Source: Clostridia bacterium BRH_c25 (GTDB taxonomy: Bacteria; Bacillota_A; Clostridia; Lutisporales; Lutisporaceae). From it: 51,323 nt of DNA. The position numbers and the translations under genes are program-made. Position 1 is the stretch's first letter, and each line of letters begins with the position of its first letter. Below are positions 1-51,323 of this stretch, piece after piece. Under the pieces are notes generated by a model. The model ran no database searches and was not told where the DNA came from. It saw only the letters and a list, made by a program, of their open reading frames with translations. The stretch covers positions 1 to 51,323 of the forward strand of contig LOES01000038.1 of assembly GCA_001515955.1 (NCBI GenBank), given 5' to 3'.

Positions 1-479
1 ATCAGCTGATGCATTATTTCATAGTATCTCTTATATGCTTCATCAACATCAATGCCATGCCAGAACTCCGATTTATGGTCGAACCCCCAGTTATCGATAT
101 AATGCACCGAGCCGGTGACAAAGTCCCATTTATACTGCTTTAAAAGGCCGGCCAAGATATGTTCAGTCTCGGGAATATAACAGACCTCCAGCCCAAACCT
201 CACTTTTATCGGAAAATTGTAATTTCTGGCCTTATCTATGAATTGCGTGTATTTTTCAAGAGAAGCTTTCAGCTTGCCTGACAGCCAATTTTTCTGATAT
301 TCATTATAATTAGCTACAGGTTCATATATCCCCTCAAACTCACGAAACTGGTGAGTGTGCTCAAGCATTTGAATTTCTCTGATTCCATTTTTCTTTGCCT
401 GCTCTACAAAGCTGTTTATAAGCTCTATTGTGTATTCACCGCTATCCCCTTGAAAAATATGTACATGTGCATCAATCAT
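1..479 (-). CDS. PHP-domain phosphoesterase (histidinol-phosphatase-like), 3' end outside window
   Basis: The minus-strand frame opens at an ATG at 479, preceded by a strong GAGGGGAGGG ribosome binding site, and runs off the left edge of the window, so only about 159 residues are seen. The N-terminus MIDAHVHIFQGD carries the HxH metal motif of PHP phosphoesterases. LEHTHQF, LEVCYIPE and GSVHYID follow as expected for the HisJ/PHP family, which hydrolyses phosphomonoesters such as histidinol phosphate. The order of metal-binding histidines supports the fold. The substrate is not decided, and no histidine genes are nearby. Confidence 0.8.
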   Translation of the reverse strand, partial: MIDAHVHIFQGDSGEYTIELINSFVEQAKKNGIREIQMLEHTHQFREFEGIYEPVANYNEYQKNWLSGKLKASLEKYTQFIDKARNYNFPIKVRFGLEVCYIPETEHILAGLLKQYKWDFVTGSVHYIDNWGFDHKSEFWHGIDVDEAYKRYYEIMHQL

Positions 480-544
480 GCTATCCCTCCCCTCAGTCAA
501 TTATACCATTATCCTGAATTTGGCAAAATAGTTTGATAACTATT

Positions 545-634
545 TTAAAATGTGAAACCCATACCAAATATTAGTTCAATGGTATCCCTTTTCTCTTTAT
601 AAAGCGATATATCCAGCAATCCTTTTGTGCTCAT
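545..634 (-). CDS. 29-residue orphan small ORF, perhaps a gene remnant
   Basis: An ATG at 634 follows a good AAAGAGGT ribosome binding site and opens a 29-codon frame ending FGMGFTF. I recognise no family. It could be the joined start and end of a larger decayed gene, as seen repeatedly in this part of the window, or a real small peptide. Confidence 0.3.
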   Translation of the reverse strand: MSTKGLLDISLYKEKRDTIELIFGMGFTF

Positions 635-684
635 ATTACTTACCTCTTTTTACAGTAACTAATTGGGGCGGTTCTTTGACTTGG

Positions 685-1155
685 TTACAATTGATATAAT
701 GCTTTCTCAAAATCTTTTACGAAGTAACGTTTGCCTTTCTTTATTATCTCATGCCCCTCTACCTCCAACAAAAACCTTTGCTGGTCAATCCCATCGGGGT
801 ATTTTTCATTCAACTCGCCACCCTTTTTCAGAGTGCGCCAATATGGTGTCGTCTCGTTACTTCCTATGCCTTCCCGCTCCTTTGATGCATTCGCAGCTAT
901 ATTGATAAAGATTCCCGCCGTAAGCTGACAAGTAAAATCAGCGCCATGCTTTTTGGCAAGAAACACTCTGATTTCATCAGCTGTAATAAGCTTGCCCTTG
1001 GGTATTCTTTTCATTACTTCATCATATTCAATTGGAGCTGCGATAAGCATGTTACCGCTTCCAAAGCGTTTTGCCATCTTATTGTCAGACTCTATGAATT
1101 CAATCTTAGGTAAATCTCCGGAGTTATGGAGCTTTTCATTGAATGATTTTTTCAT
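685..1155 (-). CDS. MGMT-family (alkyltransferase-like) small protein
   Basis: A protein of about 156 residues starting MKKSFNEKLHNSGDLPKIE. The ATG at 1155 is chosen because an AAAGGAGGTGAGG site lies directly upstream. The central stretch with MLIAAPIEYDEV, KLITADEIR and GIFINIAANA resembles the MGMT/ATL DNA-binding fold found in a clostridial group usually annotated 'MGMT family protein'. I do not see the PCHR active-site motif of true O6-methylguanine methyltransferases, so methyl transfer is unproven and a DNA-recognition role is inferred. It is an isolated gene upstream of a small ORF on the same strand. Confidence 0.7.
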   Translation of the reverse strand: MKKSFNEKLHNSGDLPKIEFIESDNKMAKRFGSGNMLIAAPIEYDEVMKRIPKGKLITADEIRVFLAKKHGADFTCQLTAGIFINIAANASKEREGIGSNETTPYWRTLKKGGELNEKYPDGIDQQRFLLEVEGHEIIKKGKRYFVKDFEKALYQL

Positions 1156-1191
1156 AACCTCACCTCCTTTGACCAAGAGTTATATAAGCTG

Positions 1192-1662
1192 CTATCTGTT
1201 CCGGAATACCTCAGGCGGCTCATAAGCATTAATTTTACTATAATAATCATTATTAAAAATGATTTTGTCCCTATGCATTTCTCCCTTTGAGGGATCGTAA
1301 TTCCAGATCACCAGAGGTTTTACCTCATACAGTTCATTGTTCTCCTTGTTAAAGACATGTGCATACTGCGGGAACCTTTTGTTATATATTCTGATCTTAA
1401 GCTTATATTCCTCGCTTCCATGCTCTATCATCCTCACAGTCCCATGTATTTGCAAGGTTGACACAGCAACAGCGGCAAAAGGGTTAAGCTGTATATTTCT
1501 GCACTTAAGAGTATCGGAATAACTTCCAAAATACAGATTAAGCTCATCGTCGAAAGCATAGCATATGACTGAATTGTCAACGAATATCCCATTTGATGTA
1601 GCTATGCAGGCAAGCTTTTCACCGCCTAATATTTTCTTGAAACTCTCAAATAAATCATTCAC
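1192..1662 (-). CDS. pyridoxamine 5'-phosphate oxidase-like flavin-binding protein
   Basis: 156 residues, beginning at a GTG at 1662 about eight bases after a GAGGAGGGA site. The pattern LACIATSNG...SVICYAFDDELNLYFGSYSDTLKCRNI followed by NPFAAVAVS is typical of the split-barrel FMN-binding (PPOX) superfamily. Members bind FMN, F420 or heme in small redox or detoxification enzymes. It lacks the C-terminal extension of genuine PdxH, so vitamin B6 synthesis is unlikely. It is a single-gene transcription unit with no functional partner nearby. Confidence 0.8.
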   Translation of the reverse strand: MNDLFESFKKILGGEKLACIATSNGIFVDNSVICYAFDDELNLYFGSYSDTLKCRNIQLNPFAAVAVSTLQIHGTVRMIEHGSEEYKLKIRIYNKRFPQYAHVFNKENNELYEVKPLVIWNYDPSKGEMHRDKIIFNNDYYSKINAYEPPEVFRNR

Positions 1663-1740
1663 TTATTTTATCCCTCCTCCAATTCACGCATAGCTGCACA
1701 GGCTTTTCACTGAATTCCAAAGCCACAATAGTAATATTGA

Positions 1741-2336
1741 CTACCTCTCAGGGTCTTGCACCCTATCCGCATCTGTTTTTGCCAGAAGAATATGATTAAA
1801 AAAGGCAATCTTCCTATATTCTTCAATATTTGAAACCTTCATTAATTCATTACTTCAAGGGGATTACCGTCCAGTGTGGAAATTGCTTCATCGACGTTAT
1901 TTTCAAACACAACCTTTTGTAAAATCCTTCCTACATGGTTATGCTTGGCGATTGACATTCTTCCGCCGGGCTTCAGAACCCTGCAAAGCTCTTTCAGTAT
2001 CTCAATCCGTTCTTGTGCATACTCTAAAACATTATGGCATATAACCAGATCAAAGAAATTATCCGGCAATTTTTTTAGCTGCTTTATATCACCTACTATT
2101 TGATTATACAAGTAATCACGATTTCTCATCTCAACCATATCCGAACAAGGTTCTATAGCTGTTACATGGTTTTCCTTTGCATAATGATCGGCAGTGATCC
2201 CAAAGCCGCTGCCGAAATCAAATAACTTGGCGTCTTTGGAAAATATCAATACATAATCTTCATCTCCATCAGCTTCTCCTCTTAATACTTCTTTGTGAAA
2301 ATCCTTCATTTCACTATTTTTTACCATATATACCAT
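1741..2336 (-). pseudogene. SAM-dependent methyltransferase, broken by internal deletion and frameshift
   Basis: The first 164 codons form a class I methyltransferase fold: LFDFGSGFGITADHYA is motif I, VTAIEPCSDM motif II, FDLVICHNVLEY motif IV and RVLKPGGRMSIAKHN motif V/VI. The frame stops at 1842 after GNPLEVMN. In another frame, between about 1741 and 1838, KVSNIEEYRKIAF then FNHILLAKTDADRV reads as the missing C-terminus of such an enzyme, ending in TAG at 1741-1743. I infer an internal deletion plus a frameshift. The N-terminal domain could still fold but is probably inactive. Confidence 0.7.
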
Positions 2337-2544
2337 TAATATATAGTATATTAAACATATGTTCGCATGTAAATATTAAATCCTTTCTTTTTATGCTGTA
2401 TAACTTTTTAACTGCCACAGTAAAACCTCTTTTCAAAGCCAAATAGTCTTTCATTCCCTTCCAAAGATTAAGTTGCTTATCCTGGAAACAAACTCCATGA
2501 TATATATTTCTATATTTATCATAATTTCCCTCCAGATTCCAAAA

Positions 2545-2578
2545 AAACAGAAAAGGCAGGTAACCGCCTTATTCGTTT
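2545..2578 (-). terminator. probable intrinsic terminator after the ferritin-like gene
   Basis: Read on the minus strand, AAGGC and GCCTT arms around a GGTTACCT loop are followed by a run of T with one interruption. It lies about 65 bases after the stop of the ferritin-like gene. A partly similar AT-rich stretch recurs at 8523-8590, so part of this may be a small dispersed repeat. Confidence 0.5.
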
Positions 2579-2641
2579 TCAATCAAATTACATTAATATA
2601 ACCCTTCCTGTTCTGCTTAACCATTATCACTGCTTCTATTA

Positions 2642-2947
2642 TTATTTTTTTAATGCCTCAATCTCTTCTTCAACTTCTTCGGCGCCTTCTGCATAGAACT
2701 TTTCCTCATCGGGAGCCAGCTCTTTTAATAGCCGCAGGAATTCTCCGGCATGAACCCTCTCTTCATCTGCAATATCCTTCAATACTTCAATTGCCAGCTT
2801 ATTATCTGTCGATTCGGCTAACTGCATATACAACTGTATAGCTTCATACTCCGCAGAAATCATGAATCTGATTGCCCTTATCAATTCCTGCTCAGTCAGC
2901 TTGCGGTCTTTTGCAAGACCGGAAAAGGAATTCCCAAAATCAGGCAT
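2642..2947 (-). CDS. ferritin-like di-iron protein of the encapsulin-cargo type
   Basis: 101 residues with an ATG at 2947 after a GGAGGG site. It has a four-helix ferritin-like core with SAEYEAIQLYMQLAE and DEERVHAGEFLRLL, giving the E...ExxH iron ligands, and an acidic tail. Short proteins of this type are typical encapsulin cargo or are fused to the N-terminus of encapsulin in Thermotoga; they oxidise and store iron. No encapsulin shell gene is in the window, so a nanocompartment role here is inference. It could alternatively be a stand-alone rubrerythrin-like protein. Confidence 0.8.
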   Translation of the reverse strand: MPDFGNSFSGLAKDRKLTEQELIRAIRFMISAEYEAIQLYMQLAESTDNKLAIEVLKDIADEERVHAGEFLRLLKELAPDEEKFYAEGAEEVEEEIEALKK

Positions 2948-3043
2948 TACATTTCCCTCCCTATGCTTTTTTTCATTATTATATTACAACAGGAACAAAT
3001 TGTAAATTCTTATACAGAAACGGGTGTGACTGCTAAAGAATGT

Positions 3044-3169
3044 TTATATCTGGTCAACTTTCATATCACATGCGTACTTCTGACTATCCTTATTAAGTAT
3101 CAGGAACTTGTCCACATGCGGCTTAACCTCTTCCCCAAAATAGCCTTCGGAAATTTGTAATCCTTTCAT
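3044..3169 (-). pseudogene. 41-codon gene start, probably a truncated DUF4037-like protein
   Basis: An ATG at 3169 with a GGAGGT site opens a 41-codon frame starting MKGLQISEGYFGEEVKPH. This resembles the conserved start of DUF4037 nucleotidyltransferase-like proteins (MKGL-SxxYxxE). The rest of that roughly 250-residue family is absent, so I read it as a 5' gene stump. Confidence 0.4.
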
Positions 3170-3186
3170 AATATACCTCCAGATTG

Positions 3187-3627
3187 CTACTCCCTATGCA
3201 GCAGCTTATGGTACGCATCCAACAAATCTATCATCTTTTCGCTCTCTCCACCATGATCAGGATGATACTTCTTTGCCAGTTCCCTAAATTTTCTCTTCAC
3301 ATCATCAACGGACGCTCCCGGGAGTAAACCGAAAACAGATAAAATGTCGGGATCATAGATATCATCAAAATTCAATCCATTTTCCTTGTACTTCTGAAAA
3401 TATATACTGTAAAAGTATTCTTCAAATACTTCCTTCAGTTCTTGCTTGTCAAGCTTGGCTAACTTCCATAAGGGATACTTCACAGTAAGTTCGTTAAATG
3501 ACTTTGTACAAAAATAGTCATCCCAAACATACTTTATTGCAGGTGCTGCCGGATCATTTCCAAAACGTATGCGTTCTTCCACCTTTTTCAGTTCTCTCAA
3601 CTTATGCTTCAATTGGTCAATATCCAT
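3187..3627 (-). CDS. protein with C-terminal J domain
   Basis: About 146 residues starting MDIDQLKHKLREL at an ATG at 3627 behind AAGGAG. The last 60 residues (FGLLPGASVDDVKRKFRELAKKYHPDHGGE) form a J domain with the catalytic HPD motif, which stimulates Hsp70/DnaK ATPase. The N-terminal part is a charged helical region with no family I recognise. The stop of the neighbouring upstream gene (3632-4069) is only four bases away, so the two are probably translated together. The partner is presumably DnaK; the substrate is unknown. Confidence 0.75.
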   Translation of the reverse strand: MDIDQLKHKLRELKKVEERIRFGNDPAAPAIKYVWDDYFCTKSFNELTVKYPLWKLAKLDKQELKEVFEEYFYSIYFQKYKENGLNFDDIYDPDILSVFGLLPGASVDDVKRKFRELAKKYHPDHGGESEKMIDLLDAYHKLLHRE

Positions 3628-3631
3628 ATGA

Positions 3632-4069
3632 TTACTCCTTGGCGGTGCTTGCCGCCCGGTACTTTCCAAGTGTTCTACCTCGTTTAACCGCTGTCGCCAG
3701 CATCCTTTCCAGCAGGATATCAAAAGCCTCATTGAAGCTTTTTTTGTCTAATATAAGCTTGTTTTTTATCGTTTCTGTATCTGCCGGCCCGTTGATACAC
3801 AAGAAGTTGTATATATCCAAACTTGAAGCAGGAATACTTAGAATGCTGTGCTTATACCTTTTGAGTAAAAAATACAACTCCTTTGAAAGGTAGCATGTCC
3901 GTTTTTTATATATCTTGCAGTAAAATACTTCTCTTTTTTCTATCAGTGATACTATTGAGTCCCAATCACCTCCAACATCAGATAGGCTGGGCAAATACCT
4001 GTTTTCATTGCACAGCAATAATCCGAATGTATTCAAATAGTTCAGTATAAACTGCTCCTTTTCTCTCAT
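3632..4069 (-). CDS. unrecognised protein, winged-helix-like C-terminus, operon partner of J-domain gene
   Basis: 145 residues starting MREKEQFILNYLN. I do not recognise the family. The C-terminal half (SSLDIYNFLCINGPADTETIKNKL...NEAFDILLERMLATAV) looks like a winged helix: an alternating helical unit followed by a basic strand, as in AlkZ-type and transcription-factor wings. It ends in KYRAASTAKE. It is translated immediately ahead of the J-domain gene with a four-base gap, suggesting a joint function. Confidence 0.55.
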   Translation of the reverse strand: MREKEQFILNYLNTFGLLLCNENRYLPSLSDVGGDWDSIVSLIEKREVFYCKIYKKRTCYLSKELYFLLKRYKHSILSIPASSLDIYNFLCINGPADTETIKNKLILDKKSFNEAFDILLERMLATAVKRGRTLGKYRAASTAKE

Positions 4070-4132
4070 TTTAACACCCTACTTCACTTTACATTATGAA
4101 CTTATTAATGAATTAGTCCGCCTCTTTATTTA

Positions 4133-4205
4133 GAGCCACCTCGTTGACGTGGTGGCTCCAATTCCTATAATCCTAATTATCCCATATATATGGTGTTTTT
4201 CCAGC
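4133..4205. repeat. hairpin plus 20-bp motif shared with an IS91-type remnant
   Basis: Arms GAGCCACC (4133-4140) and GGTGGCTC (4151-4158) form a strong stem. Downstream, 4171-4190 is identical over 20 bases to 25191-25210, which lies just before the IS91-like remnant. Both are followed after a short gap by TTTTCCAGC. A solo transposon end is the simplest reading. Confidence 0.4.
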
Positions 4206-4213
4206 TGTTAACC

Positions 4214-4807
4214 TTAAATTTTTTCTACAGGAAACTGGATCTCGGTAATATACTCACTAGGGTCCTTCGAGTTCCACTCACCCTTTAAATATATTTCTCT
4301 TTCGTTTCCGCTGATCCTGTAACCATTGTCTTCAATCCACCCGGTTATCGCAGCATATGCCAGCTTCAGATTCTCATAGGGCCCCTGATGAACAACACAT
4401 GCCATCTTTTCTACCGGCGGCATATAGTATACTTTTACCCTGTCTGTCGAAGGAATATCTTTATCAATAGGTTCAAACACTTCTCCATCTATTCCTTTTC
4501 CTTCAATTTCTCCATAGTATGAAACAAAACACCCCGCAAGTACCTTTGCACTGTACTTATTTATATGGGCCACTACCTCTTCCCATAAATGTCCTTGGTC
4601 TCCGTAATGCTTCATTATTCCTCGCACCGAAGCAACCCTGAAGCTCTCGGTAGATTTTATCACAACATCATAATTCATAACCTCAGCCTCCTGTTTAAAT
4701 AGTGTGATCAATTTTTCTACTCTATCAAGTCTGCCTATTTCATCGTAATGCCGGAGCAGCTTGGTGGAAACCCTATTCAGTTTTGCAAATTCTCCGATTC
4801 TGAACAT
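4214..4807 (-). CDS. MerR/BmrR-type regulator with shortened DNA-binding domain and GyrI-like effector domain
   Basis: 197 residues. MFRIGEFAKLNRVSTKLLRHYDEIGRL is the first half of a MerR winged helix. In normal family members (about 270 residues) some 60-70 residues with the second half of the wing and dimerisation helix follow. Here DRVEKLITLFKQE, the end of that helix, comes at once. From about residue 45 a complete GyrI-like/AraC-effector domain follows (VRGIMKHYGDQGHLWEEV, VVHQGPYENLKLAYAAITGWIEDNGY). Ligand binding may survive but sequence-specific DNA binding probably does not. An in-frame deletion is inferred. Confidence 0.75.
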   Translation of the reverse strand: MFRIGEFAKLNRVSTKLLRHYDEIGRLDRVEKLITLFKQEAEVMNYDVVIKSTESFRVASVRGIMKHYGDQGHLWEEVVAHINKYSAKVLAGCFVSYYGEIEGKGIDGEVFEPIDKDIPSTDRVKVYYMPPVEKMACVVHQGPYENLKLAYAAITGWIEDNGYRISGNEREIYLKGEWNSKDPSEYITEIQFPVEKI

Positions 4808-4917
4808 CTAATCACTCCCATGTACATTGGTTGAAAGATCTTTCACTAATAGCGTAAACCTTTACGTAACAGGAAAGTCAAGAGGTAAAATAAAATATTT
4901 ATAAGATGCTTCACACC

Positions 4918-5454
4918 TTATCCACTATATAATCTATAATAATAAAATGGCTTTTCCTCTGCTTCTCCGGAATTTAATATCATCCTTGTCCCAACCTTTG
5001 TGAATCCACACTTTTCTACTATTTTCTGAGATGGATAATTATCAATCTCAACAATTGCAATAAGATACTCAATTCCTAATGTGTTAAGAGCCCATTGCGA
5101 CATTGTTTTTGCAGCTTCACTCATAAAACCTTTATTACAATAATCTTCTGATATGAAGTAGGCAATTTCTATCTCATTGTCTACTTCCTCCTTATTCCCT
5201 ATCCCAACCATTCCTATAAGGCTTTCATTTCCTTTCAAAGTAACAGCAAGCATTATTCTAGCCGTATCTTTATTTGCTTTTTCATATTGATCTTGAATCC
5301 ATATTAACCAGCTTCTCCTCCCCTCAACTGTTCCTTCCCAATCAGGCATCCATTTTAAAATATATTCCTGATTGCATATCGAAGACAATTCCTCTGCATC
5401 TTCAATTGTAAATTGTCTCAAGATAAGCCTTTCTGTCTCAATATAAATACTCAT
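4918..5454 (-). CDS. GNAT acetyltransferase, RimJ/RimL type
   Basis: 178 residues; ATG at 5454 after an AGGGAGAGC site. IETERLILRQFTIEDAEEL at the N-terminus and IAYFISEDYCNKGFMSEAAK (acetyl-CoA motif A with the Q/R-x-x-G-x-G/A-like turn) followed by NYPSQKIVEKCGFTKVG are standard for the ribosomal-protein or small-molecule N-acetyltransferase family. The substrate is unknown. It is a single gene between a MerR-type regulator and an FMN reductase, with no visible operon. Confidence 0.85.
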   Translation of the reverse strand: MSIYIETERLILRQFTIEDAEELSSICNQEYILKWMPDWEGTVEGRRSWLIWIQDQYEKANKDTARIMLAVTLKGNESLIGMVGIGNKEEVDNEIEIAYFISEDYCNKGFMSEAAKTMSQWALNTLGIEYLIAIVEIDNYPSQKIVEKCGFTKVGTRMILNSGEAEEKPFYYYRLYSG

Positions 5455-5540
5455 TGCTCTCCCTCTCTATATAGATTTAATCCATGTGGACCAACATCGC
5501 CCAACACTTACAGCTTTGTGCAATTAATTCGCAGTCAGGA

Positions 5541-6116
5541 TTATGCCATTTTTGCGAGGAGCAGCCGCGCAAAATCCCTTGCACCGTTTATAGCATTCTT
5601 TGTCTGGAAGGATGCTTTGTCATCCTCATCTCTTACCGAGTACATTCCCAGATACTCCAAATTGGAATGCTCGCAAAGGCGCTTGATTCCATCCTCGAAG
5701 GGTCCGGCCCCATATTGTGCGTCATACCCGTGTGTTGCAATAATAGCACATTTCTTACCTTCCCAGAGAGAGCCCTTCCCTCTGCCGTAGAATTTGTTCA
5801 TCCCGAAATGCCGGTCAAGCATAGCTTTCATTTCTGGCGGACAATACCATGTATAGATAGGTGTTGCCAGAACAAAACAATCAGAGCTTATGATCTCCTT
5901 AACGATAGCCTGCATATCATCCTGCTGTTTGCAGCCGTATTCACCGGTAATATGCTGACAGGCATAACAGCCCAGACAAGAAGAAATATGCTTGTCAGCC
6001 AAATTGATATACGCAACCTCTACATCTTTTGCTTTCAACTCTGTCATGAACGGTTTCAATAATTCTGCTGTATTTCCATTAATCCTAGGACTTCCCATTA
6101 AGACACAAATCTTCAT
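5541..6116 (-). CDS. flavodoxin-fold NAD(P)H-dependent FMN reductase
   Basis: 191 residues from an ATG at 6116 (AGGAGGTTAAAA precedes). MKICVLMGSPRINGNTAELL is the phosphate loop of the FMN_red family, CLGCYACQHITGEYGCKQQDDM is the cysteine-rich segment common in iron-sulfur-associated flavodoxins of anaerobes, and LATPIYTWYCPPEMKAMLDRH is the flavin ring-binding loop. Members transfer electrons from NAD(P)H to small acceptors or protect against oxygen. It is followed on the right by the remains of an EFR1-type flavodoxin/ferredoxin gene. Confidence 0.85.
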   Translation of the reverse strand: MKICVLMGSPRINGNTAELLKPFMTELKAKDVEVAYINLADKHISSCLGCYACQHITGEYGCKQQDDMQAIVKEIISSDCFVLATPIYTWYCPPEMKAMLDRHFGMNKFYGRGKGSLWEGKKCAIIATHGYDAQYGAGPFEDGIKRLCEHSNLEYLGMYSVRDEDDKASFQTKNAINGARDFARLLLAKMA

Positions 6117-6184
6117 TTTTAACCTCCTAAAATTGCTTTTCTTCTGAAATAAATATTTTATCAGACATACTTGACACTTTTCTT

Positions 6185-6535
6185 TCAAATATCCGTACAT
6201 TTTTGTCCTATTATTTCGGAAATCTTGACATCCGGGTGATGATAATAGTAATCCTTTGTTGTTATCCCGCCTTGAATGGCTTTATTAGGACACCAGTTGT
6301 AGCATGCCAGGCAATTCTCACAATCAATTCAAGCTTCTTTTTCCATTCTGCATATATCTCCTGGTAATTCTCTCTAGGCTTGTGAAATGCATTCTGGGGC
6401 ATGTGTATTCCGTACGCAGCTGAAAGCTCGCCACCTTTGGAACGTATTATTCTTCTTAGTATCCTCAAGGATGCGCTTGCTGCCCCTCCATAGTTGCTGA
6501 CTGCAAATATATATTTTTGCTGCAGGTTCTCCAGT
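6185..6535 (-). pseudogene. EFR1-family flavodoxin/ferredoxin fusion, C-terminal remnant with frameshift
   Basis: In one frame ELSAAYGIHMPQNAF...EWKKKLE matches the end of the flavodoxin part of EFR1 proteins. After a frameshift near 6328 the next frame gives IDCENCLACYNWCPNKAIQG (a 4Fe-4S motif CxxCxxCxxxCP) and DYYYHHPDVKISEIIGQ, the typical family C-terminus, ending at a stop at 6185. The N-terminal FMN-binding half is missing, so this is a double-damaged remnant. Confidence 0.7.
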
Positions 6536-7572
6536 CATAGTTCTCCTGCATACTTCAGTATCAGCAAGCTTCTGAAAGTCAGATCGTACATCCACCTCTC
6601 ATTTTTCCAATCCTTCTCCAGCGCCAGTCCGGTATAAGCGCTCCATTTTTTGAAACCGTAATCATCAGGCTTGATTCTGAAAAAACCTTCTCCCTGACGG
6701 AGTATGGTCTTGAACTCATCCAACTGCCTCAAAAGCTGGGGTATATCCTTAACCACCCCAAGCCGTGCGAAAAGCTCAAAGGTATGAAACCAACAAAACC
6801 AATCCCTGTCGGTAAAATCACTTAACTTTTTCGATAAATTTCTTGGATATAGCATTGCAGGCGCTATCAGCTGACTTTTGTATTTTATGTATATGTCTGG
6901 AATGGGGGACAAGTTGATTAAGTGTTCTATACATTCTTTTATCCTGCCAAGGCTTTCTTCATTCCGCCATCCATTTGTATATGCCAATAGTCTGAGATGA
7001 TAAATCTCCGGAAGAACAACTGCACTCTTATAGAATCTTTTATTTTTATATACCCCTGTTATATCATCAAAATCATGAATGTTTTCCGACCTGATAAAAA
7101 CCTCCATGGCTCTCTCTATCTCAGTCTTTATGAAACCATGATCCTCAATGCCGAAATATGCAAAGACCACAGATCGTATATAATCCTGACCATGCAGTCC
7201 TATTTCCGGAATATAGCTATTCCATTTTGAACCGCCTTTATTCCATCCCTCTTTTAAAAGCGCATCAAGGCCCCTCTTAACAAAATCATTTTTTACGCTG
7301 AAGCCCATCTCCCTTAAGAATCTTAATGCAGATTCAGCACCTGTCGTACTATATTTTCTTTTTTCCCTTGGAATCCATCCTCCGTGAAAAACTTCCCCAA
7401 AATATCCATCATCATTCTGCCAGCTGAGAGCATACTGAACTCTATTATCTTGAAGAATTTCATGCTGTAATTGGTCCAAGCCCGAATCATCTTCGAGTAT
7501 TTCCTTTTTGATCCTGTACTTGATTGATGGGCATGAATGCTCCATAAGTTGTTTAATTGTTTCATTGTACAT
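6535..7572 (-). CDS. unrecognised 345-residue protein, possibly an alpha/alpha-toroid
   Basis: 345 residues starting MYNETIKQLMEHSCPSIKYR. I do not recognise a named family. Recurrent helical units with small turn motifs (QNDDGYFGEVFHGGWIPR, GAESALRFLREMGF, WNKGGSKWNSYIPEIGLHGQ) resemble the helical hairpins of terpenoid-cyclase or glycosidase alpha/alpha barrels, and family members of this look are often annotated as hypothetical nitrogen-fixation-like or prenyltransferase-like proteins. There is no signal peptide, so it is cytoplasmic. The gene is intact and single; fold assignment is inference. Confidence 0.6.
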   Translation of the reverse strand: MYNETIKQLMEHSCPSIKYRIKKEILEDDSGLDQLQHEILQDNRVQYALSWQNDDGYFGEVFHGGWIPREKRKYSTTGAESALRFLREMGFSVKNDFVKRGLDALLKEGWNKGGSKWNSYIPEIGLHGQDYIRSVVFAYFGIEDHGFIKTEIERAMEVFIRSENIHDFDDITGVYKNKRFYKSAVVLPEIYHLRLLAYTNGWRNEESLGRIKECIEHLINLSPIPDIYIKYKSQLIAPAMLYPRNLSKKLSDFTDRDWFCWFHTFELFARLGVVKDIPQLLRQLDEFKTILRQGEGFFRIKPDDYGFKKWSAYTGLALEKDWKNERWMYDLTFRSLLILKYAGEL

Positions 7573-7599
7573 AAATTTACCACACTCCTGGAAACAAAT

Positions 7600-7751
7600 T
7601 TAGTCCGCTTTATAAACGTCCCTTTTGTCCTTAAGCTTCTCTGCCAGGCTGCTTGCCAAGAGCGTACCGCAGTCAGGCCCCGTATGTCGCTAGCAACCTC
7701 CTTCGTTGAACCGTAGCATGTTGCATATACTACCAAAACAGAATCTGACAT
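7600..7751 (-). pseudogene. flavodoxin-domain gene reduced to its two ends
   Basis: MSDSVLVVYATCYGSTKEVASDI is the FMN phosphate-binding start of a flavodoxin (ATxYGSTKEVA). Normally about 170 residues follow. Here the frame soon shifts, and another frame gives TLLASSLAEKLKDKRDVYKAD then a stop at 7600. I infer a large internal deletion that left the ends. Confidence 0.6.
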
Positions 7752-7788
7752 GTTTATCTCCTCCTATATGTGTGGACTGTATCTTTCT

Positions 7789-8445
7789 TCAATTATAAAG
7801 AACACCGTATCCGACCAGCTTCTCCCTCAGTTCAAGCGCTGTTGTAAATAGCATCGCTTCAAATCCTAACTTTTCCGCACCTTCGATATTTTCTCTTGTA
7901 TCATCTATAAAGACTGATTCACGAGGCTTGATCCCATATGTCATTATCAATTTGTCATAGATATCCTTCTCCGGCTTCAAAAGCTTTTCTTTGTATGAGA
8001 CAATGCCGCCATCAAAATTCATAAAGAAGTCATATCTCCTAACAACATCTTCAAAGGCTAACAAGTGAAAATTTGACAGGAAATATACCTTATATCCCAT
8101 ACCTTTTAACTCTTTTAAGATGTCAACAACACCTTCTACGGGTGTAAGAATTTGATACCAGTCATCCATTACATCCCTGATAATCTGGCTCCTCTCTTTA
8201 TTTCTGTCACATATTCTGTCTATGGCTTCAGCTTCTGTAATCAATCCCCTGTCAAGCATAGGCCACTCCTTACTTTTAAATACTTCTTCGTATATCTGAT
8301 GGGCTCTCTGCTTTTCAGGAATTATTTTATACAAATACTCTAAGGGCTTGAATTCAAGCAATACATTTCCCAAATCAAAAATAACATTTTTTATCATTCC
8401 GCATCTCTTACATCTGTTTTTGTCAACAGTAATCATCATTTTCAT
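7789..8445 (-). CDS. HAD-superfamily phosphatase with a ferredoxin-like leader
   Basis: From MIKNVIFDLGNVLLEFKP (ATG at 8397) this is a class I HAD hydrolase: DxGN-type motif I, LSNFH motif II, KLLKPEKDIY lysine motif III and VFIDDTRENIEGA motif IV. It resembles YihX/epoxide-hydrolase-like phosphatases. The best ribosome site (AAAGGGGGAA) instead precedes an in-frame ATG at 8445. This adds MKMMITVDKNRCKRCG, which looks like the first 4Fe-4S-binding stretch of a nitroreductase/ferredoxin gene. A gene fusion by deletion, with translation borrowing the older start, is inferred. Confidence 0.8.
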   Translation of the reverse strand: MKMMITVDKNRCKRCGMIKNVIFDLGNVLLEFKPLEYLYKIIPEKQRAHQIYEEVFKSKEWPMLDRGLITEAEAIDRICDRNKERSQIIRDVMDDWYQILTPVEGVVDILKELKGMGYKVYFLSNFHLLAFEDVVRRYDFFMNFDGGIVSYKEKLLKPEKDIYDKLIMTYGIKPRESVFIDDTRENIEGAEKLGFEAMLFTTALELREKLVGYGVLYN

Positions 8446-8522
8446 TCCCCCTTTAAGCCATGGCGCATAACAACCACGATGCAGCTCCGTCAATTTTTCT
8501 CTTAAGCTCTCGCCAATACAGT

Positions 8523-8595
8523 TATATATATTTCTATATTTATCACAATTTTCCTCTAACGTCAGAAAAGAAGATAGGGCAGGCGATTTGACCTG
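8523..8595. repeat. AT-rich sequence partly repeated at 2500-2570
   Basis: Both loci share TATATATTTCTATATTTATCA followed by AATTTTCCTC or a close variant and a GGCAGG run. The right part here (GGCAGGCGATTTGACCTGCC) forms a stem with a short loop and lies after the stop of the acetyltransferase at 8636. It could be a terminator or a small dispersed element. Confidence 0.35.
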
Positions 8596-8635
8596 CCATA
8601 TCCAAAACAAAGTATACTATGCGGTAGACTGCCAA

Positions 8636-9133
8636 CTATATCACTTTTTGAAAATCTACAATATCCACTTTTCTTCCGAATTTCACAGCAATTCCTTTAT
8701 AATGTGCACACTGTTCATATCCTAACTTTCTAAATAATTTAATGCTTGGAATATTCTCACCTGAAACGGAAGCGATCATAATCTCAAATTGGTTTCCTTT
8801 TGCTATATTCTCCATATAATTGATTATTTCCAAGCCTGACCCCTTTCCTGTGAATTGAGGTTTCAGATATAACCCTAATTCTACAGTTTTATCATATGCC
8901 GGCTTTTTTCGGAATTGTGTTAAGAAACAGAAACCCAATAATTCATTATGCGCATAAACAAGAAATGTCTTATATTTCTTATGATTGATAAATACCCTGT
9001 TCTTAAGCTCTTCCAATGTGATTTTATCATAATCGAAGGTTGCAGTAGTATTCACTATATAATAATTGTAAATCTCCAATATTATATTGAGATCTTCTTC
9101 TTTTGCTTCAATAAATTCAATTGAATTATCCAT
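8636..9133 (-). CDS. GNAT acetyltransferase, phosphinothricin/amino-acid type
   Basis: 165 residues; ATG at 9133 is picked for its AAGGAGAAG site. FIEAKEEDLNIILEIYNYYIVNTTATFD and VELGLYLKPQFTGKGSGLEIINYM followed by SGENIPSIKLFRKLGYEQ fit the Pat/MnaT (YncA) group that N-acetylates amino-acid-like toxins such as phosphinothricin or methionine sulfone. A C-terminal 50-residue piece of a close paralogue survives at 15066-15218, so this gene was once duplicated. Confidence 0.85.
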   Translation of the reverse strand: MDNSIEFIEAKEEDLNIILEIYNYYIVNTTATFDYDKITLEELKNRVFINHKKYKTFLVYAHNELLGFCFLTQFRKKPAYDKTVELGLYLKPQFTGKGSGLEIINYMENIAKGNQFEIMIASVSGENIPSIKLFRKLGYEQCAHYKGIAVKFGRKVDIVDFQKVI

Positions 9134-9146
9134 AGTAATCTTCTCC

Positions 9147-9352
9147 TTATACATAATCAGATTTGTCCGTATGCTTATATTCCTGTAAAAAAGCCAGTAC
9201 ATTTTCTAGCCATTCTTGATTGTTTGTGACCCTGCCCCATTTTTTGTTTCCAACACACAGATGACTTATCTTTTTCATATCGCTTATATAATTATCTCGA
9301 AAGTGAACCGAATCAGGGGCCAGGGCACCCAGCATAAATTCGCAAGGTTTAT
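9147..9352 (-). pseudogene. zinc-dependent phospholipase C-like gene fragment abutting a half attC
   Basis: CEFMLGALAPDSVHFRDNYI then KKISHLCVGNKKWGRVTNNQEWLEN matches the conserved N-terminal part of the clostridial zinc-dependent phospholipase C-like family (usually about 200 residues). The true start and the following half are missing. On its right it joins a truncated attC-like sequence at 9361-9431, suggesting that a cassette junction was involved in the loss. Confidence 0.55.
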
Positions 9353-9360
9353 TAATAGTA

Positions 9361-9431
9361 TTTACGCGCTCACGAAACCCCTGAACCGGACCCACAGAGC
9401 TTTACTCCCCGGGGTGCTTGTCCTCCGGTAA
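9361..9431 (-). other. truncated attC-like site (left half)
   Basis: GCTCACG, CTGAACCGGACCCACAGAGC and a CTCCGGTAA stretch match the left half of the long attC family found between 24 and 42 kb. The right half and R box are absent. It is the only recognisable attC trace in the first 19 kb. Confidence 0.5.
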
Positions 9432-9478
9432 AAATGTGATTAAAATCCAAATCAAAGCTCTTAGTATTGGCACTTCAA
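9432..9478 (-). pseudogene. short fragment of a 2H phosphoesterase gene
   Basis: About 40 bases here are nearly identical to 31217-31257 inside the 2'-5' RNA-ligase-like gene (AATGTGATTAAAATCCAAAT then AAGCTCTTAGTATT). It is a remnant of a second copy of that cassette, joined directly to a half attC. Confidence 0.55.
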
Positions 9479-10882
9479 CTATCTGTTTACTTTTTTCCCC
9501 TCATAAACCGATGCAATGCTGAATGCCTTTACCCCAACAACATTATTATTTTTATCCGTTATAAACTTAACACGATTACTCTCATGCTCCTTATAATGAA
9601 AATCTGTATCACTTACTGGTAAAAGCTCGTAAATATTTCCATCCTCATGTTTTGCATAAAGTTTGCCATCATTATAGGTTATTGTAATGGAGAAACCCTC
9701 TTCAAATTCATATTCATCAGAATATTTCTTTAAAATTTCTGAATTTACTTCTACTACATTTATTTTTTTAGGTGCTGTATAATAATCTTTCTCAAAAACT
9801 ATTGCTGCCATAGTTTCTGAGACTTCATAAAGAGCTGTATAATCACTATTGTTAGTCAAAAATATTAATACATAATCATCATCAGGATATCTTAAAATTG
9901 ATGAATAATATCCGTCTATATGCCCGTTATGTGAAACTTCTTTATGACCAAACCTTTCTGCTACCCCCCACCCATATCCATAGTTTGAATCTGAATAGGA
10001 TTTAAACATGTTGTCTAAAGATTCTTTACTTAATAATTTGTCAGAGTAAAGTGCTCTATCAAATTTATACAAATCCTCTACGGTAGAATAGATGTTTCCA
10101 CTTCCCAGCAGTTTTGAAAAATTAAACATTGGAAGTTTCATAGGGTCACCGGTTAGTATTCTATATCCAATAGATTGATTATCTCCATATGAATCATCAA
10201 TACCACATCTAGAAGTGTTCATTTCAAGAGGAATAAATATATTATCTCTAATATAGTCATTATAAGATTTACCCGAAACCTTTTCAATTATTGCTGCTAA
10301 GATATTGTATCCTGCATTACTGTATGAATAATCTTCTCCTGGTTCAAACAGCAGTGAAGCTCTGTTAATATACTCTATATTCTCTTTTAATGACACACCA
10401 TTTAATCCATACATCAATCCACTTCTTATTAATCCTGAAGTATGGGTTAAAAGATGGTGAATTGTTATGTCATCTCCTCTTTCATGTCCATCTATATATT
10501 TTGATATAGGATCATCCACATTCAAAAGCTGTTTTTCCTGAAGCTGCATAATTGCAGCTGCTGTGAATGATTTTGAAAGAGAGCCTATTGCAAATACGCT
10601 ATAGGGCTCATTGTGAATATTTTCTTCATAATTTGCCATACCGTATCCTTTATTCAGTAGTATTTCATCACCCTTAGCCACCAAAATAGCACCGCTGTAC
10701 TTATAACTGGAGTTTTCATTATATGATGTCATGTACTCATCTAATTTTGATACTATATCGGATTGATTATTTCGTTCTGCATCAGAAAAAGAATTTTCTG
10801 CTCTATTTGCACAGCTGCATGTAATACAACTGAAAAATGCAACCATTATTAAAGCTACTGTTAATGATTTTACTTTTTTCAT
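9479..10882 (-). CDS. serine hydrolase / penicillin-binding-protein-like lipoprotein (beta-lactamase class C fold)
   Basis: 467 residues from the ATG at 10882 (GGGTGG upstream). A signal peptide with cysteines (FFSCITCSCANRAE) suggests membrane anchoring as a lipoprotein. The catalytic domain carries SLSK (SxxK nucleophile), YSNAGY (YxN) and SHNGHIDGY (HxG), the three class C beta-lactamase/DD-peptidase motifs. A C-terminal beta domain of about 100 residues follows, as in D-aminopeptidase-like esterases. The substrate is probably a peptide or ester outside the membrane. True beta-lactamase activity cannot be read from sequence. Confidence 0.85.
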   Translation of the reverse strand: MKKVKSLTVALIMVAFFSCITCSCANRAENSFSDAERNNQSDIVSKLDEYMTSYNENSSYKYSGAILVAKGDEILLNKGYGMANYEENIHNEPYSVFAIGSLSKSFTAAAIMQLQEKQLLNVDDPISKYIDGHERGDDITIHHLLTHTSGLIRSGLMYGLNGVSLKENIEYINRASLLFEPGEDYSYSNAGYNILAAIIEKVSGKSYNDYIRDNIFIPLEMNTSRCGIDDSYGDNQSIGYRILTGDPMKLPMFNFSKLLGSGNIYSTVEDLYKFDRALYSDKLLSKESLDNMFKSYSDSNYGYGWGVAERFGHKEVSHNGHIDGYYSSILRYPDDDYVLIFLTNNSDYTALYEVSETMAAIVFEKDYYTAPKKINVVEVNSEILKKYSDEYEFEEGFSITITYNDGKLYAKHEDGNIYELLPVSDTDFHYKEHESNRVKFITDKNNNVVGVKAFSIASVYEGKKVNR

Positions 10883-11011
10883 ATATAGCCACCCCACAAT
10901 CAAAGTATTTTGTAACACTGCAACAAACATGGTTACAGGTTTAAGGAATTTATTCAAACCGTTCCTCAGCTCTTTATTGCAGCAGCTTAGGGCTGTTTGC
11001 CTTTCACAGCC

Positions 11012-11416
11012 TTACTCATCTTTTGATAAACTGTTATAAAAGCCTGTTTTGTCAGTCCATTGAATCAAGTCAATCTCAAAACCATCCGGATCTCTTATAT
11101 ATAACTGTCTGGAATATTTCTTCACAACAACTTGCATATCCATATCAATGAGGCCCTTCAATTTCAGTTCTTCAAGAATTTCATCCGCCTTCTCAACGGA
11201 GTATCCAATATGCCTGAAATTTTCATCTTTCTGTTTAAAGCCTGTCCTCTCAGAAATAAAAATTTCATGATTGAAGCCTTTGAGAATTGCATAATTCATT
11301 CCGCTTTCCTTTTTGCCTTTGCCGATTAGTTCATAACCAAGCACTTCTCTGTAGAATTCAATAAACTTATCTACATCCGAGACATATCTATTCAGATGAT
11401 CAATATATGGTTTCAT
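11012..11416 (-). CDS. VOC-family protein (glyoxalase/bleomycin-resistance fold)
   Basis: 134 residues. IDHLNRYVSDVDKFIEFYREVLGY and LYIRDPDGFEIDLIQWTDK are the paired beta-alpha-beta-beta-beta modules of the vicinal oxygen chelate family, with H at position 7 and the terminal E as metal ligands. Substrates range from methylglyoxal-thiol adducts to antibiotics and are not predictable here. A truncated close copy sits at 15996-16243. Confidence 0.85.
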   Translation of the reverse strand: MKPYIDHLNRYVSDVDKFIEFYREVLGYELIGKGKKESGMNYAILKGFNHEIFISERTGFKQKDENFRHIGYSVEKADEILEELKLKGLIDMDMQVVVKKYSRQLYIRDPDGFEIDLIQWTDKTGFYNSLSKDE

Positions 11417-11443
11417 ATCATAATTCTCCTCAAAGCATTTATC

Positions 11444-12106
11444 TTATTTGCAAGGCTCCACCTTACGCCATGCCTTCATTGCACTTACAAAATCATTCGT
11501 ATACCCGGAATGTGCCGTAAACATCATTTCCACATCTTTTAACCCGGATAGCTTCCTAATTGATTCTTTTTGTGTTTTTGTATCCATATTAATAAAAAAA
11601 GGAAAGTTATATGCCTTGTTTCTTATCAGCGCCATACTGTCTCCAACAAACAAATATTCATCATTTACCAGATATGACATTGAACCCGGGGTATGCCCCG
11701 GTGTCTCAAACCCTCTTACAGATATATTGCCTGCTTGAACAACTTCATCATTATTAAGCAAGCAGTATTCCCTCTTAATCGGGCTGTTATATTTGATGCC
11801 AAATGCTCTGCTCTTTTTTCCATTGATCATCTGCCCCTCATTTTTTGATAAAAAAATGCTTGCATTTTTAAACAAGCCAATACATCCTGCATGGTCATAA
11901 TCAGAATGCGTAAGAAATACATGGGAAACTGTATTGGGATCAATATTCAAATTCTTCAATCCCTTTTTTACAATATAACCTCCAAATCCTGTATCTATAC
12001 ATATCACGTTGTTTCCATCTTTGATAACGAACATATTAACCATCATAGCTTTTATTGCAAAAATATTATCAGTTATTTTTCCTGTCTTGATTGGAATAAA
12101 TATCAT
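11444..12106 (-). CDS. metallo-beta-lactamase-fold hydrolase
   Basis: 220 residues starting MIFIPIKTGKITDNIFAIKA. VFLTHSDYDHAG is the HxHxDH-type metal motif with serine in place of the first-position spacer residue; ETPGHTPGSMSYLV, FVGDSMALI and FTAHSGYTND supply the remaining ligands. The family includes thioesterases, glyoxalase II-like enzymes and lactonases. It is downstream of a DUF2809 gene with a 25-base gap, so co-transcription is possible. Confidence 0.85.
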   Translation of the reverse strand: MIFIPIKTGKITDNIFAIKAMMVNMFVIKDGNNVICIDTGFGGYIVKKGLKNLNIDPNTVSHVFLTHSDYDHAGCIGLFKNASIFLSKNEGQMINGKKSRAFGIKYNSPIKREYCLLNNDEVVQAGNISVRGFETPGHTPGSMSYLVNDEYLFVGDSMALIRNKAYNFPFFINMDTKTQKESIRKLSGLKDVEMMFTAHSGYTNDFVSAMKAWRKVEPCK

Positions 12107-12130
12107 TGTTAATACCTTCTTTCCACTTTC

Positions 12131-12547
12131 TTATTGTATTTTAGTTGATTTTATACCTTTAACTATAATCCAATCAACTATAATCCCAAATCCAATTCCA
12201 AGTAAATATGCTGCTAAATCACTCCACAGGAATCCATATCCTAAAATCAGGCCCCCCAATGTTGTCCTCCTGATCGTATCAATCCAAGGGCTGTGATATA
12301 ACTGACTAAGCTCTATTGCGAAACAAAACAATATGCTAATTGATGCAGCTTTCTTAATTGGCCGGTTTCCGAATAGTATCCTTACAAACAGATATACCAT
12401 TAATGCCCACAAGGAATCTCCTAAAAATAAATCAATTATATCCGGTATATAGGCAGTCATTCTTCTGGATAAAAGGTCCATACAGATAACAAAAAATACT
12501 GCTGATATATAAAAAAGCCTTTTATATTTATACTTCATTGAGTACAT
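12131..12547 (-). CDS. DUF2809 integral membrane protein
   Basis: 138 residues, four hydrophobic helices. LLSRRM, IDLFLGDSLWALMVY and AIELSQLYHSPWIDTIRRT are the conserved DUF2809 signatures, a VanZ-like small membrane family of unknown function. The listed start gives MYSMKYKYK; the inner ATG at 12538 is equally possible, since neither has a clear ribosome site. The N-terminal 35 codons recur as a fused fragment at 16244-16351. Confidence 0.75.
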   Translation of the reverse strand: MYSMKYKYKRLFYISAVFFVICMDLLSRRMTAYIPDIIDLFLGDSLWALMVYLFVRILFGNRPIKKAASISILFCFAIELSQLYHSPWIDTIRRTTLGGLILGYGFLWSDLAAYLLGIGFGIIVDWIIVKGIKSTKIQ

Positions 12548-12608
12548 CTTTCCGTCTAATGTGATGTAACTTAACTCAAATTACACTAGAAAATTCTTCA
12601 TATCACAT

Positions 12609-13424
12609 TCAGATTTCAAACCAATAACACATACCCTTTTTCATAAATGCAAAGCCGGCCTTTTCCACTGTTCTCCTTGAAGCTATATTAGAATCAACAC
12701 AGTCCCATTGTGCTGCAAGGCCATTATCTGCGCATTCATTTACAAAGTGACATGTCAAAGCAAGTGCTAAACCTTTCTTTCTATGACTGTTTTCTGTTTC
12801 AATATCGATTGGGATTCTACTTCTATATCTCGCTGTTCCAACAATAACTGCGACAATTCTATTCTGATTAACTGCCACAAATGCTACACTTTTCTTCAGA
12901 AAATCATTATAAGTACCCCACGATTCCAGCAACCGTTCCACCAGCAACTCTTTATTATCAAATGTACCACTTTTTAACTTCTTTAAAAGCCCAGAATCAA
13001 CTTTAAATATCTTATATCCATCCGGAATTATTATACTTCCATTATATCTATCGCTTTTTCGGAAGGAATATTCATCTTCTGTATGAATAACCTTATCGCT
13101 AAATATATCCATAATATATGGTTTCGCTTTCTCTGACTCAATAGAAAACTCAAAATAGTTAACTCCTCTGCTTTTCAACTCACAAAACATATTTTCTATC
13201 AAAAATGTTTTGAATCTGCTATAAACCTCTATATTGGCGGATTCTCCTAATACTGAGAACCCGCCTACTGCAAATGAGTACACCAATGCAATGCTAGGAT
13301 TCTCTTCATCGTCAACCCATATATCACCCTTACATTCGCCGGCAACAATCCCTGAAAAGCTTGGAATATCATCATACGTAATATTGGCAATAGCTCTTGA
13401 GCTAAGCTTGTCTACTTTTAACAA
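12609..13424 (-). CDS. GNAT acetyltransferase with N-terminal accessory domain (PF12746-like)
   Basis: 271 residues starting at TTG 13424; its paralogue at 39057 also uses TTG in the same position, which supports the start. An N-terminal domain (SFSGIVAGECKGDIWVDDEENPS) precedes a C-terminal GNAT core with DIETENSHRKKGLALALTCHF and SNIASRRTVEKAGF. This matches the 'GNAT acetyltransferase' two-domain family. An interrupted copy at 38600-39057 shares the first ~145 residues. Confidence 0.8.
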   Translation of the reverse strand: MLKVDKLSSRAIANITYDDIPSFSGIVAGECKGDIWVDDEENPSIALVYSFAVGGFSVLGESANIEVYSRFKTFLIENMFCELKSRGVNYFEFSIESEKAKPYIMDIFSDKVIHTEDEYSFRKSDRYNGSIIIPDGYKIFKVDSGLLKKLKSGTFDNKELLVERLLESWGTYNDFLKKSVAFVAVNQNRIVAVIVGTARYRSRIPIDIETENSHRKKGLALALTCHFVNECADNGLAAQWDCVDSNIASRRTVEKAGFAFMKKGMCYWFEI

Positions 13425-13636
13425 CCAATATCAACCCTCTCATTATATAAGTAGCCTTTAGTTTACACTTTTCTACAAATATGATTTCTATGCTTTTCCC
13501 CTTCCGGTCTGCAGTAATCCTTTCCGTACAGGCCTGTATTTATCTGCCGATAAGTATCTGCAACCTGTTAACTTCTCAACTATTTTATCTTTGGCTTCAT
13601 TCTATCAAATCTACGGCCAAGGAATATTCCGATAAA

Positions 13637-14228
13637 CTACCCGTTATTGATCAATGCTCCGATGTTTCTGGGCATTGCCTCATACCATTCGTTCAGTCCC
13701 AATGTAAATATCTTTTCTTTCATACCTTCTAAAAAGCTTTCTATCGCAGTTCCTTGCAGGAGCATTTCAGTTTCTTGCTCTTAAAATACAAGGCACCTGC
13801 TCATTTTATCTGTATGATTAATGTTCATAGGATATTTTTCCTGACATCTCAAACAATCATAACAGGTATGATGTACTGAGGAAGGCAGCCATTCGAGAAA
13901 GTCTCGGGGGAGCTTCATTTATTGCCGAAAGACACCTCAGACTATCAATCAGAAAGCTTTCTTTTCTTATTGCCCCTGTAGGACAGTTATTAATGCAAAT
14001 ATTACAGTGGTCACATGCTTTTGCTACAGCTGCTTTTCTCCATGAATCAATCTCCCATGGCATATCCGAGAAATATGCGGCCAGTGAAAAACTACTCCCC
14101 GTTCCTTCAAAATCAGAGCGAACCAGGCATTTAGCCGGGTACTCCTTCCCGCTTTTTTTGAAATTTTGAGCCCTCAACCTTCCGTTAAAATAAAAATGTT
14201 TTAGGACCTTATAACAATATTTCATCAC
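13637..14228 (-). pseudogene. epoxyqueuosine-reductase-like 4Fe-4S protein, truncated and frameshifted
   Basis: CDHCNICINNCPTGAIRKE and RCLSAINEAP match the double 4Fe-4S region of QueG-like reductases of anaerobes. Near 13915 the frame shifts; the next frame continues EWLPSSVHHTCYDCLRCQEK and, after further damage, MLLQGTAIESF...IFTLGLNEWYEAMPRNIGAL to a stop at 13637. The N-terminal cobalamin-binding half is missing. A second relic of the same family lies at 22735-22974. Confidence 0.65.
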
Positions 14229-14237
14229 AATAAATCC

Positions 14238-14897
14238 TTATGCTGAAAAAATAAATTCCCTAAAAGAGTCAACTGTGGAAAAATAATAATCCGAATTTGA
14301 TTTCATATATTCCTTTATCTCCGGAATAACATGGGACCATCCTGCTCCGGCAAAGGTTATGTTGCAGCTTCTTGCCATATCCAGCCCAGGTTTCAGATCG
14401 TCCAGTACCAATATCTCACTGCTGTCCAGCCCGAAGCTTTTCATGATCTCAATTATCGGATACGGGCTCGGCTTCCTCTTTTGTTCATCCGGATCCCAAC
14501 CAAAGATCATATCCGGCTTCAACTTGCAGTTCAACATGTAATCCCTGGTTATATATTCACTTTCCGAGTGAGATACAACAGTCACTATGCCGCCTGATTC
14601 CTTGTATTCTTTTACAAGTTCGGAAAAACCGGGGTAAAAGTCAGGTATTATTGTATTTGCATAGTTCTTCCATGATTTGTATTGATAGTTCTGTTCTTCT
14701 TCACTAAGCTTCAGTATGTCTCTGCACAGCTCTCCAAACCCCGGGTTAAAACAATATGAAACAAATTCTTCAAGGCGCAAGGGCTTCATATCAGGCCTCA
14801 ATACCTTCAGGGCTTCAACAAATGAAGGATAGTGTATGTCCGGTGTGCTCTTAACTACTGTATCATCATGGTCTAAAATCAGACAACGGTATTTCAA
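14238..14897 (-). CDS. HAD-superfamily hydrolase
   Basis: About 219 residues. A TTG at 14897 is preferred, seven bases after AGGAGG; an in-frame GTG at 14915 is the longer option. LILDHDDTVV is motif I (two aspartates), VVSHSESE motif II, KRKPSPYPIIEIM motif III and ILVLDDLKPGLDMA motif IV. It is a beta-phosphoglucomutase/phosphoglycolate-phosphatase-like phosphatase with a helical cap (residues ~20-85). Its stop is close to the start of the damaged 4Fe-4S gene. Confidence 0.8.
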   Translation of the reverse strand: MKYRCLILDHDDTVVKSTPDIHYPSFVEALKVLRPDMKPLRLEEFVSYCFNPGFGELCRDILKLSEEEQNYQYKSWKNYANTIIPDFYPGFSELVKEYKESGGIVTVVSHSESEYITRDYMLNCKLKPDMIFGWDPDEQKRKPSPYPIIEIMKSFGLDSSEILVLDDLKPGLDMARSCNITFAGAGWSHVIPEIKEYMKSNSDYYFSTVDSFREFIFSA

Positions 14898-14934
14898 CTT
14901 CAGTCCTCCTGTCACTTACTTCTTATTTGAATGG

Positions 14935-14992
14935 CTAGTGATTATTAGCACAACAATTTTCTTACCTTTCATAGTGTTAATAATCACTACTT
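14935..14992. promoter_or_regulatory. long inverted repeat upstream of the HAD gene
   Basis: TAGTGATTATTAGCAC (about 14936-14951) pairs with GTGTTAATAATCACTA (about 14977-14992) with one mismatch, separated by roughly 25 bases. It lies 40-95 bases before the HAD start. An operator, a transcript hairpin or a tiny mobile palindrome are all possible. Confidence 0.45.
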
Positions 14993-15065
14993 TGATTTAG
15001 TGCCTCATACTTATGACAGGTATCTTACCCGCCATATTCAAAAACAAAGTGTACCGGATTGCATA

Positions 15066-15218
15066 TTATATCGCCTTCTGAAAATCTATAAGATCCATCT
15101 TCCTTCCGAATTTTACAGCAATTCCTTTATAATGAGCACACTGCTCGTACCCCAATTTTCTGAATAATTTCATACTTTGAACATTCTCGCCGGAAATGGA
15201 GGCAATTATAGTCTCATG
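15066..15218 (-). pseudogene. C-terminal fragment of a GNAT acetyltransferase
   Basis: The minus frame reads IIASISGENVQSMKLFRKLG then YEQCAHYKGIAVKFGRK and ends QKAI-stop, nearly identical to the last 50 residues of the gene at 8636-9133. The first two thirds are missing and the 3' end of a 4Fe-4S gene follows on the right. Confidence 0.75.
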
Positions 15219-15231
15219 CTTTAAGCTATAC

Positions 15232-15915
15232 TCATTTTGAGATATCCTTCCCGAACCTCATCGGACAGACTGTTCTGCATTTATTGCAGTTGACGGTATC
15301 ATAGCCTCTGGCATTTGTCCCGTATGTATTAGGCCTGCATTTCGTCTGATTTGCCCGCTGACCGTCCAATGCCTGGGTTGGGCAGTTTTTTATACACAGG
15401 CTGCAGCCTTCAATACAGATACTCTCCACAAGTGGGTCAGAAGCAAGATCGAGATCTGTAAGAACTACACCCAAAGTCAGCAAATTGCCGTATTTTTCGT
15501 TCAGCAGAAGTGTGTTCTTACCGAGTGTTCCGAGTCCTGCCAGCACCGCTGCATGTTTCATGGATATCAGTCCGCGGCCTTCCAGTTTTTCCACGTCCCA
15601 ATATTCATAAGGACCATCTGAAGGAAGCGGTACAGCGTACCCTCCGCAGAGCCTTTCAATCTCTTTTGCTGCTCTGAACGCGACCCAGTCAACCTCCGGG
15701 CATGTGCCGTAGTTGAAATGGCCGTATATAAGTCTCGGCTCAACCTTTGTCAGTCCTTTTGGAAGAGCGATTCCGAACACGATGACAGATTTGCAGTTGG
15801 GAAAAATATCTCCTGGGTGAAAGCCTGCAGGTGCTTCGGAAAAACGGTTGACATTAGCCACACCGCACACATCCGCACCAAGACTAAATATAAATTTTTT
15901 GATTTGGTTCTTCAC
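15232..15915 (-). CDS. epoxyqueuosine-reductase-like 4Fe-4S protein (intact short form)
   Basis: 227 residues starting MKNQIKKFIFSLGADVCGVANVNRF. GAD-CGVA and PNCKSVIVFGIALPKG are the cobalamin-side motifs of the QueG/4Fe-4S double-cluster family. AVLAGLGTLGKNTLLLNEKYG and the cysteine sets CIEGCSLCIKNCPTQAL and CNKCRTVCPMRFGK bind two clusters. Its length is well short of true QueG (~380), so tRNA queuosine reduction is doubtful; it is more likely an anaerobe-specific reductase or electron carrier. Two damaged relatives are at 13637-14228 and 22735-22974. Confidence 0.8.
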   Translation of the reverse strand: MKNQIKKFIFSLGADVCGVANVNRFSEAPAGFHPGDIFPNCKSVIVFGIALPKGLTKVEPRLIYGHFNYGTCPEVDWVAFRAAKEIERLCGGYAVPLPSDGPYEYWDVEKLEGRGLISMKHAAVLAGLGTLGKNTLLLNEKYGNLLTLGVVLTDLDLASDPLVESICIEGCSLCIKNCPTQALDGQRANQTKCRPNTYGTNARGYDTVNCNKCRTVCPMRFGKDISK

Positions 15916-15995
15916 TCTATAAGCCTTCTTTCCTAAATACTCTGTTTAAATGCACTAGCCCTCTGCCCCGGCAATCCGTTCAATGACATGCGGTC

Positions 15996-16243
15996 CTATC
16001 CTTCTATTGATAAACTGTTATAAAAGCCTGTCTTGTCAGTCCATTGAATCAAGTCAATCTCAAAGCCGTCCGGATCTCTTATATATAACTGTCTGGAATA
16101 TTTCTTCACAACAACTTGCATATCCATGTCAATGAGACCCTTCAATTTTAATTCTTCAAGAACTTCATCTGCTTTCTCAACAGAGTATCCTATATGCCAG
16201 AAATTTTCATCTTTCTGTTCAAAGCCTGTCCTCTCAGAAATAA
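15996..16243 (-). pseudogene. VOC-family gene, truncated duplicate
   Basis: This stretch is highly similar to 11027-11260, the C-terminal two thirds of the VOC gene, and retains the family end LYIRDPDGFEIDLIQWTDK. At 16243/16244 it changes abruptly to a copy of the DUF2809 gene start. The N-terminal metal-binding module is lost. Confidence 0.8.
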
Positions 16244-16351
16244 ATCAATTATATCCGGTATATAGACAGTCATTCTTCTGGATAAAAGACCCAGACAGAT
16301 AACTAAAAATACTGCTGATATGTAAAACAGCCTGTTATACTTATGCTTCAT
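16190..16351 (-). pseudogene. DUF2809 N-terminal fragment fused to VOC fragment out of frame
   Basis: MKHKYNRLFYISAVF then LSRRMTVYIPDIIDLFL is a near copy of residues 4-38 of the protein at 12131-12547. After the junction at 16243 the frame runs out of phase through VOC sequence and stops at 16190. It has no chance of making a complete membrane protein. Confidence 0.75.
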
Positions 16352-16419
16352 TGAGTACCTCATTCCTTGATTGCATAGCAATGGGGACGATTTGAAGTGT
16401 GTTCACAGTCAAAATTCTC

Positions 16420-17037
16420 TTAGAATCCCGCACTTTCATTAACTATTAATACTTTCATCCTACCCATCACTTCTTGTCCTTCAATAATAACAAGACTATT
16501 GCATACTCTCTCTCTTGACTTGCAGTCAACACATTTATTCAACTCCACACAGGGTGGATTGAAGCCTGCTCTTTTCGCATTCAAAGGCGATGCGACATTC
16601 CTGACCCTCTGAATTGCCTCGCTTAGTGAATCAACTATCTTATTAACTCCGATAACAATTACAACATTGTCTGGTCCAAAAACCATAGCGGCTACTCGAT
16701 TTCCACTATGATCAACATTAACTATGTGCCCTTCCAAAGAAATAGCATTAGTACCCGTGACGTACCAATCAGCAGTCAATGCCTTTTTCTTTATCTGTTT
16801 ACTCTCTTCTTTATTCATTGCCATTGTCTTATCCAAAACAGTGTTTCCTCTTTTTATAAGCTTCTGCACAATTCCAGAATTCTGTACGGTTATTGAATGG
16901 CCTATTCCTACTGTGCAATTACTTGGTATCATCTGCAAAAGCATTTCATTTGCTTCATTAAAGCCTTCTAGAAAGAAAGCATCAATATTTCTTAACTTAA
17001 GATTGCCTATTAACCTCTGAATTCTGTTGTCTGACAC
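16420..17037 (-). CDS. LUD-domain (lactate utilisation-like, DUF162) protein
   Basis: 205 residues starting MSDNRIQRLIGNLKLRNIDAFF. VGIGHSITVQNSGIVQKL, TGTNAISLEGHIVNVDHSGNRVAAM and VIVIGVNKIV are the LUD-domain core shared with LutB/LutC; the terminal CVDCKSRERVCN cysteine cluster is typical of the short clostridial form. Role: redox metabolism, with ligand unknown. No lutA/lutB partners are nearby. The start is preceded by AAGGAGGTTAAC. Confidence 0.85.
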   Translation of the reverse strand: MSDNRIQRLIGNLKLRNIDAFFLEGFNEANEMLLQMIPSNCTVGIGHSITVQNSGIVQKLIKRGNTVLDKTMAMNKEESKQIKKKALTADWYVTGTNAISLEGHIVNVDHSGNRVAAMVFGPDNVVIVIGVNKIVDSLSEAIQRVRNVASPLNAKRAGFNPPCVELNKCVDCKSRERVCNSLVIIEGQEVMGRMKVLIVNESAGF

Positions 17038-17132
17038 TTGTTAACCTCCTTATGATAAACAGAAGTTTTTATTATGTTCCGTGTCTCCGGCGCCTCCGGG
17101 CCGGACCTGCAGAGTCCTTCTCCTGACGGTTT

Positions 17133-17714
17133 TTAAAGCCTGTACTTGTCACCCATCTCTTTTCTTGCTAAAACCGTAATTTCCTTTATGAACCCTGTTT
17201 TTGCAAATGTATATCCGTCCCTATCATTTTTGAACTTTTTTTGCAATTCAACCTTAAGCTTTCCATATTTATCAGCAACATCGGGGTGCGATATCAGATA
17301 ATCTCTAAAGTAGAGTTCATCCCAATCACCCTCGTATCTCACATGAACATGATAAACTTGACCTTTGAATCCCTCTGGCGTATACCCTTTCATAAACATC
17401 ATATGTGGAGCTGGATTTTCAGGTTGCGGACTGTATATGTAACCTATTGCTCTCATATCTGATATTAACTTTTCAGTCTCTGCGTTGTCATTTACTTCAA
17501 GAAGAATATCAATTGTTGGTTTTGCCGGTAGATTAGGTACAGCTGTACTTCCATAGTGATTCATTCTAGCAATAATATCATTTCCTATGGCTTCTTCTAT
17601 GATTGCTTTTTCAGTGAGATAATTCTCATTCCAATTTGATTTGTGTTCACTAATAATTATTGGAAATAGCTCCCACAGTTCTTCATTTGTCATGTTTTCT
17701 AATGCTTTTGCCAT
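17133..17714 (-). CDS. GrpB / UPF0157 nucleotidyltransferase-like protein
   Basis: 193 residues; ATG at 17714 after GATGAGGTGG. MNHYGSTAVPNLPAKPTIDIL is the GS(T)xxP...DI motif of GrpB proteins, a nucleotidyltransferase-fold family of unknown substrate. PHMMFMKGYTPEGF and HVHVRYEGDWDELYFRDYL complete the fold. Such proteins are often encoded on accessory elements. Confidence 0.85.
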   Translation of the reverse strand: MAKALENMTNEELWELFPIIISEHKSNWNENYLTEKAIIEEAIGNDIIARMNHYGSTAVPNLPAKPTIDILLEVNDNAETEKLISDMRAIGYIYSPQPENPAPHMMFMKGYTPEGFKGQVYHVHVRYEGDWDELYFRDYLISHPDVADKYGKLKVELQKKFKNDRDGYTFAKTGFIKEITVLARKEMGDKYRL

Positions 17715-17764
17715 AAATCCACCTCATCAATCTTATGTTTTATACTGCATAATCCAATTTCGTA

Positions 17765-18280
17765 CTATAAACTGATCCAATATCTTTGAGTAACTCTATC
17801 TCCATCAGGTATCTCATTTTCAAGAATACCCCCATTTGCTATGATAGTCTTAGCTGACGCAGAATTATATTTATCACATGTAAGTAACGCCTTATCTATA
17901 CCAAATTCCTTAGCTATTGGCAATACCATTGATAACATTCTTTTGGCAATACCCTTTTCTCGCTCTGAAGGTCTGACCCCATAGCCAATATGACCACCAT
18001 GCATTAACAAGCTTTCGTTTAATGTATGCCTTATGTGGATAGCTCCATATATTCTTCCACTCTCATCGGCCATAAACAGTATAGTAGAAGGTACGAAACC
18101 TTTATCGAAAGCTTCATTGGAAGAATCACTTTCCCACCTTGAGAGCAGGCTTTTGAAATCCATCCCATCACGTCTTGCGGCATATGGTACTATCTTCTCT
18201 CCACTTCTTTCCCATTCATCTATGTAATCGATATACTCCTGTTCTATCTCAAGTGATGGTTTAACTAATCTAAAGCTCAT
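17765..18280 (-). CDS. GNAT acetyltransferase (predicted)
   Basis: 171 residues starting MSFRLVKPSLEIEQEYIDYI at ATG 18280 (AGAGGAGTG upstream). HIGYGVRPSEREKGIAKRMLSMVLPIA is the acetyl-CoA-binding motif and NSASAKTIIANGGIL the helix-turn that closes the site. Close relatives are annotated as predicted acetyltransferases of the YjdJ/COG3981 group, with unknown substrate. Its stop lies near the GrpB gene start, a possible two-gene transcript. Confidence 0.85.
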   Translation of the reverse strand: MSFRLVKPSLEIEQEYIDYIDEWERSGEKIVPYAARRDGMDFKSLLSRWESDSSNEAFDKGFVPSTILFMADESGRIYGAIHIRHTLNESLLMHGGHIGYGVRPSEREKGIAKRMLSMVLPIAKEFGIDKALLTCDKYNSASAKTIIANGGILENEIPDGDRVTQRYWISL

Positions 18281-18333
18281 TCTTTGTTCACTCCTCTGTT
18301 TTACTTTCATCCACTCCAAGCCCCTTAAGAAGT

Positions 18334-19236
18334 TTAAGCTTTGTTAAACAGCTCATTTATCCAGTTATAGCATGAATCTAATTCTTCATCAGTTATCATA
18401 TCTGACCTATGCTCAAATAGTAACTTGACATTCTTGTTTTCTGACCTTATTACTTCAAAATATGCCTCAACATCTGCCCAACCATCTGCAGCTTTAAGAT
18501 TCGGCAATAATGGGAAATGATTATATTCAACTACTTCACCAACTTTAGCATGCCAAAGATGGATTACATGTGCATATTTTACAAATCTTCCAAGAATATC
18601 TACAGAATCAAAGTCAGGGTCAATTCTATCCTGAACATGTATTCTTCCAATATCGATACATAGCTTTACATTATTGTATTTCTGTAATAATGCCTCTAGG
18701 AATCTTGTTTCAAAAATGTATTTATTTATTGCATCAAGCTCAAGAACCGGGATAAAGTTACATTCGCAGGATTTTTCATTCAGCCATTGGAACAAAGCTG
18801 TACTATATGATATTAGCTTATCAAAAGGATATTTTGATTCAAATTCAAATTCGGATTTATCGTTGAACCTCCACCGGCTCAAATCAAATTTATCTTTTAT
18901 AATCACAGGTTTAGGATAATGAAATAATATATATTCAGGGGAAATGTTCATTTCCTTTATATATTCCAATTCTTCCTCTATCATTTTAAATGCCTGCATT
19001 CTTATATCTGAATCAAGAGCGAGAAATAAAGGATCTCTATATGGAAATATACCTGACCGCAATGGAAAATGAATGCCAAGCTTTAGTTTCTTTGTTTCAA
19101 TTTGTTTCCGTAATTTAAGAATATCATCTTCCGATTTTAGCAAACATGCTTCAACTCCATAGAAACCTTCTCTAAAATCCTTCTTAAACTTTATAGAATC
19201 AAAGAATCCAAATTGACCAATTAAAAAATTATTCAA
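18334..19236 (-). CDS. TIM-barrel sugar phosphate isomerase/epimerase-like protein
   Basis: 300 residues from a TTG at 19236 after AAAGGAGAA. FLIGQFGFFDSIKFKKDF, LGIHFPLRSG, YILFHYPKPVI, PVLELDAIN, VKLCIDIGRIHVQ, IHLWHAKVG and LLFEHRSDMITDEEL are the successive barrel strands of the AP_endonuc_2 superfamily, with H/E/D metal ligands at the C-terminal ends. The substrate is unknown. In cassette terms it is the gene just downstream of the partial attC at 19320-19415. Confidence 0.75.
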   Translation of the reverse strand: MNNFLIGQFGFFDSIKFKKDFREGFYGVEACLLKSEDDILKLRKQIETKKLKLGIHFPLRSGIFPYRDPLFLALDSDIRMQAFKMIEEELEYIKEMNISPEYILFHYPKPVIIKDKFDLSRWRFNDKSEFEFESKYPFDKLISYSTALFQWLNEKSCECNFIPVLELDAINKYIFETRFLEALLQKYNNVKLCIDIGRIHVQDRIDPDFDSVDILGRFVKYAHVIHLWHAKVGEVVEYNHFPLLPNLKAADGWADVEAYFEVIRSENKNVKLLFEHRSDMITDEELDSCYNWINELFNKA

Positions 19237-19319
19237 TTCATTTTTCTCCTTTTGTTATCTATAGCGTATTTTTTCTATAAATCCGGCACAGGACGTACCG
19301 ATTTTCTGCTTGGCATTGA

Positions 19320-19415
19320 ATATAACGATCTCGCACTTATGACACCTCTGAGCCAGACCTGCAAAATCCTATCCTTAGCGGCGCTTGCCACCCGGCGGTG
19401 GAGTGTAGTTGCTGC
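19320..19415 (-). other. partial attC site
   Basis: ATATAAC (19320-19326), a CGCACTTATG L-box variant, CTGAGCCAGACC and a GGCGGTGGAGTGTAGTTGCTGC stretch match the left two thirds of the long attC family. The right arm is replaced by a GC-rich hairpin (GCCGCATGGATGCAGCGG, 19422-19440). Confidence 0.6.
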
Positions 19416-19473
19416 TCATCGTGCCGCATGGATGCAGCGGTCTCAAATAGTTTTATAGTCTCTGTTATCGGCT

Positions 19474-19908
19474 TTATATGTTCTTAATGTTTATGCTTTT
19501 GTTACGATAATTTAAGTCAATCCGTTCTTCAAATCCTATCGCATTCCAAAACGCAGTTCCAATACTATTGCTTTTGAAAACAACAAGAGCAACTTTATTA
19601 ATACCTTCTTTCTCTAATGCCCCAAGAGCTCTATTAACTAACGTTTTCCCAATTCCATTTCCGCGATATTTAATATCAACAGCAGTATGATATATATATC
19701 CTCGCCGTCCATCATGTCCGCTTAATATAACCCCTATAATCATATCATCAATTATTGCAACAAAATTGGTAGCAGGGTTTCTTTTTAAGAATTTTGCGAT
19801 ACCTTCTTTGGAGTCGTCTAAACTACGCATACCCATTCCAGCTGTACTTGTCCATAATTCATACACTTTCTCATAGTCAGCAATAGTCATCACTCTTATT
19901 TCCATCAT
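19474..19908 (-). CDS. GNAT acetyltransferase, YpeA-like
   Basis: 144 residues. MEIRVMTIADYEKVYELWTST, YIYHTAVDIKYRGNGIGKTLVNRAL (motif A) and NSIGTAFWNAIGFEERIDL are the hallmarks of the short YpeA-like N-acetyltransferases. It is the only gene between two attC traces (19320 and 19997), so it reads as a one-gene cassette. Substrate unknown. Confidence 0.85.
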   Translation of the reverse strand: MMEIRVMTIADYEKVYELWTSTAGMGMRSLDDSKEGIAKFLKRNPATNFVAIIDDMIIGVILSGHDGRRGYIYHTAVDIKYRGNGIGKTLVNRALGALEKEGINKVALVVFKSNSIGTAFWNAIGFEERIDLNYRNKSINIKNI

Positions 19909-19996
19909 TTTATCTCCTATACCAAATAATTATCGCTTTATTCAACTTTCTGCAAAGTCCAAGCCGATTATATGGCGAACCAATGCTCGGTCTGTC

Positions 19997-20072
19997 GTGT
20001 AACGTCCAGTATGTCTGATCTTCCAGAGCTTTAGGGCGACTGCCTATAGCGAAGGAATATGTGCGGTCATAC
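19997..20072 (-). other. partial, degenerate attC site
   Basis: GTGTAACGTCCAGTATG begins like the attC sites at 41973 and 39164. CTGATCTTCCAGAGC and GCGAAGGAATATGTGCGGT follow as decayed versions of the inner conserved segments. The right arm is missing. Confidence 0.5.
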
Positions 20073-20172
20073 TTCATTTTTGGAGTTGATTAAGAAGTTC
20101 CATAGAAAGCTCCATATGGTTTATTTCTCTATACATAGACTTTTCCACCTTCCATATATTTTAGAGGATTTA

Positions 20173-20742
20173 TTAGAACTGACCATACGTTTCCTGTTCA
20201 AACTCTTTCAACAATTCATCCATTAATATTACTCTCTTTTCAGCAATTTCAAGAGCTTTAGGCAAAATTATTCTTTGTGGCAGCTTGTCTCTACGTACTT
20301 TAACAGTTTCATAAGCCTTCCGTAAATCGTTTGGTTTCTTTGAAAAATCTCTTAGCACACCTACTACACCCAAAAAATCCAAAGCATCTGCATCACTTAA
20401 AAGGATCGCTTCTATTGAGTTGTTATCTGTGGCAGAATGATGATATTCTATACATTCCAGCACATGATCCATTAAATCTTTTCCACATTCCTTTGCTCGT
20501 AAAAACTCTTCAGCTACTTGTTTCGATCTTATAGCATGATCCATATCGGGTTTAATCCATTTTGCGTATCCACCCCAATCATGCAAATATGCCGAAATCG
20601 TTACTACTTTATTATTGTACTGAAATCCTACTCCAATATCGGAAATGATTTTCAATAGCCGTTTTGTATGGTTTATCCCCCATTCCCCGCCATACTCTTC
20701 AGTTAGTAACGCAATCTCTTCATTTTCAATACTCATAAACAT
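20173..20742 (-). CDS. HD-domain phosphohydrolase
   Basis: 189 residues from the ATG at 20742 (AAGGGGGATCA). HTKRLLKIISDIG, SAYLHDWGGYAKW (HD pair), HAIRSKQVAEEFL, YHHSATDNNSIEA and LSDADALDFLGVVGV give the ordered H...HD...H...D metal ligands of the HD superfamily. Substrates may be nucleotides or phosphorylated metabolites. It sits alone between two partial attC sites. Confidence 0.85.
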   Translation of the reverse strand: MFMSIENEEIALLTEEYGGEWGINHTKRLLKIISDIGVGFQYNNKVVTISAYLHDWGGYAKWIKPDMDHAIRSKQVAEEFLRAKECGKDLMDHVLECIEYHHSATDNNSIEAILLSDADALDFLGVVGVLRDFSKKPNDLRKAYETVKVRRDKLPQRIILPKALEIAEKRVILMDELLKEFEQETYGQF

Positions 20743-20777
20743 TGATCCCCCTTAAAATAAATTATTGAGTATCTACT

Positions 20778-20823
20778 TCTTGCTCCTACCCGCTGTGTTG
20801 CAGTGTGAACGCACTGTTTAAAT
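20778..20823 (-). other. partial attC site (right arm)
   Basis: CTTGCTCCTACCCGCTGTGTTGCAGTGTGAACGCACTGTTTA is a decayed copy of the right arm of the long attC family (compare the sequence ending at 36652). The left arm is missing, as though a deletion between two attC sites fused unrelated ends. Confidence 0.5.
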
Positions 20824-20827
20824 GAAG

Positions 20828-21130
20828 CTATACGTCCCACAGTGCCCGATCTGATAAAATAGATACTGTACCCATAATCAAAATCAACCCTCCAATAAAC
20901 CAAGTTGGTATTCCCCACACCGTATTCTTTTCTTTTCTTATAAAGCTATCATATAGTGAAAAAAGTATAATAAATAAACCTGCAATGATTTCGGTTATCC
21001 CACTGCTATTTCTAGCCATATATATTGACTTCTGTTTAAAAGCCAGCATTAAAACGAATGCTCCCAAAATACAATTTCTCAATATAGCAGGTCCTCTACC
21101 CGAAGAACTAAATGGAGTAACTCTTTTCAT
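20828..21130 (-). CDS. small membrane protein, unrecognised
   Basis: 100 residues; ATG at 21130 after GGAGAG. Three hydrophobic segments (LRNCILGAFVLMLAF, ITEIIAGLFIILFSLY, GIPTWFIGGLILIMGTVSIL) suggest an integral membrane protein with short loops. I recognise no family. It is bounded by an attC remnant on the left and the degenerate attC at 21281 on the right, so it is a one-gene cassette. Confidence 0.65.
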   Translation of the reverse strand: MKRVTPFSSSGRGPAILRNCILGAFVLMLAFKQKSIYMARNSSGITEIIAGLFIILFSLYDSFIRKEKNTVWGIPTWFIGGLILIMGTVSILSDRALWDV

Positions 21131-21280
21131 CTTTTATCTCTCCTTCTAACTTGTTTTGGTATCAATAAGAATATTGCCAAATCAAAATATGGAATATATG
21201 CATCTCCCCAACCACATAATGAACCGGATGCTCCTAAAATATGTATCCTCTTAATCATCATGATTCGCGTCCTTTCTATC

Positions 21281-21440
21281 ACCGAACGTCCAGCACTTAC
21301 GGCGCCACTGAGCTGAGACTCAGAGCCTTACCCCCTTACGGAGCTTAGATTTTGGTGAAGGGGTGTAAATCAGAGCATGAAGCAATTCCCTCATTTCTAA
21401 ATTGCGGCAGAAACAACAATGCCTTTGCCCATTGTAGCAA
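21281..21440 (-). other. complete but degenerate attC site
   Basis: Outer R boxes ACCGAAC (21281-21287) and GTAGCAA (21434-21440), an L-box region CAGCACTTACGG against GCGGCAG...CAATGCC, and the inner AAGGGGTGT segment follow the same plan as the intact sites, with several substitutions. The cassette gene DUF3788 begins its stop 10 bases to the right. Confidence 0.55.
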
Positions 21441-21450
21441 TTTCAAGATA

Positions 21451-21873
21451 TTAAACAAATCCCTTCTTTGTGGGTTTCTTCTTAATTACAATTAATTTCT
21501 TAATATCTTCTACTAAACTCATATCAGAAACATTGATCCAAAGCCATTTACCATCATGATATTGCCGAGTATTAACATAAATTTCATATATCTTTGGGTT
21601 AAATTCTTCTTTTAATGACTCAAATTTTTCTCTTTCTGCTTTTCCCAAAACAACGAGTACTGTAAAACATCCATCTTTAATGTAGAGAGCGCAGAGGGTC
21701 TTACCACTTCTTCTATACTTGACTTCCCAAATACCATACTTGCCACCATTGTTCCAAACAGGCTCAAAATCATAATTTGATTCTACAAATCCTATCAGTT
21801 CATTCCATGCTGGGATAACTAATCCCCCTAAAAGTATTTCAAATTGCTCTTTATTAGAGATTGTATTGGTCAT
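21451..21873 (-). CDS. DUF3788 family protein
   Basis: 140 residues, ATG at 21873 directly after GGAGG-CTAAGCC. WNELIGFVESNYDFEPVWN, GKYGIWEVKYRRSGKTLCALYIKDG and FTVLVVLGKAEREKFE are the DUF3788 core, a small cytoplasmic family of unknown function common in Firmicutes accessory regions. K/R-rich surface strands suggest binding of a small anionic ligand, which is inference only. Confidence 0.8.
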   Translation of the reverse strand: MTNTISNKEQFEILLGGLVIPAWNELIGFVESNYDFEPVWNNGGKYGIWEVKYRRSGKTLCALYIKDGCFTVLVVLGKAEREKFESLKEEFNPKIYEIYVNTRQYHDGKWLWINVSDMSLVEDIKKLIVIKKKPTKKGFV

Positions 21874-21974
21874 GGCTTAGCCTCCTTATTTTGAGATAAT
21901 GCATATATACTTGTAGTACTTCCTTTGTTTAATTCCGCACATGGACTCGCGGCCAACATCTCCATACCCACTCT

Positions 21975-22085
21975 ATTTTCGTTGTTTTATTGCCTTGTAA
22001 TAAACCAATTCTGGGTCATCCTCATCTAAATTGTCAATATACCCGCTTTTTTCATATTTGAAGGCTGCTATGAGGCCAGCCTCTT
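21975..22085 (-). pseudogene. possible C-terminal remnant of an acetyltransferase-like gene
   Basis: The minus frame gives FKYEKSGYIDNLDEDDPELV then a stop, which looks like the end of a GNAT protein of the LYEKxGF...DEDEPE type. No start or catalytic core remains, so identification is weak. Confidence 0.3.
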
Positions 22086-22093
22086 ACAAATCT

Positions 22094-22615
22094 TTATTCT
22101 ACTAATGTTTTAATTGAATTTCGATTTATTATCTCTTGTTTATTCTTCTCAACATAAGAACAACTGGGTTCTTTACCACATTTACGACAAGCTAAATCAA
22201 AAGCAGAATTTATAGCTCCGCATTTAGGGCATGAAAAATGTTCAGTCATTTCTTCCAGCCACTTTTCATAACCAGCTTCTTTAATGCGTTCTTGAGATTG
22301 CCATAATTCAATTCGATGAGCATAAAGCGATTGAAACTCCTTTAAATTGTCACAAGGATAATCGTTACATTCTATACAAAAATCGATCCTTCTTTTTTGG
22401 GCACAAACAGCCATTTTACATGTCTTGCAATAGCTTGTACGCTTTTTCGAACGGCAACCTTCACATCTTGTCTCTTCTATAGATTGATTAAGACGGATAG
22501 ATAATTTTTTAAGTCGATCAAAATCTTCTTTTGAACCAATATATATTGTACATGATGGGCAAAACAAACCACAAATTGCAGCCAGCCTTTTATCAGGTTT
22601 TATAGAATCTTTCAT
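22094..22615 (-). CDS. DUF3795 cysteine-rich protein (copy 1)
   Basis: 173 residues. CGLFCPSCTIYIG, CEGCRSKKRTSYCKTCKMAVCA and FCIECNDYPCDNLKEFQ are the paired CxxC sets of DUF3795, predicted to bind zinc or iron-sulfur. A further zinc ribbon (CPKCGAINSAFDLACRKCG) at residues 127-145 is an extra C-terminal module. Function is unknown; two other DUF3795 proteins lie at 28671 and 34060. ATG at 22615 follows GAGGTG. Confidence 0.85.
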   Translation of the reverse strand: MKDSIKPDKRLAAICGLFCPSCTIYIGSKEDFDRLKKLSIRLNQSIEETRCEGCRSKKRTSYCKTCKMAVCAQKRRIDFCIECNDYPCDNLKEFQSLYAHRIELWQSQERIKEAGYEKWLEEMTEHFSCPKCGAINSAFDLACRKCGKEPSCSYVEKNKQEIINRNSIKTLVE

Positions 22616-22734
22616 TCTAATCTTTTCACCTCATTTTTTTGTTTAACATTATCTCTATCTCAATCAATGAGTCTTCATTTTTATACCCTATATGTAATTC
22701 GCACTCAAAGAATGTACTCATAACTATCCGATAT

Positions 22735-22974
22735 TCATCAACGCTTTAATATTCCTCGGTATTGCCGAATACCACTCGTCCAAACCCAATGTAAATATTT
22801 TCTGTTTCGTATTTTCTGAAAAGTTTTCAATCGGATTTCCTTGTGAAAGTTATTTAATTCCTCACTTTGGACAAATAATTCAATATCATTTTTCAAATCA
22901 CGCATGTGATGTGAAGATACTATTTGCATCCTATCTCCGTGTATTATGGTTTCGTCTTTCAATAAGCTATTCAT
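22735..22974 (-). pseudogene. 4Fe-4S / epoxyqueuosine-reductase-like gene reduced to its two ends
   Basis: The start MNSLLKDETIIHGDRMQIV then DLKNDIELFVQSEELN matches the N-terminus of a QueG-like family. After a frameshift the sequence reads NPIENF...KIFTLGLDEWYSAIPRN, the same C-terminus as in the pseudogene at 13637. The central ~200 residues are deleted. Confidence 0.6.
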
Positions 22975-23069
22975 CTAAAAACCCCAACTTTCAATTTTTT
23001 CTTATCTCCTAGTACACATAATACAAATAATTTATAATGCCATACCGGACATAGTCTATCCTTTTCTTA

Positions 23070-23774
23070 TTAAAATTTTGTAACCTTATACTTTCTGTTA
23101 ATAAAATCCTCCATTTGAATCATATGCACACTATTACCTAATGCATAGTTAAACTTGCCATTTCTAAACACTGCACAGGCTTTCTCATCTATTCCCCAAC
23201 CTAATCTAGTTTTTGTTCTAACCATTCCCTCAATTAAGTTATCAGTATCATCCCATTCGCTGAAATGTACTCCGATAACTTGATTACTTATCAATCCAAC
23301 ACCATCACCAATAACAACTTGTTCATCACCTGTATCATTAGGCGATACTAAAAATAATTCTGGTAATATCAACGCCCCTGCTGAACAACCTGCAATTGGT
23401 ACACCGTTTTCATAACAGTTAGTTAATACACTCTTTATAGGCTCTGTTGCATAGTAATAATGATATCTAAGTGTATCTCCTCCGCCAATAAATACCCCTG
23501 TAGCATTTCTTAAGTCTGCTGTTACTATGTCATAATCCATAACGTCGTTGTCATCAGGAATTATTACCTTATAGTCCTTTACTCCCAGTTCAAGCCAGTT
23601 GTCAACATAGAATCGCAAATAATCCTGCCACCCATGCTTATTAAGCAGCATAAGAACGAGTCTTGCGTCTACCCCACCTGCTTTAGCAACGAATGCCTCC
23701 GCAGCAGCCTTTTGAGATGGGTCACCACCTAATAGAAACAAATAATTATCACTACCTTGAGCTTTCCCTGGCAT
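23070..23774 (-). CDS. peptidase S51 / type 1 glutamine-amidotransferase-like hydrolase
   Basis: 234 residues; ATG at 23774 after AAGGAGGTC. FLLGGDPSQKAAAEAFVA, GVFIGGGDTLRYHYYYATEPI and AGCSAGALIL (nucleophile serine in GCSAG) are the cyanophycinase/dipeptidase E motifs; VIGVHFSEWDDTDNLIEGM carries the catalytic histidine. Members cleave aspartyl dipeptides or related amide bonds. The target is unknown. It is the last gene before the truncated attC at 23814. Confidence 0.85.
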   Translation of the reverse strand: MPGKAQGSDNYLFLLGGDPSQKAAAEAFVAKAGGVDARLVLMLLNKHGWQDYLRFYVDNWLELGVKDYKVIIPDDNDVMDYDIVTADLRNATGVFIGGGDTLRYHYYYATEPIKSVLTNCYENGVPIAGCSAGALILPELFLVSPNDTGDEQVVIGDGVGLISNQVIGVHFSEWDDTDNLIEGMVRTKTRLGWGIDEKACAVFRNGKFNYALGNSVHMIQMEDFINRKYKVTKF

Positions 23775-23813
23775 AAATGACCTCCTTCTAATTATAAAAA
23801 ACTATATGTATGT

Positions 23814-23880
23814 CATATAACGTGTACACACTCATGACATCACTGAACCGTACCCACAAAGCCATTCTCCTTGGCGGAAC
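23814..23880 (-). other. truncated attC site (left arm)
   Basis: CATATAACGTGTACACACTCATGACATCACTGAACCGTACCCACAAAGC begins exactly like the intact sites, then runs through TTGGCGGAAC and stops as the coding end of the gene at 23886 begins. Confidence 0.65.
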
Positions 23881-23885
23881 CTTAT

Positions 23886-24197
23886 TCAATTATCAAACGC
23901 CTCTACTACGAATACTACAGGTCTAACTCCATCTGTACAACATAGAATCTGCATGCCATCTTTGTTGTTCCATGGCGTATATGTAGCTCCGGCGGCGAGT
24001 GCAGTAACTCCTCTGTAAATATCAATCCAAGCCCATGGGCAAAAGCCCTCTGGCATTACGGCGCTTCCTTCAAAAACGAACTTGTCTCCTTCCTTTAATA
24101 AGGGACACGGGCCAACCTCTTTTCCCTCTGTCAAGTAAGCCTCTGCATATTCTTCGTAAAAGAATCTTTTCAAGACGGTTATTCTTACTTTCCTCAA
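23886..24197 (-). CDS. TIGR04076-family small protein
   Basis: 103 residues from TTG 24197 after GGGGG. KVRITVLKRFF, CPLLKEGDKFVFEG, MPEGFCPWAWIDIYRGVTAL and ILCCTDGVRPVVFVVE fit the TIGR04076 family of short cysteine-containing proteins found in anaerobes. Function is unknown. The gene's 3' end runs directly into a truncated attC. Confidence 0.75.
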   Translation of the reverse strand: MRKVRITVLKRFFYEEYAEAYLTEGKEVGPCPLLKEGDKFVFEGSAVMPEGFCPWAWIDIYRGVTALAAGATYTPWNNKDGMQILCCTDGVRPVVFVVEAFDN

Positions 24198-24248
24198 TGT
24201 CTCTACCCCCTATTTTATATATAATCTATGCCTCACATAATCCTACCT

Positions 24249-24300
24249 ATACGCAATACAAGAATAGTACCTCATACAGCTAAAACCTGAAAGCAGCCGT
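24249..24300 (-). promoter_or_regulatory. shared cassette leader, weak copy
   Basis: ACGCAATACAAGAATAGTACCTC resembles the AAGTACTATTCTTATATTGC (minus-strand) leader seen just after attC at 29108, 39112 and 42754. It lies 52 bases upstream of the TIGR04076 gene and 60 bases from the attC R box at 24362. Confidence 0.4.
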
Positions 24301-24361
24301 ATTGCTTTGGAATTCCTTCTATAGTCCTACTTCTTCCTATAAGAGAATTTGCATTACCTAC

Positions 24362-24447
24362 CAGATAACGTTTCCGCACTCACTACCCCACTGAACCGGA
24401 CCCACAGAGCCTATCCCCTTGGTGAAGCTACGCTCCCGATGAAGGGG
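24362..24447 (-). other. truncated attC site (left arm) joined to conserved block 1
   Basis: CAGATAACGTTTCCGCACTCACTACC, CTGAACCGGACCCACAGAGC and CGCTCCCGATGAAGGGG match the left half of the long family. The right arm is deleted and the sequence joins block 1 at 24452. Confidence 0.65.
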
Positions 24448-24451
24448 TTCT

Positions 24452-24591
24452 GATGAATAATGCCCCTCAACGCCCCGCTCAATCATCTTAATATACCGCT
24501 TCCGGTACCCGGGACCTGACATAAGTCGCTTGTGCAGATATTGTCTCTCTTGGGTTTAAATAACTATTAAACTCCGCATGGGAGTTTGCAC
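24452..24591 (-). repeat. conserved cassette block 1 (copy 1)
   Basis: Roughly 140 bases shared with 28513-28656, 31756-31898 and 42162-42305. Minus-strand features in order: a CAAACTCC-loop-GGAGTTTG hairpin, a TTTAAACCC(A/G)AGAGAGACA segment, an ATG with a conserved frame starting MSGPGYRKRYIKMIE, then attC. Confidence 0.75.
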
Positions 24592-24635
24592 AATATAAGA
24601 ATGTTGTGCCATAAAACTAAATCTTCTAATTAAAA

Positions 24636-24980
24636 TCAAGGTATAATTCCAAATCCAATGACAATTAATATACAGCATATAAGCAAAACTATATTCCCTC
24701 CAAAGCCTATCCTGGATAAGATTCTAACAACTTTATTTTCTTTTGTATTTGAAGGTTTAATGTATCCTATTCCTAATATCCAGTAAATAAATAACAGGAA
24801 TAAATTCAGGCTGCTTGAAGCCATTATTGCTAACCATTCAGAATCGCTTATTCTTAATTCCGCTATCCAAGCATATATGCTAAAAATAAGTAATATACAT
24901 GATAAAATAGCTAAAGTGGTTCTAACAAATTTAATAATCTTACTAATAATAGCACCTCCCAAAATCCGTAGCTTTTTCAA
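24636..24980 (-). CDS. small membrane protein, unrecognised
   Basis: Up to 114 residues from a TTG at 24980. Three hydrophobic segments (FVRTTLAILSCILLIFSIYAWI, LNLFLLFIYWILGIGYI, GGNIVLLICCILIVIGFGIIP) imply a membrane protein. A GGGAGGTG sequence within the first codons hints that translation really starts a few codons later at a non-canonical codon. I recognise no family. Located between attC traces at 24362 and 25025. Confidence 0.6.
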   Translation of the reverse strand: MKKLRILGGAIISKIIKFVRTTLAILSCILLIFSIYAWIAELRISDSEWLAIMASSSLNLFLLFIYWILGIGYIKPSNTKENKVVRILSRIGFGGNIVLLICCILIVIGFGIIP

Positions 24981-25024
24981 TTGCTGTATAATATACTACT
25001 GAAATAACGATCAGCACCATATGC

Positions 25025-25157
25025 CATATAACGACCCGGCACTCACGATATCACTGAACCGGACCCATTAGCCCTTCCCCTTGGCGGAGCGACCCTCCCG
25101 GTGAAGGGGTGTGGTTGCCCTTGCCCAACCTGCCGCAGCGTGAGTTCATTGTTGAAC
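25025..25157 (-). other. attC site (133 bp)
   Basis: Outer boxes CATATAAC (25025-25032) and GTTGAAC (25151-25157); L boxes CACTCACG against GCGTGAG. Inner CTGAACCGGACCC, GGTGAAGGGGTGTGGTTGCCC and CCGCAG match the long family, but the GGCAACCCAAGGCACG segment is deleted, which shortens the site. Confidence 0.8.
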
Positions 25158-25190
25158 TAAACTGCTAGAGCGGTGACCTTTCACTTCTAT

Positions 25191-25605
25191 TCCTAATTAT
25201 CCCATATATACATTACATTTTCCAGCGAACATCCTTTAAGATAGAGTTAAATATTTTAAAGGATGTGATTTCATGTATCAACTTATCGAGAAAATGATTG
25301 ATAACATACAGCTTAGGGGGTTCAGCCCTAAAACCATATATGCCTATACTGCCCATGCAAGAAGGAATACTTAGGGCGGTACACTCACCGGGTGGCCATA
25401 TCAAACAACAGGATTGTAAAAATGCGTCATTTTGGCATCTTAAGCAATCGGAACCCTCAGGGCAAACTGCTTAAATGCAAAAAACTGACAGCAGCAAAGC
25501 TGCTTTTAAAGCTGACTGGCCGTGATGTAACGCTTTGTCTCTGCTGTCAAAAGGGATATATGAAACGGCAGACATTACTGCCACATATGGCGATGCCCTA
25601 ATTCA
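25191..25605 (+). mobile_element. IS91-type element remnant (recombinase start fused to transposase end)
   Basis: A 20-base motif at 25191-25210 repeats the one at 4171-4190 and probably marks the element end. An ATG at 25273 opens MYQLIEKMIDNIQLRGFSPKTIYAYTAHARRN, the N-terminal SAM-like domain of a tyrosine recombinase. After a deletion, a second reading (about 25368-25601) gives LGRYTHRVAISNNRIVK, FGILSNRN and two CxxC pairs, the end of a Y2 rolling-circle transposase. Both element genes were thus merged into one relic, on the plus strand unlike the cassette genes. Confidence 0.65.
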
Positions 25606-25960
25606 TTCGCAATTGCATAGCACTTGCCATGCCTGCCGGGGGAGGGGAGAGCTATGACTTCTAGTGTTTTTCCACCCACCATTTGTCTTTGTTCTGTACT
25701 TTACCCTCTTATTTTGCTATAGAAAAGTACCTTCTCTCCTTTTTCCGTAGGGGGTAAAAAAAGATTGAACCCCCATAATGAGTTAGCTACCGACCGAGAC
25801 TCAGTTCAGCAAGGTTTTTCCGCAATCCTCTGTTCGGCGGTTGGTAAGCCTATACATTTAAGCACCAGAGTGGTTACAGCCATTCTAGTGCTTTTTCACG
25901 GACTGCGGAGACACTGCTGTGTGTTAGATGATATCCAATGAATTGACCCTGGCATTAAAA
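25606..25960. other. non-coding stretch
   Basis: I find no gene here. TACCGACCGAGACTCAGTTCAG and a purine-rich AGGGGGTAAAAAAAGATTG stretch may belong to the 3' end of the IS91 remnant. Nothing matches attC. Confidence 0.5.
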
Positions 25961-25961
25961 A

Positions 25962-25992
25962 TTGTTTAAATCTAAGCTTACTATGATATAAT
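25962..25992 (+). promoter_or_regulatory. promoter of hicBA
   Basis: An extended -10 (TG-A-TATAAT, 25984-25992) lies 55 bases before the hicB start. A weak -35 TGTTTA (25963-25968) is spaced 18 bases upstream. It points away from the cassette direction. Confidence 0.55.
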
Positions 25993-26046
25993 AATGGTAA
26001 ATAGTTAAACCTTTTTAAGTGAGGTGTTTGTTTTGAGTATTAATAA

Positions 26047-26241
26047 GTGACTGTTGTTGTCCAAAAGGAAGATAACTGGTATGTTGCAAAATGTCTTGAA
26101 AATAGTGTTGCTTCGCAAGGAAAAACTATTGAAGAATCAATTGATAATCTACGAGAAGCACTTGAGTTATATTATGAAGACACCACACCAGAAAGTCTTA
26201 ATACCCCTACCTTTGTCACTAAAATGGAGGTAGCGATATAA
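26047..26241 (+). CDS. hicB: HicB-like antitoxin
   Basis: 64 residues from GTG 26047. VVVQKEDNWYVAKCLENSVASQGKTIEESIDNLREALELYYED is the partial RNase H-like fold of HicB, which neutralises HicA and represses its own promoter in related systems. The usual first residues are absent: an in-frame TGA sits just before GTG, so the N-terminus is slightly shorter than in relatives. It overlaps hicA by one base. Confidence 0.85.
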   Translation: MTVVVQKEDNWYVAKCLENSVASQGKTIEESIDNLREALELYYEDTTPESLNTPTFVTKMEVAI

Positions 26242-26441
26242 TGGGCTTCAAATATCCGGTATTGTCACCCGATGAAATTATTAAGGTTCTAGAAAAAGTT
26301 GGCTTTCAAAAAACATCTCAAAAAGGAAGCCATGCCAAGTATAAAAAGTCAGGTGATCCTCAAAGAGTTGTAATAATTCCAATGCATAATGAAATTGCAA
26401 AAGGTACTTTAAAAAGCATTTTGGAGCAGGCTAATCTATAA
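26241..26441 (+). CDS. hicA: HicA-like mRNA interferase toxin
   Basis: 66 residues. MGFKYPVLSPDEIIKVLEKVGF, QKGSHAKYKKSGD (catalytic histidine in GSH) and VIIPMHNEIAKGTLKSILEQANL are diagnostic of HicA, a double-stranded-RNA-binding-fold toxin that cuts mRNA. The gene follows hicB with a one-base overlap (antitoxin first) and ends before an intrinsic terminator. Of the genes in the array region it is the only module on the plus strand with its own promoter and terminator, which is common for toxin-antitoxin cassettes. Confidence 0.9.
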   Translation: MGFKYPVLSPDEIIKVLEKVGFQKTSQKGSHAKYKKSGDPQRVVIIPMHNEIAKGTLKSILEQANL

Positions 26442-26467
26442 CTTGAGGAATTCTTAAGTCTTTTGAA

Positions 26468-26496
26468 ATAACTCATTCTTAGGAATGGGTTTTTTT
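26468..26496 (+). terminator. intrinsic terminator of hicBA
   Basis: CTCATTC and GAATGGG arms around a TTAG loop are followed by seven T, right after the hicA stop. Confidence 0.8.
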
Positions 26497-26519
26497 ATAC
26501 CCGTGAGCTCATTGAATGT

Positions 26520-26705
26520 CATCTAACGTCTTCACACTCACGGCATCGCTGAACCGGACCTCAGAAGCCTGCCTCTTAGCGGAGCTCCGCTCCCGATGAA
26601 GGAGTGTGGTTGCTGCCCTTCTCCAGAGCAATAGTTTCTGCAACCCAAGGCATGCACGCTTCTTGCTCCTGCCCAACATGCCGCAGCGTGAGGGCATTGT
26701 TACAA
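26520..26705 (-). other. attC site (186 bp)
   Basis: CATCTAAC (26520-26527) and GTTACAA (26699-26705) are the R boxes; CACACTCACGG and GCGTGAGGGCA the L boxes. GGTTGC (26608) pairs with GCAACC (26639), and GGAGCTCC makes an inner palindrome. In the minus sense it starts TTGTAACAATG and ends ACGTTAGATG, the classical AAC-AA / C-GTT polarity. On the left lies hicBA, transcribed the opposite way. Confidence 0.85.
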
Positions 26706-26753
26706 GATGGACTGAGCCCCGCGAAGCAAGAGAAGCACAGGTGCTGCGACCTA
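26706..26753 (-). repeat. conserved cassette block 2 (copy 1)
   Basis: GATGGACTGAGCCCCGCGAAG then AAGCACAGGTGCTGCGACCT is shared with 33972, 36653 and 40926. It lies between attC and the 3' end of the gene at 26820 and includes a short stem around GTGCTGCGAC. Confidence 0.7.
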
Positions 26754-26819
26754 AATTTCCTCTTATTCGCATTATATAAATATAACGTCGTAACGCACGA
26801 ATGCATACCGCCAGTAAAT

Positions 26820-27392
26820 TTAATTTTTACTATTTGATAGCATATACCATTCTTCCCTCAAGATACCATAGCTCACAGAATCGTAATATTGGTTATTAAC
26901 AATTCTTGCTTTCCTATAAACAGCTTCATTTTTTAAGTCAAGCTTTTCAGCTAGTTTCATCATTCTCTCATTTCCAGACCAAGTTGATAATCCCAGTCTT
27001 ATAAGTTTTGGGTTTTGCTCAAATATTTCGTCAATCCACATTTTTAAAGCTTTGTAACCTATTCCCTGTCCCCAATAGCCGTCATTAAAAATAACAATTC
27101 CAATTTCCATCCAGAGAGTTTCTTCTGATTTCCAATACCAATTCACTTGACCAATTATCTCATCAGTATCTTTGTTTGCTATTATTTTTTTATTTTTAAG
27201 TACGTTTTTTTCCCCTTCTAGCAAAAGTATTTTTAAGTCTTCAATATGCTTTCTTAATTCCTCCTCATTACTTTTTCCATAATATGGACCATTGAACTTA
27301 TGGAATTCACGAGAAGGATGATTCCAATACAAATAATCTTCTAAATCTTTAACTTCTAATTCTCTTAAGACTAAGCTTATTGATTTATTCAT
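26820..27392 (-). CDS. GNAT acetyltransferase, RimJ-like
   Basis: 190 residues, ATG at 27392 after GGAGGAATAAC. SLVLRELEVKDLEDYLYWNHPSREFH, EIGIVIFNDGYWGQGIGYKAL (motif A) and NERMMKLAEKLDLKNEA identify a GNAT enzyme. Similar proteins modify amines on ribosomal proteins or small molecules. It is a one-gene cassette: attC 26520 follows its 3' end and attC 27491 precedes its start. Confidence 0.85.
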   Translation of the reverse strand: MNKSISLVLRELEVKDLEDYLYWNHPSREFHKFNGPYYGKSNEEELRKHIEDLKILLLEGEKNVLKNKKIIANKDTDEIIGQVNWYWKSEETLWMEIGIVIFNDGYWGQGIGYKALKMWIDEIFEQNPKLIRLGLSTWSGNERMMKLAEKLDLKNEAVYRKARIVNNQYYDSVSYGILREEWYMLSNSKN

Positions 27393-27449
27393 GTTATTCC
27401 TCCAAAATTCTAAAATGTTTATTAATCAAGGCTTTAAAGCTCTTCTTAT

Positions 27450-27474
27450 ACTATCGGCGCATGGACGCGCCGCT
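27450..27474 (-). repeat. cassette hairpin with TCC loop
   Basis: On the minus strand GGCGC-GTCCAT-GCGCC is a five-bp GC stem just after the R box of attC 27491. Comparable hairpins with unrelated stems but similar loops flank many other attC sites. Confidence 0.5.
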
Positions 27475-27490
27475 TTTTGCATGGTCTGCC

Positions 27491-27632
27491 GCCTAACGTT
27501 TTGTGTCTGCAACGTTCCTGAACTGGACCCCTGAGGAATATCCCTTGACGGTGCTTGCACCCGGTGAAGGAATGTAGTGCGGCCTACCCCAGAGCACTAC
27601 TTTACCGAACTCACGGCAGAGCATTGTTCTAC
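27491..27632 (-). other. attC-like site, divergent (142 bp)
   Basis: GCCTAAC (27491-27497) and GTTCTAC (27626-27632) are good R boxes and the inner GGTGCTTGCACCCGGTGAAGG and CATTGTT segments match other sites. The left and right L regions pair only weakly. A GC hairpin (GCCGACACGGGCGTCGGC, 27652-27669) follows on the right. Confidence 0.65.
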
Positions 27633-27700
27633 GGAGTGGGGGGCCCCAGCGCCTAAGCCGACACGGGCGTCGGCTCCCCGAGTTAACATTCTCTAGTACA

Positions 27701-28234
27701 TTATAATTCGTTCTTATAAAGTCTCATTAAATATTCTGGTTCATCCTCGTCTGGAACTTGTATTGTCTTTAAATACTTAAACCCTGCTTTTTCATATGCT
27801 CTAATTGCAGTCTTATTTTGGGGTTCTGGACCAATTATGCAACAAACTGCATCATTTAACAAAAACACATATTCACGTAAGAACTTAGTCAATATATTTT
27901 TTGCTAATCCTTTGTGAATAAATTCTTGCTCCCCAATAAACAAATCCATTCCGGCTGCATGCTCATCTGTGTTAACATACTTGCTATATTCTGGATAGTC
28001 CTCTATCATATACGTTTGTATGTAGCCAATACCCCTATTATTACATTCTATTACAAATGGAAATGTTGGCTGTTCACCTTTGATTCTTGGTAAATATCTT
28101 CTAACCACTTCATCAAATGAACTACTTTTTTTACCAAACCATTCTATAACAAAATCAGTATTTAGCCATTTATACATTATTTGCAAGTCCGCTTCTTCCA
28201 ATTTTCTAAAAGTTATTTCACAAATTGCAGACAT
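27701..28234 (-). CDS. GNAT acetyltransferase of the AAC(6')-Ib-like group
   Basis: 177 residues from ATG 28234 (GAGGGGGGA upstream). ITFRKLEEADLQIMYKWLNT, IEWFGKKSSSFDEV, RRYLPRIKGEQ, FVIECNNRGIGYIQTY, GMDLFIGEQEFIHKGLAKNIL and KTAIRAYEKAGFKYLKTIQVP follow the order and spacing of AAC(6')-Ib type aminoglycoside 6'-N-acetyltransferases, a family famous as integron cassettes. Resistance activity is inferred only from this resemblance; relatives include siderophore and lysine acetylating enzymes. It lies between attC 27491 and attC 28323. Confidence 0.75.
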   Translation of the reverse strand: MSAICEITFRKLEEADLQIMYKWLNTDFVIEWFGKKSSSFDEVVRRYLPRIKGEQPTFPFVIECNNRGIGYIQTYMIEDYPEYSKYVNTDEHAAGMDLFIGEQEFIHKGLAKNILTKFLREYVFLLNDAVCCIIGPEPQNKTAIRAYEKAGFKYLKTIQVPDEDEPEYLMRLYKNEL

Positions 28235-28284
28235 ATACTCCCCCCTCAATAGTGTAGTACTTTCATACCAGTATCTTTTTAGAA

Positions 28285-28306
28285 CAATCGGCGCAAGGAT
28301 GCGCCG
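28285..28306 (-). repeat. cassette hairpin with TCC loop
   Basis: Minus-strand GGCGC-ATCCTT-GCGCC lies between attC 28323 and the start of the acetyltransferase gene, in its 5' leader. Confidence 0.5.
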
Positions 28307-28322
28307 CCTTGCCCCCCATTTC

Positions 28323-28512
28323 GTTGAACGGTTCCGCACTCACGACACCACTGAACTGGACCCGCAGAGCCTTTCCCCTTGGCGGAGCTCCGCTCCCGGT
28401 AAAGGGGTGTGGTTGCCGTGCTACCGCTTCAAAGCAAATGCATCCGGCAACCCAAGGCACGCTTGCTTCTTGCCTTTTCTCTCCGTGCCGCAGCGTGAGG
28501 GCTTTGTTAGCT
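28323..28512 (-). other. attC site (190 bp)
   Basis: R boxes GTTGAAC (28323-28329) and GTTAGCT (28506-28512), L boxes CACTCACG and CGTGAGGG. Inner GGCGGAGCTCCGCTCCCGG palindrome and GGTTGCC/GGCAACC arms (28409, 28449) are intact. Minus-strand ends read AGCTAACAAAG and CCGTTCAAC. Confidence 0.85.
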
Positions 28513-28656
28513 GATGGATAATGTCCCTCTACGCCTTGCTTAATAACCTTTGTATACCGCTTCCGGTACCCGAAACCTGTCATGTGTCGCTTATCTAAAT
28601 ACTGTCTCTCTCGGGTTTAAATATCTCACAAACTCCGAATAGGAGTTTGCACCTTA
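28513..28656 (-). repeat. conserved cassette block 1 (copy 2)
   Basis: Same 140-base block as at 24452. Minus strand: hairpin CAAACTCC-TATTC-GGAGTTTG, then an ATG frame reading MTGFGYRKRYTKVIKQGVEG that continues into attC. It sits between the DUF3795 gene end (28671) and attC 28323. Confidence 0.8.
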
Positions 28657-28670
28657 TAAAAACAATATGG

Positions 28671-29072
28671 TTATTTTTGTCCCTTCCTTAATAGTTTTAG
28701 CACTGCTTCTTCACTCCCAAGATTATCATAATCTTTATTGTACCCATACAATATTCCGTTTTCCTGATTTTTAATCACGTATTCTGCGAGTTTCTCAATG
28801 CCTTCTTCTTTAGCACAATGAACAAATGCACGAAGTCTAATATCATGGCTATCACTAAACATATCCTTACCACAAGGAAAGTCTTTACACTCCCAACACC
28901 CATTAATCTTTTTGTCTACACAGCAATTATATTGATAACACCCTGACTCCGACAAATGCCTTCCGCAACAATTTTTGTCAGACTTACAACCATTACACTT
29001 ATCTGCTAAATGGCATAACTTACATATCAGACCACAATAACCAGTATCATTACTTACTTCATTAGTATCCAC
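28671..29072 (-). CDS. DUF3795 cysteine-rich protein (copy 2)
   Basis: 133 residues from GTG 29072 after GGGGGAG. GYCGLICKLCHLADKCNGC, KNCCGRHLSESGC and GCWECKDFPCGKDMF contain the conserved paired cysteines of DUF3795, here with extra CC pairs (about 14 cysteines in total). It probably binds metal and its function is unknown. It is a one-gene cassette between attC 28323 and attC 29163. Confidence 0.85.
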   Translation of the reverse strand: MDTNEVSNDTGYCGLICKLCHLADKCNGCKSDKNCCGRHLSESGCYQYNCCVDKKINGCWECKDFPCGKDMFSDSHDIRLRAFVHCAKEEGIEKLAEYVIKNQENGILYGYNKDYDNLGSEEAVLKLLRKGQK

Positions 29073-29105
29073 TCAAATTCTCCCCCATCAATTTTATAAT
29101 ATTAT

Positions 29106-29162
29106 ACCGTTACACAATATAAGAATAGTACTTATTACATAGGTAAATCTGCAGCACCTATC
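29106..29162 (-). promoter_or_regulatory. shared cassette leader, candidate promoter
   Basis: Minus strand: TATGTAATAAGTACTATTCTTATATTGTGTAACGG. The core AAGTACTATTCTTATATTG recurs at 39112 and 42754, always just after the attC recombination box and before the cassette gene. A -10-like TATATT is present but no clear -35. Confidence 0.5.
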
Positions 29163-29350
29163 ACATAACGGTTCCGCACTCACGATACCACTGAACCGGG
29201 CATCGGAGCCCTTCCACCTGGCGGAGCTCCGCTCCCGGTAAAGGGGTGTGGTTGCCCTGCCCCGCTCCAGAGTGAATGCATCCGGCAACCCAAGGCACGG
29301 CCACTTCTTACCCTTGCCCATCGTGCCGCAGCGTGAGCGCATTGTTCGTA
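29163..29350 (-). other. attC site (188 bp), disrupted at its R'' edge by IS110
   Basis: ACATAAC (29163-29169) and GTTCGTA (29344-29350), L boxes CACTCACG and GCGTGAGC, and the inner GGCGGAGCTCCGCTCCCGG and GGTTGCC/GGCAACC arms are all present. Immediately right of CGTA the sequence turns into the IS110 element. A second CGTA followed by a block-2-like sequence appears at about 30893, so the element is inserted at this box. Confidence 0.85.
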
Positions 29351-30892
29351 TACTAGGTTCATAACCAGCTTATCTGGGTATGAACTTCTTCCATTTTCTT
29401 GTATGCTTAAATTAAATAATCTGGGTGAAAAACGTGCGCGTTGTTGGGACTTTGATCCCGTCGCATAAACTGTTTTAGCCTTGCTGACACTCATACCTCG
29501 ATTGAGCTGGTTGTGCTTTTAGCACGCATCACCGTACGAACCTGTGGAGGGTCGCCAGATGAGGAAACCCAGAAAAAGGAGGTATTCTATGAACAATCCT
29601 GCACTGTGTATCGATGTATCTAAATCTTCAAGCTTTGCTACCGGCTTCTTATCTTACAACAAACCCTATACAAAACCCTTTGATTTCTCTCATACTCCCG
29701 AGGGAATGAAATCAGCTCTTCATTGCCTTAAGGAACTTCAGAACCGCACTAGCAGTAAGCCCGATGTTGTCTTAGAGGCAACAGGTAACTTCTACAAGCC
29801 CGTCACTCAGTATTTTGTTAGCCTTGGTTTCTCTGTATATGTACTTAATCCTCTCCAAACCAGTATGCAGAAGCGAAAGTCAATCCGTAAGATTAAGACT
29901 GACCCTATTGATACTTTCCGTATTGCTCAGATCTATTACACTAACGACTTGAAACCCTTTAAGGAGCAAAAGCATGACGCGCAGGAACTTCGAAGTCTTT
30001 GCAGACAGTGGGATGGATTTAATACGCTGCATACTGAGACTCAATTGAGATTCAGAAGCATACTCGCCCTAGTGTTCCCAAGGTATGACACTGTGTTTGA
30101 CCACTTATGCAATCCTACATCACTAAGAGTAATTTCTTCTTTCCCTTCACCTGCGGCTGTTCTTTCTGCCAAATGTGAAGAGCTCTTTAGCTTAATTAAA
30201 CTATCTAGACACTCCAATGAATGGTGTGACCAAAAGGTGGACATGCTTATTGCTGCTGCAAGAGAGAGCTTATCCTATGATGGGGCCCAACAGTCCAATA
30301 TTCGGGTTCTGCAAAGCTATGTAAAGTCTTTGCTGACCCACAAAGAGATCCTGGCTGATATACGGGCTCTCTCCTGACTTCCGGCTCCTACTATCCATAC
30401 CAGGCGTAGGAGAAGTAACAGCAGCCACCATTCTTGGAGAGATTGGTGACATTAGTAACTTTGATACAGCTAAGCAGTTAGTTGCTTATGCAGGTCTGGA
30501 TCCTTCTGTTTATTAGTCCGGTAACTTCAGAGCGAAGAACACGAAGATATCCAAAAGGGGCACTCCCTATTTAAGTAAGGCTTTATTCCAGGCCGCCTCA
30601 GCTGCTGTTAGAAAACGACCAAAGGGACCATGCAACTCTGTGCTCTATGAATATTATACCAATAAAGTAAATTCAGGGAAGCCTCCAAAAGTAGCATTAG
30701 TAGCTACCTGCAGCAAGCTTTTAAGGATTATTTTTGGAATGCTGAGTAACCAAACCGAGTTTAGAGCCGGGTAGCTAATAGACTGATATTACTAATTCGA
30801 TGCCTATTCAAGAATAGGCTAGCTTTGTTATTGCCACTTTTGCTGGGATAAATTAATTTCCCTTAAACTCTTGACTGTGATTAGCTGGTTTA
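29351..30892 (+). mobile_element. IS110-family insertion sequence inserted at an attC box
   Basis: About 1.54 kb between the R box of attC 29163 and a CGTA followed by GTAGTGGGCCCTGCAGAGCA. The latter is a divergent version of block 2, the sequence that follows other attC sites. Ends are inferred from this junction. The 238-base non-coding left part (29351-29588) is where IS110-family elements encode their bridge RNA. The transposase is broken. Confidence 0.7.
29589..30774 (+). pseudogene. IS110-family transposase, frameshift and nonsense
   Basis: Start ATG 29589 after AAAGGAGG. CIDVSKSSSFATGF begins the RuvC-like DEDD domain, with VVLEATGNFYKPV and KTDPIDTFRIAQIY holding further acidic residues. 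Near 30372 the frame ends at TGA; the next frame continues LLLSIPGVGEVTAATILGEI then YAGLDPSVY-stop-SGNF. There a TAG replaces the normal glutamine codon before the catalytic serine. It then reads KRGTPYLSKALFQAA to a stop at 30774. Two inactivating lesions make it a dead copy. Confidence 0.85.
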
Positions 30893-30936
30893 TACGTAGT
30901 AGTGGGCCCTGCAGAGCAAGAACCATAGAAATATCA
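30893..30936 (-). repeat. divergent copy of cassette block 2 at the IS110 right junction
   Basis: CGTAGTAGTGGGCCCTGCAGAGCAAGAAC resembles GTCGGACCGAGCCCCGCAGAGATAAGAGC of block 2 at 33972. It marks where the original attC flank resumes after the insertion sequence. Confidence 0.5.
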
Positions 30937-30938
30937 GG

Positions 30939-31448
30939 TTAAATTGGCCACTGTAAATCATATTTGGCTATAAAGCGTGTTGGAAAGAATTCATACAAGC
31001 TTAGACTAGTTACTCTAGCATTAATGTGTTGAAAACTATGTGCTACTATTGGAAGTGCCTTTTGTATATTCTCAGCTTCGTCAATTAAAATTGTTGTATG
31101 AGCAGTCCAGCCATTATTATCCTTTATACAAACTTCATCAAATTTTCTAAGTAGTTCAAGCAATTCATAATTTACATCTGGAGCAAGGAATAATACTTTC
31201 AATCCGAATAAACCAATGTGATTAAAATCCAAATTGAAGCTCTTAGTATTAGCACTTACATCTTGAAGCATTTGCTTAATTTCATCTTCATGATCTATAT
31301 CAAAAGATGCCAAAGTAATATGATGAGGTATGTTAGGAGTCTGGTATCCGACGATGTCTTCCTTATTTATTGTACGTTCAATTTCTTTCATTCGCTTTGA
31401 TGTTTCTTTATCAAATGTAGCCATTAAATATAGGAATTTTTCTTGCAT
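30939..31448 (-). CDS. 2H phosphoesterase / 2'-5' RNA ligase-like protein
   Basis: 169 residues, ATG 31448 after GGGAGGTG. HHITLASF and AHTTILI are the two HxT motifs of the 2H superfamily (LigT/YjcG), spaced by about 80 residues as usual. Members open 2',3'-cyclic phosphates or act in RNA repair and anti-phage signalling. Length is normal. A 40-base shred of a second copy lies at 9432-9478. It is a cassette between attC 29163 (plus IS110) and attC 31568. Confidence 0.85.
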   Translation of the reverse strand: MQEKFLYLMATFDKETSKRMKEIERTINKEDIVGYQTPNIPHHITLASFDIDHEDEIKQMLQDVSANTKSFNLDFNHIGLFGLKVLFLAPDVNYELLELLRKFDEVCIKDNNGWTAHTTILIDEAENIQKALPIVAHSFQHINARVTSLSLYEFFPTRFIAKYDLQWPI

Positions 31449-31567
31449 CTTAACACCTCCCATTTATGTAAATGAACTTTTCTTCAAACATAAACTTTTA
31501 AGTGGATTCGAAATAAAAATTTTTTTACAGTCACTATAGGGTATAGTAAAACTTCTGCCCGCTATTA

Positions 31568-31755
31568 CGTATAACGGTTCCGCACTCACGACGTCTCTGA
31601 ACCAGACCATAGAGGAATACCTCTTGGCGGTGCTTACCACCCGGTGAAGGGAGTGTGGTTGCTGACTCATCTCCAGAGTAATAGCATCTGCAACCCAAGG
31701 CATGCACGCTCCTTGCTCCTGCCCTCCGTGCCGCAGCGTGAGGGCATTGTTATGC
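31568..31755 (-). other. attC site (188 bp)
   Basis: CGTATAAC (31568-31575) and GTTATGC (31749-31755); L boxes CACTCACG and GCGTGAGGG. Inner GGTTGC/GCAACC arms are kept while the central palindrome is GGCGGTGCTTACCACCCGG instead of GGAGCTCC, a change that still allows pairing. Minus ends: GCATAACAATG and CCGTTATACG. Confidence 0.9.
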
Positions 31756-31898
31756 GATGGGTAATGCCCCTCAGTGCCTTGCTCAATTATCTCTATATAC
31801 AGCTTCCGGTACCTGGAACCTGACATGTGTCGCTTATGTGAATACTGTATCTCTTGGGTTTAAATATCTCACAAACTCCGCATAGGAGTTTGCACCTA
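31756..31898 (-). repeat. conserved cassette block 1 (copy 3)
   Basis: Same layout as at 28513: CAAACTCC-TATGC-GGAGTTTG hairpin, then MSGSRYRKLYIEIIEQGTEG as the open frame (minus strand) that enters attC. It lies upstream of attC in cassette sense. Confidence 0.8.
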
Positions 31899-32016
31899 AT
31901 AGAAATATTTCGACATAGCGTTTATTATCTCCGCGATATAAGAGTATTAAAAGTCCTCTACTTACGTTCTTGTGTTGTATAGATACATGGTTATTCCGTT
32001 TCAAAGGTAACTTCTT

Positions 32017-32391
32017 TTACATACTAATAAAAAGGTTTTCCTTACTGAGTAATCCCTGTATTATAAATCCCAATGATATAATAAAGATTACTATAAACAT
32101 AAATAGCATTGCGAAATTACTTTGCTGTCCATAATAGCCTGCTGCATTCAAGACAGAGTATATTAACATTCCATTAGAAATAAAGAAGACTTTGTTTCCA
32201 TACTTTTTACTCTTAAGTAATCCAATGCCACTAATTATTAATAGAATAGCCATTAAGAATTCAGACACTAGATGAAATGATATTTGAATAGGACCTTCTA
32301 TTATACCGCCTGTTAATATAATCATACCCCACATACATAGAACTGATATTCCTATTAAGATAGAATAAACAGCCGCAATTTTTCTAATCAT
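32017..32391 (-). CDS. four-helix membrane protein, unrecognised
   Basis: 124 residues from ATG 32391 after GAGGAGGGG. Hydrophobic helices at about residues 5-27, 39-60, 70-86 and 93-115, including KSKKYGNKVFF as the cytoplasmic loop. I recognise no family; small cassette-encoded membrane proteins of this size are common. It is bounded by attC 31568 (after block 1) and attC 32469. Confidence 0.65.
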   Translation of the reverse strand: MIRKIAAVYSILIGISVLCMWGMIILTGGIIEGPIQISFHLVSEFLMAILLIISGIGLLKSKKYGNKVFFISNGMLIYSVLNAAGYYGQQSNFAMLFMFIVIFIISLGFIIQGLLSKENLFISM

Positions 32392-32468
32392 ACAAACCCC
32401 TCCTCAAAAGTAACCTATTTAAAATTATAATACTAATGTTACTAATATAAAAATCTGCATTACCTGTC

Positions 32469-32576
32469 GCATAACGTCCTGCATTTCCGATGGCTTGCGG
32501 GCTTCATGGGATGACCCTCGTTAGCCCTTCTTCGTGCTCTTCCCCTCCGAGCCCTTGCGGAAATGCTTTGTTATCG
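32469..32576 (-). other. attC site of a distinct, short type (108 bp)
   Basis: GCATAAC (32469-32475) and GTTATCG (32570-32576) enclose CTGCATTTCCG paired with CGGAAATGC, a different arm sequence from the CACTCACG family, with a different core (TGACCCTCGTTAGCCC). It keeps the attC plan while sharing almost no inner sequence, so it comes from another lineage. Confidence 0.8.
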
Positions 32577-32599
32577 GATGTTGGACGCCCCGCAGCGCC

Positions 32600-32626
32600 T
32601 GAGCCGCATGGATGTGGCGGCCTTAT
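32600..32626 (-). repeat. cassette hairpin with TCC loop
   Basis: Minus strand GGCCGCC-ACATCCAT-GCGGCTC lies right of attC 32469, before the gene end at 32657. Confidence 0.5.
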
Positions 32627-32656
32627 ACAAAAACCTTAATATTGCTCTCATTAAAT

Positions 32657-33559
32657 TTAAAGTTTCAACCGATTGAGCATTTTTGCCGTATTTAAAACAC
32701 GGTTCATGTATTTCATATGAATTTGGGGTAAGATGACATTTACCTTTTCACCTTTCCCGAAAAAATGTCTCCTATTCTTGACAGTTGCTAGATGTCCCTG
32801 CTCAATATCAGGGAATAGCATAAACCGTTCGACCTCAAGCCCCTCATTTAGAACAACGAAAACCTTAGGATTTAATTCCCACGATCCGTTATGCACCACT
32901 TCATTTCTTAGAGCTTCAATTGTACTTATCAGATCACATTTTTCAAAAACAGTCTGATTTGTTCCGTTAATTTTTAACTTTTTCCTCTCACCCCACAATA
33001 CATCAGAACTTTTCATCTTCTTATAACACGAAAAATCATCCATGGGGTTCTCAAATTCATAAGCTAACTTGCAGAACATATCTAAAATAGAATATGCTTT
33101 TACAAAATAGCTTTCTAATAAGGATGATATGTTTCTAACTGACTGAGACATTGTGAAATAGGTTGTATTCAAAGCTTCTGTTTGAAAAGAACATTTGATA
33201 TCGGAAATCTTGACATAGTAATTAACAAATGCATCCTCCATACCACTTATTAGATTTTGTATTGTTCCAATTAAGTACTGACAATCAACCAAATATAAGT
33301 AGCGATTGATATCCGGCATTGTTTTAAACAAATCCCCTTCAATTAATTTGCAGAAGCTGTCTGCGGTTAAGCCACAATCAGAATCTTGTCCTGCAGCTTG
33401 AAAAAAGATCGGCATTGTATTAAGTTGAGAATAGTATTTATCAGTGTCTGGGAAAAACAAATCTCGTAGTTTGTCATACAAGGAAACTAATTCACCGTCG
33501 AGTTCATACTTAATTGAATCGCCTGGATATATGTATGGGTCAACTGAAGAATTCTCCAT
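32657..33559 (-). CDS. HEPN-like protein (RNEVVH motif), possible in-frame stop near the original start
   Basis: 300 residues, mostly helical. EALRNEVVHNGSWELNPKV contains RxxxxH, the HEPN ribonuclease signature, in the position where Cthe_2314-type HEPN proteins carry it; the rest shows no clear homology. The annotated ATG at 33559 lacks a good ribosome site. An ATG at 33640 with a strong CGAGGTGACTATA site reads MRTFYQNGIQ-TGA-DVQFFVEESDEF into this frame, so codon 11 is a stop and the original start is probably lost. Confidence 0.6.
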   Translation of the reverse strand: MENSSVDPYIYPGDSIKYELDGELVSLYDKLRDLFFPDTDKYYSQLNTMPIFFQAAGQDSDCGLTADSFCKLIEGDLFKTMPDINRYLYLVDCQYLIGTIQNLISGMEDAFVNYYVKISDIKCSFQTEALNTTYFTMSQSVRNISSLLESYFVKAYSILDMFCKLAYEFENPMDDFSCYKKMKSSDVLWGERKKLKINGTNQTVFEKCDLISTIEALRNEVVHNGSWELNPKVFVVLNEGLEVERFMLFPDIEQGHLATVKNRRHFFGKGEKVNVILPQIHMKYMNRVLNTAKMLNRLKL

Positions 33560-33747
33560 CTCTTGGATACAGAATTCATCGCTTTCTTCAACAAAAAATT
33601 GTACATCTCATTGTATCCCGTTCTGGTAAAATGTCCTCATTATAGTCACCTCGATAATTTATATTTTAAAACTTCCCATTTTTGACATTAGTACAATAAT
33701 ACCAATCTTTTACCAAATAATAAACTTCAACGCCTTTCCCTAGCAAC

Positions 33748-33768
33748 CCACCGCAGGAAGCGGCGGCC
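33748..33768 (-). repeat. cassette hairpin with TCC loop
   Basis: Minus strand GCCGCC-GCTTCCT-GCGG sits between attC 33784 and the HEPN-like gene's original start. Confidence 0.45.
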
Positions 33769-33783
33769 CTCGCGTCCAATGTC

Positions 33784-33971
33784 CGATAACGGTTTCGCAC
33801 TCACGACACCACTGAACCGGACCCCAGAGCCATACTCCCTGGCGGAGCTGCGCTCCCGGTGAAGGGGTGTGGTTGCCCTGCTCCTGCTTCAAAGAAATGC
33901 ATCCGGCAACCCAAGGCACGTTTGCTCCTTGCTCTTGCCCTTCGTACCGCTGCGTGAGGGCATTGTTATAT
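33784..33971 (-). other. attC site (188 bp)
   Basis: CGATAAC (33784-33790) and GTTATAT (33965-33971); L boxes CACTCACG and GCGTGAGGG; inner GGCGGAGCTGCGCTCCCGG and GGTTGCC/GGCAACC arms conserved. Confidence 0.9.
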
Positions 33972-34022
33972 GTCGGACCGAGCCCCGCAGAGATAAGAGC
34001 AGCATGGAGGCTGCGACCTTAA
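33972..34022 (-). repeat. conserved cassette block 2 (copy 2)
   Basis: GTCGGACCGAGCCCCGCAGAG to GCATGGAGGCTGCGACCTTA between attC 33784 and the DUF3795 gene. On the minus strand GCAGC-CTCCAT-GCTGC makes a hairpin. Confidence 0.75.
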
Positions 34023-34059
34023 ATATAACTCTCATTTGTATTTTTTAAATATATTTATA

Positions 34060-34614
34060 TTACTTTCGTAATCTTAGGTTATATTTCTTCTTCTCTGCAA
34101 TTTCATCTAATATCTTATGAAGGACTTTTGATTTGTTCTTAATTTCTAACCCATACGAATCTTCTTTTGCTCTTACTACTGCATCTTTTAATTCTTTAAC
34201 TTCCATAACCGTTGTAGCAATACAATAATAACTTTTCGAACGCCCTTCATTAAAATTATCTAACATCTCTTTGAGAATTTCTTCCTTCATGTTTTGTAAT
34301 TCCACAAATTGTTCAATGCCATTGTTTTGTACAAAACAAATATCATCCTCAAGCTTTTGATAGCATTTAAATGAATCAACTTCTTTGCCTGCTGCTCTAT
34401 GCTTTTTCCACTTTGGGCAATCAGCGCTCTCATTGCATTCCCAGCAAAATTCAATTCCTTTCTTCTTAATAGCGCAGGTAATAAAAGGGCACCCAACACT
34501 CATTCTTGCCTCACTTTTACATCCTTCGCATTTGCATTTGCTATCCGTTTGATACATTGGACATAATTTACACGAAAGACCACATATCCCTACTTGAGGA
34601 TATTTGATTTCCAT
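34060..34614 (-). CDS. DUF3795 cysteine-rich protein (copy 3)
   Basis: 184 residues, ATG 34614 (TAGGAGTG upstream). VGICGLSCKLCPMYQ, CKCEGCKSEARMSVGCPFITCAIKKKG and FCWECNESADCPKWKKH match DUF3795. A helical C-terminal part (residues 85-184, with FVELQNMKEEILKEMLDNF) is fused on, longer than in copies 1 and 2. Role unknown. The region upstream of it is taken by an IS110 element rather than a clean attC. Confidence 0.85.
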   Translation of the reverse strand: MEIKYPQVGICGLSCKLCPMYQTDSKCKCEGCKSEARMSVGCPFITCAIKKKGIEFCWECNESADCPKWKKHRAAGKEVDSFKCYQKLEDDICFVQNNGIEQFVELQNMKEEILKEMLDNFNEGRSKSYYCIATTVMEVKELKDAVVRAKEDSYGLEIKNKSKVLHKILDEIAEKKKYNLRLRK

Positions 34615-34766
34615 ATTTTTCACTCCTATACTTATTCCTGTACACAACTTTTAAAGTTCGTGTCCAGGTTTATTTTTCCCAGATTTTAACTGAGAATCAC
34701 CTCATCGACTCTTCGAAGACATCTGCTATATTTCTTCGAAGCCCTTCTTAAACGTCCTCTATATGC

Positions 34767-34795
34767 CGCTTACTGCGCAGTAAGCGGCGGCGCGG
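34767..34795. repeat. palindrome at the left flank of the second IS110
   Basis: GCCGCTTACTGCGCAGTAAGCGGC is a perfect 24-base inverted repeat, flanked by GCGCGGG and GGTTTTTACCCG arms. It may be the 5' leader hairpin of the DUF3795 cassette or part of the IS110 end. Confidence 0.5.
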
Positions 34796-35101
34796 GTTTT
34801 TACCCGTTTTACTTTTCAGGGGCACCATGGCATGATTAAACTGTAAGGTTAATCCGGGGATGGCCTGTCACTCCTTGTTGCTTTAAAGCACTCATAAAGT
34901 ATGACCTCCTGCTCTGTGCCTGCCACTTCCAACTCACGCTTTGCTGCTTCAATCTCAATACCCTCTGCAGTAGCAGCTACAGGTTTTTTAGGTATTCTGA
35001 TTAGCGCTTATTACGAGGTTGCTGTACGGTGCAGTTGCCAGGATGCCCCTGTTTTATCTTACACACTGCTTACCAGCTTTTAATGAAAGGAGGTGCACAG
35101 T

Positions 35102-36229
35102 ATGTCTGATTTCGTTAAAACCTTATTCGTTGGTGCTGATGTCGGCCTGGATACCGTTGATATCTGCTTCTTGGATTTTGCCGGTAACAAGCTCAACTCC
35201 AAAAGACTTGCCTACGATAATGACCTTCCAGGTTCCCAAGAGCCTATTGAGCATGTCTTTCAAACCATGTTCAAGCATAGCCTGGAATCCATCATGTTCG
35301 GTATCAAAGCAACTTCTTTTCTAGGTTGGCATCTTGAGGTCGCCATTCTGGATAGCCCTGTCCTCTGGAAGTTCAAGCCTGCTGCCTTTGACTTCCCTTA
35401 CATCGCCCTGCAAAGGCTTACAAGGCTTAGGTTCCACCTGGCCGATTATATGGCCAGAGAGAAGAATATTTTCATGAGCGTGCTTTTTTTAAAGTCCAGC
35501 TCTCTAAGACAGTCCGATATATTCTCCAATACCTTCGGTGCTGCATCCTTAGCTGTTATCAACGACTTTATGACTGTCGATGAAATTGCGGCAAGACCGC
35601 TTGATGATCTTATTGACTTCCTCATGGATACGGGTAAGTCACATTTTAAGGACCCTGCACAAACTGCCATACAGCTTAAAGAGGCTGCTTCAAAGGCTTA
35701 CAGGCTTCATTCCGATCTGCACAATCCAGTTAACTTTGCTTTAAAAACGACTGCTGAGAATATCAAATTCTATTCAAAGCAAATGAAAATCGTTGATGCT
35801 CAGATCAAGAAGCAAGCCTCAGCCTTTGAAAACCCGCTGCTTTCAATTAAAGGCATAGGTCCTGTATTCAGTGCCGGCCTCATTGCTGAAATTGGCGATA
35901 TTAAAAGGTTCCCCAATGATGATGCGCTTACCAGCTATGCAGGCCTGACATGGAAGTTCTCCAAATCCGGCAGAAACTAACAGGCAGAGGATACTTTCAT
36001 CACCAGAACCGGTGACGCCTATCTGCGTTATTACATTACCGAAGCTGCAAACCTTGTCAGGCAACATGTTCCTGAGTATATCGCCTATTACCGGCAAAAG
36101 CATAATGAGTCGAAAACTCATAAACATCGTAGGGCCCTCGTATTTACAGCCCGTAAACTGGTCCGCCTTGTTTTCGCGCTGCTACACAATAACAAAAACT
36201 ATTCCCCCAATTTTAGGAGGTGTAGCTAA
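35102..36229 (+). pseudogene. IS110-family transposase (second copy), deleted and interrupted
   Basis: ATG 35102 after AAAGGAGG. LFVGADVGLDTVDICFLDF is the RuvC-like N-terminus, but the expected D-rich segment with conserved tyrosine and DxxDA is shortened between GIKATSFLGW and HLADYMAREKN. SIKGIGPVFSAGLIAEIGDI and YAGLTWKFSKSGRN are the C-terminal domain, where TAA replaces a codon after GRN. The frame then continues EDTFITRTGDAYLRYYI. It belongs to a different IS110 branch from the copy at 29589. Confidence 0.8.
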
Positions 36230-36430
36230 TTACTGATTTTACAATTATGTTAATTATTTACAGCAGATTTTTGGGGCTGCCGGGCATCTTATTGCCTTTT
36301 TTAAACAACAGCACCGTGCCTTTCTATTGCTACTTAAAAAATTTTTCTTGACATATTACCACGCTACTTTGATATTCTATACTTCACAATATAACCCAAG
36401 TATTTACTTGCAAAGCTCGTCCCGAAAACG
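36230..36430. other. non-coding stretch right of the second IS110
   Basis: AT-rich sequence with no gene. GGGGCTGCCGGGCATCTTATTGCC may be part of the IS110 right end. No R box precedes the intact attC at 36475. Confidence 0.4.
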
Positions 36431-36433
36431 CGC

Positions 36434-36453
36434 GACACGATGTCGCGCCAATT
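36434..36453 (-). repeat. cassette hairpin (GCGCGAC / GTGTCGCGC)
   Basis: Minus strand GGCGCGACATCGTGTCGCGC: a GC-rich stem with an ATC core, just downstream of attC 36475 in cassette sense. Identical hairpin sequence plus neighbouring CTCGGTCTGTCATATAAC occurs at 37602-37643. Confidence 0.6.
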
Positions 36454-36474
36454 GCTCGGTCTGTCATATAACGT

Positions 36475-36652
36475 CTCCGCACTCACGACGTCCCTGAACC
36501 GGACCCGCAGAGCCTGTCACCCTAGCGGAGCTGCGCTCCCGGTGAAGGGGTGTGGTTGCTGCTCCTGCTCCAGAGCAATTGCTACTGCAACCCAAGGCAC
36601 GACTGCTTCTTGCTCCTGCCCGCCGTGCCGCAGCGTGAGCGCTTTGCTATGT
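36475..36652 (-). other. attC site (178 bp) with altered right R box
   Basis: CATATAAC (36475-36482) and GCTATGT (36646-36652). The right box has GCT in place of GTT. L boxes CACTCACG and GCGTGAGC, and GGTTGC/GCAACC arms are conserved. The same GTT-to-GCT change is found at 42155. Confidence 0.85.
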
Positions 36653-36702
36653 GATGGACCGAGCCTTCGAAGACAAGAGCAGCACGGATGCTGCGACCTT
36701 AT
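36653..36702 (-). repeat. conserved cassette block 2 (copy 3)
   Basis: GATGGACCGAGCCTTCGAAG then AGCAGCACGGATGCTGCGACC. Minus strand GCAGC-ATCCGT-GCTGC hairpin. Confidence 0.75.
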
Positions 36703-36746
36703 ACCATGTATCCTCAACGCTGTGAAGCAATATATAAAACTTTATA

Positions 36747-37541
36747 CTAACTAGATAATGAAAGCGAGTTTAAAATTGTATTGAACATTTTATCCCAGTC
36801 GTAATCTGTATTATCTAAAACGATAGATTTCAAAGGTAACTGTTTTATTACGCATAACTCCAAAGCTTTTCTTTTTTCATAATAAGCAATTGTTTCTTTT
36901 GTTGACCACTTAGGTTTTGAACGAATAAAAGCTGTGCGTTCTAAAGATTCTTTGACATTATTCTGTGAAATATAAAAAATAACAGGGTTTAGCGGTTTTA
37001 TAATGTCTGCAATAACATTTAAGTGCGCAATAATTTCATCGTCTCTTATATGTGGATACAATCTATTAGTATCATGGATTTGATGTTGAAGTAGAGTACT
37101 TTCAAAAATTGTTATTTCATCTTTGCCAACCATTTCAATAACATATCTCTCAAATCGTCTGTAAAATACATGCTTAAAAGTATCAAATGAAACAATAGGA
37201 TTTCTTGAATAACAGAATTCTTTAGAGTTCAAGTACTCGATTAGCAGAGCGTTATACGGGTAAGGCTCAAGTATCTTATATGGCGAAAGTACATAGTTAT
37301 CTTCAACAATAGAATTCTGTTTTAGCCATTCTGCTTGATCCTGATATTTCAAAATCAAAGTGTTATACTCAGTAAGAGATAGATATCCATAGAATGATAA
37401 ATCTATTGGGTGTTGGCATCCTTCAATAAAAGCAGTTGAATTAACTCCATTTTCAAGAAAGTACTTGTAGAGTAATTGAGAAGTTGTTGTTTTCCCTGAC
37501 CCTGGGATACCTTCAAAAACTATTAATTTAGTGTTTATCAT
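36747..37541 (-). CDS. P-loop kinase (thymidylate/deoxynucleoside-kinase-like)
   Basis: 264 residues, ATG 37541 after AAGGAAG. LIVFEGIPGSGKTTTSQLLYKYF is the Walker A loop; a C-terminal TAFIRSKPKWSTKETIAYYEKRKALE helical lid and NPVIFYISQNN, the nucleotide-side strand, follow as in the thymidylate kinase-like superfamily. The acceptor is unknown and may be a nucleotide or small metabolite. The cassette is bounded by attC 36475 and the divergent site at 37636. Confidence 0.75.
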   Translation of the reverse strand: MINTKLIVFEGIPGSGKTTTSQLLYKYFLENGVNSTAFIEGCQHPIDLSFYGYLSLTEYNTLILKYQDQAEWLKQNSIVEDNYVLSPYKILEPYPYNALLIEYLNSKEFCYSRNPIVSFDTFKHVFYRRFERYVIEMVGKDEITIFESTLLQHQIHDTNRLYPHIRDDEIIAHLNVIADIIKPLNPVIFYISQNNVKESLERTAFIRSKPKWSTKETIAYYEKRKALELCVIKQLPLKSIVLDNTDYDWDKMFNTILNSLSLSS

Positions 37542-37601
37542 AAATTACTTCCTTCATAAAACTATCATTTACTTTACAAAGTGTACTAGCACATCTACTC
37601 A

Positions 37602-37621
37602 ACGCGCGACACGATGTCGCG
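37602..37621 (-). repeat. cassette hairpin (second copy of the 36434 sequence)
   Basis: GCGCGACACGATGTCGCGCC repeats 36434-36453 and again precedes CTCGGTCTGTCATATAAC. Confidence 0.6.
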
Positions 37622-37635
37622 CCATATGCTCGGTC

Positions 37636-37729
37636 TGTCATATAACTCTTAGTATTGTATCTGAAGTTGAGCGAATAGTAATTTATCCCGTATTGGCATT
37701 CACCCTCAATTTCAGATACAATTTAGTTG
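37636..37729 (-). other. possible divergent attC site
   Basis: CATATAAC (37636-37643) and GTTGAAC (37723-37729) enclose GTATCTGAAGTTGAG pairing with CTCAATTTCAGATAC (one mismatch), a stem of 15 bp. Unlike the other sites the left spacer is about 10 bases and the box is not preceded by C on the minus strand, so this remains tentative. Confidence 0.45.
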
Positions 37730-37915
37730 AACGAAGCCAATTATCTATGGGCATTCAATTTCGTTTTTCTATACGTTTTTAATTGTTTTTACTCCTTCAT
37801 TATTAACTTTATATAATATTTATGGTGCTTCTCAGATACCCTTACTTCAATTTACCATTTTTTAGCATAACAGTATAGGTATTTATCTAGAAATGGGCAG
37901 ACTTATCCCTGCATC

Positions 37916-38602
37916 CTATGCAATTAGTTTCTTAATTTCTATATTTCTATCCTTAACCGGACTCAATATTTCTTTCCTAACAAGCCTACCAATGTCGCAA
38001 TACGGGCATATCCTCGGATCCTTACCTGTTAACTCTTTCAGCAGTTCCTGCCAGCTTATCTTTTCTTTTGTTTTCTTGGTGCTGATTCCGAGTATCTCTT
38101 TGCATCTCTTTAGCTTGATACTTCTATTGCGATTGCTCAATATACCATAATGCCTAATCTTTACAAAGTTATCAGGCAATATGTGCAGCAGAAACCGTCG
38201 TATGAATTCATGTGCTCCTACGGTCATAAGTTTGTTTTTATTCCTATCTTTGTAATCTCGATACTTATATGTTACTTTTCCATCTGCTAAATCAGTGATT
38301 CTGTTATTTGATATGGCTACTCTGTGCGTATACCTTCCCAGGTATTCAAGTACATACTCCGGACTCTTAAACGGTGGCTTTGAGTACACAACCCATTCTC
38401 TTTTATATAGGCTGTCCACAAGTTCTTTAAAATTTTTTTCTTCAGCTATTTCCTGTATATTACCGTAGAATTTAAGCTTCTCTTTGATATATGCATCCTT
38501 AAGATAGTGCAAAAACTTACCTCTAAACAGCCTTGATACTACTTTTATTGGAATTAGAAACTGTTCTCTTGATGATATCCATCTGTTAGAATCAAAAGAC
38601 AA
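37916..38602 (-). pseudogene. IS91-family transposase, 3' fragment
   Basis: SREQFLIPIKVVSRLFRGKF, EYVLEYLGRYTHRVAISNNR, VGAHEFIRRFLLHILPDNF and IRHYGILSNRNR are the C-terminal half of a Y2 rolling-circle transposase, ending with a CPYCDIGRL zinc pair. The N-terminal half with the HUH motif and catalytic tyrosines is absent; at about 38630 the sequence changes into an acetyltransferase gene. Confidence 0.8.
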
Positions 38603-39057
38603 TCCACCACCCGGTACAATGCAGTGTATTCAGCTTTAATTATCTCATATCCATCCGGAATTATTATATTTTCACTATATCTATCGTTTTTACGAAATGA
38701 ATATTCATCTTCTGTCTGAATGGCTTTATTACTAAATATTTCGAGAATAAATGGCCTTGCTTTCTCTGACTCAAAAGAAAACTCAAAAAAATCAACTCCT
38801 CTACTTTTTAGCCAACAAAACATATTTTCTATCATAAAAGTTTTAAATTTACTGTAAACCTCGATATTAGTAGATTCTCCTAATATTGAAAATCCGCCAA
38901 CTGCAAATGAAGCAACCAATGCAATATTTGGGTTCTCTACATCATCAACCCACATATCGCCTTTACATTCACCAGCAACAATCCCCGAAAAGCTTGGACT
39001 ATCATCATATGTAATATTGGCAATAGCTTTTGAACCGAGCTTATCTACTTTTATCAA
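38554..39057 (-). pseudogene. GNAT acetyltransferase truncated by the IS91 fragment
   Basis: From TTG 39057, VDKLGSKAIANITYDDSPSF through RYSENIIIPDGYEI is a close match to the first ~145 residues of the protein at 12609-13424. After about 38630 the reading changes to IS91 sequence and stops, so the acetyl-CoA-binding half is missing. The N-terminal domain alone is unlikely to be an enzyme. Confidence 0.8.
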
Positions 39058-39109
39058 TTAATATCATTCCTCTCATTACATATATAATCTTTAGTCCACA
39101 CTTATTTTT

Positions 39110-39163
39110 CTGTACGTAATATAAGAATAGTACTTCTTAAATAAACCAATCTGCACCATCTGC
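39110..39163 (-). promoter_or_regulatory. shared cassette leader, candidate promoter
   Basis: Minus strand GGTTTATTTAAGAAGTACTATTCTTATATTACGTAC follows the attC box 39164 directly. AAGTACTATTCTTATATT matches 29106 and 42754. Confidence 0.5.
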
Positions 39164-39352
39164 CGTATAACGTCCAGCACTCATGACACCACTGAACCGG
39201 ACCCGCAAAGCCTACCCCCTAGCGGAGCTCCGATCCTGGTGAAGGGGTGTGGTTGCCCTGCTTCCGCTCCATATTAAATGCATCCGGCAACCCAAGGCAC
39301 GCACGCTCCCTGATCTAGCCCGACCTGCCGCAGCGTGAGGGCATTGTTAGGC
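39164..39352 (-). other. attC site (189 bp)
   Basis: CGTATAAC (39164-39171) and GTTAGGC (39346-39352) are a near-consensus R pair; L boxes CACTCATG and GCGTGAGGG; inner GGCGGAGCTCCG and GGTTGCC/GGCAACC arms present. Minus ends read GCCTAACAATG and ACGTTATACG. Confidence 0.9.
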
Positions 39353-39433
39353 GATTGACCATACCCCACAGAGTCCTACTTTGACAATTAGCTTCATAGG
39401 ATCAAAGAATATTAATTAATCATAATTTTAATT

Positions 39434-39802
39434 CTATTTTGATTTATATGCTATACCATCAATTTGTACCTTAAGCCCTTTTGGACCACCTATATGTGCA
39501 AACTCTGTAGAAATAGTTTTTCTTGCGGGATAGTTTCCTTTAAATCTCCGTCTGAAGACTTCCTCCATTATTGGAATATCCCAGACATCTCTGAGCAAAA
39601 CATCAACTTTAACTACTGAGTCTAGCGTGAGATTTACCTTTTCTAGTCTAGCGCACATATCATCAAGGGCTCCTTCAATCTGCTTTTCAACTGACTGACC
39701 AACATTCCCAACACAAAAACTGAGGAATACAAAGTCTCCCGCCTCAGTAAATCCAGAGAATGCCATTTCCTCGTTTACCTCATGCCTTACTATTTCACTC
39801 AT
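39434..39802 (-). CDS. RidA/YjgF-family protein
   Basis: 122 residues, ATG 39802 after AAGGATGG. GDFVFLSFCVGNVGQSVEKQI, ALDDMCARLEKVNLTLDSVVKVDVLL and RKTISTEFAHIGGPKGLKVQIDGIA fit the RidA family, trimers that often deaminate reactive enamines from PLP enzymes. The signature arginine lies in ARKTISTEF. It is a one-gene cassette between attC 39164 and attC 39934. Confidence 0.85.
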   Translation of the reverse strand: MSEIVRHEVNEEMAFSGFTEAGDFVFLSFCVGNVGQSVEKQIEGALDDMCARLEKVNLTLDSVVKVDVLLRDVWDIPIMEEVFRRRFKGNYPARKTISTEFAHIGGPKGLKVQIDGIAYKSK

Positions 39803-39933
39803 TTAAACCATCCTTCTTAATTAATACTTGCTGTGTTACTTACTCGTGACAATGATTCAATTAACTTTATTAGCACCAATGAACTTTTCAATATATCACT
39901 CCATAAATGAATCAAGCTTTTGCATAGTCTGTA

Positions 39934-40009
39934 GCCTAACGTCCCATGTATTGCCGACGCGTCCTGCCTACCCGCATCTTGACAAAGTGTCGGCGATACG
40001 CTGTTAGGC
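39934..40009 (-). other. textbook short attC site (76 bp)
   Basis: GCCTAAC (39934-39940) and GTTAGGC (40003-40009) are exact consensus boxes. Minus strand: GCCTAACA-GC-GTATCGCCGAC ... GTCGGCAATAC ... GACGTTAGGC, where GTAT/ATAC and GCCGAC/GTCGGC pair and one extra base (C against A) interrupts the arms, the usual extrahelical position. Length and layout match mobile-integron attC sites and differ from the 190-bp family around it. Confidence 0.9.
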
Positions 40010-40033
40010 AACGTGGGAAGCATATTATTCAGA

Positions 40034-40056
40034 GAGCACTATGGAGAGTGCTCCCT
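40034..40056 (-). repeat. hairpin between gene end and attC
   Basis: Minus strand GGAGCACTCTCCATAGTGCTCT: AGCACT and AGTGCT arms, in the position of block 2 in other cassettes, with a TCCAT loop. Confidence 0.55.
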
Positions 40057-40085
40057 TCCATAACTCAATATTATAAATAGCTATT

Positions 40086-40718
40086 TCATCGTTTATGCCT
40101 CTCAAAATATCCCATCTCATTTCCGGAATAGTAGATATTATAACCTCCGCTACTTGTGTCTTCCCCAAACTCTATAGGCAAATATTTCTTATCAAATATT
40201 ACTTTGTGAGGTTTGATAAACTGAGTATATACACAGATGATTTTGTTTTCTTCGTTATTAATCAATGCATATTCATAACAATTGTTGTTATTAAATATCG
40301 TTACATAGGCCGGATACATAAAGTGTTCTGTATCATACACAATTTTATTGACAATGTCTTTATATTGCTCAAGTTCAAATTTTTCAGAAATCTTGGATAG
40401 CCTGGATACTTCAGCTTCAAAATCTGCTTTTGAAAGAGAATATTCTAAATAAATCTGGCAAGTGGGATCAAAAAGAGTATCCCTTTGATAATAGTAATAA
40501 GAATCTATTCGTTCTGAATCAGGTATTTTCTTTGGGAAAATGTATAGATTGCTATACCCTTTGAAATCTTCAAAAACACCATAATCTTTAACATCAGATG
40601 TTTTGATAGGGGGTCCACCGTATAGAAATAAATATAGAGAACTAATGCATAAGAGCAAAAAAACAATTATACTTCCAGCTATAATAAGAGCAACTTTTTT
40701 TGTTTTCTTTTCCTTCAT
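40086..40718 (-). CDS. membrane-anchored protein, unrecognised
   Basis: 210 residues, ATG 40718 after GAGGTG. A basic N-terminus and one hydrophobic helix (KKVALIIAGSIIVFLLLCISSLYLFLYGG, residues 8-35) anchor an extracytoplasmic domain of about 175 residues with many aromatic residues (DSYYYYQRD, YPAYVTIFNNNNCYEYALI). I recognise no family. It is a one-gene cassette between attC 39934 and attC 40798. Confidence 0.65.
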   Translation of the reverse strand: MKEKKTKKVALIIAGSIIVFLLLCISSLYLFLYGGPPIKTSDVKDYGVFEDFKGYSNLYIFPKKIPDSERIDSYYYYQRDTLFDPTCQIYLEYSLSKADFEAEVSRLSKISEKFELEQYKDIVNKIVYDTEHFMYPAYVTIFNNNNCYEYALINNEENKIICVYTQFIKPHKVIFDKKYLPIEFGEDTSSGGYNIYYSGNEMGYFERHKR

Positions 40719-40797
40719 CTATTCACCTCAGATTATCAATAATTTCATATTATTATATTCTTAACCTGCGTCAAGGATGGCACACACCTCCTATGTC

Positions 40798-40925
40798 GCC
40801 TAACGTCCCGTGTCTGCGACGCCGAAACCCTTAGCGTGACCGCACTTTGGGTCGCAGGTGTGGTGTGCTGCTCCTTCTCCAAAGACTTGCATCTGCACAC
40901 CCTTGCGCCAAACACATTGTTACAC
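40798..40925 (-). other. attC site of a third type (128 bp)
   Basis: GCCTAAC (40798-40804) and GTTACAC (40919-40925). CTGCGAC/GTCGCAG and GTGTGGTGTGC/GCACACC form inner stems. The right arm TGCGCCAAACACATT differs from the CGTGAG family. Minus ends read GTGTAACAATG and GACGTTAGGC. Confidence 0.8.
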
Positions 40926-40975
40926 ATCGGACCGAGCCCCACGAAGCCAAGAGCAGCAAGGAGGCTGCGACCTTA
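40926..40975 (-). repeat. conserved cassette block 2 (copy 4)
   Basis: ATCGGACCGAGCCCCACGAAG then GCAAGGAGGCTGCGACCTTA. Although the attC here is of a different type, the block is the same as at 33972. Confidence 0.75.
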
Positions 40976-41004
40976 AACCTCTTCTGATTCGCATTTTATA
41001 AAGA

Positions 41005-41823
41005 TTATGATTCATTAACTCTTAAAAGCCATTCGTTAACCAATGACCCAAATAGTTCTTCTTGCTCTAACTCCAAAATATGTCCTGCTTTATCTAATAC
41101 AGCAAATGTTGCTCTTGGATAGTTATCCAAAATACTCCAAGCATCTTTATAACCTACACTTGAATCTTGGCGACCTAAAAGCATAAGAGTGGGTTTTTCA
41201 TATTTTTTATCAATCTTATCGACATCAAATGAAAATTCATAACCATTTTCTTGAAAATTACTTAGGAATTTATCATCTGCAATTTTTACTCCAGAAAAAA
41301 TTTCATCCTCATATCTCTTCCATATTTTTTCACTTTGAACCACAGCAATAGGATTGAATTCTTCTGCATCTAATGGACTAAGTTGTTGTAATAAAGATTC
41401 ATCTTTCTTTAACACAATATGTGTAGGTCTATTGCGTTTTTTAGCATCTGCAATAATACAAGGACATAATAGTAATAACCCATCTACTTTGTTTGCCATT
41501 TTATAAATTAATCCCCTGGCTAAATATCCTCCATAGGAATCACCAACAAGTAAGAAATTTTCATTTGGAATAATATTGTCAATAAAATCAATTACAATAT
41601 CAAGCATTATATCAGAATTTTTAATCCATTCTTCACTTTTGGTTTTTCCCATACCTGGTAAATCAATATATATTCTTTTGTATTCATTTCTATCTTTAAA
41701 TATTGGCTCGAAGCATCCTGTCATTAATCTGTGGTCAGTATAATATCCATGCAACATAAAAATAGGCTTACCTTTACCACATATCTCATAATTTATTTCT
41801 AAATTTCTTATTTTACATTTCAT
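41005..41823 (-). CDS. alpha/beta-hydrolase
   Basis: 272 residues from ATG 41823 (GGGGGAGAA upstream). PIFMLHGYYTDHRLMTG, IYIDLPGMGKTKSEE, LLVGDSYGGYLARGLIYKM (nucleophile serine in GDSYG), LMLLGRQDSSVGY (acid) and LDKAGHILELEQEELF (histidine) are the complete catalytic framework of the fold. The substrate may be an ester or antibiotic-like lactone; unknown. It is a one-gene cassette bounded by attC 40798 and attC 41973. Confidence 0.85.
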   Translation of the reverse strand: MKCKIRNLEINYEICGKGKPIFMLHGYYTDHRLMTGCFEPIFKDRNEYKRIYIDLPGMGKTKSEEWIKNSDIMLDIVIDFIDNIIPNENFLLVGDSYGGYLARGLIYKMANKVDGLLLLCPCIIADAKKRNRPTHIVLKKDESLLQQLSPLDAEEFNPIAVVQSEKIWKRYEDEIFSGVKIADDKFLSNFQENGYEFSFDVDKIDKKYEKPTLMLLGRQDSSVGYKDAWSILDNYPRATFAVLDKAGHILELEQEELFGSLVNEWLLRVNES

Positions 41824-41936
41824 TTTTTCTCCCCCATTATCCTTAAAAAATCTTATATTATCTATTCTATTCTTATATTTTCGCATTAATCTACTAACCC
41901 GAAGTAACCTTCTGCAAAGCCCAACACACTCATATA

Positions 41937-41956
41937 TCGCGCCAGGACGGCGCACC
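41937..41956 (-). repeat. cassette hairpin with TCC loop
   Basis: Minus strand GTGCGCC-GTCCT-GGCGCGA lies just after attC 41973 in cassette sense, upstream of the hydrolase gene. Confidence 0.5.
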
Positions 41957-41972
41957 ATTTGCTCAGTTTGTC

Positions 41973-42161
41973 GTGTAACGTCCTCGCACTCACAACACCA
42001 CTGAGCCGTACCACAGAGCATGTCCACCTGGCGGAGCTCCGCTCCCGGTGAAGAGGTGTGGTTGCCCTGCCCCCGCTACAAAGCAAATGCATCCGGCAAC
42101 CCAAGGCACGCATACTCCCTGCCCTTTCCTGCCGTGCCGCAGCGTGAGGGCATTGCTAGCT
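41973..42161 (-). other. attC site (189 bp) with altered right R box
   Basis: GTGTAAC (41973-41979) and GCTAGCT (42155-42161), the latter again with GCT instead of GTT. L boxes CACTCACA and GCGTGAGGG; inner GGCGGAGCTCCGCTCCCGG and GGTTGCC/GGCAACC arms intact. It is the last clear site toward the recombinase. Confidence 0.85.
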
Positions 42162-42305
42162 GATGGATAATGCCCCACAACGGCTTGCTCAATCGTCTTT
42201 ATATACTGCTTTCGGTACCCGGGACCTGACATGAGTCGATTTTGTAAATACTGTCTCTCTCGGGTTTAAATACCTCACAAACTCCGCATAGGAGTTTGTA
42301 CCTTA
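42162..42305 (-). repeat. conserved cassette block 1 (copy 4)
   Basis: Same 140-base block as 24452, 28513 and 31756, with hairpin CAAACTCC-TATGC-GGAGTTTG and open frame MSGPGYRKQYIKTIEQAVVG running into attC 41973 on the minus strand. Confidence 0.8.
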
Positions 42306-42364
42306 CATAAAGAAAGCGTATTGCTTCATCTATATATTATGCTTATACTGGGCAGATACTAAAA

Positions 42365-42709
42365 TCATTTATCAAGCTTCATAAAAAAGCTGATTGTATT
42401 TCCATCAGGATCATTGATCACAAATGACCTTACACCCCAAGGCTTATCTGTTGGTGGTGAGTCAATGTCCATTTTCAGATTTATGAGCCTCTGATAATCT
42501 TTATCAACATCATCAACAACATAAATCAGAGCAGCATTTTTAGTTGATGGCATTTTTTCATCATCTAATTTGAAAATTATGAGTTGCGCGTCATAAAATC
42601 GGTAGTCTACACCACCATCAACTTCAGGTTCTTGCATGAATAGTTTCTTATAAAAGTCAACAAGCAAAGAAATATTATGAGTTAAAATACAGGCTCCGTG
42701 AAGTTTCAT
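42365..42709 (-). CDS. VOC-family protein (cassette copy)
   Basis: 114 residues from ATG 42709 after GGAGGTTGC. MKLHGACILTHNISLLVDFYKKLF and GVRSFVINDPDGNTISFFMKL form the two half modules of the vicinal oxygen chelate fold; central DEKMPSTKNAALIYVVDD links them. Possible roles: small-molecule detoxification or antibiotic binding. In cassette sense it is the first gene after the recombinase, with attC 41973 on its 3' side. Confidence 0.8.
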   Translation of the reverse strand: MKLHGACILTHNISLLVDFYKKLFMQEPEVDGGVDYRFYDAQLIIFKLDDEKMPSTKNAALIYVVDDVDKDYQRLINLKMDIDSPPTDKPWGVRSFVINDPDGNTISFFMKLDK

Positions 42710-42753
42710 AAGCAACCTCCTATATAAATAATACTTAGTTTGCATTTCCCTAC

Positions 42754-42805
42754 CGATATGCAATATAAGTATAGTACTTCTTATATAATCAATCTGCATT
42801 ATCTG
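42754..42805 (-). promoter_or_regulatory. shared cassette leader, candidate promoter of the first cassette
   Basis: Minus strand TTGATTATATAAGAAGTACTATACTTATATTGC lies between the R-box-like GTTAGAT and the VOC gene. The same core follows attC boxes 29163 and 39164. Confidence 0.5.
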
Positions 42806-42880
42806 TCATCTAACTACTGCAACTACGACACCATGTTGTCAACACATCCAAAACAGGTTGTGTTTACGACGTAGTGTCGT
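42805..42880 (-). other. possible attI-like or decayed attC site beside the recombinase
   Basis: CATCTAAC (42806-42813 approx.) gives a GTTAGAT box on the minus strand matching GTTRRRY. On its other side ACGACAC...GTGTCGT and AACACA...TGTGTT form an imperfect palindrome of about 60 bases with no second R box. It is placed between the recombinase stop and the first cassette. Confidence 0.45.
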
Positions 42881-42902
42881 CAATATTTATATATGGCTGG
42901 AT

Positions 42903-43822
42903 TTACATTTTTCCTAAAATAATCTTATCCAATGGACTTTGTATATTCTTGATGCTCTTCGCAGTCACGTGAGTATATATTTCTGTTGTTTTACTACTCT
43001 GATGTCCCAGCATCTCCTGAATATACCTCAAATCAACGCCACCTTTCAGCAGATGAGTAACGAATGAATGCCTTAATGTATGTATTGATACTTCTTTTTT
43101 ATTCCTGCTCTATCTTTGGTGCTCTCAAATATCCTTTGAACTGTTCTCTCGGTTATATGCTTATCCGAATCATCTCCAGGAAACAGCCACTTTTCTGGTC
43201 TGCATTTCTTAACATACTCTCTCAGCACCACTAATGCAGTCTGCGAAAGCACTGTATATCTGTCCTTTCTTCCCTTACCCTGAACTATATGGATAAGCAT
43301 TCTATCACTATCTATGTCCGTAATTCTAAGTCTGACTACCTCTCCAACCCTTAACCCTGCTGAATATGTAAGGAACAATATAGCTTTATGCTTCATATTG
43401 CTAACATTATCAAGAATTCTTAACACGTCCTTTTGGCTCAGGACTTCCGGAAGCTTTTTCTCATCTTTTGGCCTTGTTATTTTTACAAACGATTCATGTC
43501 TCTTGAAGACATTATTAAAAAGAAATTTTATTGAATTTACCGCCTGATTTACATAAGAATGGGAGGACTGTTGTTCTTCCAAAAGGAATAATAAGTAGCT
43601 GTTAATATCTTCCTCATCTATTAAGTCGACATTTTTACCGCAATGCTTCAGGAACAACCCTATATGGCTCATATAGGACTTTATGGTCTTTTTACTATAT
43701 CCCTTAAGCTTGAGCATATCCCCCATCATTATCATATAGTGTGAATTGGCGCCATCCGTTTCAATTGCTTTATCTTCGTCCGTGTATGTAATACTCTTGT
43801 CAATACAATATTTACCTGACAT
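42903..43822 (-). CDS. tyrosine recombinase in two frames joined by a -1 slippery site
   Basis: About 306 residues if a -1 shift joins the frames. Frame 1 (43822 to 43073) gives an N-terminal SAM-like domain ([20 protein letters not shown]) and the catalytic Arg in [17 protein letters not shown] plus Lys in GKGRKDRY; it stops at 43073. From AAAAAAG (43094-43100), which reads A-AAA-AAG in frame, a -1 shift continues [31 protein letters not shown] and QSPLDKI to a stop at 42903. The shift is needed to reach HxxR, His and the nucleophile Tyr. The extra domain of IntI near motif III is absent. Relatives accompany IS91-type transposases. Confidence 0.75.
43094..43100 (-). promoter_or_regulatory. 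-1 frameshift heptamer A_AAA_AAG
   Basis: The zero-frame codons are ATA-AAA-AAG; slippage gives AAA-AAA-GAA, exactly the frame that holds the rest of the recombinase. The heptamer is the strongest known bacterial -1 motif. A one-base sequencing or mutational indel in the A run would look the same. Confidence 0.55.
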
Positions 43823-43914
43823 TTATTTCATTATACGATATTTGCTTTCTATTTTAAATGCACCATTATATAATATTTTCCACCATTTATATGACAATTT
43901 TCGATACCCGTACA

Positions 43915-43970
43915 AAATAAAAAGGATGTTCAGCTTATCAATATGACAAACGAAACATCCTTTTGAATTC
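43915..43970 (-). terminator. intrinsic terminator of the Moco operon
   Basis: Minus strand AAAAGGATGTTTCG and GAACATCCTTTTTATTTT pair (AGGATGTT/AACATCCT) around a 25-base loop and end in a T run, 40-90 bases after the MOSC stop. Confidence 0.75.
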
Positions 43971-44007
43971 CATAGCTCTGACAGCAAACCGTCCCTGTGA
44001 GCGTTCC

Positions 44008-44445
44008 CTACAGGATTACCTCTATTTCATCTCCGGCCTTGATGATTCCATCCTTTAAGATCTTTGTGAATATTCCCTCGGTCGGCATTATACAGCTGCC
44101 TATCTTCTGGAATATTTCACACTTTACATGGCATTCCTTGCCTATCTGTGTTACCTCCTGCAGTGTATCACCTATCTTCAGCTTTGTACCTACCGGAAGC
44201 TTCCAAAGCTCGAGGCCTTCCGTGGTCAGATTCTCTGCAAATTTGCCCGTGCAAAGCCCCTCAATACCTAAAGCCTTCATTTTATTAATGCTCTCTATAC
44301 CAAGCAGACTTACCTGTCTGTGCCAGTTCCCGGCGTGGGCATCGCCTACCAGGCCATGGTCGACCTTGAACTCTCCCTGTTCTATGGGCTTTTTGAAAAC
44401 GCCCTTCTTTTCGCTTATATTTACAGCTATTATCTTACCCTTCAT
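44008..44445 (-). CDS. MOSC-domain protein
   Basis: 145 residues, ATG 44445 after AGGGGGATATGT. VDHGLVGDAHAGNWHRQVSLL, GKFAENLTTEGLELWKLPVGTKLKIG and GKECHVKCEIFQKIGSCIMP are the MOSC core; the conserved cysteine in IGSCIMP-type loops carries sulfur for molybdenum cofactor sulfuration in relatives. It closes the operon after moaA with an 19-base gap and precedes the terminator. Role: Moco or tungsten cofactor maturation, inferred from position. Confidence 0.85.
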   Translation of the reverse strand: MKGKIIAVNISEKKGVFKKPIEQGEFKVDHGLVGDAHAGNWHRQVSLLGIESINKMKALGIEGLCTGKFAENLTTEGLELWKLPVGTKLKIGDTLQEVTQIGKECHVKCEIFQKIGSCIMPTEGIFTKILKDGIIKAGDEIEVIL

Positions 44446-44464
44446 ACATATCCCCCTTTTCTAT

Positions 44465-45445
44465 CTATCCGCCTATTTTATACATATCACGTTCTATCGG
44501 CTCGTTGCATAAGTCATTTAGTGTGTGATGCTTGGGTTTGGCTTGTACTGCTTCTGCCACAGCCTCCTGAAGTACTTTATATTTGTTATCCTGATTATTG
44601 TCCCTTAGTATTCCTCTTACATCTATTTCCTTGTTGGAATGGAGACAGGGCTTCAGCTTACCGTCTGCTGTAAGTCTGATCCTATTGCAGTTGTCACAGA
44701 ATTTGTGGCTTATGGGATTTATAAGCCCGACTCTGCCTTTTGCTCCGGGCAGCATATAATATTTGGCCGGACTGCTTTTATCAGCCGCTTCCACCGGTTC
44801 CAGCTCTTTAAACCTTTCAAGCACTGCTGTATTGGGCAAATAGTGCTCTGATGCAAACTTCGCCGCCTGTCCCAAAGGCATCAGCTCAATAAACCGCACA
44901 TCAATATTTTCATTTAGTGTAAGCTTGATGAAATCTCCTATTTCATCCTCATTGAAGTCTTTTGTCAGCACGGTATTTATTTTTATAGGAACCAACCCTA
45001 CCTTTAATGCCTCATCAATACCCTCCAGGACATCCTTGATGTTTCCACCCCTGGTCATATATTCATATTTTTTCCCATCCATAGTATCAAGGCTTATGTT
45101 TATCCTTTTAAGACCCGCTTCCCTTAAATCATGGGCAAGCTTCTTAAGCAGTACTCCATTGGTGGTCAAAGCAATATCCTTTATACTCCCAAGCTTTGAT
45201 ATTCTCTCTATCAGCCCTGTGAGTCCCTTCCTTACAAGAGGCTCTCCTCCTGTAATCCTTATCTTATCTGTACCCAAGTCTGCACATGCCTTTACTACCT
45301 CAAATATCTCCTCCAGTGTCAGCATCTCCATATGGTCCTTCTTCTCTACGCCTTCCTTAGGCATACAGTACCGGCATCTGAGATTGCATCTGTCTGTAAC
45401 TGATATTCTCAGATAGTTAATGTTTCTGCCTAACCCATCCTTCAT
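44465..45445 (-). CDS. moaA: GTP 3',8-cyclase MoaA
   Basis: 326 residues, ATG 45445 after GGAGGTCAC. CNLRCRYCMPKEG is the radical-SAM CxxxCxxC cluster, IRITGGEPLVRKGL the SAM contact and CDNCNRIRLTADGKLKPCLHS the second C-terminal 4Fe-4S site; the normal GG-ending tail (YKIGG) is present. MoaA turns GTP into 3',8-cyclo-GTP, the first step to molybdopterin. It sits between moeA-type genes and the MOSC gene, all on one strand with short gaps. Confidence 0.95.
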   Translation of the reverse strand: MKDGLGRNINYLRISVTDRCNLRCRYCMPKEGVEKKDHMEMLTLEEIFEVVKACADLGTDKIRITGGEPLVRKGLTGLIERISKLGSIKDIALTTNGVLLKKLAHDLREAGLKRINISLDTMDGKKYEYMTRGGNIKDVLEGIDEALKVGLVPIKINTVLTKDFNEDEIGDFIKLTLNENIDVRFIELMPLGQAAKFASEHYLPNTAVLERFKELEPVEAADKSSPAKYYMLPGAKGRVGLINPISHKFCDNCNRIRLTADGKLKPCLHSNKEIDVRGILRDNNQDNKYKVLQEAVAEAVQAKPKHHTLNDLCNEPIERDMYKIGG

Positions 45446-45483
45446 ATGTGACCTCCACCCTTTACAATAACATCCTGGTATTT

Positions 45484-47415
45484 CTATACAAGTATTATTT
45501 CTCCTATTCCTTCGGCTCCATAGCCGCCCAGATCCAGGAGTATATCCTTAAACTCTTCTGATTTAATTATATCAATAAATTGCTTAAACATGTCCATTTC
45601 CAAATATTTTTCTGGTATGGCAAAATCATACTCTTCCTCTCCTATGGGTATGAAGTCCAAATCCATTGCCTTAGCGGCTGAGAGCACTCCTACCCCCACA
45701 TCCGCAGAACCGGAGCTAACCGCTGCAGCTACTGCCATATGAGTGGTCATATCACGTTCATAGCCCAATATCGAATCCGGGTCTATGCCTTCCCGGTTCA
45801 GAATATAGTCAACAAGTATTCTTGTGCCTGCACCCTTCTGCCTGTTGACGAACTGTACATCCTCCCTGGTAAAATCCTTAAAAGCTGCTATATTCTTGGG
45901 GTTCCCTTTCCTGACCATCATTCCCTGTACCCTCTTTACCCCTTTTACCAGAGCAATCCTTGAGTCGGGAAGGAGCTTTTTGATATAGCTTTTGTTGTAT
46001 ATGCCTGTTTCCTCATCAAGAAGATGTATCGGAGCCATATGTGCTTCACCCCTGCGAAGGGACATGAGACCTCCCATACTGCCCACATGGGCGGAGGAAA
46101 GGTTGTATCTTGAGTCCTTTCTGTGCATAAGGCTGCCTATCATATCCATTATCAAATCATGGCTGCCGATAGATACAATTGTGTTCTTAATATCATCGAT
46201 GTTCTTGGTCAGCTCTATCTGAACCTTTTCCCCTGCTTCGATGCCCTCGCTGTTCCGGGGTATTGTCAAGATTCCATCTGCCCTGACCAGGGACATGGTG
46301 GCTCCGGCACCCCTGCTCAAGGGTGTGGCTATTAATTTGTCCTCCACCATTCCAAGCTTGATCCTTACATATTCGGTGTGCTTCAAGGATGATACTATCC
46401 TTCTGGATAATACCGCTTCCGCCTTGTTCTTAGGGAGCACTCCCTGCTTGAGAAATTTCCGGATAAGCGGTTTTGCGAAGGTTTCAAAAACAAAGTAGGC
46501 AGATACCGGATAGCCCGGAATTCCCAGCACCGGCTTTCCCTCTACTATTCCAAGTATGGCAGGTTTCCCGGGCTTGGTAGCGATTCCATGGACCAACACC
46601 TCCCCAAGCTCAGCAATAAGCTTTACGGTGAAGTCCTCGCTTCCGGCTGAAGAGCCTGCATTTATAATCACGATGTCATTTTCCTTTACAGCCTTTGATA
46701 TTGTGCTCTTTAAGAATTCATAGTCGTCAGGCACCGGTTTGAATCTTACCGGTTCACCGCCATATTCCCTTACCATGCCCTCAAACATTCTGGAATTTGA
46801 CTCTATAATCTTTCCCAGCACAAGGGGCTCCTCCGGTTCTATGATTTCAGTCCCTGTAGGTATTATCCCGACTCTGGGCTTCTTGAGGACCGTAAGCTCT
46901 GTAATACCACCCGAAAGCATAGCTGCAATATCTACCGGCCTTACCTCATGGTTTGCCGGAATAATCATTTCATTTGCCACAATATCTTCCCCTATTGGCC
47001 TGATATCCTGCCAGGGAGCTGCTGACTTGATTATTTCCACAGTTTCACTGTCAATTTCCACTATATCCTCTATCATTATTACTGCATCATAAGGGTCTGT
47101 GATCGGATCTCCCGTATCTACATAGATAAAATCCTTACCCTTCTCTAGCTTCATGGGATTTGCTTCTGAGGCACCGAAGGTGGATTTTGCCTTGACTGCT
47201 ATCCCGTCCATTGCCGAAGCATTGAAGTTTGGGGAGGATACTCTGGCAAATATCGCGTCTGCAGACACTCTTCCCTGGGAAGCCAATACGGTCAGCCTTT
47301 CTACAGCTGCATTCCCCAGGCAGGCTTCTGTCCGGTCCAGTAGAAGCTTCCGGGCGACCTTGACGTCCATATTTGAAATGTATATGTTTCTTTCCTGCTT
47401 ATTCATCCTTCTCAC
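45484..47415 (-). CDS. MoeA fused to a periplasmic-binding-protein-like domain
   Basis: 643 residues. The first ~400 match MoeA (SPNFNASAMDGIAVKAK, YVDTGDPI, INAGSSAGSEDF, GIPGYPVSAYFVFETFA), which inserts molybdate or tungstate into adenylated molybdopterin. From ~residue 420 a PBP-like_2 domain follows (SAHVGSMGGLMSLRRGEAHMA, NRQKGAGTRILVDYIL), resembling ligand domains that sense molybdate or cofactor. Fusions of this kind are common in Clostridia. A GTG at 47415 or ATG 47406 can start it. Confidence 0.9.
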   Translation of the reverse strand: MRRMNKQERNIYISNMDVKVARKLLLDRTEACLGNAAVERLTVLASQGRVSADAIFARVSSPNFNASAMDGIAVKAKSTFGASEANPMKLEKGKDFIYVDTGDPITDPYDAVIMIEDIVEIDSETVEIIKSAAPWQDIRPIGEDIVANEMIIPANHEVRPVDIAAMLSGGITELTVLKKPRVGIIPTGTEIIEPEEPLVLGKIIESNSRMFEGMVREYGGEPVRFKPVPDDYEFLKSTISKAVKENDIVIINAGSSAGSEDFTVKLIAELGEVLVHGIATKPGKPAILGIVEGKPVLGIPGYPVSAYFVFETFAKPLIRKFLKQGVLPKNKAEAVLSRRIVSSLKHTEYVRIKLGMVEDKLIATPLSRGAGATMSLVRADGILTIPRNSEGIEAGEKVQIELTKNIDDIKNTIVSIGSHDLIMDMIGSLMHRKDSRYNLSSAHVGSMGGLMSLRRGEAHMAPIHLLDEETGIYNKSYIKKLLPDSRIALVKGVKRVQGMMVRKGNPKNIAAFKDFTREDVQFVNRQKGAGTRILVDYILNREGIDPDSILGYERDMTTHMAVAAAVSSGSADVGVGVLSAAKAMDLDFIPIGEEEYDFAIPEKYLEMDMFKQFIDIIKSEEFKDILLDLGGYGAEGIGEIILV

Positions 47416-47431
47416 GCCCCATTCGTTCTAT

Positions 47432-48661
47432 TTATTTAAACAGCTCCACCCTCACGGTTTCACCCTTTTCTATTCCTTCTTTATTCGCCGGTATCCTTAT
47501 AAAACCTTGGGCTTTGGAAAGCTGCGAAATAGCCGAAGATTTCGCATGTATAGGCTTTGCCGCAATGCCGTTTTCCTCTTCCTCCAGCTCAACCATCTGG
47601 TAGGTCTCCTTACCCGGTGATGAATGAATATTGGAGCTGCATATTGCATTTATAAACAGGCTCTCTTCAGTTTTGCCAAGCAATCTGTCAATAAGCTCCC
47701 CAACAAATATTTTGAATATAACCACTGCAGAAACCGGATGCCCCGGGAGTCCAAAAACCGCTGCATTTCTGACTCTTCCTAGAATAGTGGGCTTTCCGGG
47801 TTTTACAGCAACTCCGTGTACGAATACTCCCGGTTCTCCAAAGGAGTCGATAACCTTCTCGGTATTGTCCTTCGCTCCTACAGAGCTGCCTCCGGATATT
47901 ACAACGATGTCATTATCCTTCGACGCTTCATCGACTGTGTTCCTTATAAGGTCAAATTCATCTCTGACCACAATACTCCCGGTTACCTCGCCTCCAAGCT
48001 CCTGCACCATCGCCGAAAGGGTATAAGTGTTTATATCCCTTACCTGTCCCGGTGCTACACGCCCGAAGGGATCAACAATTTCATCCCCTGTGGATACAAC
48101 AGCCACTCTTGGCCTTTTTGATACTTTGACATGGCTTATTCCTGCCGCACACAGCACTCCTATATCCTGGGACCTGATAACTCTGCCTTTAGAGATAACC
48201 TTTTCCCCCAGCCTTACATCATCACCAATAAAAATAATATTCTCCCCTGGTGCCACCGGACTATGGGCAGCCAGCATTCCTTCGTCTATACACTCAACAT
48301 ATTCAATCATCAGCATACCGTCAGCTCCCTCGGGAATCATCCCTCCGGTAGGAACATAGACACATCTGCCGGAGATTACTTTAAGTGCAGTGACTTTTCC
48401 CATTTCAACCTTTCCGATAATGTTTAAAAAGGCAGGCAGACTTTCGCCGGCTCCATAAGTATCCTTTGACACCACTGCATAGCCGTCAACGGTAGACCTG
48501 TTGAAATCAGGTATGCCAACCTGCGAGGAAACATCCTCAAAAGCTGTTCTGCCCAAAGCTTTTATAATTTCTACTTCCTCATATCCTACTGCAATATCAC
48601 CATAATATTTTTCCATTTTCTGCTTTACTTCCTGTACGGTATCAACCTTTAGCAGCTTCAT
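47432..48661 (-). CDS. moeA: molybdopterin molybdenumtransferase MoeA
   Basis: 409 residues, ATG 48661 after GGAGGCTGCC. EVEIIKALGRTAFEDV, PDFNRSTVDGYAVVSKDTYG, PTGGMIPEGADGMLMIEYV, VISGGSSVGAKDNTEKV and FGLPGHPVSAVVIFKIF are the full MoeA motifs (domains I-IV). It precedes the MoeA-PBP gene by 17 bases, so both are translated from one mRNA. Two MoeA paralogues often divide molybdate and tungstate insertion, which fits the Tup transporter upstream. Confidence 0.95.
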   Translation of the reverse strand: MKLLKVDTVQEVKQKMEKYYGDIAVGYEEVEIIKALGRTAFEDVSSQVGIPDFNRSTVDGYAVVSKDTYGAGESLPAFLNIIGKVEMGKVTALKVISGRCVYVPTGGMIPEGADGMLMIEYVECIDEGMLAAHSPVAPGENIIFIGDDVRLGEKVISKGRVIRSQDIGVLCAAGISHVKVSKRPRVAVVSTGDEIVDPFGRVAPGQVRDINTYTLSAMVQELGGEVTGSIVVRDEFDLIRNTVDEASKDNDIVVISGGSSVGAKDNTEKVIDSFGEPGVFVHGVAVKPGKPTILGRVRNAAVFGLPGHPVSAVVIFKIFVGELIDRLLGKTEESLFINAICSSNIHSSPGKETYQMVELEEEENGIAAKPIHAKSSAISQLSKAQGFIRIPANKEGIEKGETVRVELFK

Positions 48662-48800
48662 AGGCAGCCTCCTCCTTCAGTCCTTATGCCATGTACTATA
48701 CCTGTCACTTACTACTGTTTTATCTCAAAATAAATTCTAGCCTAACAAAGTACAATTATCAATATATTATGTCTCTTAATTATGCGTTTAAAACATATTT

Positions 48801-48836
48801 AAAGGGACAGTACCTTTAATGTGAAACTGCCCCCTG
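48801..48836 (-). terminator. possible terminator or attenuator after tupA
   Basis: Minus strand GGGGGCAGTTTCACATTAAAGGTACTGTCCC: GGG-CAGT arms pair with ACTG-CCC and are followed by TTT. It lies between tupA and moeA, where read-through must be regulated. Confidence 0.5.
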
Positions 48837-48845
48837 TAGTCATCA

Positions 48846-49736
48846 TTATTTTGCATCGGGCATGAAAAGCTGCTGCCCATTTTTCTTAAATTCTCCAATT
48901 ATTTTCTGTCCTTCCTCCGATGTGAGAAAATCTATGAATGCCATTGCCGCTTTATTGTGAATGTTTGGATACTTCTCCGGGTTCACTGCAATTACTCCGT
49001 ATGGATTGAATAAGACCTGATCTCCTTCAACAACTATTTTCAAGTCCACCTTATCAGCAAAAGAATACCAAGTACCGCTGTCTACAAGTGTGTATCCTCC
49101 CATCTCACTTGCCATTGTCAGAGTGTCTCCCATTCCCTGGCCTGATTCTTTATACCAATCTTCTCCCTGGGGCTTCAAACCGAATTTTTCCCATATTGAA
49201 AGCTCCTTCTTGTGTGTACCTGACTGATCCCCTCTTGATATGAATGCAGACTTGGACTCCGCTATCTTTTTCATTGCTTCTTCTGCACTCTTTGCATCTC
49301 CTGCACCTGCAGGGTCATCCTTTGGGCCTACTACAAAGAAGAAATTATACATTACATCCTTCCTGTTTATGCCGTAGCCGCTTTCTACAAATTCATCCTC
49401 GGACTTTCTGGCATGAACCAGCAGAACATCTGCATTTCCCTGCTTGCCCATTTCCAAAGCTTCACCTGTACCTACTGCCACAACCTTTGTGGTCACGCCA
49501 TACTTCTTATCAAAGGCAGGTACAAGCACGTCCAAAAGCCCGGTGTCTCTTGTACTTGTAGTAGTAGCAAGAGTCATCTCAGACTCAACCTCTACCTTGC
49601 TTTCCTTTGAACTACCAGTGTCATTTTGTTCAGGAGCTTTCGGCGCACAGCCAAAGGCTAGAACCGAAGCTGCAATAATCACCAATACCAGCATAATAAT
49701 TGTCAATTTACCTCTGTTAATATTTCTATTAAACAT
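48846..49736 (-). CDS. tupA: tungstate ABC transporter substrate-binding lipoprotein TupA
   Basis: 296 residues, ATG 49736 after AGGAGG. A lipobox (VLAFGC) after a hydrophobic helix anchors it outside the membrane. ATTTSTRDTGLLDVLVPAF and ISRGDQSGTHKKELSIWEKFG are TupA signatures that bind oxyanions such as tungstate; LVDSGTWYSFA closes the ligand cleft. It is third in tupB-tupC-tupA order, just upstream of moeA genes. Confidence 0.95.
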   Translation of the reverse strand: MFNRNINRGKLTIIMLVLVIIAASVLAFGCAPKAPEQNDTGSSKESKVEVESEMTLATTTSTRDTGLLDVLVPAFDKKYGVTTKVVAVGTGEALEMGKQGNADVLLVHARKSEDEFVESGYGINRKDVMYNFFFVVGPKDDPAGAGDAKSAEEAMKKIAESKSAFISRGDQSGTHKKELSIWEKFGLKPQGEDWYKESGQGMGDTLTMASEMGGYTLVDSGTWYSFADKVDLKIVVEGDQVLFNPYGVIAVNPEKYPNIHNKAAMAFIDFLTSEEGQKIIGEFKKNGQQLFMPDAK

Positions 49737-49746
49737 TTAAATCCTC

Positions 49747-50475
49747 CTAATAAATCATTTTTCCTTCGGTAAAGTCCAATGTCCTGGCATCCTGAGGGCT
49801 GCTGAATACTTGAGCAGACTCACCGCTCTCGATGACGTTCCCGTTCAGCAGGAAAACTACATTATCAGACAGTCTCTTTGCTTGAAACATATTATGAGTA
49901 ACTATTACTATTGAAGTCTTATACTCTATCTTTACATGCAATATAAGCTTTTCTATCATCGCTACGTTTGCGGGATCAAGGTTGGCTGTAGGCTCATCCA
50001 ATAAAAGCACCCTCGGCTTATGTATAATGGCTCTTACAAGTGAGAGTCTCTGAGCTTCTCCTCCTGAAAGAGTTACGGCCTTCTGCCTTAGTTTCTCCTC
50101 AAGACCGGTAAGCTTTGCAAGCTCATGCACTTTATCTTTTACCTGAGCCTTGGATACACCTCGAAGCTTCAAGCTGTAAGCCATATTTTCATATACAGAT
50201 GTATTGAAAACTGCCGGCTTCTGGAACACCATCGACATATGTCTTCTTGTTTCTATATCCGGCTCACTTTTTAGCTCTTTTCCATCGAAGATTATTTTCC
50301 CGCTTGTGGCCCTTTCCAGTCCGTTAAGTATGTACAAAAGCGTACTCTTCCCTGCACCGCTGGGGCCGATTATACCGGTTATCTTCCCCTCTGCCAGATT
50401 CAGCTCGTCAACATCCAGAACCTTCTTTTCACTGTATGCCTTGGTAAGATTTTTTATACTGAAAATATGTTCCAT
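49747..50475 (-). CDS. tupC: tungstate ABC transporter ATPase TupC
   Basis: 242 residues. GIIGPSGAGKSTLLYILNGL is Walker A, LSGGEAQRLSLVRAI the ABC signature, PRVLLLDEPTANLDP Walker B, and VIVTHNMFQAKRL the H loop. Its ATG shares the final A of the tupB stop (TGATG), showing tight coupling. It energises tungstate uptake with TupB and TupA. Confidence 0.95.
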   Translation of the reverse strand: MEHIFSIKNLTKAYSEKKVLDVDELNLAEGKITGIIGPSGAGKSTLLYILNGLERATSGKIIFDGKELKSEPDIETRRHMSMVFQKPAVFNTSVYENMAYSLKLRGVSKAQVKDKVHELAKLTGLEEKLRQKAVTLSGGEAQRLSLVRAIIHKPRVLLLDEPTANLDPANVAMIEKLILHVKIEYKTSIVIVTHNMFQAKRLSDNVVFLLNGNVIESGESAQVFSSPQDARTLDFTEGKMIY

Positions 50476-51179
50476 CAGCGTACAATCCCCCTTCCGCTTC
50501 TGAGTACATCCAATGCGCTGTTAATCAAAAGAGAGATTATCAGAAGGATCATTCCAAGGGCAAGGGCCAGCTGGAACTCTCCCATTCCCTTATGCAGTGC
50601 TATTGAGGTTGTCATTACCCTGGTCTGAAACCTGACATTTCCGCCAACCATCATTACTGCGCCTACCTCTGCAGTCAACCGTCCAAAGGCAGTAATAACA
50701 GCTGCTCCTATTGCATACCTTGCTTCCTTGATGATTAGCCATACAAGCTGGAGACCATTTGCTCCCAAGCTTACTGCAGTTTTCTTCACTAGCGGATCAA
50801 CTCCTTGAACCGCAACAATAGTTAACCCTGTAACTATCGGTGTCGCCAGCAGCACTTGAGCGATGATCATAGCCGTTGGTGTGAAAAGCAGTCTCAATGG
50901 TCCAAGGAGTCCTATCTGATTGGAGAGCAGTATGTATACCACCAGTCCGATAACTACCGGAGGCATCCCCATGAAAGTGTTGGTCAGGTTTATCAAGGCT
51001 GTTCTTCCCCAAAACCTATGAAGTCCTATCATGGCGCCAAGGGGCAGTCCTATAGCTGTGCTTATAAGAGTTGCGATTACTGAAATTCTGATTGATAGAG
51101 CTATTATGCCATAAAGTTCAGGATCAAAGGAAAGCATTAAGAATATTGCTTTGTTAAAGACTTCAATGAAGTATTCCAT
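50475..51179 (-). CDS. tupB: tungstate ABC transporter permease TupB
   Basis: 234 residues. The ATG at 51179 is favoured: AAGGAG lies six bases before it (an in-frame ATG at 51185 overlaps the site). Five or six membrane helices and the EAA loop (LIIKEARYAIGAAVITAFGRLTAEVGAVMMVGGN) are typical of TupB/CysW permeases. First gene of the operon, behind the leader terminator at 51217. Confidence 0.95.
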   Translation of the reverse strand: MEYFIEVFNKAIFLMLSFDPELYGIIALSIRISVIATLISTAIGLPLGAMIGLHRFWGRTALINLTNTFMGMPPVVIGLVVYILLSNQIGLLGPLRLLFTPTAMIIAQVLLATPIVTGLTIVAVQGVDPLVKKTAVSLGANGLQLVWLIIKEARYAIGAAVITAFGRLTAEVGAVMMVGGNVRFQTRVMTTSIALHKGMGEFQLALALGMILLIISLLINSALDVLRSGRGIVR

Positions 51180-51216
51180 AAACATCTCCTTAAGATTATT
51201 GTTCTATAAAAATTAT

Positions 51217-51254
51217 ACCTCAAAAATAAAAAACAATCCTGAAAAGGATTGTTT
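51217..51254 (-). terminator. leader terminator before tupB
   Basis: Minus strand AAACAATCC-TTTTCA-GGATTGTTT followed by TTTATTTTTG. It sits between the upstream leader and the tupB ribosome site, so transcription must pass it to express the operon. Confidence 0.8.
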
Positions 51255-51323
51255 CATAGCAACATTTAACAAAACATTTTCCTTTCCTAACACGGGAGGC
51301 TCAGGGATTTCTTCCTAAACCCT
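51255..51323 (-). promoter_or_regulatory. tup operon leader, possible Moco/Tuco-type riboswitch (partial)
   Basis: Minus strand: CCCTGAGCCTCCCGTGTTAG then GAAAGGAAAATG, ahead of the leader terminator. C- and G-rich conserved-looking stretches just upstream of an attenuator in a tungstate operon are expected for molybdenum/tungsten cofactor riboswitches, but most of the aptamer would lie outside the window. Confidence 0.45.

Follow-up and report, generated by a model that had tools for sequence, protein, structure and literature searches.

The region described here is very probably, as judged from its sequence, a chromosomal integron of Clostridia headed by a tyrosine recombinase of a family that lies beside IntI. 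It was found in a contig of Clostridia bacterium BRH_c25, of which a stretch of 51,323 nucleotides (the window) was analyzed. In the proposed layout, a tyrosine recombinase gene would be followed directly on its 3' side by an attI site and then by cassettes in the orientation of the integrase, each consisting mostly of one gene plus its own attC. In the most likely reaction, the recombinase would act on folded attC sites, cutting them and linking them at G|TT either to attI or to a second attC; new cassettes would thus be added next to the integrase and would then drift toward the decayed distal end. Because the recombinase at the head of the array lacks the IntI-specific insert, the feature fits neither a CALIN nor a standard IntI integron. 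The reaction being performed by this recombinase, the strand used, and the attI as drawn here are what we infer.

attC sites and cassettes of the array

Twelve attC-type sites (A to L) were located between positions 26524 and 42158; on the plus strand, each is bracketed by a TAACG box, or GAACG as in the site at 28326, and by a TTGTTA-like box. About seven further sites are decayed or truncated (25023–25164, 24360–24545, 23812–23977, 21278–21439, ~20000, 19317–19452, and 37643). Together with one putative attI, this count is close to that of the earlier note, which had listed 13 complete, one degenerate, and at least six truncated sites. The array extends beyond the range given there (19320–42161), with its head at 42811–42893 adjoining the integrase and a decayed distal end (19317–21439). 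The sites are multiple, with conserved R boxes, pairing L boxes, and a variable interior; sites B, C, G, and K keep the boxes but have divergent interiors. A long interior sequence is common to many site copies in the window.

The cassettes mostly hold a single gene on the minus strand with its 3' end at its site, in line with the small minus-strand gene per interval that had been described earlier. All sites are likewise on the minus strand. From the head, a glyoxalase/VOC family gene (42365–42799 as listed, although translation probably begins further in) precedes site A (41976–42158; 183 nt, with a degenerate R'' box, TAGC), and an alpha/beta hydrolase gene (41005–42027), listed with a GTG start within site A but probably starting further in, precedes site B (40801–40922; 122 nt, different interior). 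A gene without a Pfam match (40086–40718) and a RidA-like (L-PSP) gene (39434–39802) are associated with site C (39937–40006; 70 nt) and site D (39168–39349), respectively. Beyond site D lie a gene or remnant without a Pfam match (38554–39057), with 84% identical DNA at ~12997–13424, and a fragment of an IS91-type Y2 transposase (37916–38602, minus strand). A truncated site (37626–37655), of which only R' (GTTATATGACAG) is left, marks the beginning of the next cassette, with a P-loop kinase-like gene (36747–37541; PRK06761 family, below the cut-off) and site E (36469–36649). Between site E and site F (33787–33968), the cassette carries a DUF3795 gene (34060–34647) and, on the plus strand, an IS110-family element with approximate ends (35093–36230), the transposase reading frame of which (35093–35980) terminates within the Transposase_20 domain. 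A gene without a family match (32657–33559) is followed by site G (32472–32573; 102 nt, different interior), a gene without a Pfam match (32017–32391) by site H (31572–31752), and a 2'-5' RNA ligase-like gene (30939–31463) by site I (29166–29347). The R'' box of site I is split by a second plus-strand IS110-family element (29348–30889, ends approximate; transposase reading frame 29544–30377, with the DEDD domain only). The remaining cassettes comprise a DUF3795 gene (28671–29072) with site J (28326–28509, the GAACG site), a GNAT acetyltransferase gene (27701–28339, its listed start overlapping site J) with site K (27494–27629; 136 nt), and another GNAT acetyltransferase gene (26820–27392) with site L (26524–26702). 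Three decayed or truncated sites at 23812–25164 were identified with the covariance model, and the distal end consists of two decayed sites and an R'-type remnant near 20000.

A covariance model (R1) was built from eight of the window's own sites. At E ≤ 1e-5, it yielded 16 matches in the window, namely the eight training sites and eight others; every bracketed site was matched except the 70-nt site C, which was recognized by its boxes. A core pattern was found more often than expected by chance, with eight occurrences in the window and none in any of 100 shuffled versions, and outside the array R1 gave one weak match in the window (14.9 bits, 9350–9541). Thermodynamic folding is by itself weak evidence for attC sites, with minimum free energy z-scores of the window sites ranging from about +1.4 to −3.5 against shuffles. 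The case for attC is based on covariation and box matching rather than on folding energy. Over 138 related sites, two-sided changes were observed in 42 of 44 stem pairs, with a covariation score of 0.255 compared with 0.127 for shuffled and 0.03–0.07 for slid alignments. The integron-type cassette array first proposed for this DNA is confirmed. A self-made generic attC scanner did not separate the arrays from background, and no match to two attC patterns was found in viral contigs.

Cassette boundaries can be read from the R boxes. Among the 11 testable window cassettes, R'' complemented the leading R' of its own cassette better than that of the neighbor (of 6 variable positions, 4.64 fit the own box and 3.45 the next one; p 4e-5 by permutation), and this preference points to the footprint of G|TT recombination. 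Own-box matching, with junctions at G|TT, was significant in four of six arrays, including those of G003 (10 cassettes, p 5e-5), G323 (17 cassettes), and G116 (16 cassettes), the last two with 0 of 20000 permutations each; in G001 and G003b, both short with 4 cassettes apiece, significance was not reached (p 0.25). In the window, own and next box fit alike in cassettes B to C and from the truncated site to E, and in the last tested cassette (K to L) the next box fits better (4 of 6) than its own (2 of 6). At the split R'' of site I, nine bases of the right flank of the IS110-family element match the R' of the cassette to which the box belongs. In each of five arrays, a walk along the cassette chain ended after no more than two sites, and no chain was found in G341.

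The array-head recombinase, its putative attI, and its linkage to attC arrays

The tyrosine recombinase gene (42905–43822, minus strand) has the same orientation as the array and is flanked by a cassette gene and, on the opposite side, by MoCo-cluster genes. The SAM-like domain and the greater part of the catalytic domain fall within an open reading frame of 249 amino acids (43073–43822), and the C-terminal remainder (RHSF...YTH) is encoded in a different frame that extends to about 42905. The frameshift is located at an A-run near 43095–43110, and relatives with an intact frame exist. Because of this frameshift, the window copy is probably inactive, unless the frameshift is a sequencing error. 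Seven flanking genes occur in the same order, with 75–91% identity, in Clostridia bacterium MAG G001, and attC loci of this kind were found in MAGs of Clostridia/Bacillota, which, judging by these closest relatives, upholds the clostridial host suggested earlier. An Rfam scan of the window returned a molybdenum riboswitch alone, cut off by the end of the window.

The spacing from KDR to HxLRH is 57 residues in this family and 98 in IntI1; the shorter spacing was seen in all 23 clostridial and homologue rows of the tree, the cut window row excepted. The IntI-specific insert of about 41 residues is absent: TIGR02249 alignments skip positions of about 180–231, and residues 180–239 of IntI4 align to 18 residues of the recombinase. 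Four intact relatives, all with attC on their contigs, scored 217.8–226.8 bits against TIGR02249 over both halves, below the cut-off of 265 bits used here for IntI; G007, whose gene holds a run of N, scored 174.7 bits, and the window reading frame scored 129. By the standard definition, a recombinase without this insert is not an IntI, as its sequence indicates. In the tree, the seven IntI rows group into a separate clade (100/98 support) with the family beside it, the IntI sample being narrow, and IS91-type accessory recombinases, also without the insert, are near relatives. A fold model (pLDDT 84.9, pTM 0.60) did not discriminate between archaeal XerA and IntI4: E-values were similar and TM-scores low, with Z somewhat higher for XerA (23.8 and 21.3) than for IntI4 (19.8). 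The family has the IntI core without the insert and, in some members, an N-terminal HARP-like domain; with a threshold of E ≤ 0.01, 11 of 37 members showed a HARP match, and among five relatives three matched, all below the Pfam cut-off, and two did not.

The putative attI (42811–42893, minus strand) consists of one or more imperfect dyads on the 3' side of the integrase; the first cassette starts at the G|TTAGATG that comes next. Between the attI R' and the R'' of the first cassette, 8/8 positions agreed in G283 and G323, all but one in G334 and G003, and 5 of 6 in the window; no such match was found in G341. Perfect-arm dyads were present in 5 of 15 attI regions vs 3.0 expected, little above chance. 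Looser dyad patterns occurred in 12/15 vs 3.6% of random stretches and in 7/15 vs 0.5%, and as these patterns were written after viewing the sequences, they are descriptive counts only. A reading of the dyads as LexA boxes was set aside since the length of the center varies.

In a survey of 391 genomes of the class, with strict filters and six candidates scored per genome, R1-type sites were detected in 30 genomes and, at E ≤ 0.001, in none of the other 361. A family integrase was present in 17 of the 30 attC-positive vs 9 of the 361 attC-negative genomes (Fisher p 1.2e-15). It was not found at E ≤ 1e-40 in 13 of the 30, some of which may be fragmentary MAGs; the same may apply to two of seven genomes from the pattern scan (G002, G006) in which a close integrase was missing. 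When the 20 genomes that matched the integrase most strongly were examined, the contig ended just past the gene in seven, and 12 of the other 13 have same-strand attC 0.8–3.7 kb downstream of the integrase. The exception, G341, has an integrase and about 18 kb downstream with no match to the attC model. The upstream genes differ among the linked loci and include atpD, cysN, indolepyruvate oxidoreductase, flavocytochrome c, an IS91 transposase, an IS1634 fragment, and MoCo genes. Cassette boundaries, covarying stems, and the linkage of recombinase to array at different chromosomal places are directly legible in these loci. The same layout was seen on a plasmid of Rufibacter (Bacteroidota), where six of six successive cassettes match by eye.

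Alternative explanations

The array might be real but a CALIN, its neighboring recombinase being an accessory one (e.g., of the IS91 type), with a working IntI elsewhere in the genome or in another cell. This would fit the IS91-type accessory recombinases near in the tree, the IS91-type transposase pieces in the window, the IS91 transposase upstream of the G283 integrase, and the 13 attC-positive genomes lacking a family integrase at the threshold above. We nevertheless consider it quite improbable, since a recombinase, though frameshifted, heads the array at 42905–43822, and a CALIN has no integrase with its array. In addition, a same-strand recombinase heads the arrays of 12 genomes and the window in at least seven upstream contexts, the site adjoining it matches the first cassette, and an IS91 transposase was only one of ten upstream genes scanned. 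No TIGR02249 match over the cut-off was found in the 30 attC-positive genomes, a search in which an IntI cut by a contig end would score low and which had no IntI positive control. Of the earlier proposal of a chromosomal integron or CALIN, the integron-type cassettes therefore stand and the CALIN does not, given the recombinase inside the window, which the earlier note had missed.

Little credence is given to an ordinary IntI integron acquired by horizontal transfer, with the integrase degraded or its insert lost secondarily. The frameshift of the window copy and the TIGR02249 matches over both halves of the four intact relatives would be expected under this scenario, but the 57-residue spacing is shared by these attC-linked relatives and all 23 uncut homologue rows, and the seven IntI rows sampled keep to their own well-supported clade. 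It is extremely unlikely that the sites are a dispersed palindromic repeat family (REP/MITE-like) placed between genes by chance, even though many copies have a long interior in common. Such a model predicts R''/R' complementarity within a site, whereas box matching tracks cassettes; moreover, boxes persist where the interiors of B, C, G, and K differ, and the sites share a single orientation beside one integrase, mostly with one gene per interval and its 3' end at the site.

Relation to known integrons and significance

The clostridial loci share with IntI integrons (class 1 and Vibrio-type sedentary chromosomal ones) an integrase gene, an attI-like site, the G|TT junction, R and L boxes, a variable site interior, and cassettes in which one gene is paired with an attC. 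They differ in that the integrase lacks the IntI insert and falls outside the sampled IntI clade, the cassettes are oriented like the integrase, the interiors of attC reach about 180 nt with several stems, and the attI-like site has one or two dyads. The integrases of Treponema chromosomal integrons are termed IntI in the descriptions consulted, and it is by description, not sequence, that they are set apart here. Among the integron-like simple tyrosine recombinases of PMC8138268, likewise compared by description, the passages considered link no insert-less member to attC arrays. IS91-type accessory recombinases were directly beside an IS91 transposase gene in the examples examined, whereas the clostridial ones head cassette arrays, and the window recombinase is not paired with a Y2/IS91 transposase. 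As in the IS1111-attC elements outlined in PMC11187229, an IS110-family element is present at one attC end in the window, a likeness of family and position only.

In the passages considered, IntI is defined by its specific insert near patch III and the search requires an IntI-specific profile (PMC9668308), the insert is held essential for integron function (PMC8138268), and Firmicutes are listed among the phyla with integrons (PMC8618304). The family integrase of 17 of the 30 attC-bearing genomes would be expected to be missed by an IntI-profile search such as that described in PMC9668308, and the missing insert may be why such integrons seem rare in Clostridia. A broader scenario, which we regard as evenly balanced between right and wrong, is that these loci represent a second, ancient integron lineage in Clostridia and some Bacteroidota, including plasmids, whose integrases never had the insert. 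They would recognize folded attC in another way, perhaps through the HARP-like domain, and have their own attI design, with dyads before G|TT; having been missed by the IntI profile, integrons would be far less rare in these phyla, and the insert would not be required. If the integrase works, an insert held essential for integron function would be dispensable, the origin of IntI could be studied against close insert-less relatives, and a cassette reservoir in anaerobes and on Bacteroidota plasmids would come into view.

Attachment sites and cassettes in the window

Forward-strand repeats that start with TAACG or GAACG and end in a TTGTTA-like box recur through the window, with 12 bracketed copies between positions 26524 and 42158; about seven others are decayed or truncated. 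Read on the minus strand, each site runs through the attC boxes R'' (TAACAA) and L'', a variable interior, L' and R' (GTTA). Eight sites have a long interior in common, and those at 27494, 32472, 39937 and 40801 have different interiors with ends identical in type. The intervals mostly hold a single minus-strand gene with its 3' end towards R''. The products are GNAT acetyltransferases, VOC, RidA, DUF3788 and DUF3795 proteins, a hydrolase, a 2'-5' RNA ligase-like protein and several unknowns, and such families are the usual contents of cassettes. The repeated sites with attC-type boxes described in the earlier note were borne out, as was its one small minus-strand gene facing each site, for most intervals.

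Run on the window and on 26 further loci, selected for having model matches or holding the integrase, a covariance model built from eight window sites recovered 138 sites at E ≤ 1e-5. Two-sided changes occurred in 42 of the 44 stem pairs of the 138-site alignment, 90.3% of its cells paired, and the L-arm helix covaried at each of its eight pairs. The covariation score was 0.255, compared with 0.127 for shuffles and 0.03 to 0.07 for slid partners; fitting the alignment to the structure favours covariation, but the gap to both controls was nevertheless large. The folding energies of single sites were only weakly low.

With cutting at G|TT, the presumed junction, a cassette's leading box and the R'' of its attC would derive from one circle and be expected to match; the box on the far side of the junction would be the neighbour's. 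In the 11 testable window cassettes, the own box matched at 4.64 of 6 variable positions versus 3.45 for the next box (box permutation, p = 4e-5), being better in eight, equal in two and worse in one. The same test gave p = 5e-5 for the array of genome G003 (10 cassettes) and 0 of 20000 permutations for G323 (17 cassettes) and G116 (16 cassettes); it was not significant in two arrays of only 4 cassettes each. In the attC at 29166-29347 an IS110 element splits R'', and nine right-flank bases match the site's own R'.

Four cassettes (24252, 29113, 39115 and 42759) carry a short GCAATATAAGAATAGTACTTC-like repeat between the R' box and the gene start, as judged by eye; this could be a candidate cassette promoter, contrary to the view of cassette genes as promoter-less. 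Four cassettes also share a conserved stretch of ~160 nt on the gene side of R'' (24452-24613, 28513-28674, 31756-31917 and 42162-42323), containing a hairpin like AACTCCGCATAGGAGTT. To the left of the array, gene pieces at 11019-11260 and 16003-16244 are 94% identical duplicates, and 12997-13424 is 84% identical in DNA to 38630-39057, a gene inside the array; these pieces may be former cassettes whose sites are no longer recognisable. At 25213-25600, reading by eye suggests two remnants fused together, the N-terminus of a tyrosine recombinase and the C-terminus of an IS91-type transposase; a 50-nt piece recurs in inverted orientation at 38298-38347.

Integrase gene and putative attI

The range given in the earlier note stopped just short of an integrase gene, which lies at 42905-43822 on the strand of the cassettes. 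Its product has SAM_4 and phage-integrase domains, with IntI4 as the best solved relative by sequence; the gene is frameshifted at an A-run, placing the C-terminal catalytic motif in another frame.

Just past the 3' end of the integrase, one or two imperfect dyads of the ACGAAC...GTTCGT type are present in most of 15 loci (the window and 14 genomes), followed, often about 12 nt on, by GTTANNY. At least one dyad lay within 140 nt in 12 of the 15 loci versus 3.6% of random stretches, and the full pattern was present in seven versus 0.5%, the pattern having been chosen after inspection in both cases. The box of the putative attI (42811-42893 in the window) agrees with the R'' of the first cassette at 8 of 8 positions in G283 and G323 and at 5 of 6 in the window.

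Association of integrase and array in other genomes

When genome contigs were scanned by pattern, the attC type of the window appeared in seven genomes. Six are MAGs whose titles name Clostridia, Clostridiales, Clostridiaceae, Firmicutes or Bacillota; the seventh, G003, is titled Calditrichales but is grouped in the class of G001. An integrase homologue (54-67% identity) was present in five of the seven and was not found in G002 and G006. G001 and the window have seven collinear flanking genes (moeA-like, moeA, moaA and others; 75-91% protein identity), after which G001 has its integrase and array. The window ends in a partial molybdenum cofactor riboswitch (51263-51323), upstream of the molybdenum gene cluster.

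Among 391 genomes of the class of G001, with six attC candidates scored per genome, 30 had attC matches, 26 had the integrase at E ≤ 1e-40 and 17 had both (Fisher p = 1.2e-15). Twenty genomes gave the top integrase matches (E below 1e-67), and in seven of them (G007, G088, G090, G093, G140, G290 and G297) the contig ends within about 0.7 kb of the integrase 3' end. Of the 13 with longer contigs, 12 (G001, G003, G004, G005, G026, G063, G139, G165, G217, G283, G323 and G334) have a same-strand attC 0.8-3.7 kb downstream, the nearest match being weak in G026 (31.9 bits) and G063 (26.7 bits); G341 alone showed no downstream match. The integrases of G139 and G165 contain stops or are in pieces. On the 3.26-Mb contig of G323, 29 attC matches extend over ~53 kb beyond the integrase, all on one strand. 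The upstream gene, scanned as the nearest sizeable one or close to it and not always the immediate neighbour, varies: atpD, cysN, indolepyruvate oxidoreductase, flavocytochrome c, an IS91 transposase, an IS1634 fragment or MoCo genes, and adenine deaminase in G297, outside the linked genomes. It is thus the array, and not a shared neighbourhood, that the integrase accompanies.

Relation to IntI and to mobile relatives

An IntI is defined in PMC9668308 as a tyrosine recombinase with an IntI-specific domain, and by its sequence the array-head integrase is not an IntI under this definition. From the KDR box to HxLRH, array-head integrases have 57 residues, versus 98 in IntI1 and 58-63 in the Xer and XerA rows. 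In four intact relatives the TIGR02249 match is split into two pieces around the insert and reaches 218-227 bits against a cut-off of 265; the same four pass NF040815 (XerA/integron integrase, cut-off 220). No TIGR02249 match exceeded the cut-off in the 30 attC-bearing genomes, a search run without an IntI-holding genome as positive control. In a 45-row tree with a narrow IntI sample and several long branches, the seven IntI rows form one clade (100/98), array-head integrases and IS91-type recombinases stand beside it (93/82), and both are jointly split from the Xer and XerA rows (100/98). PMC8138268 describes the insert as not fully conserved in its integron-like subgroup and nonetheless calls it essential for integron function. 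An N-terminal HARP-like domain was matched in 11 of 37 members at E ≤ 0.01, below Pfam's cut-off in the relatives whose scores were seen; our guess is that it grasps folded single strands.

Integrase homologues of 38-42% identity occur on Bacteroidota plasmids of Chryseobacterium (two) and Rufibacter. Co-oriented small genes follow in two of the three (SNU WT5 and Rufibacter), and in C. oryzae one gene is followed by an IS91 element. Six successive cassettes of the Rufibacter plasmid, read by eye from candidates, all agree with their own boxes; the first does so at ten of ten bases. In the window (29348-30889) and, by eye, in a Chryseobacterium plasmid array (L114:10257-11258), IS110-family elements sit at the R'' box of an attC-type site, like the reported IS1111-attC elements of classical integrons. 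On Acinetobacter baumannii plasmid NZ_CP104336.1, a short xerD-type recombinase falls among the array-head integrases in the tree, with tet(X3) directly downstream on the same strand and dyad- and attC-like stretches, seen by eye, on either side of tet(X3). This recombinase may derive from a Bacteroidota integron of the insert-less integrase kind.

Integrons in Firmicutes are not new as such, because the IntegronFinder 2.0 survey (PMC9024848) lists one complete integron there and a review (PMC8618304) names the phylum among integron holders. Our search of the open-licence literature turned up no insert-less integrase described at the head of a cassette array. The IntI-defining feature is absent from the predicted integrase of the window region, and every clearly testable integron feature was found there. 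Judged from sequence, the region is an integron in a working sense, with a putative attI and predicted cassette recombination.
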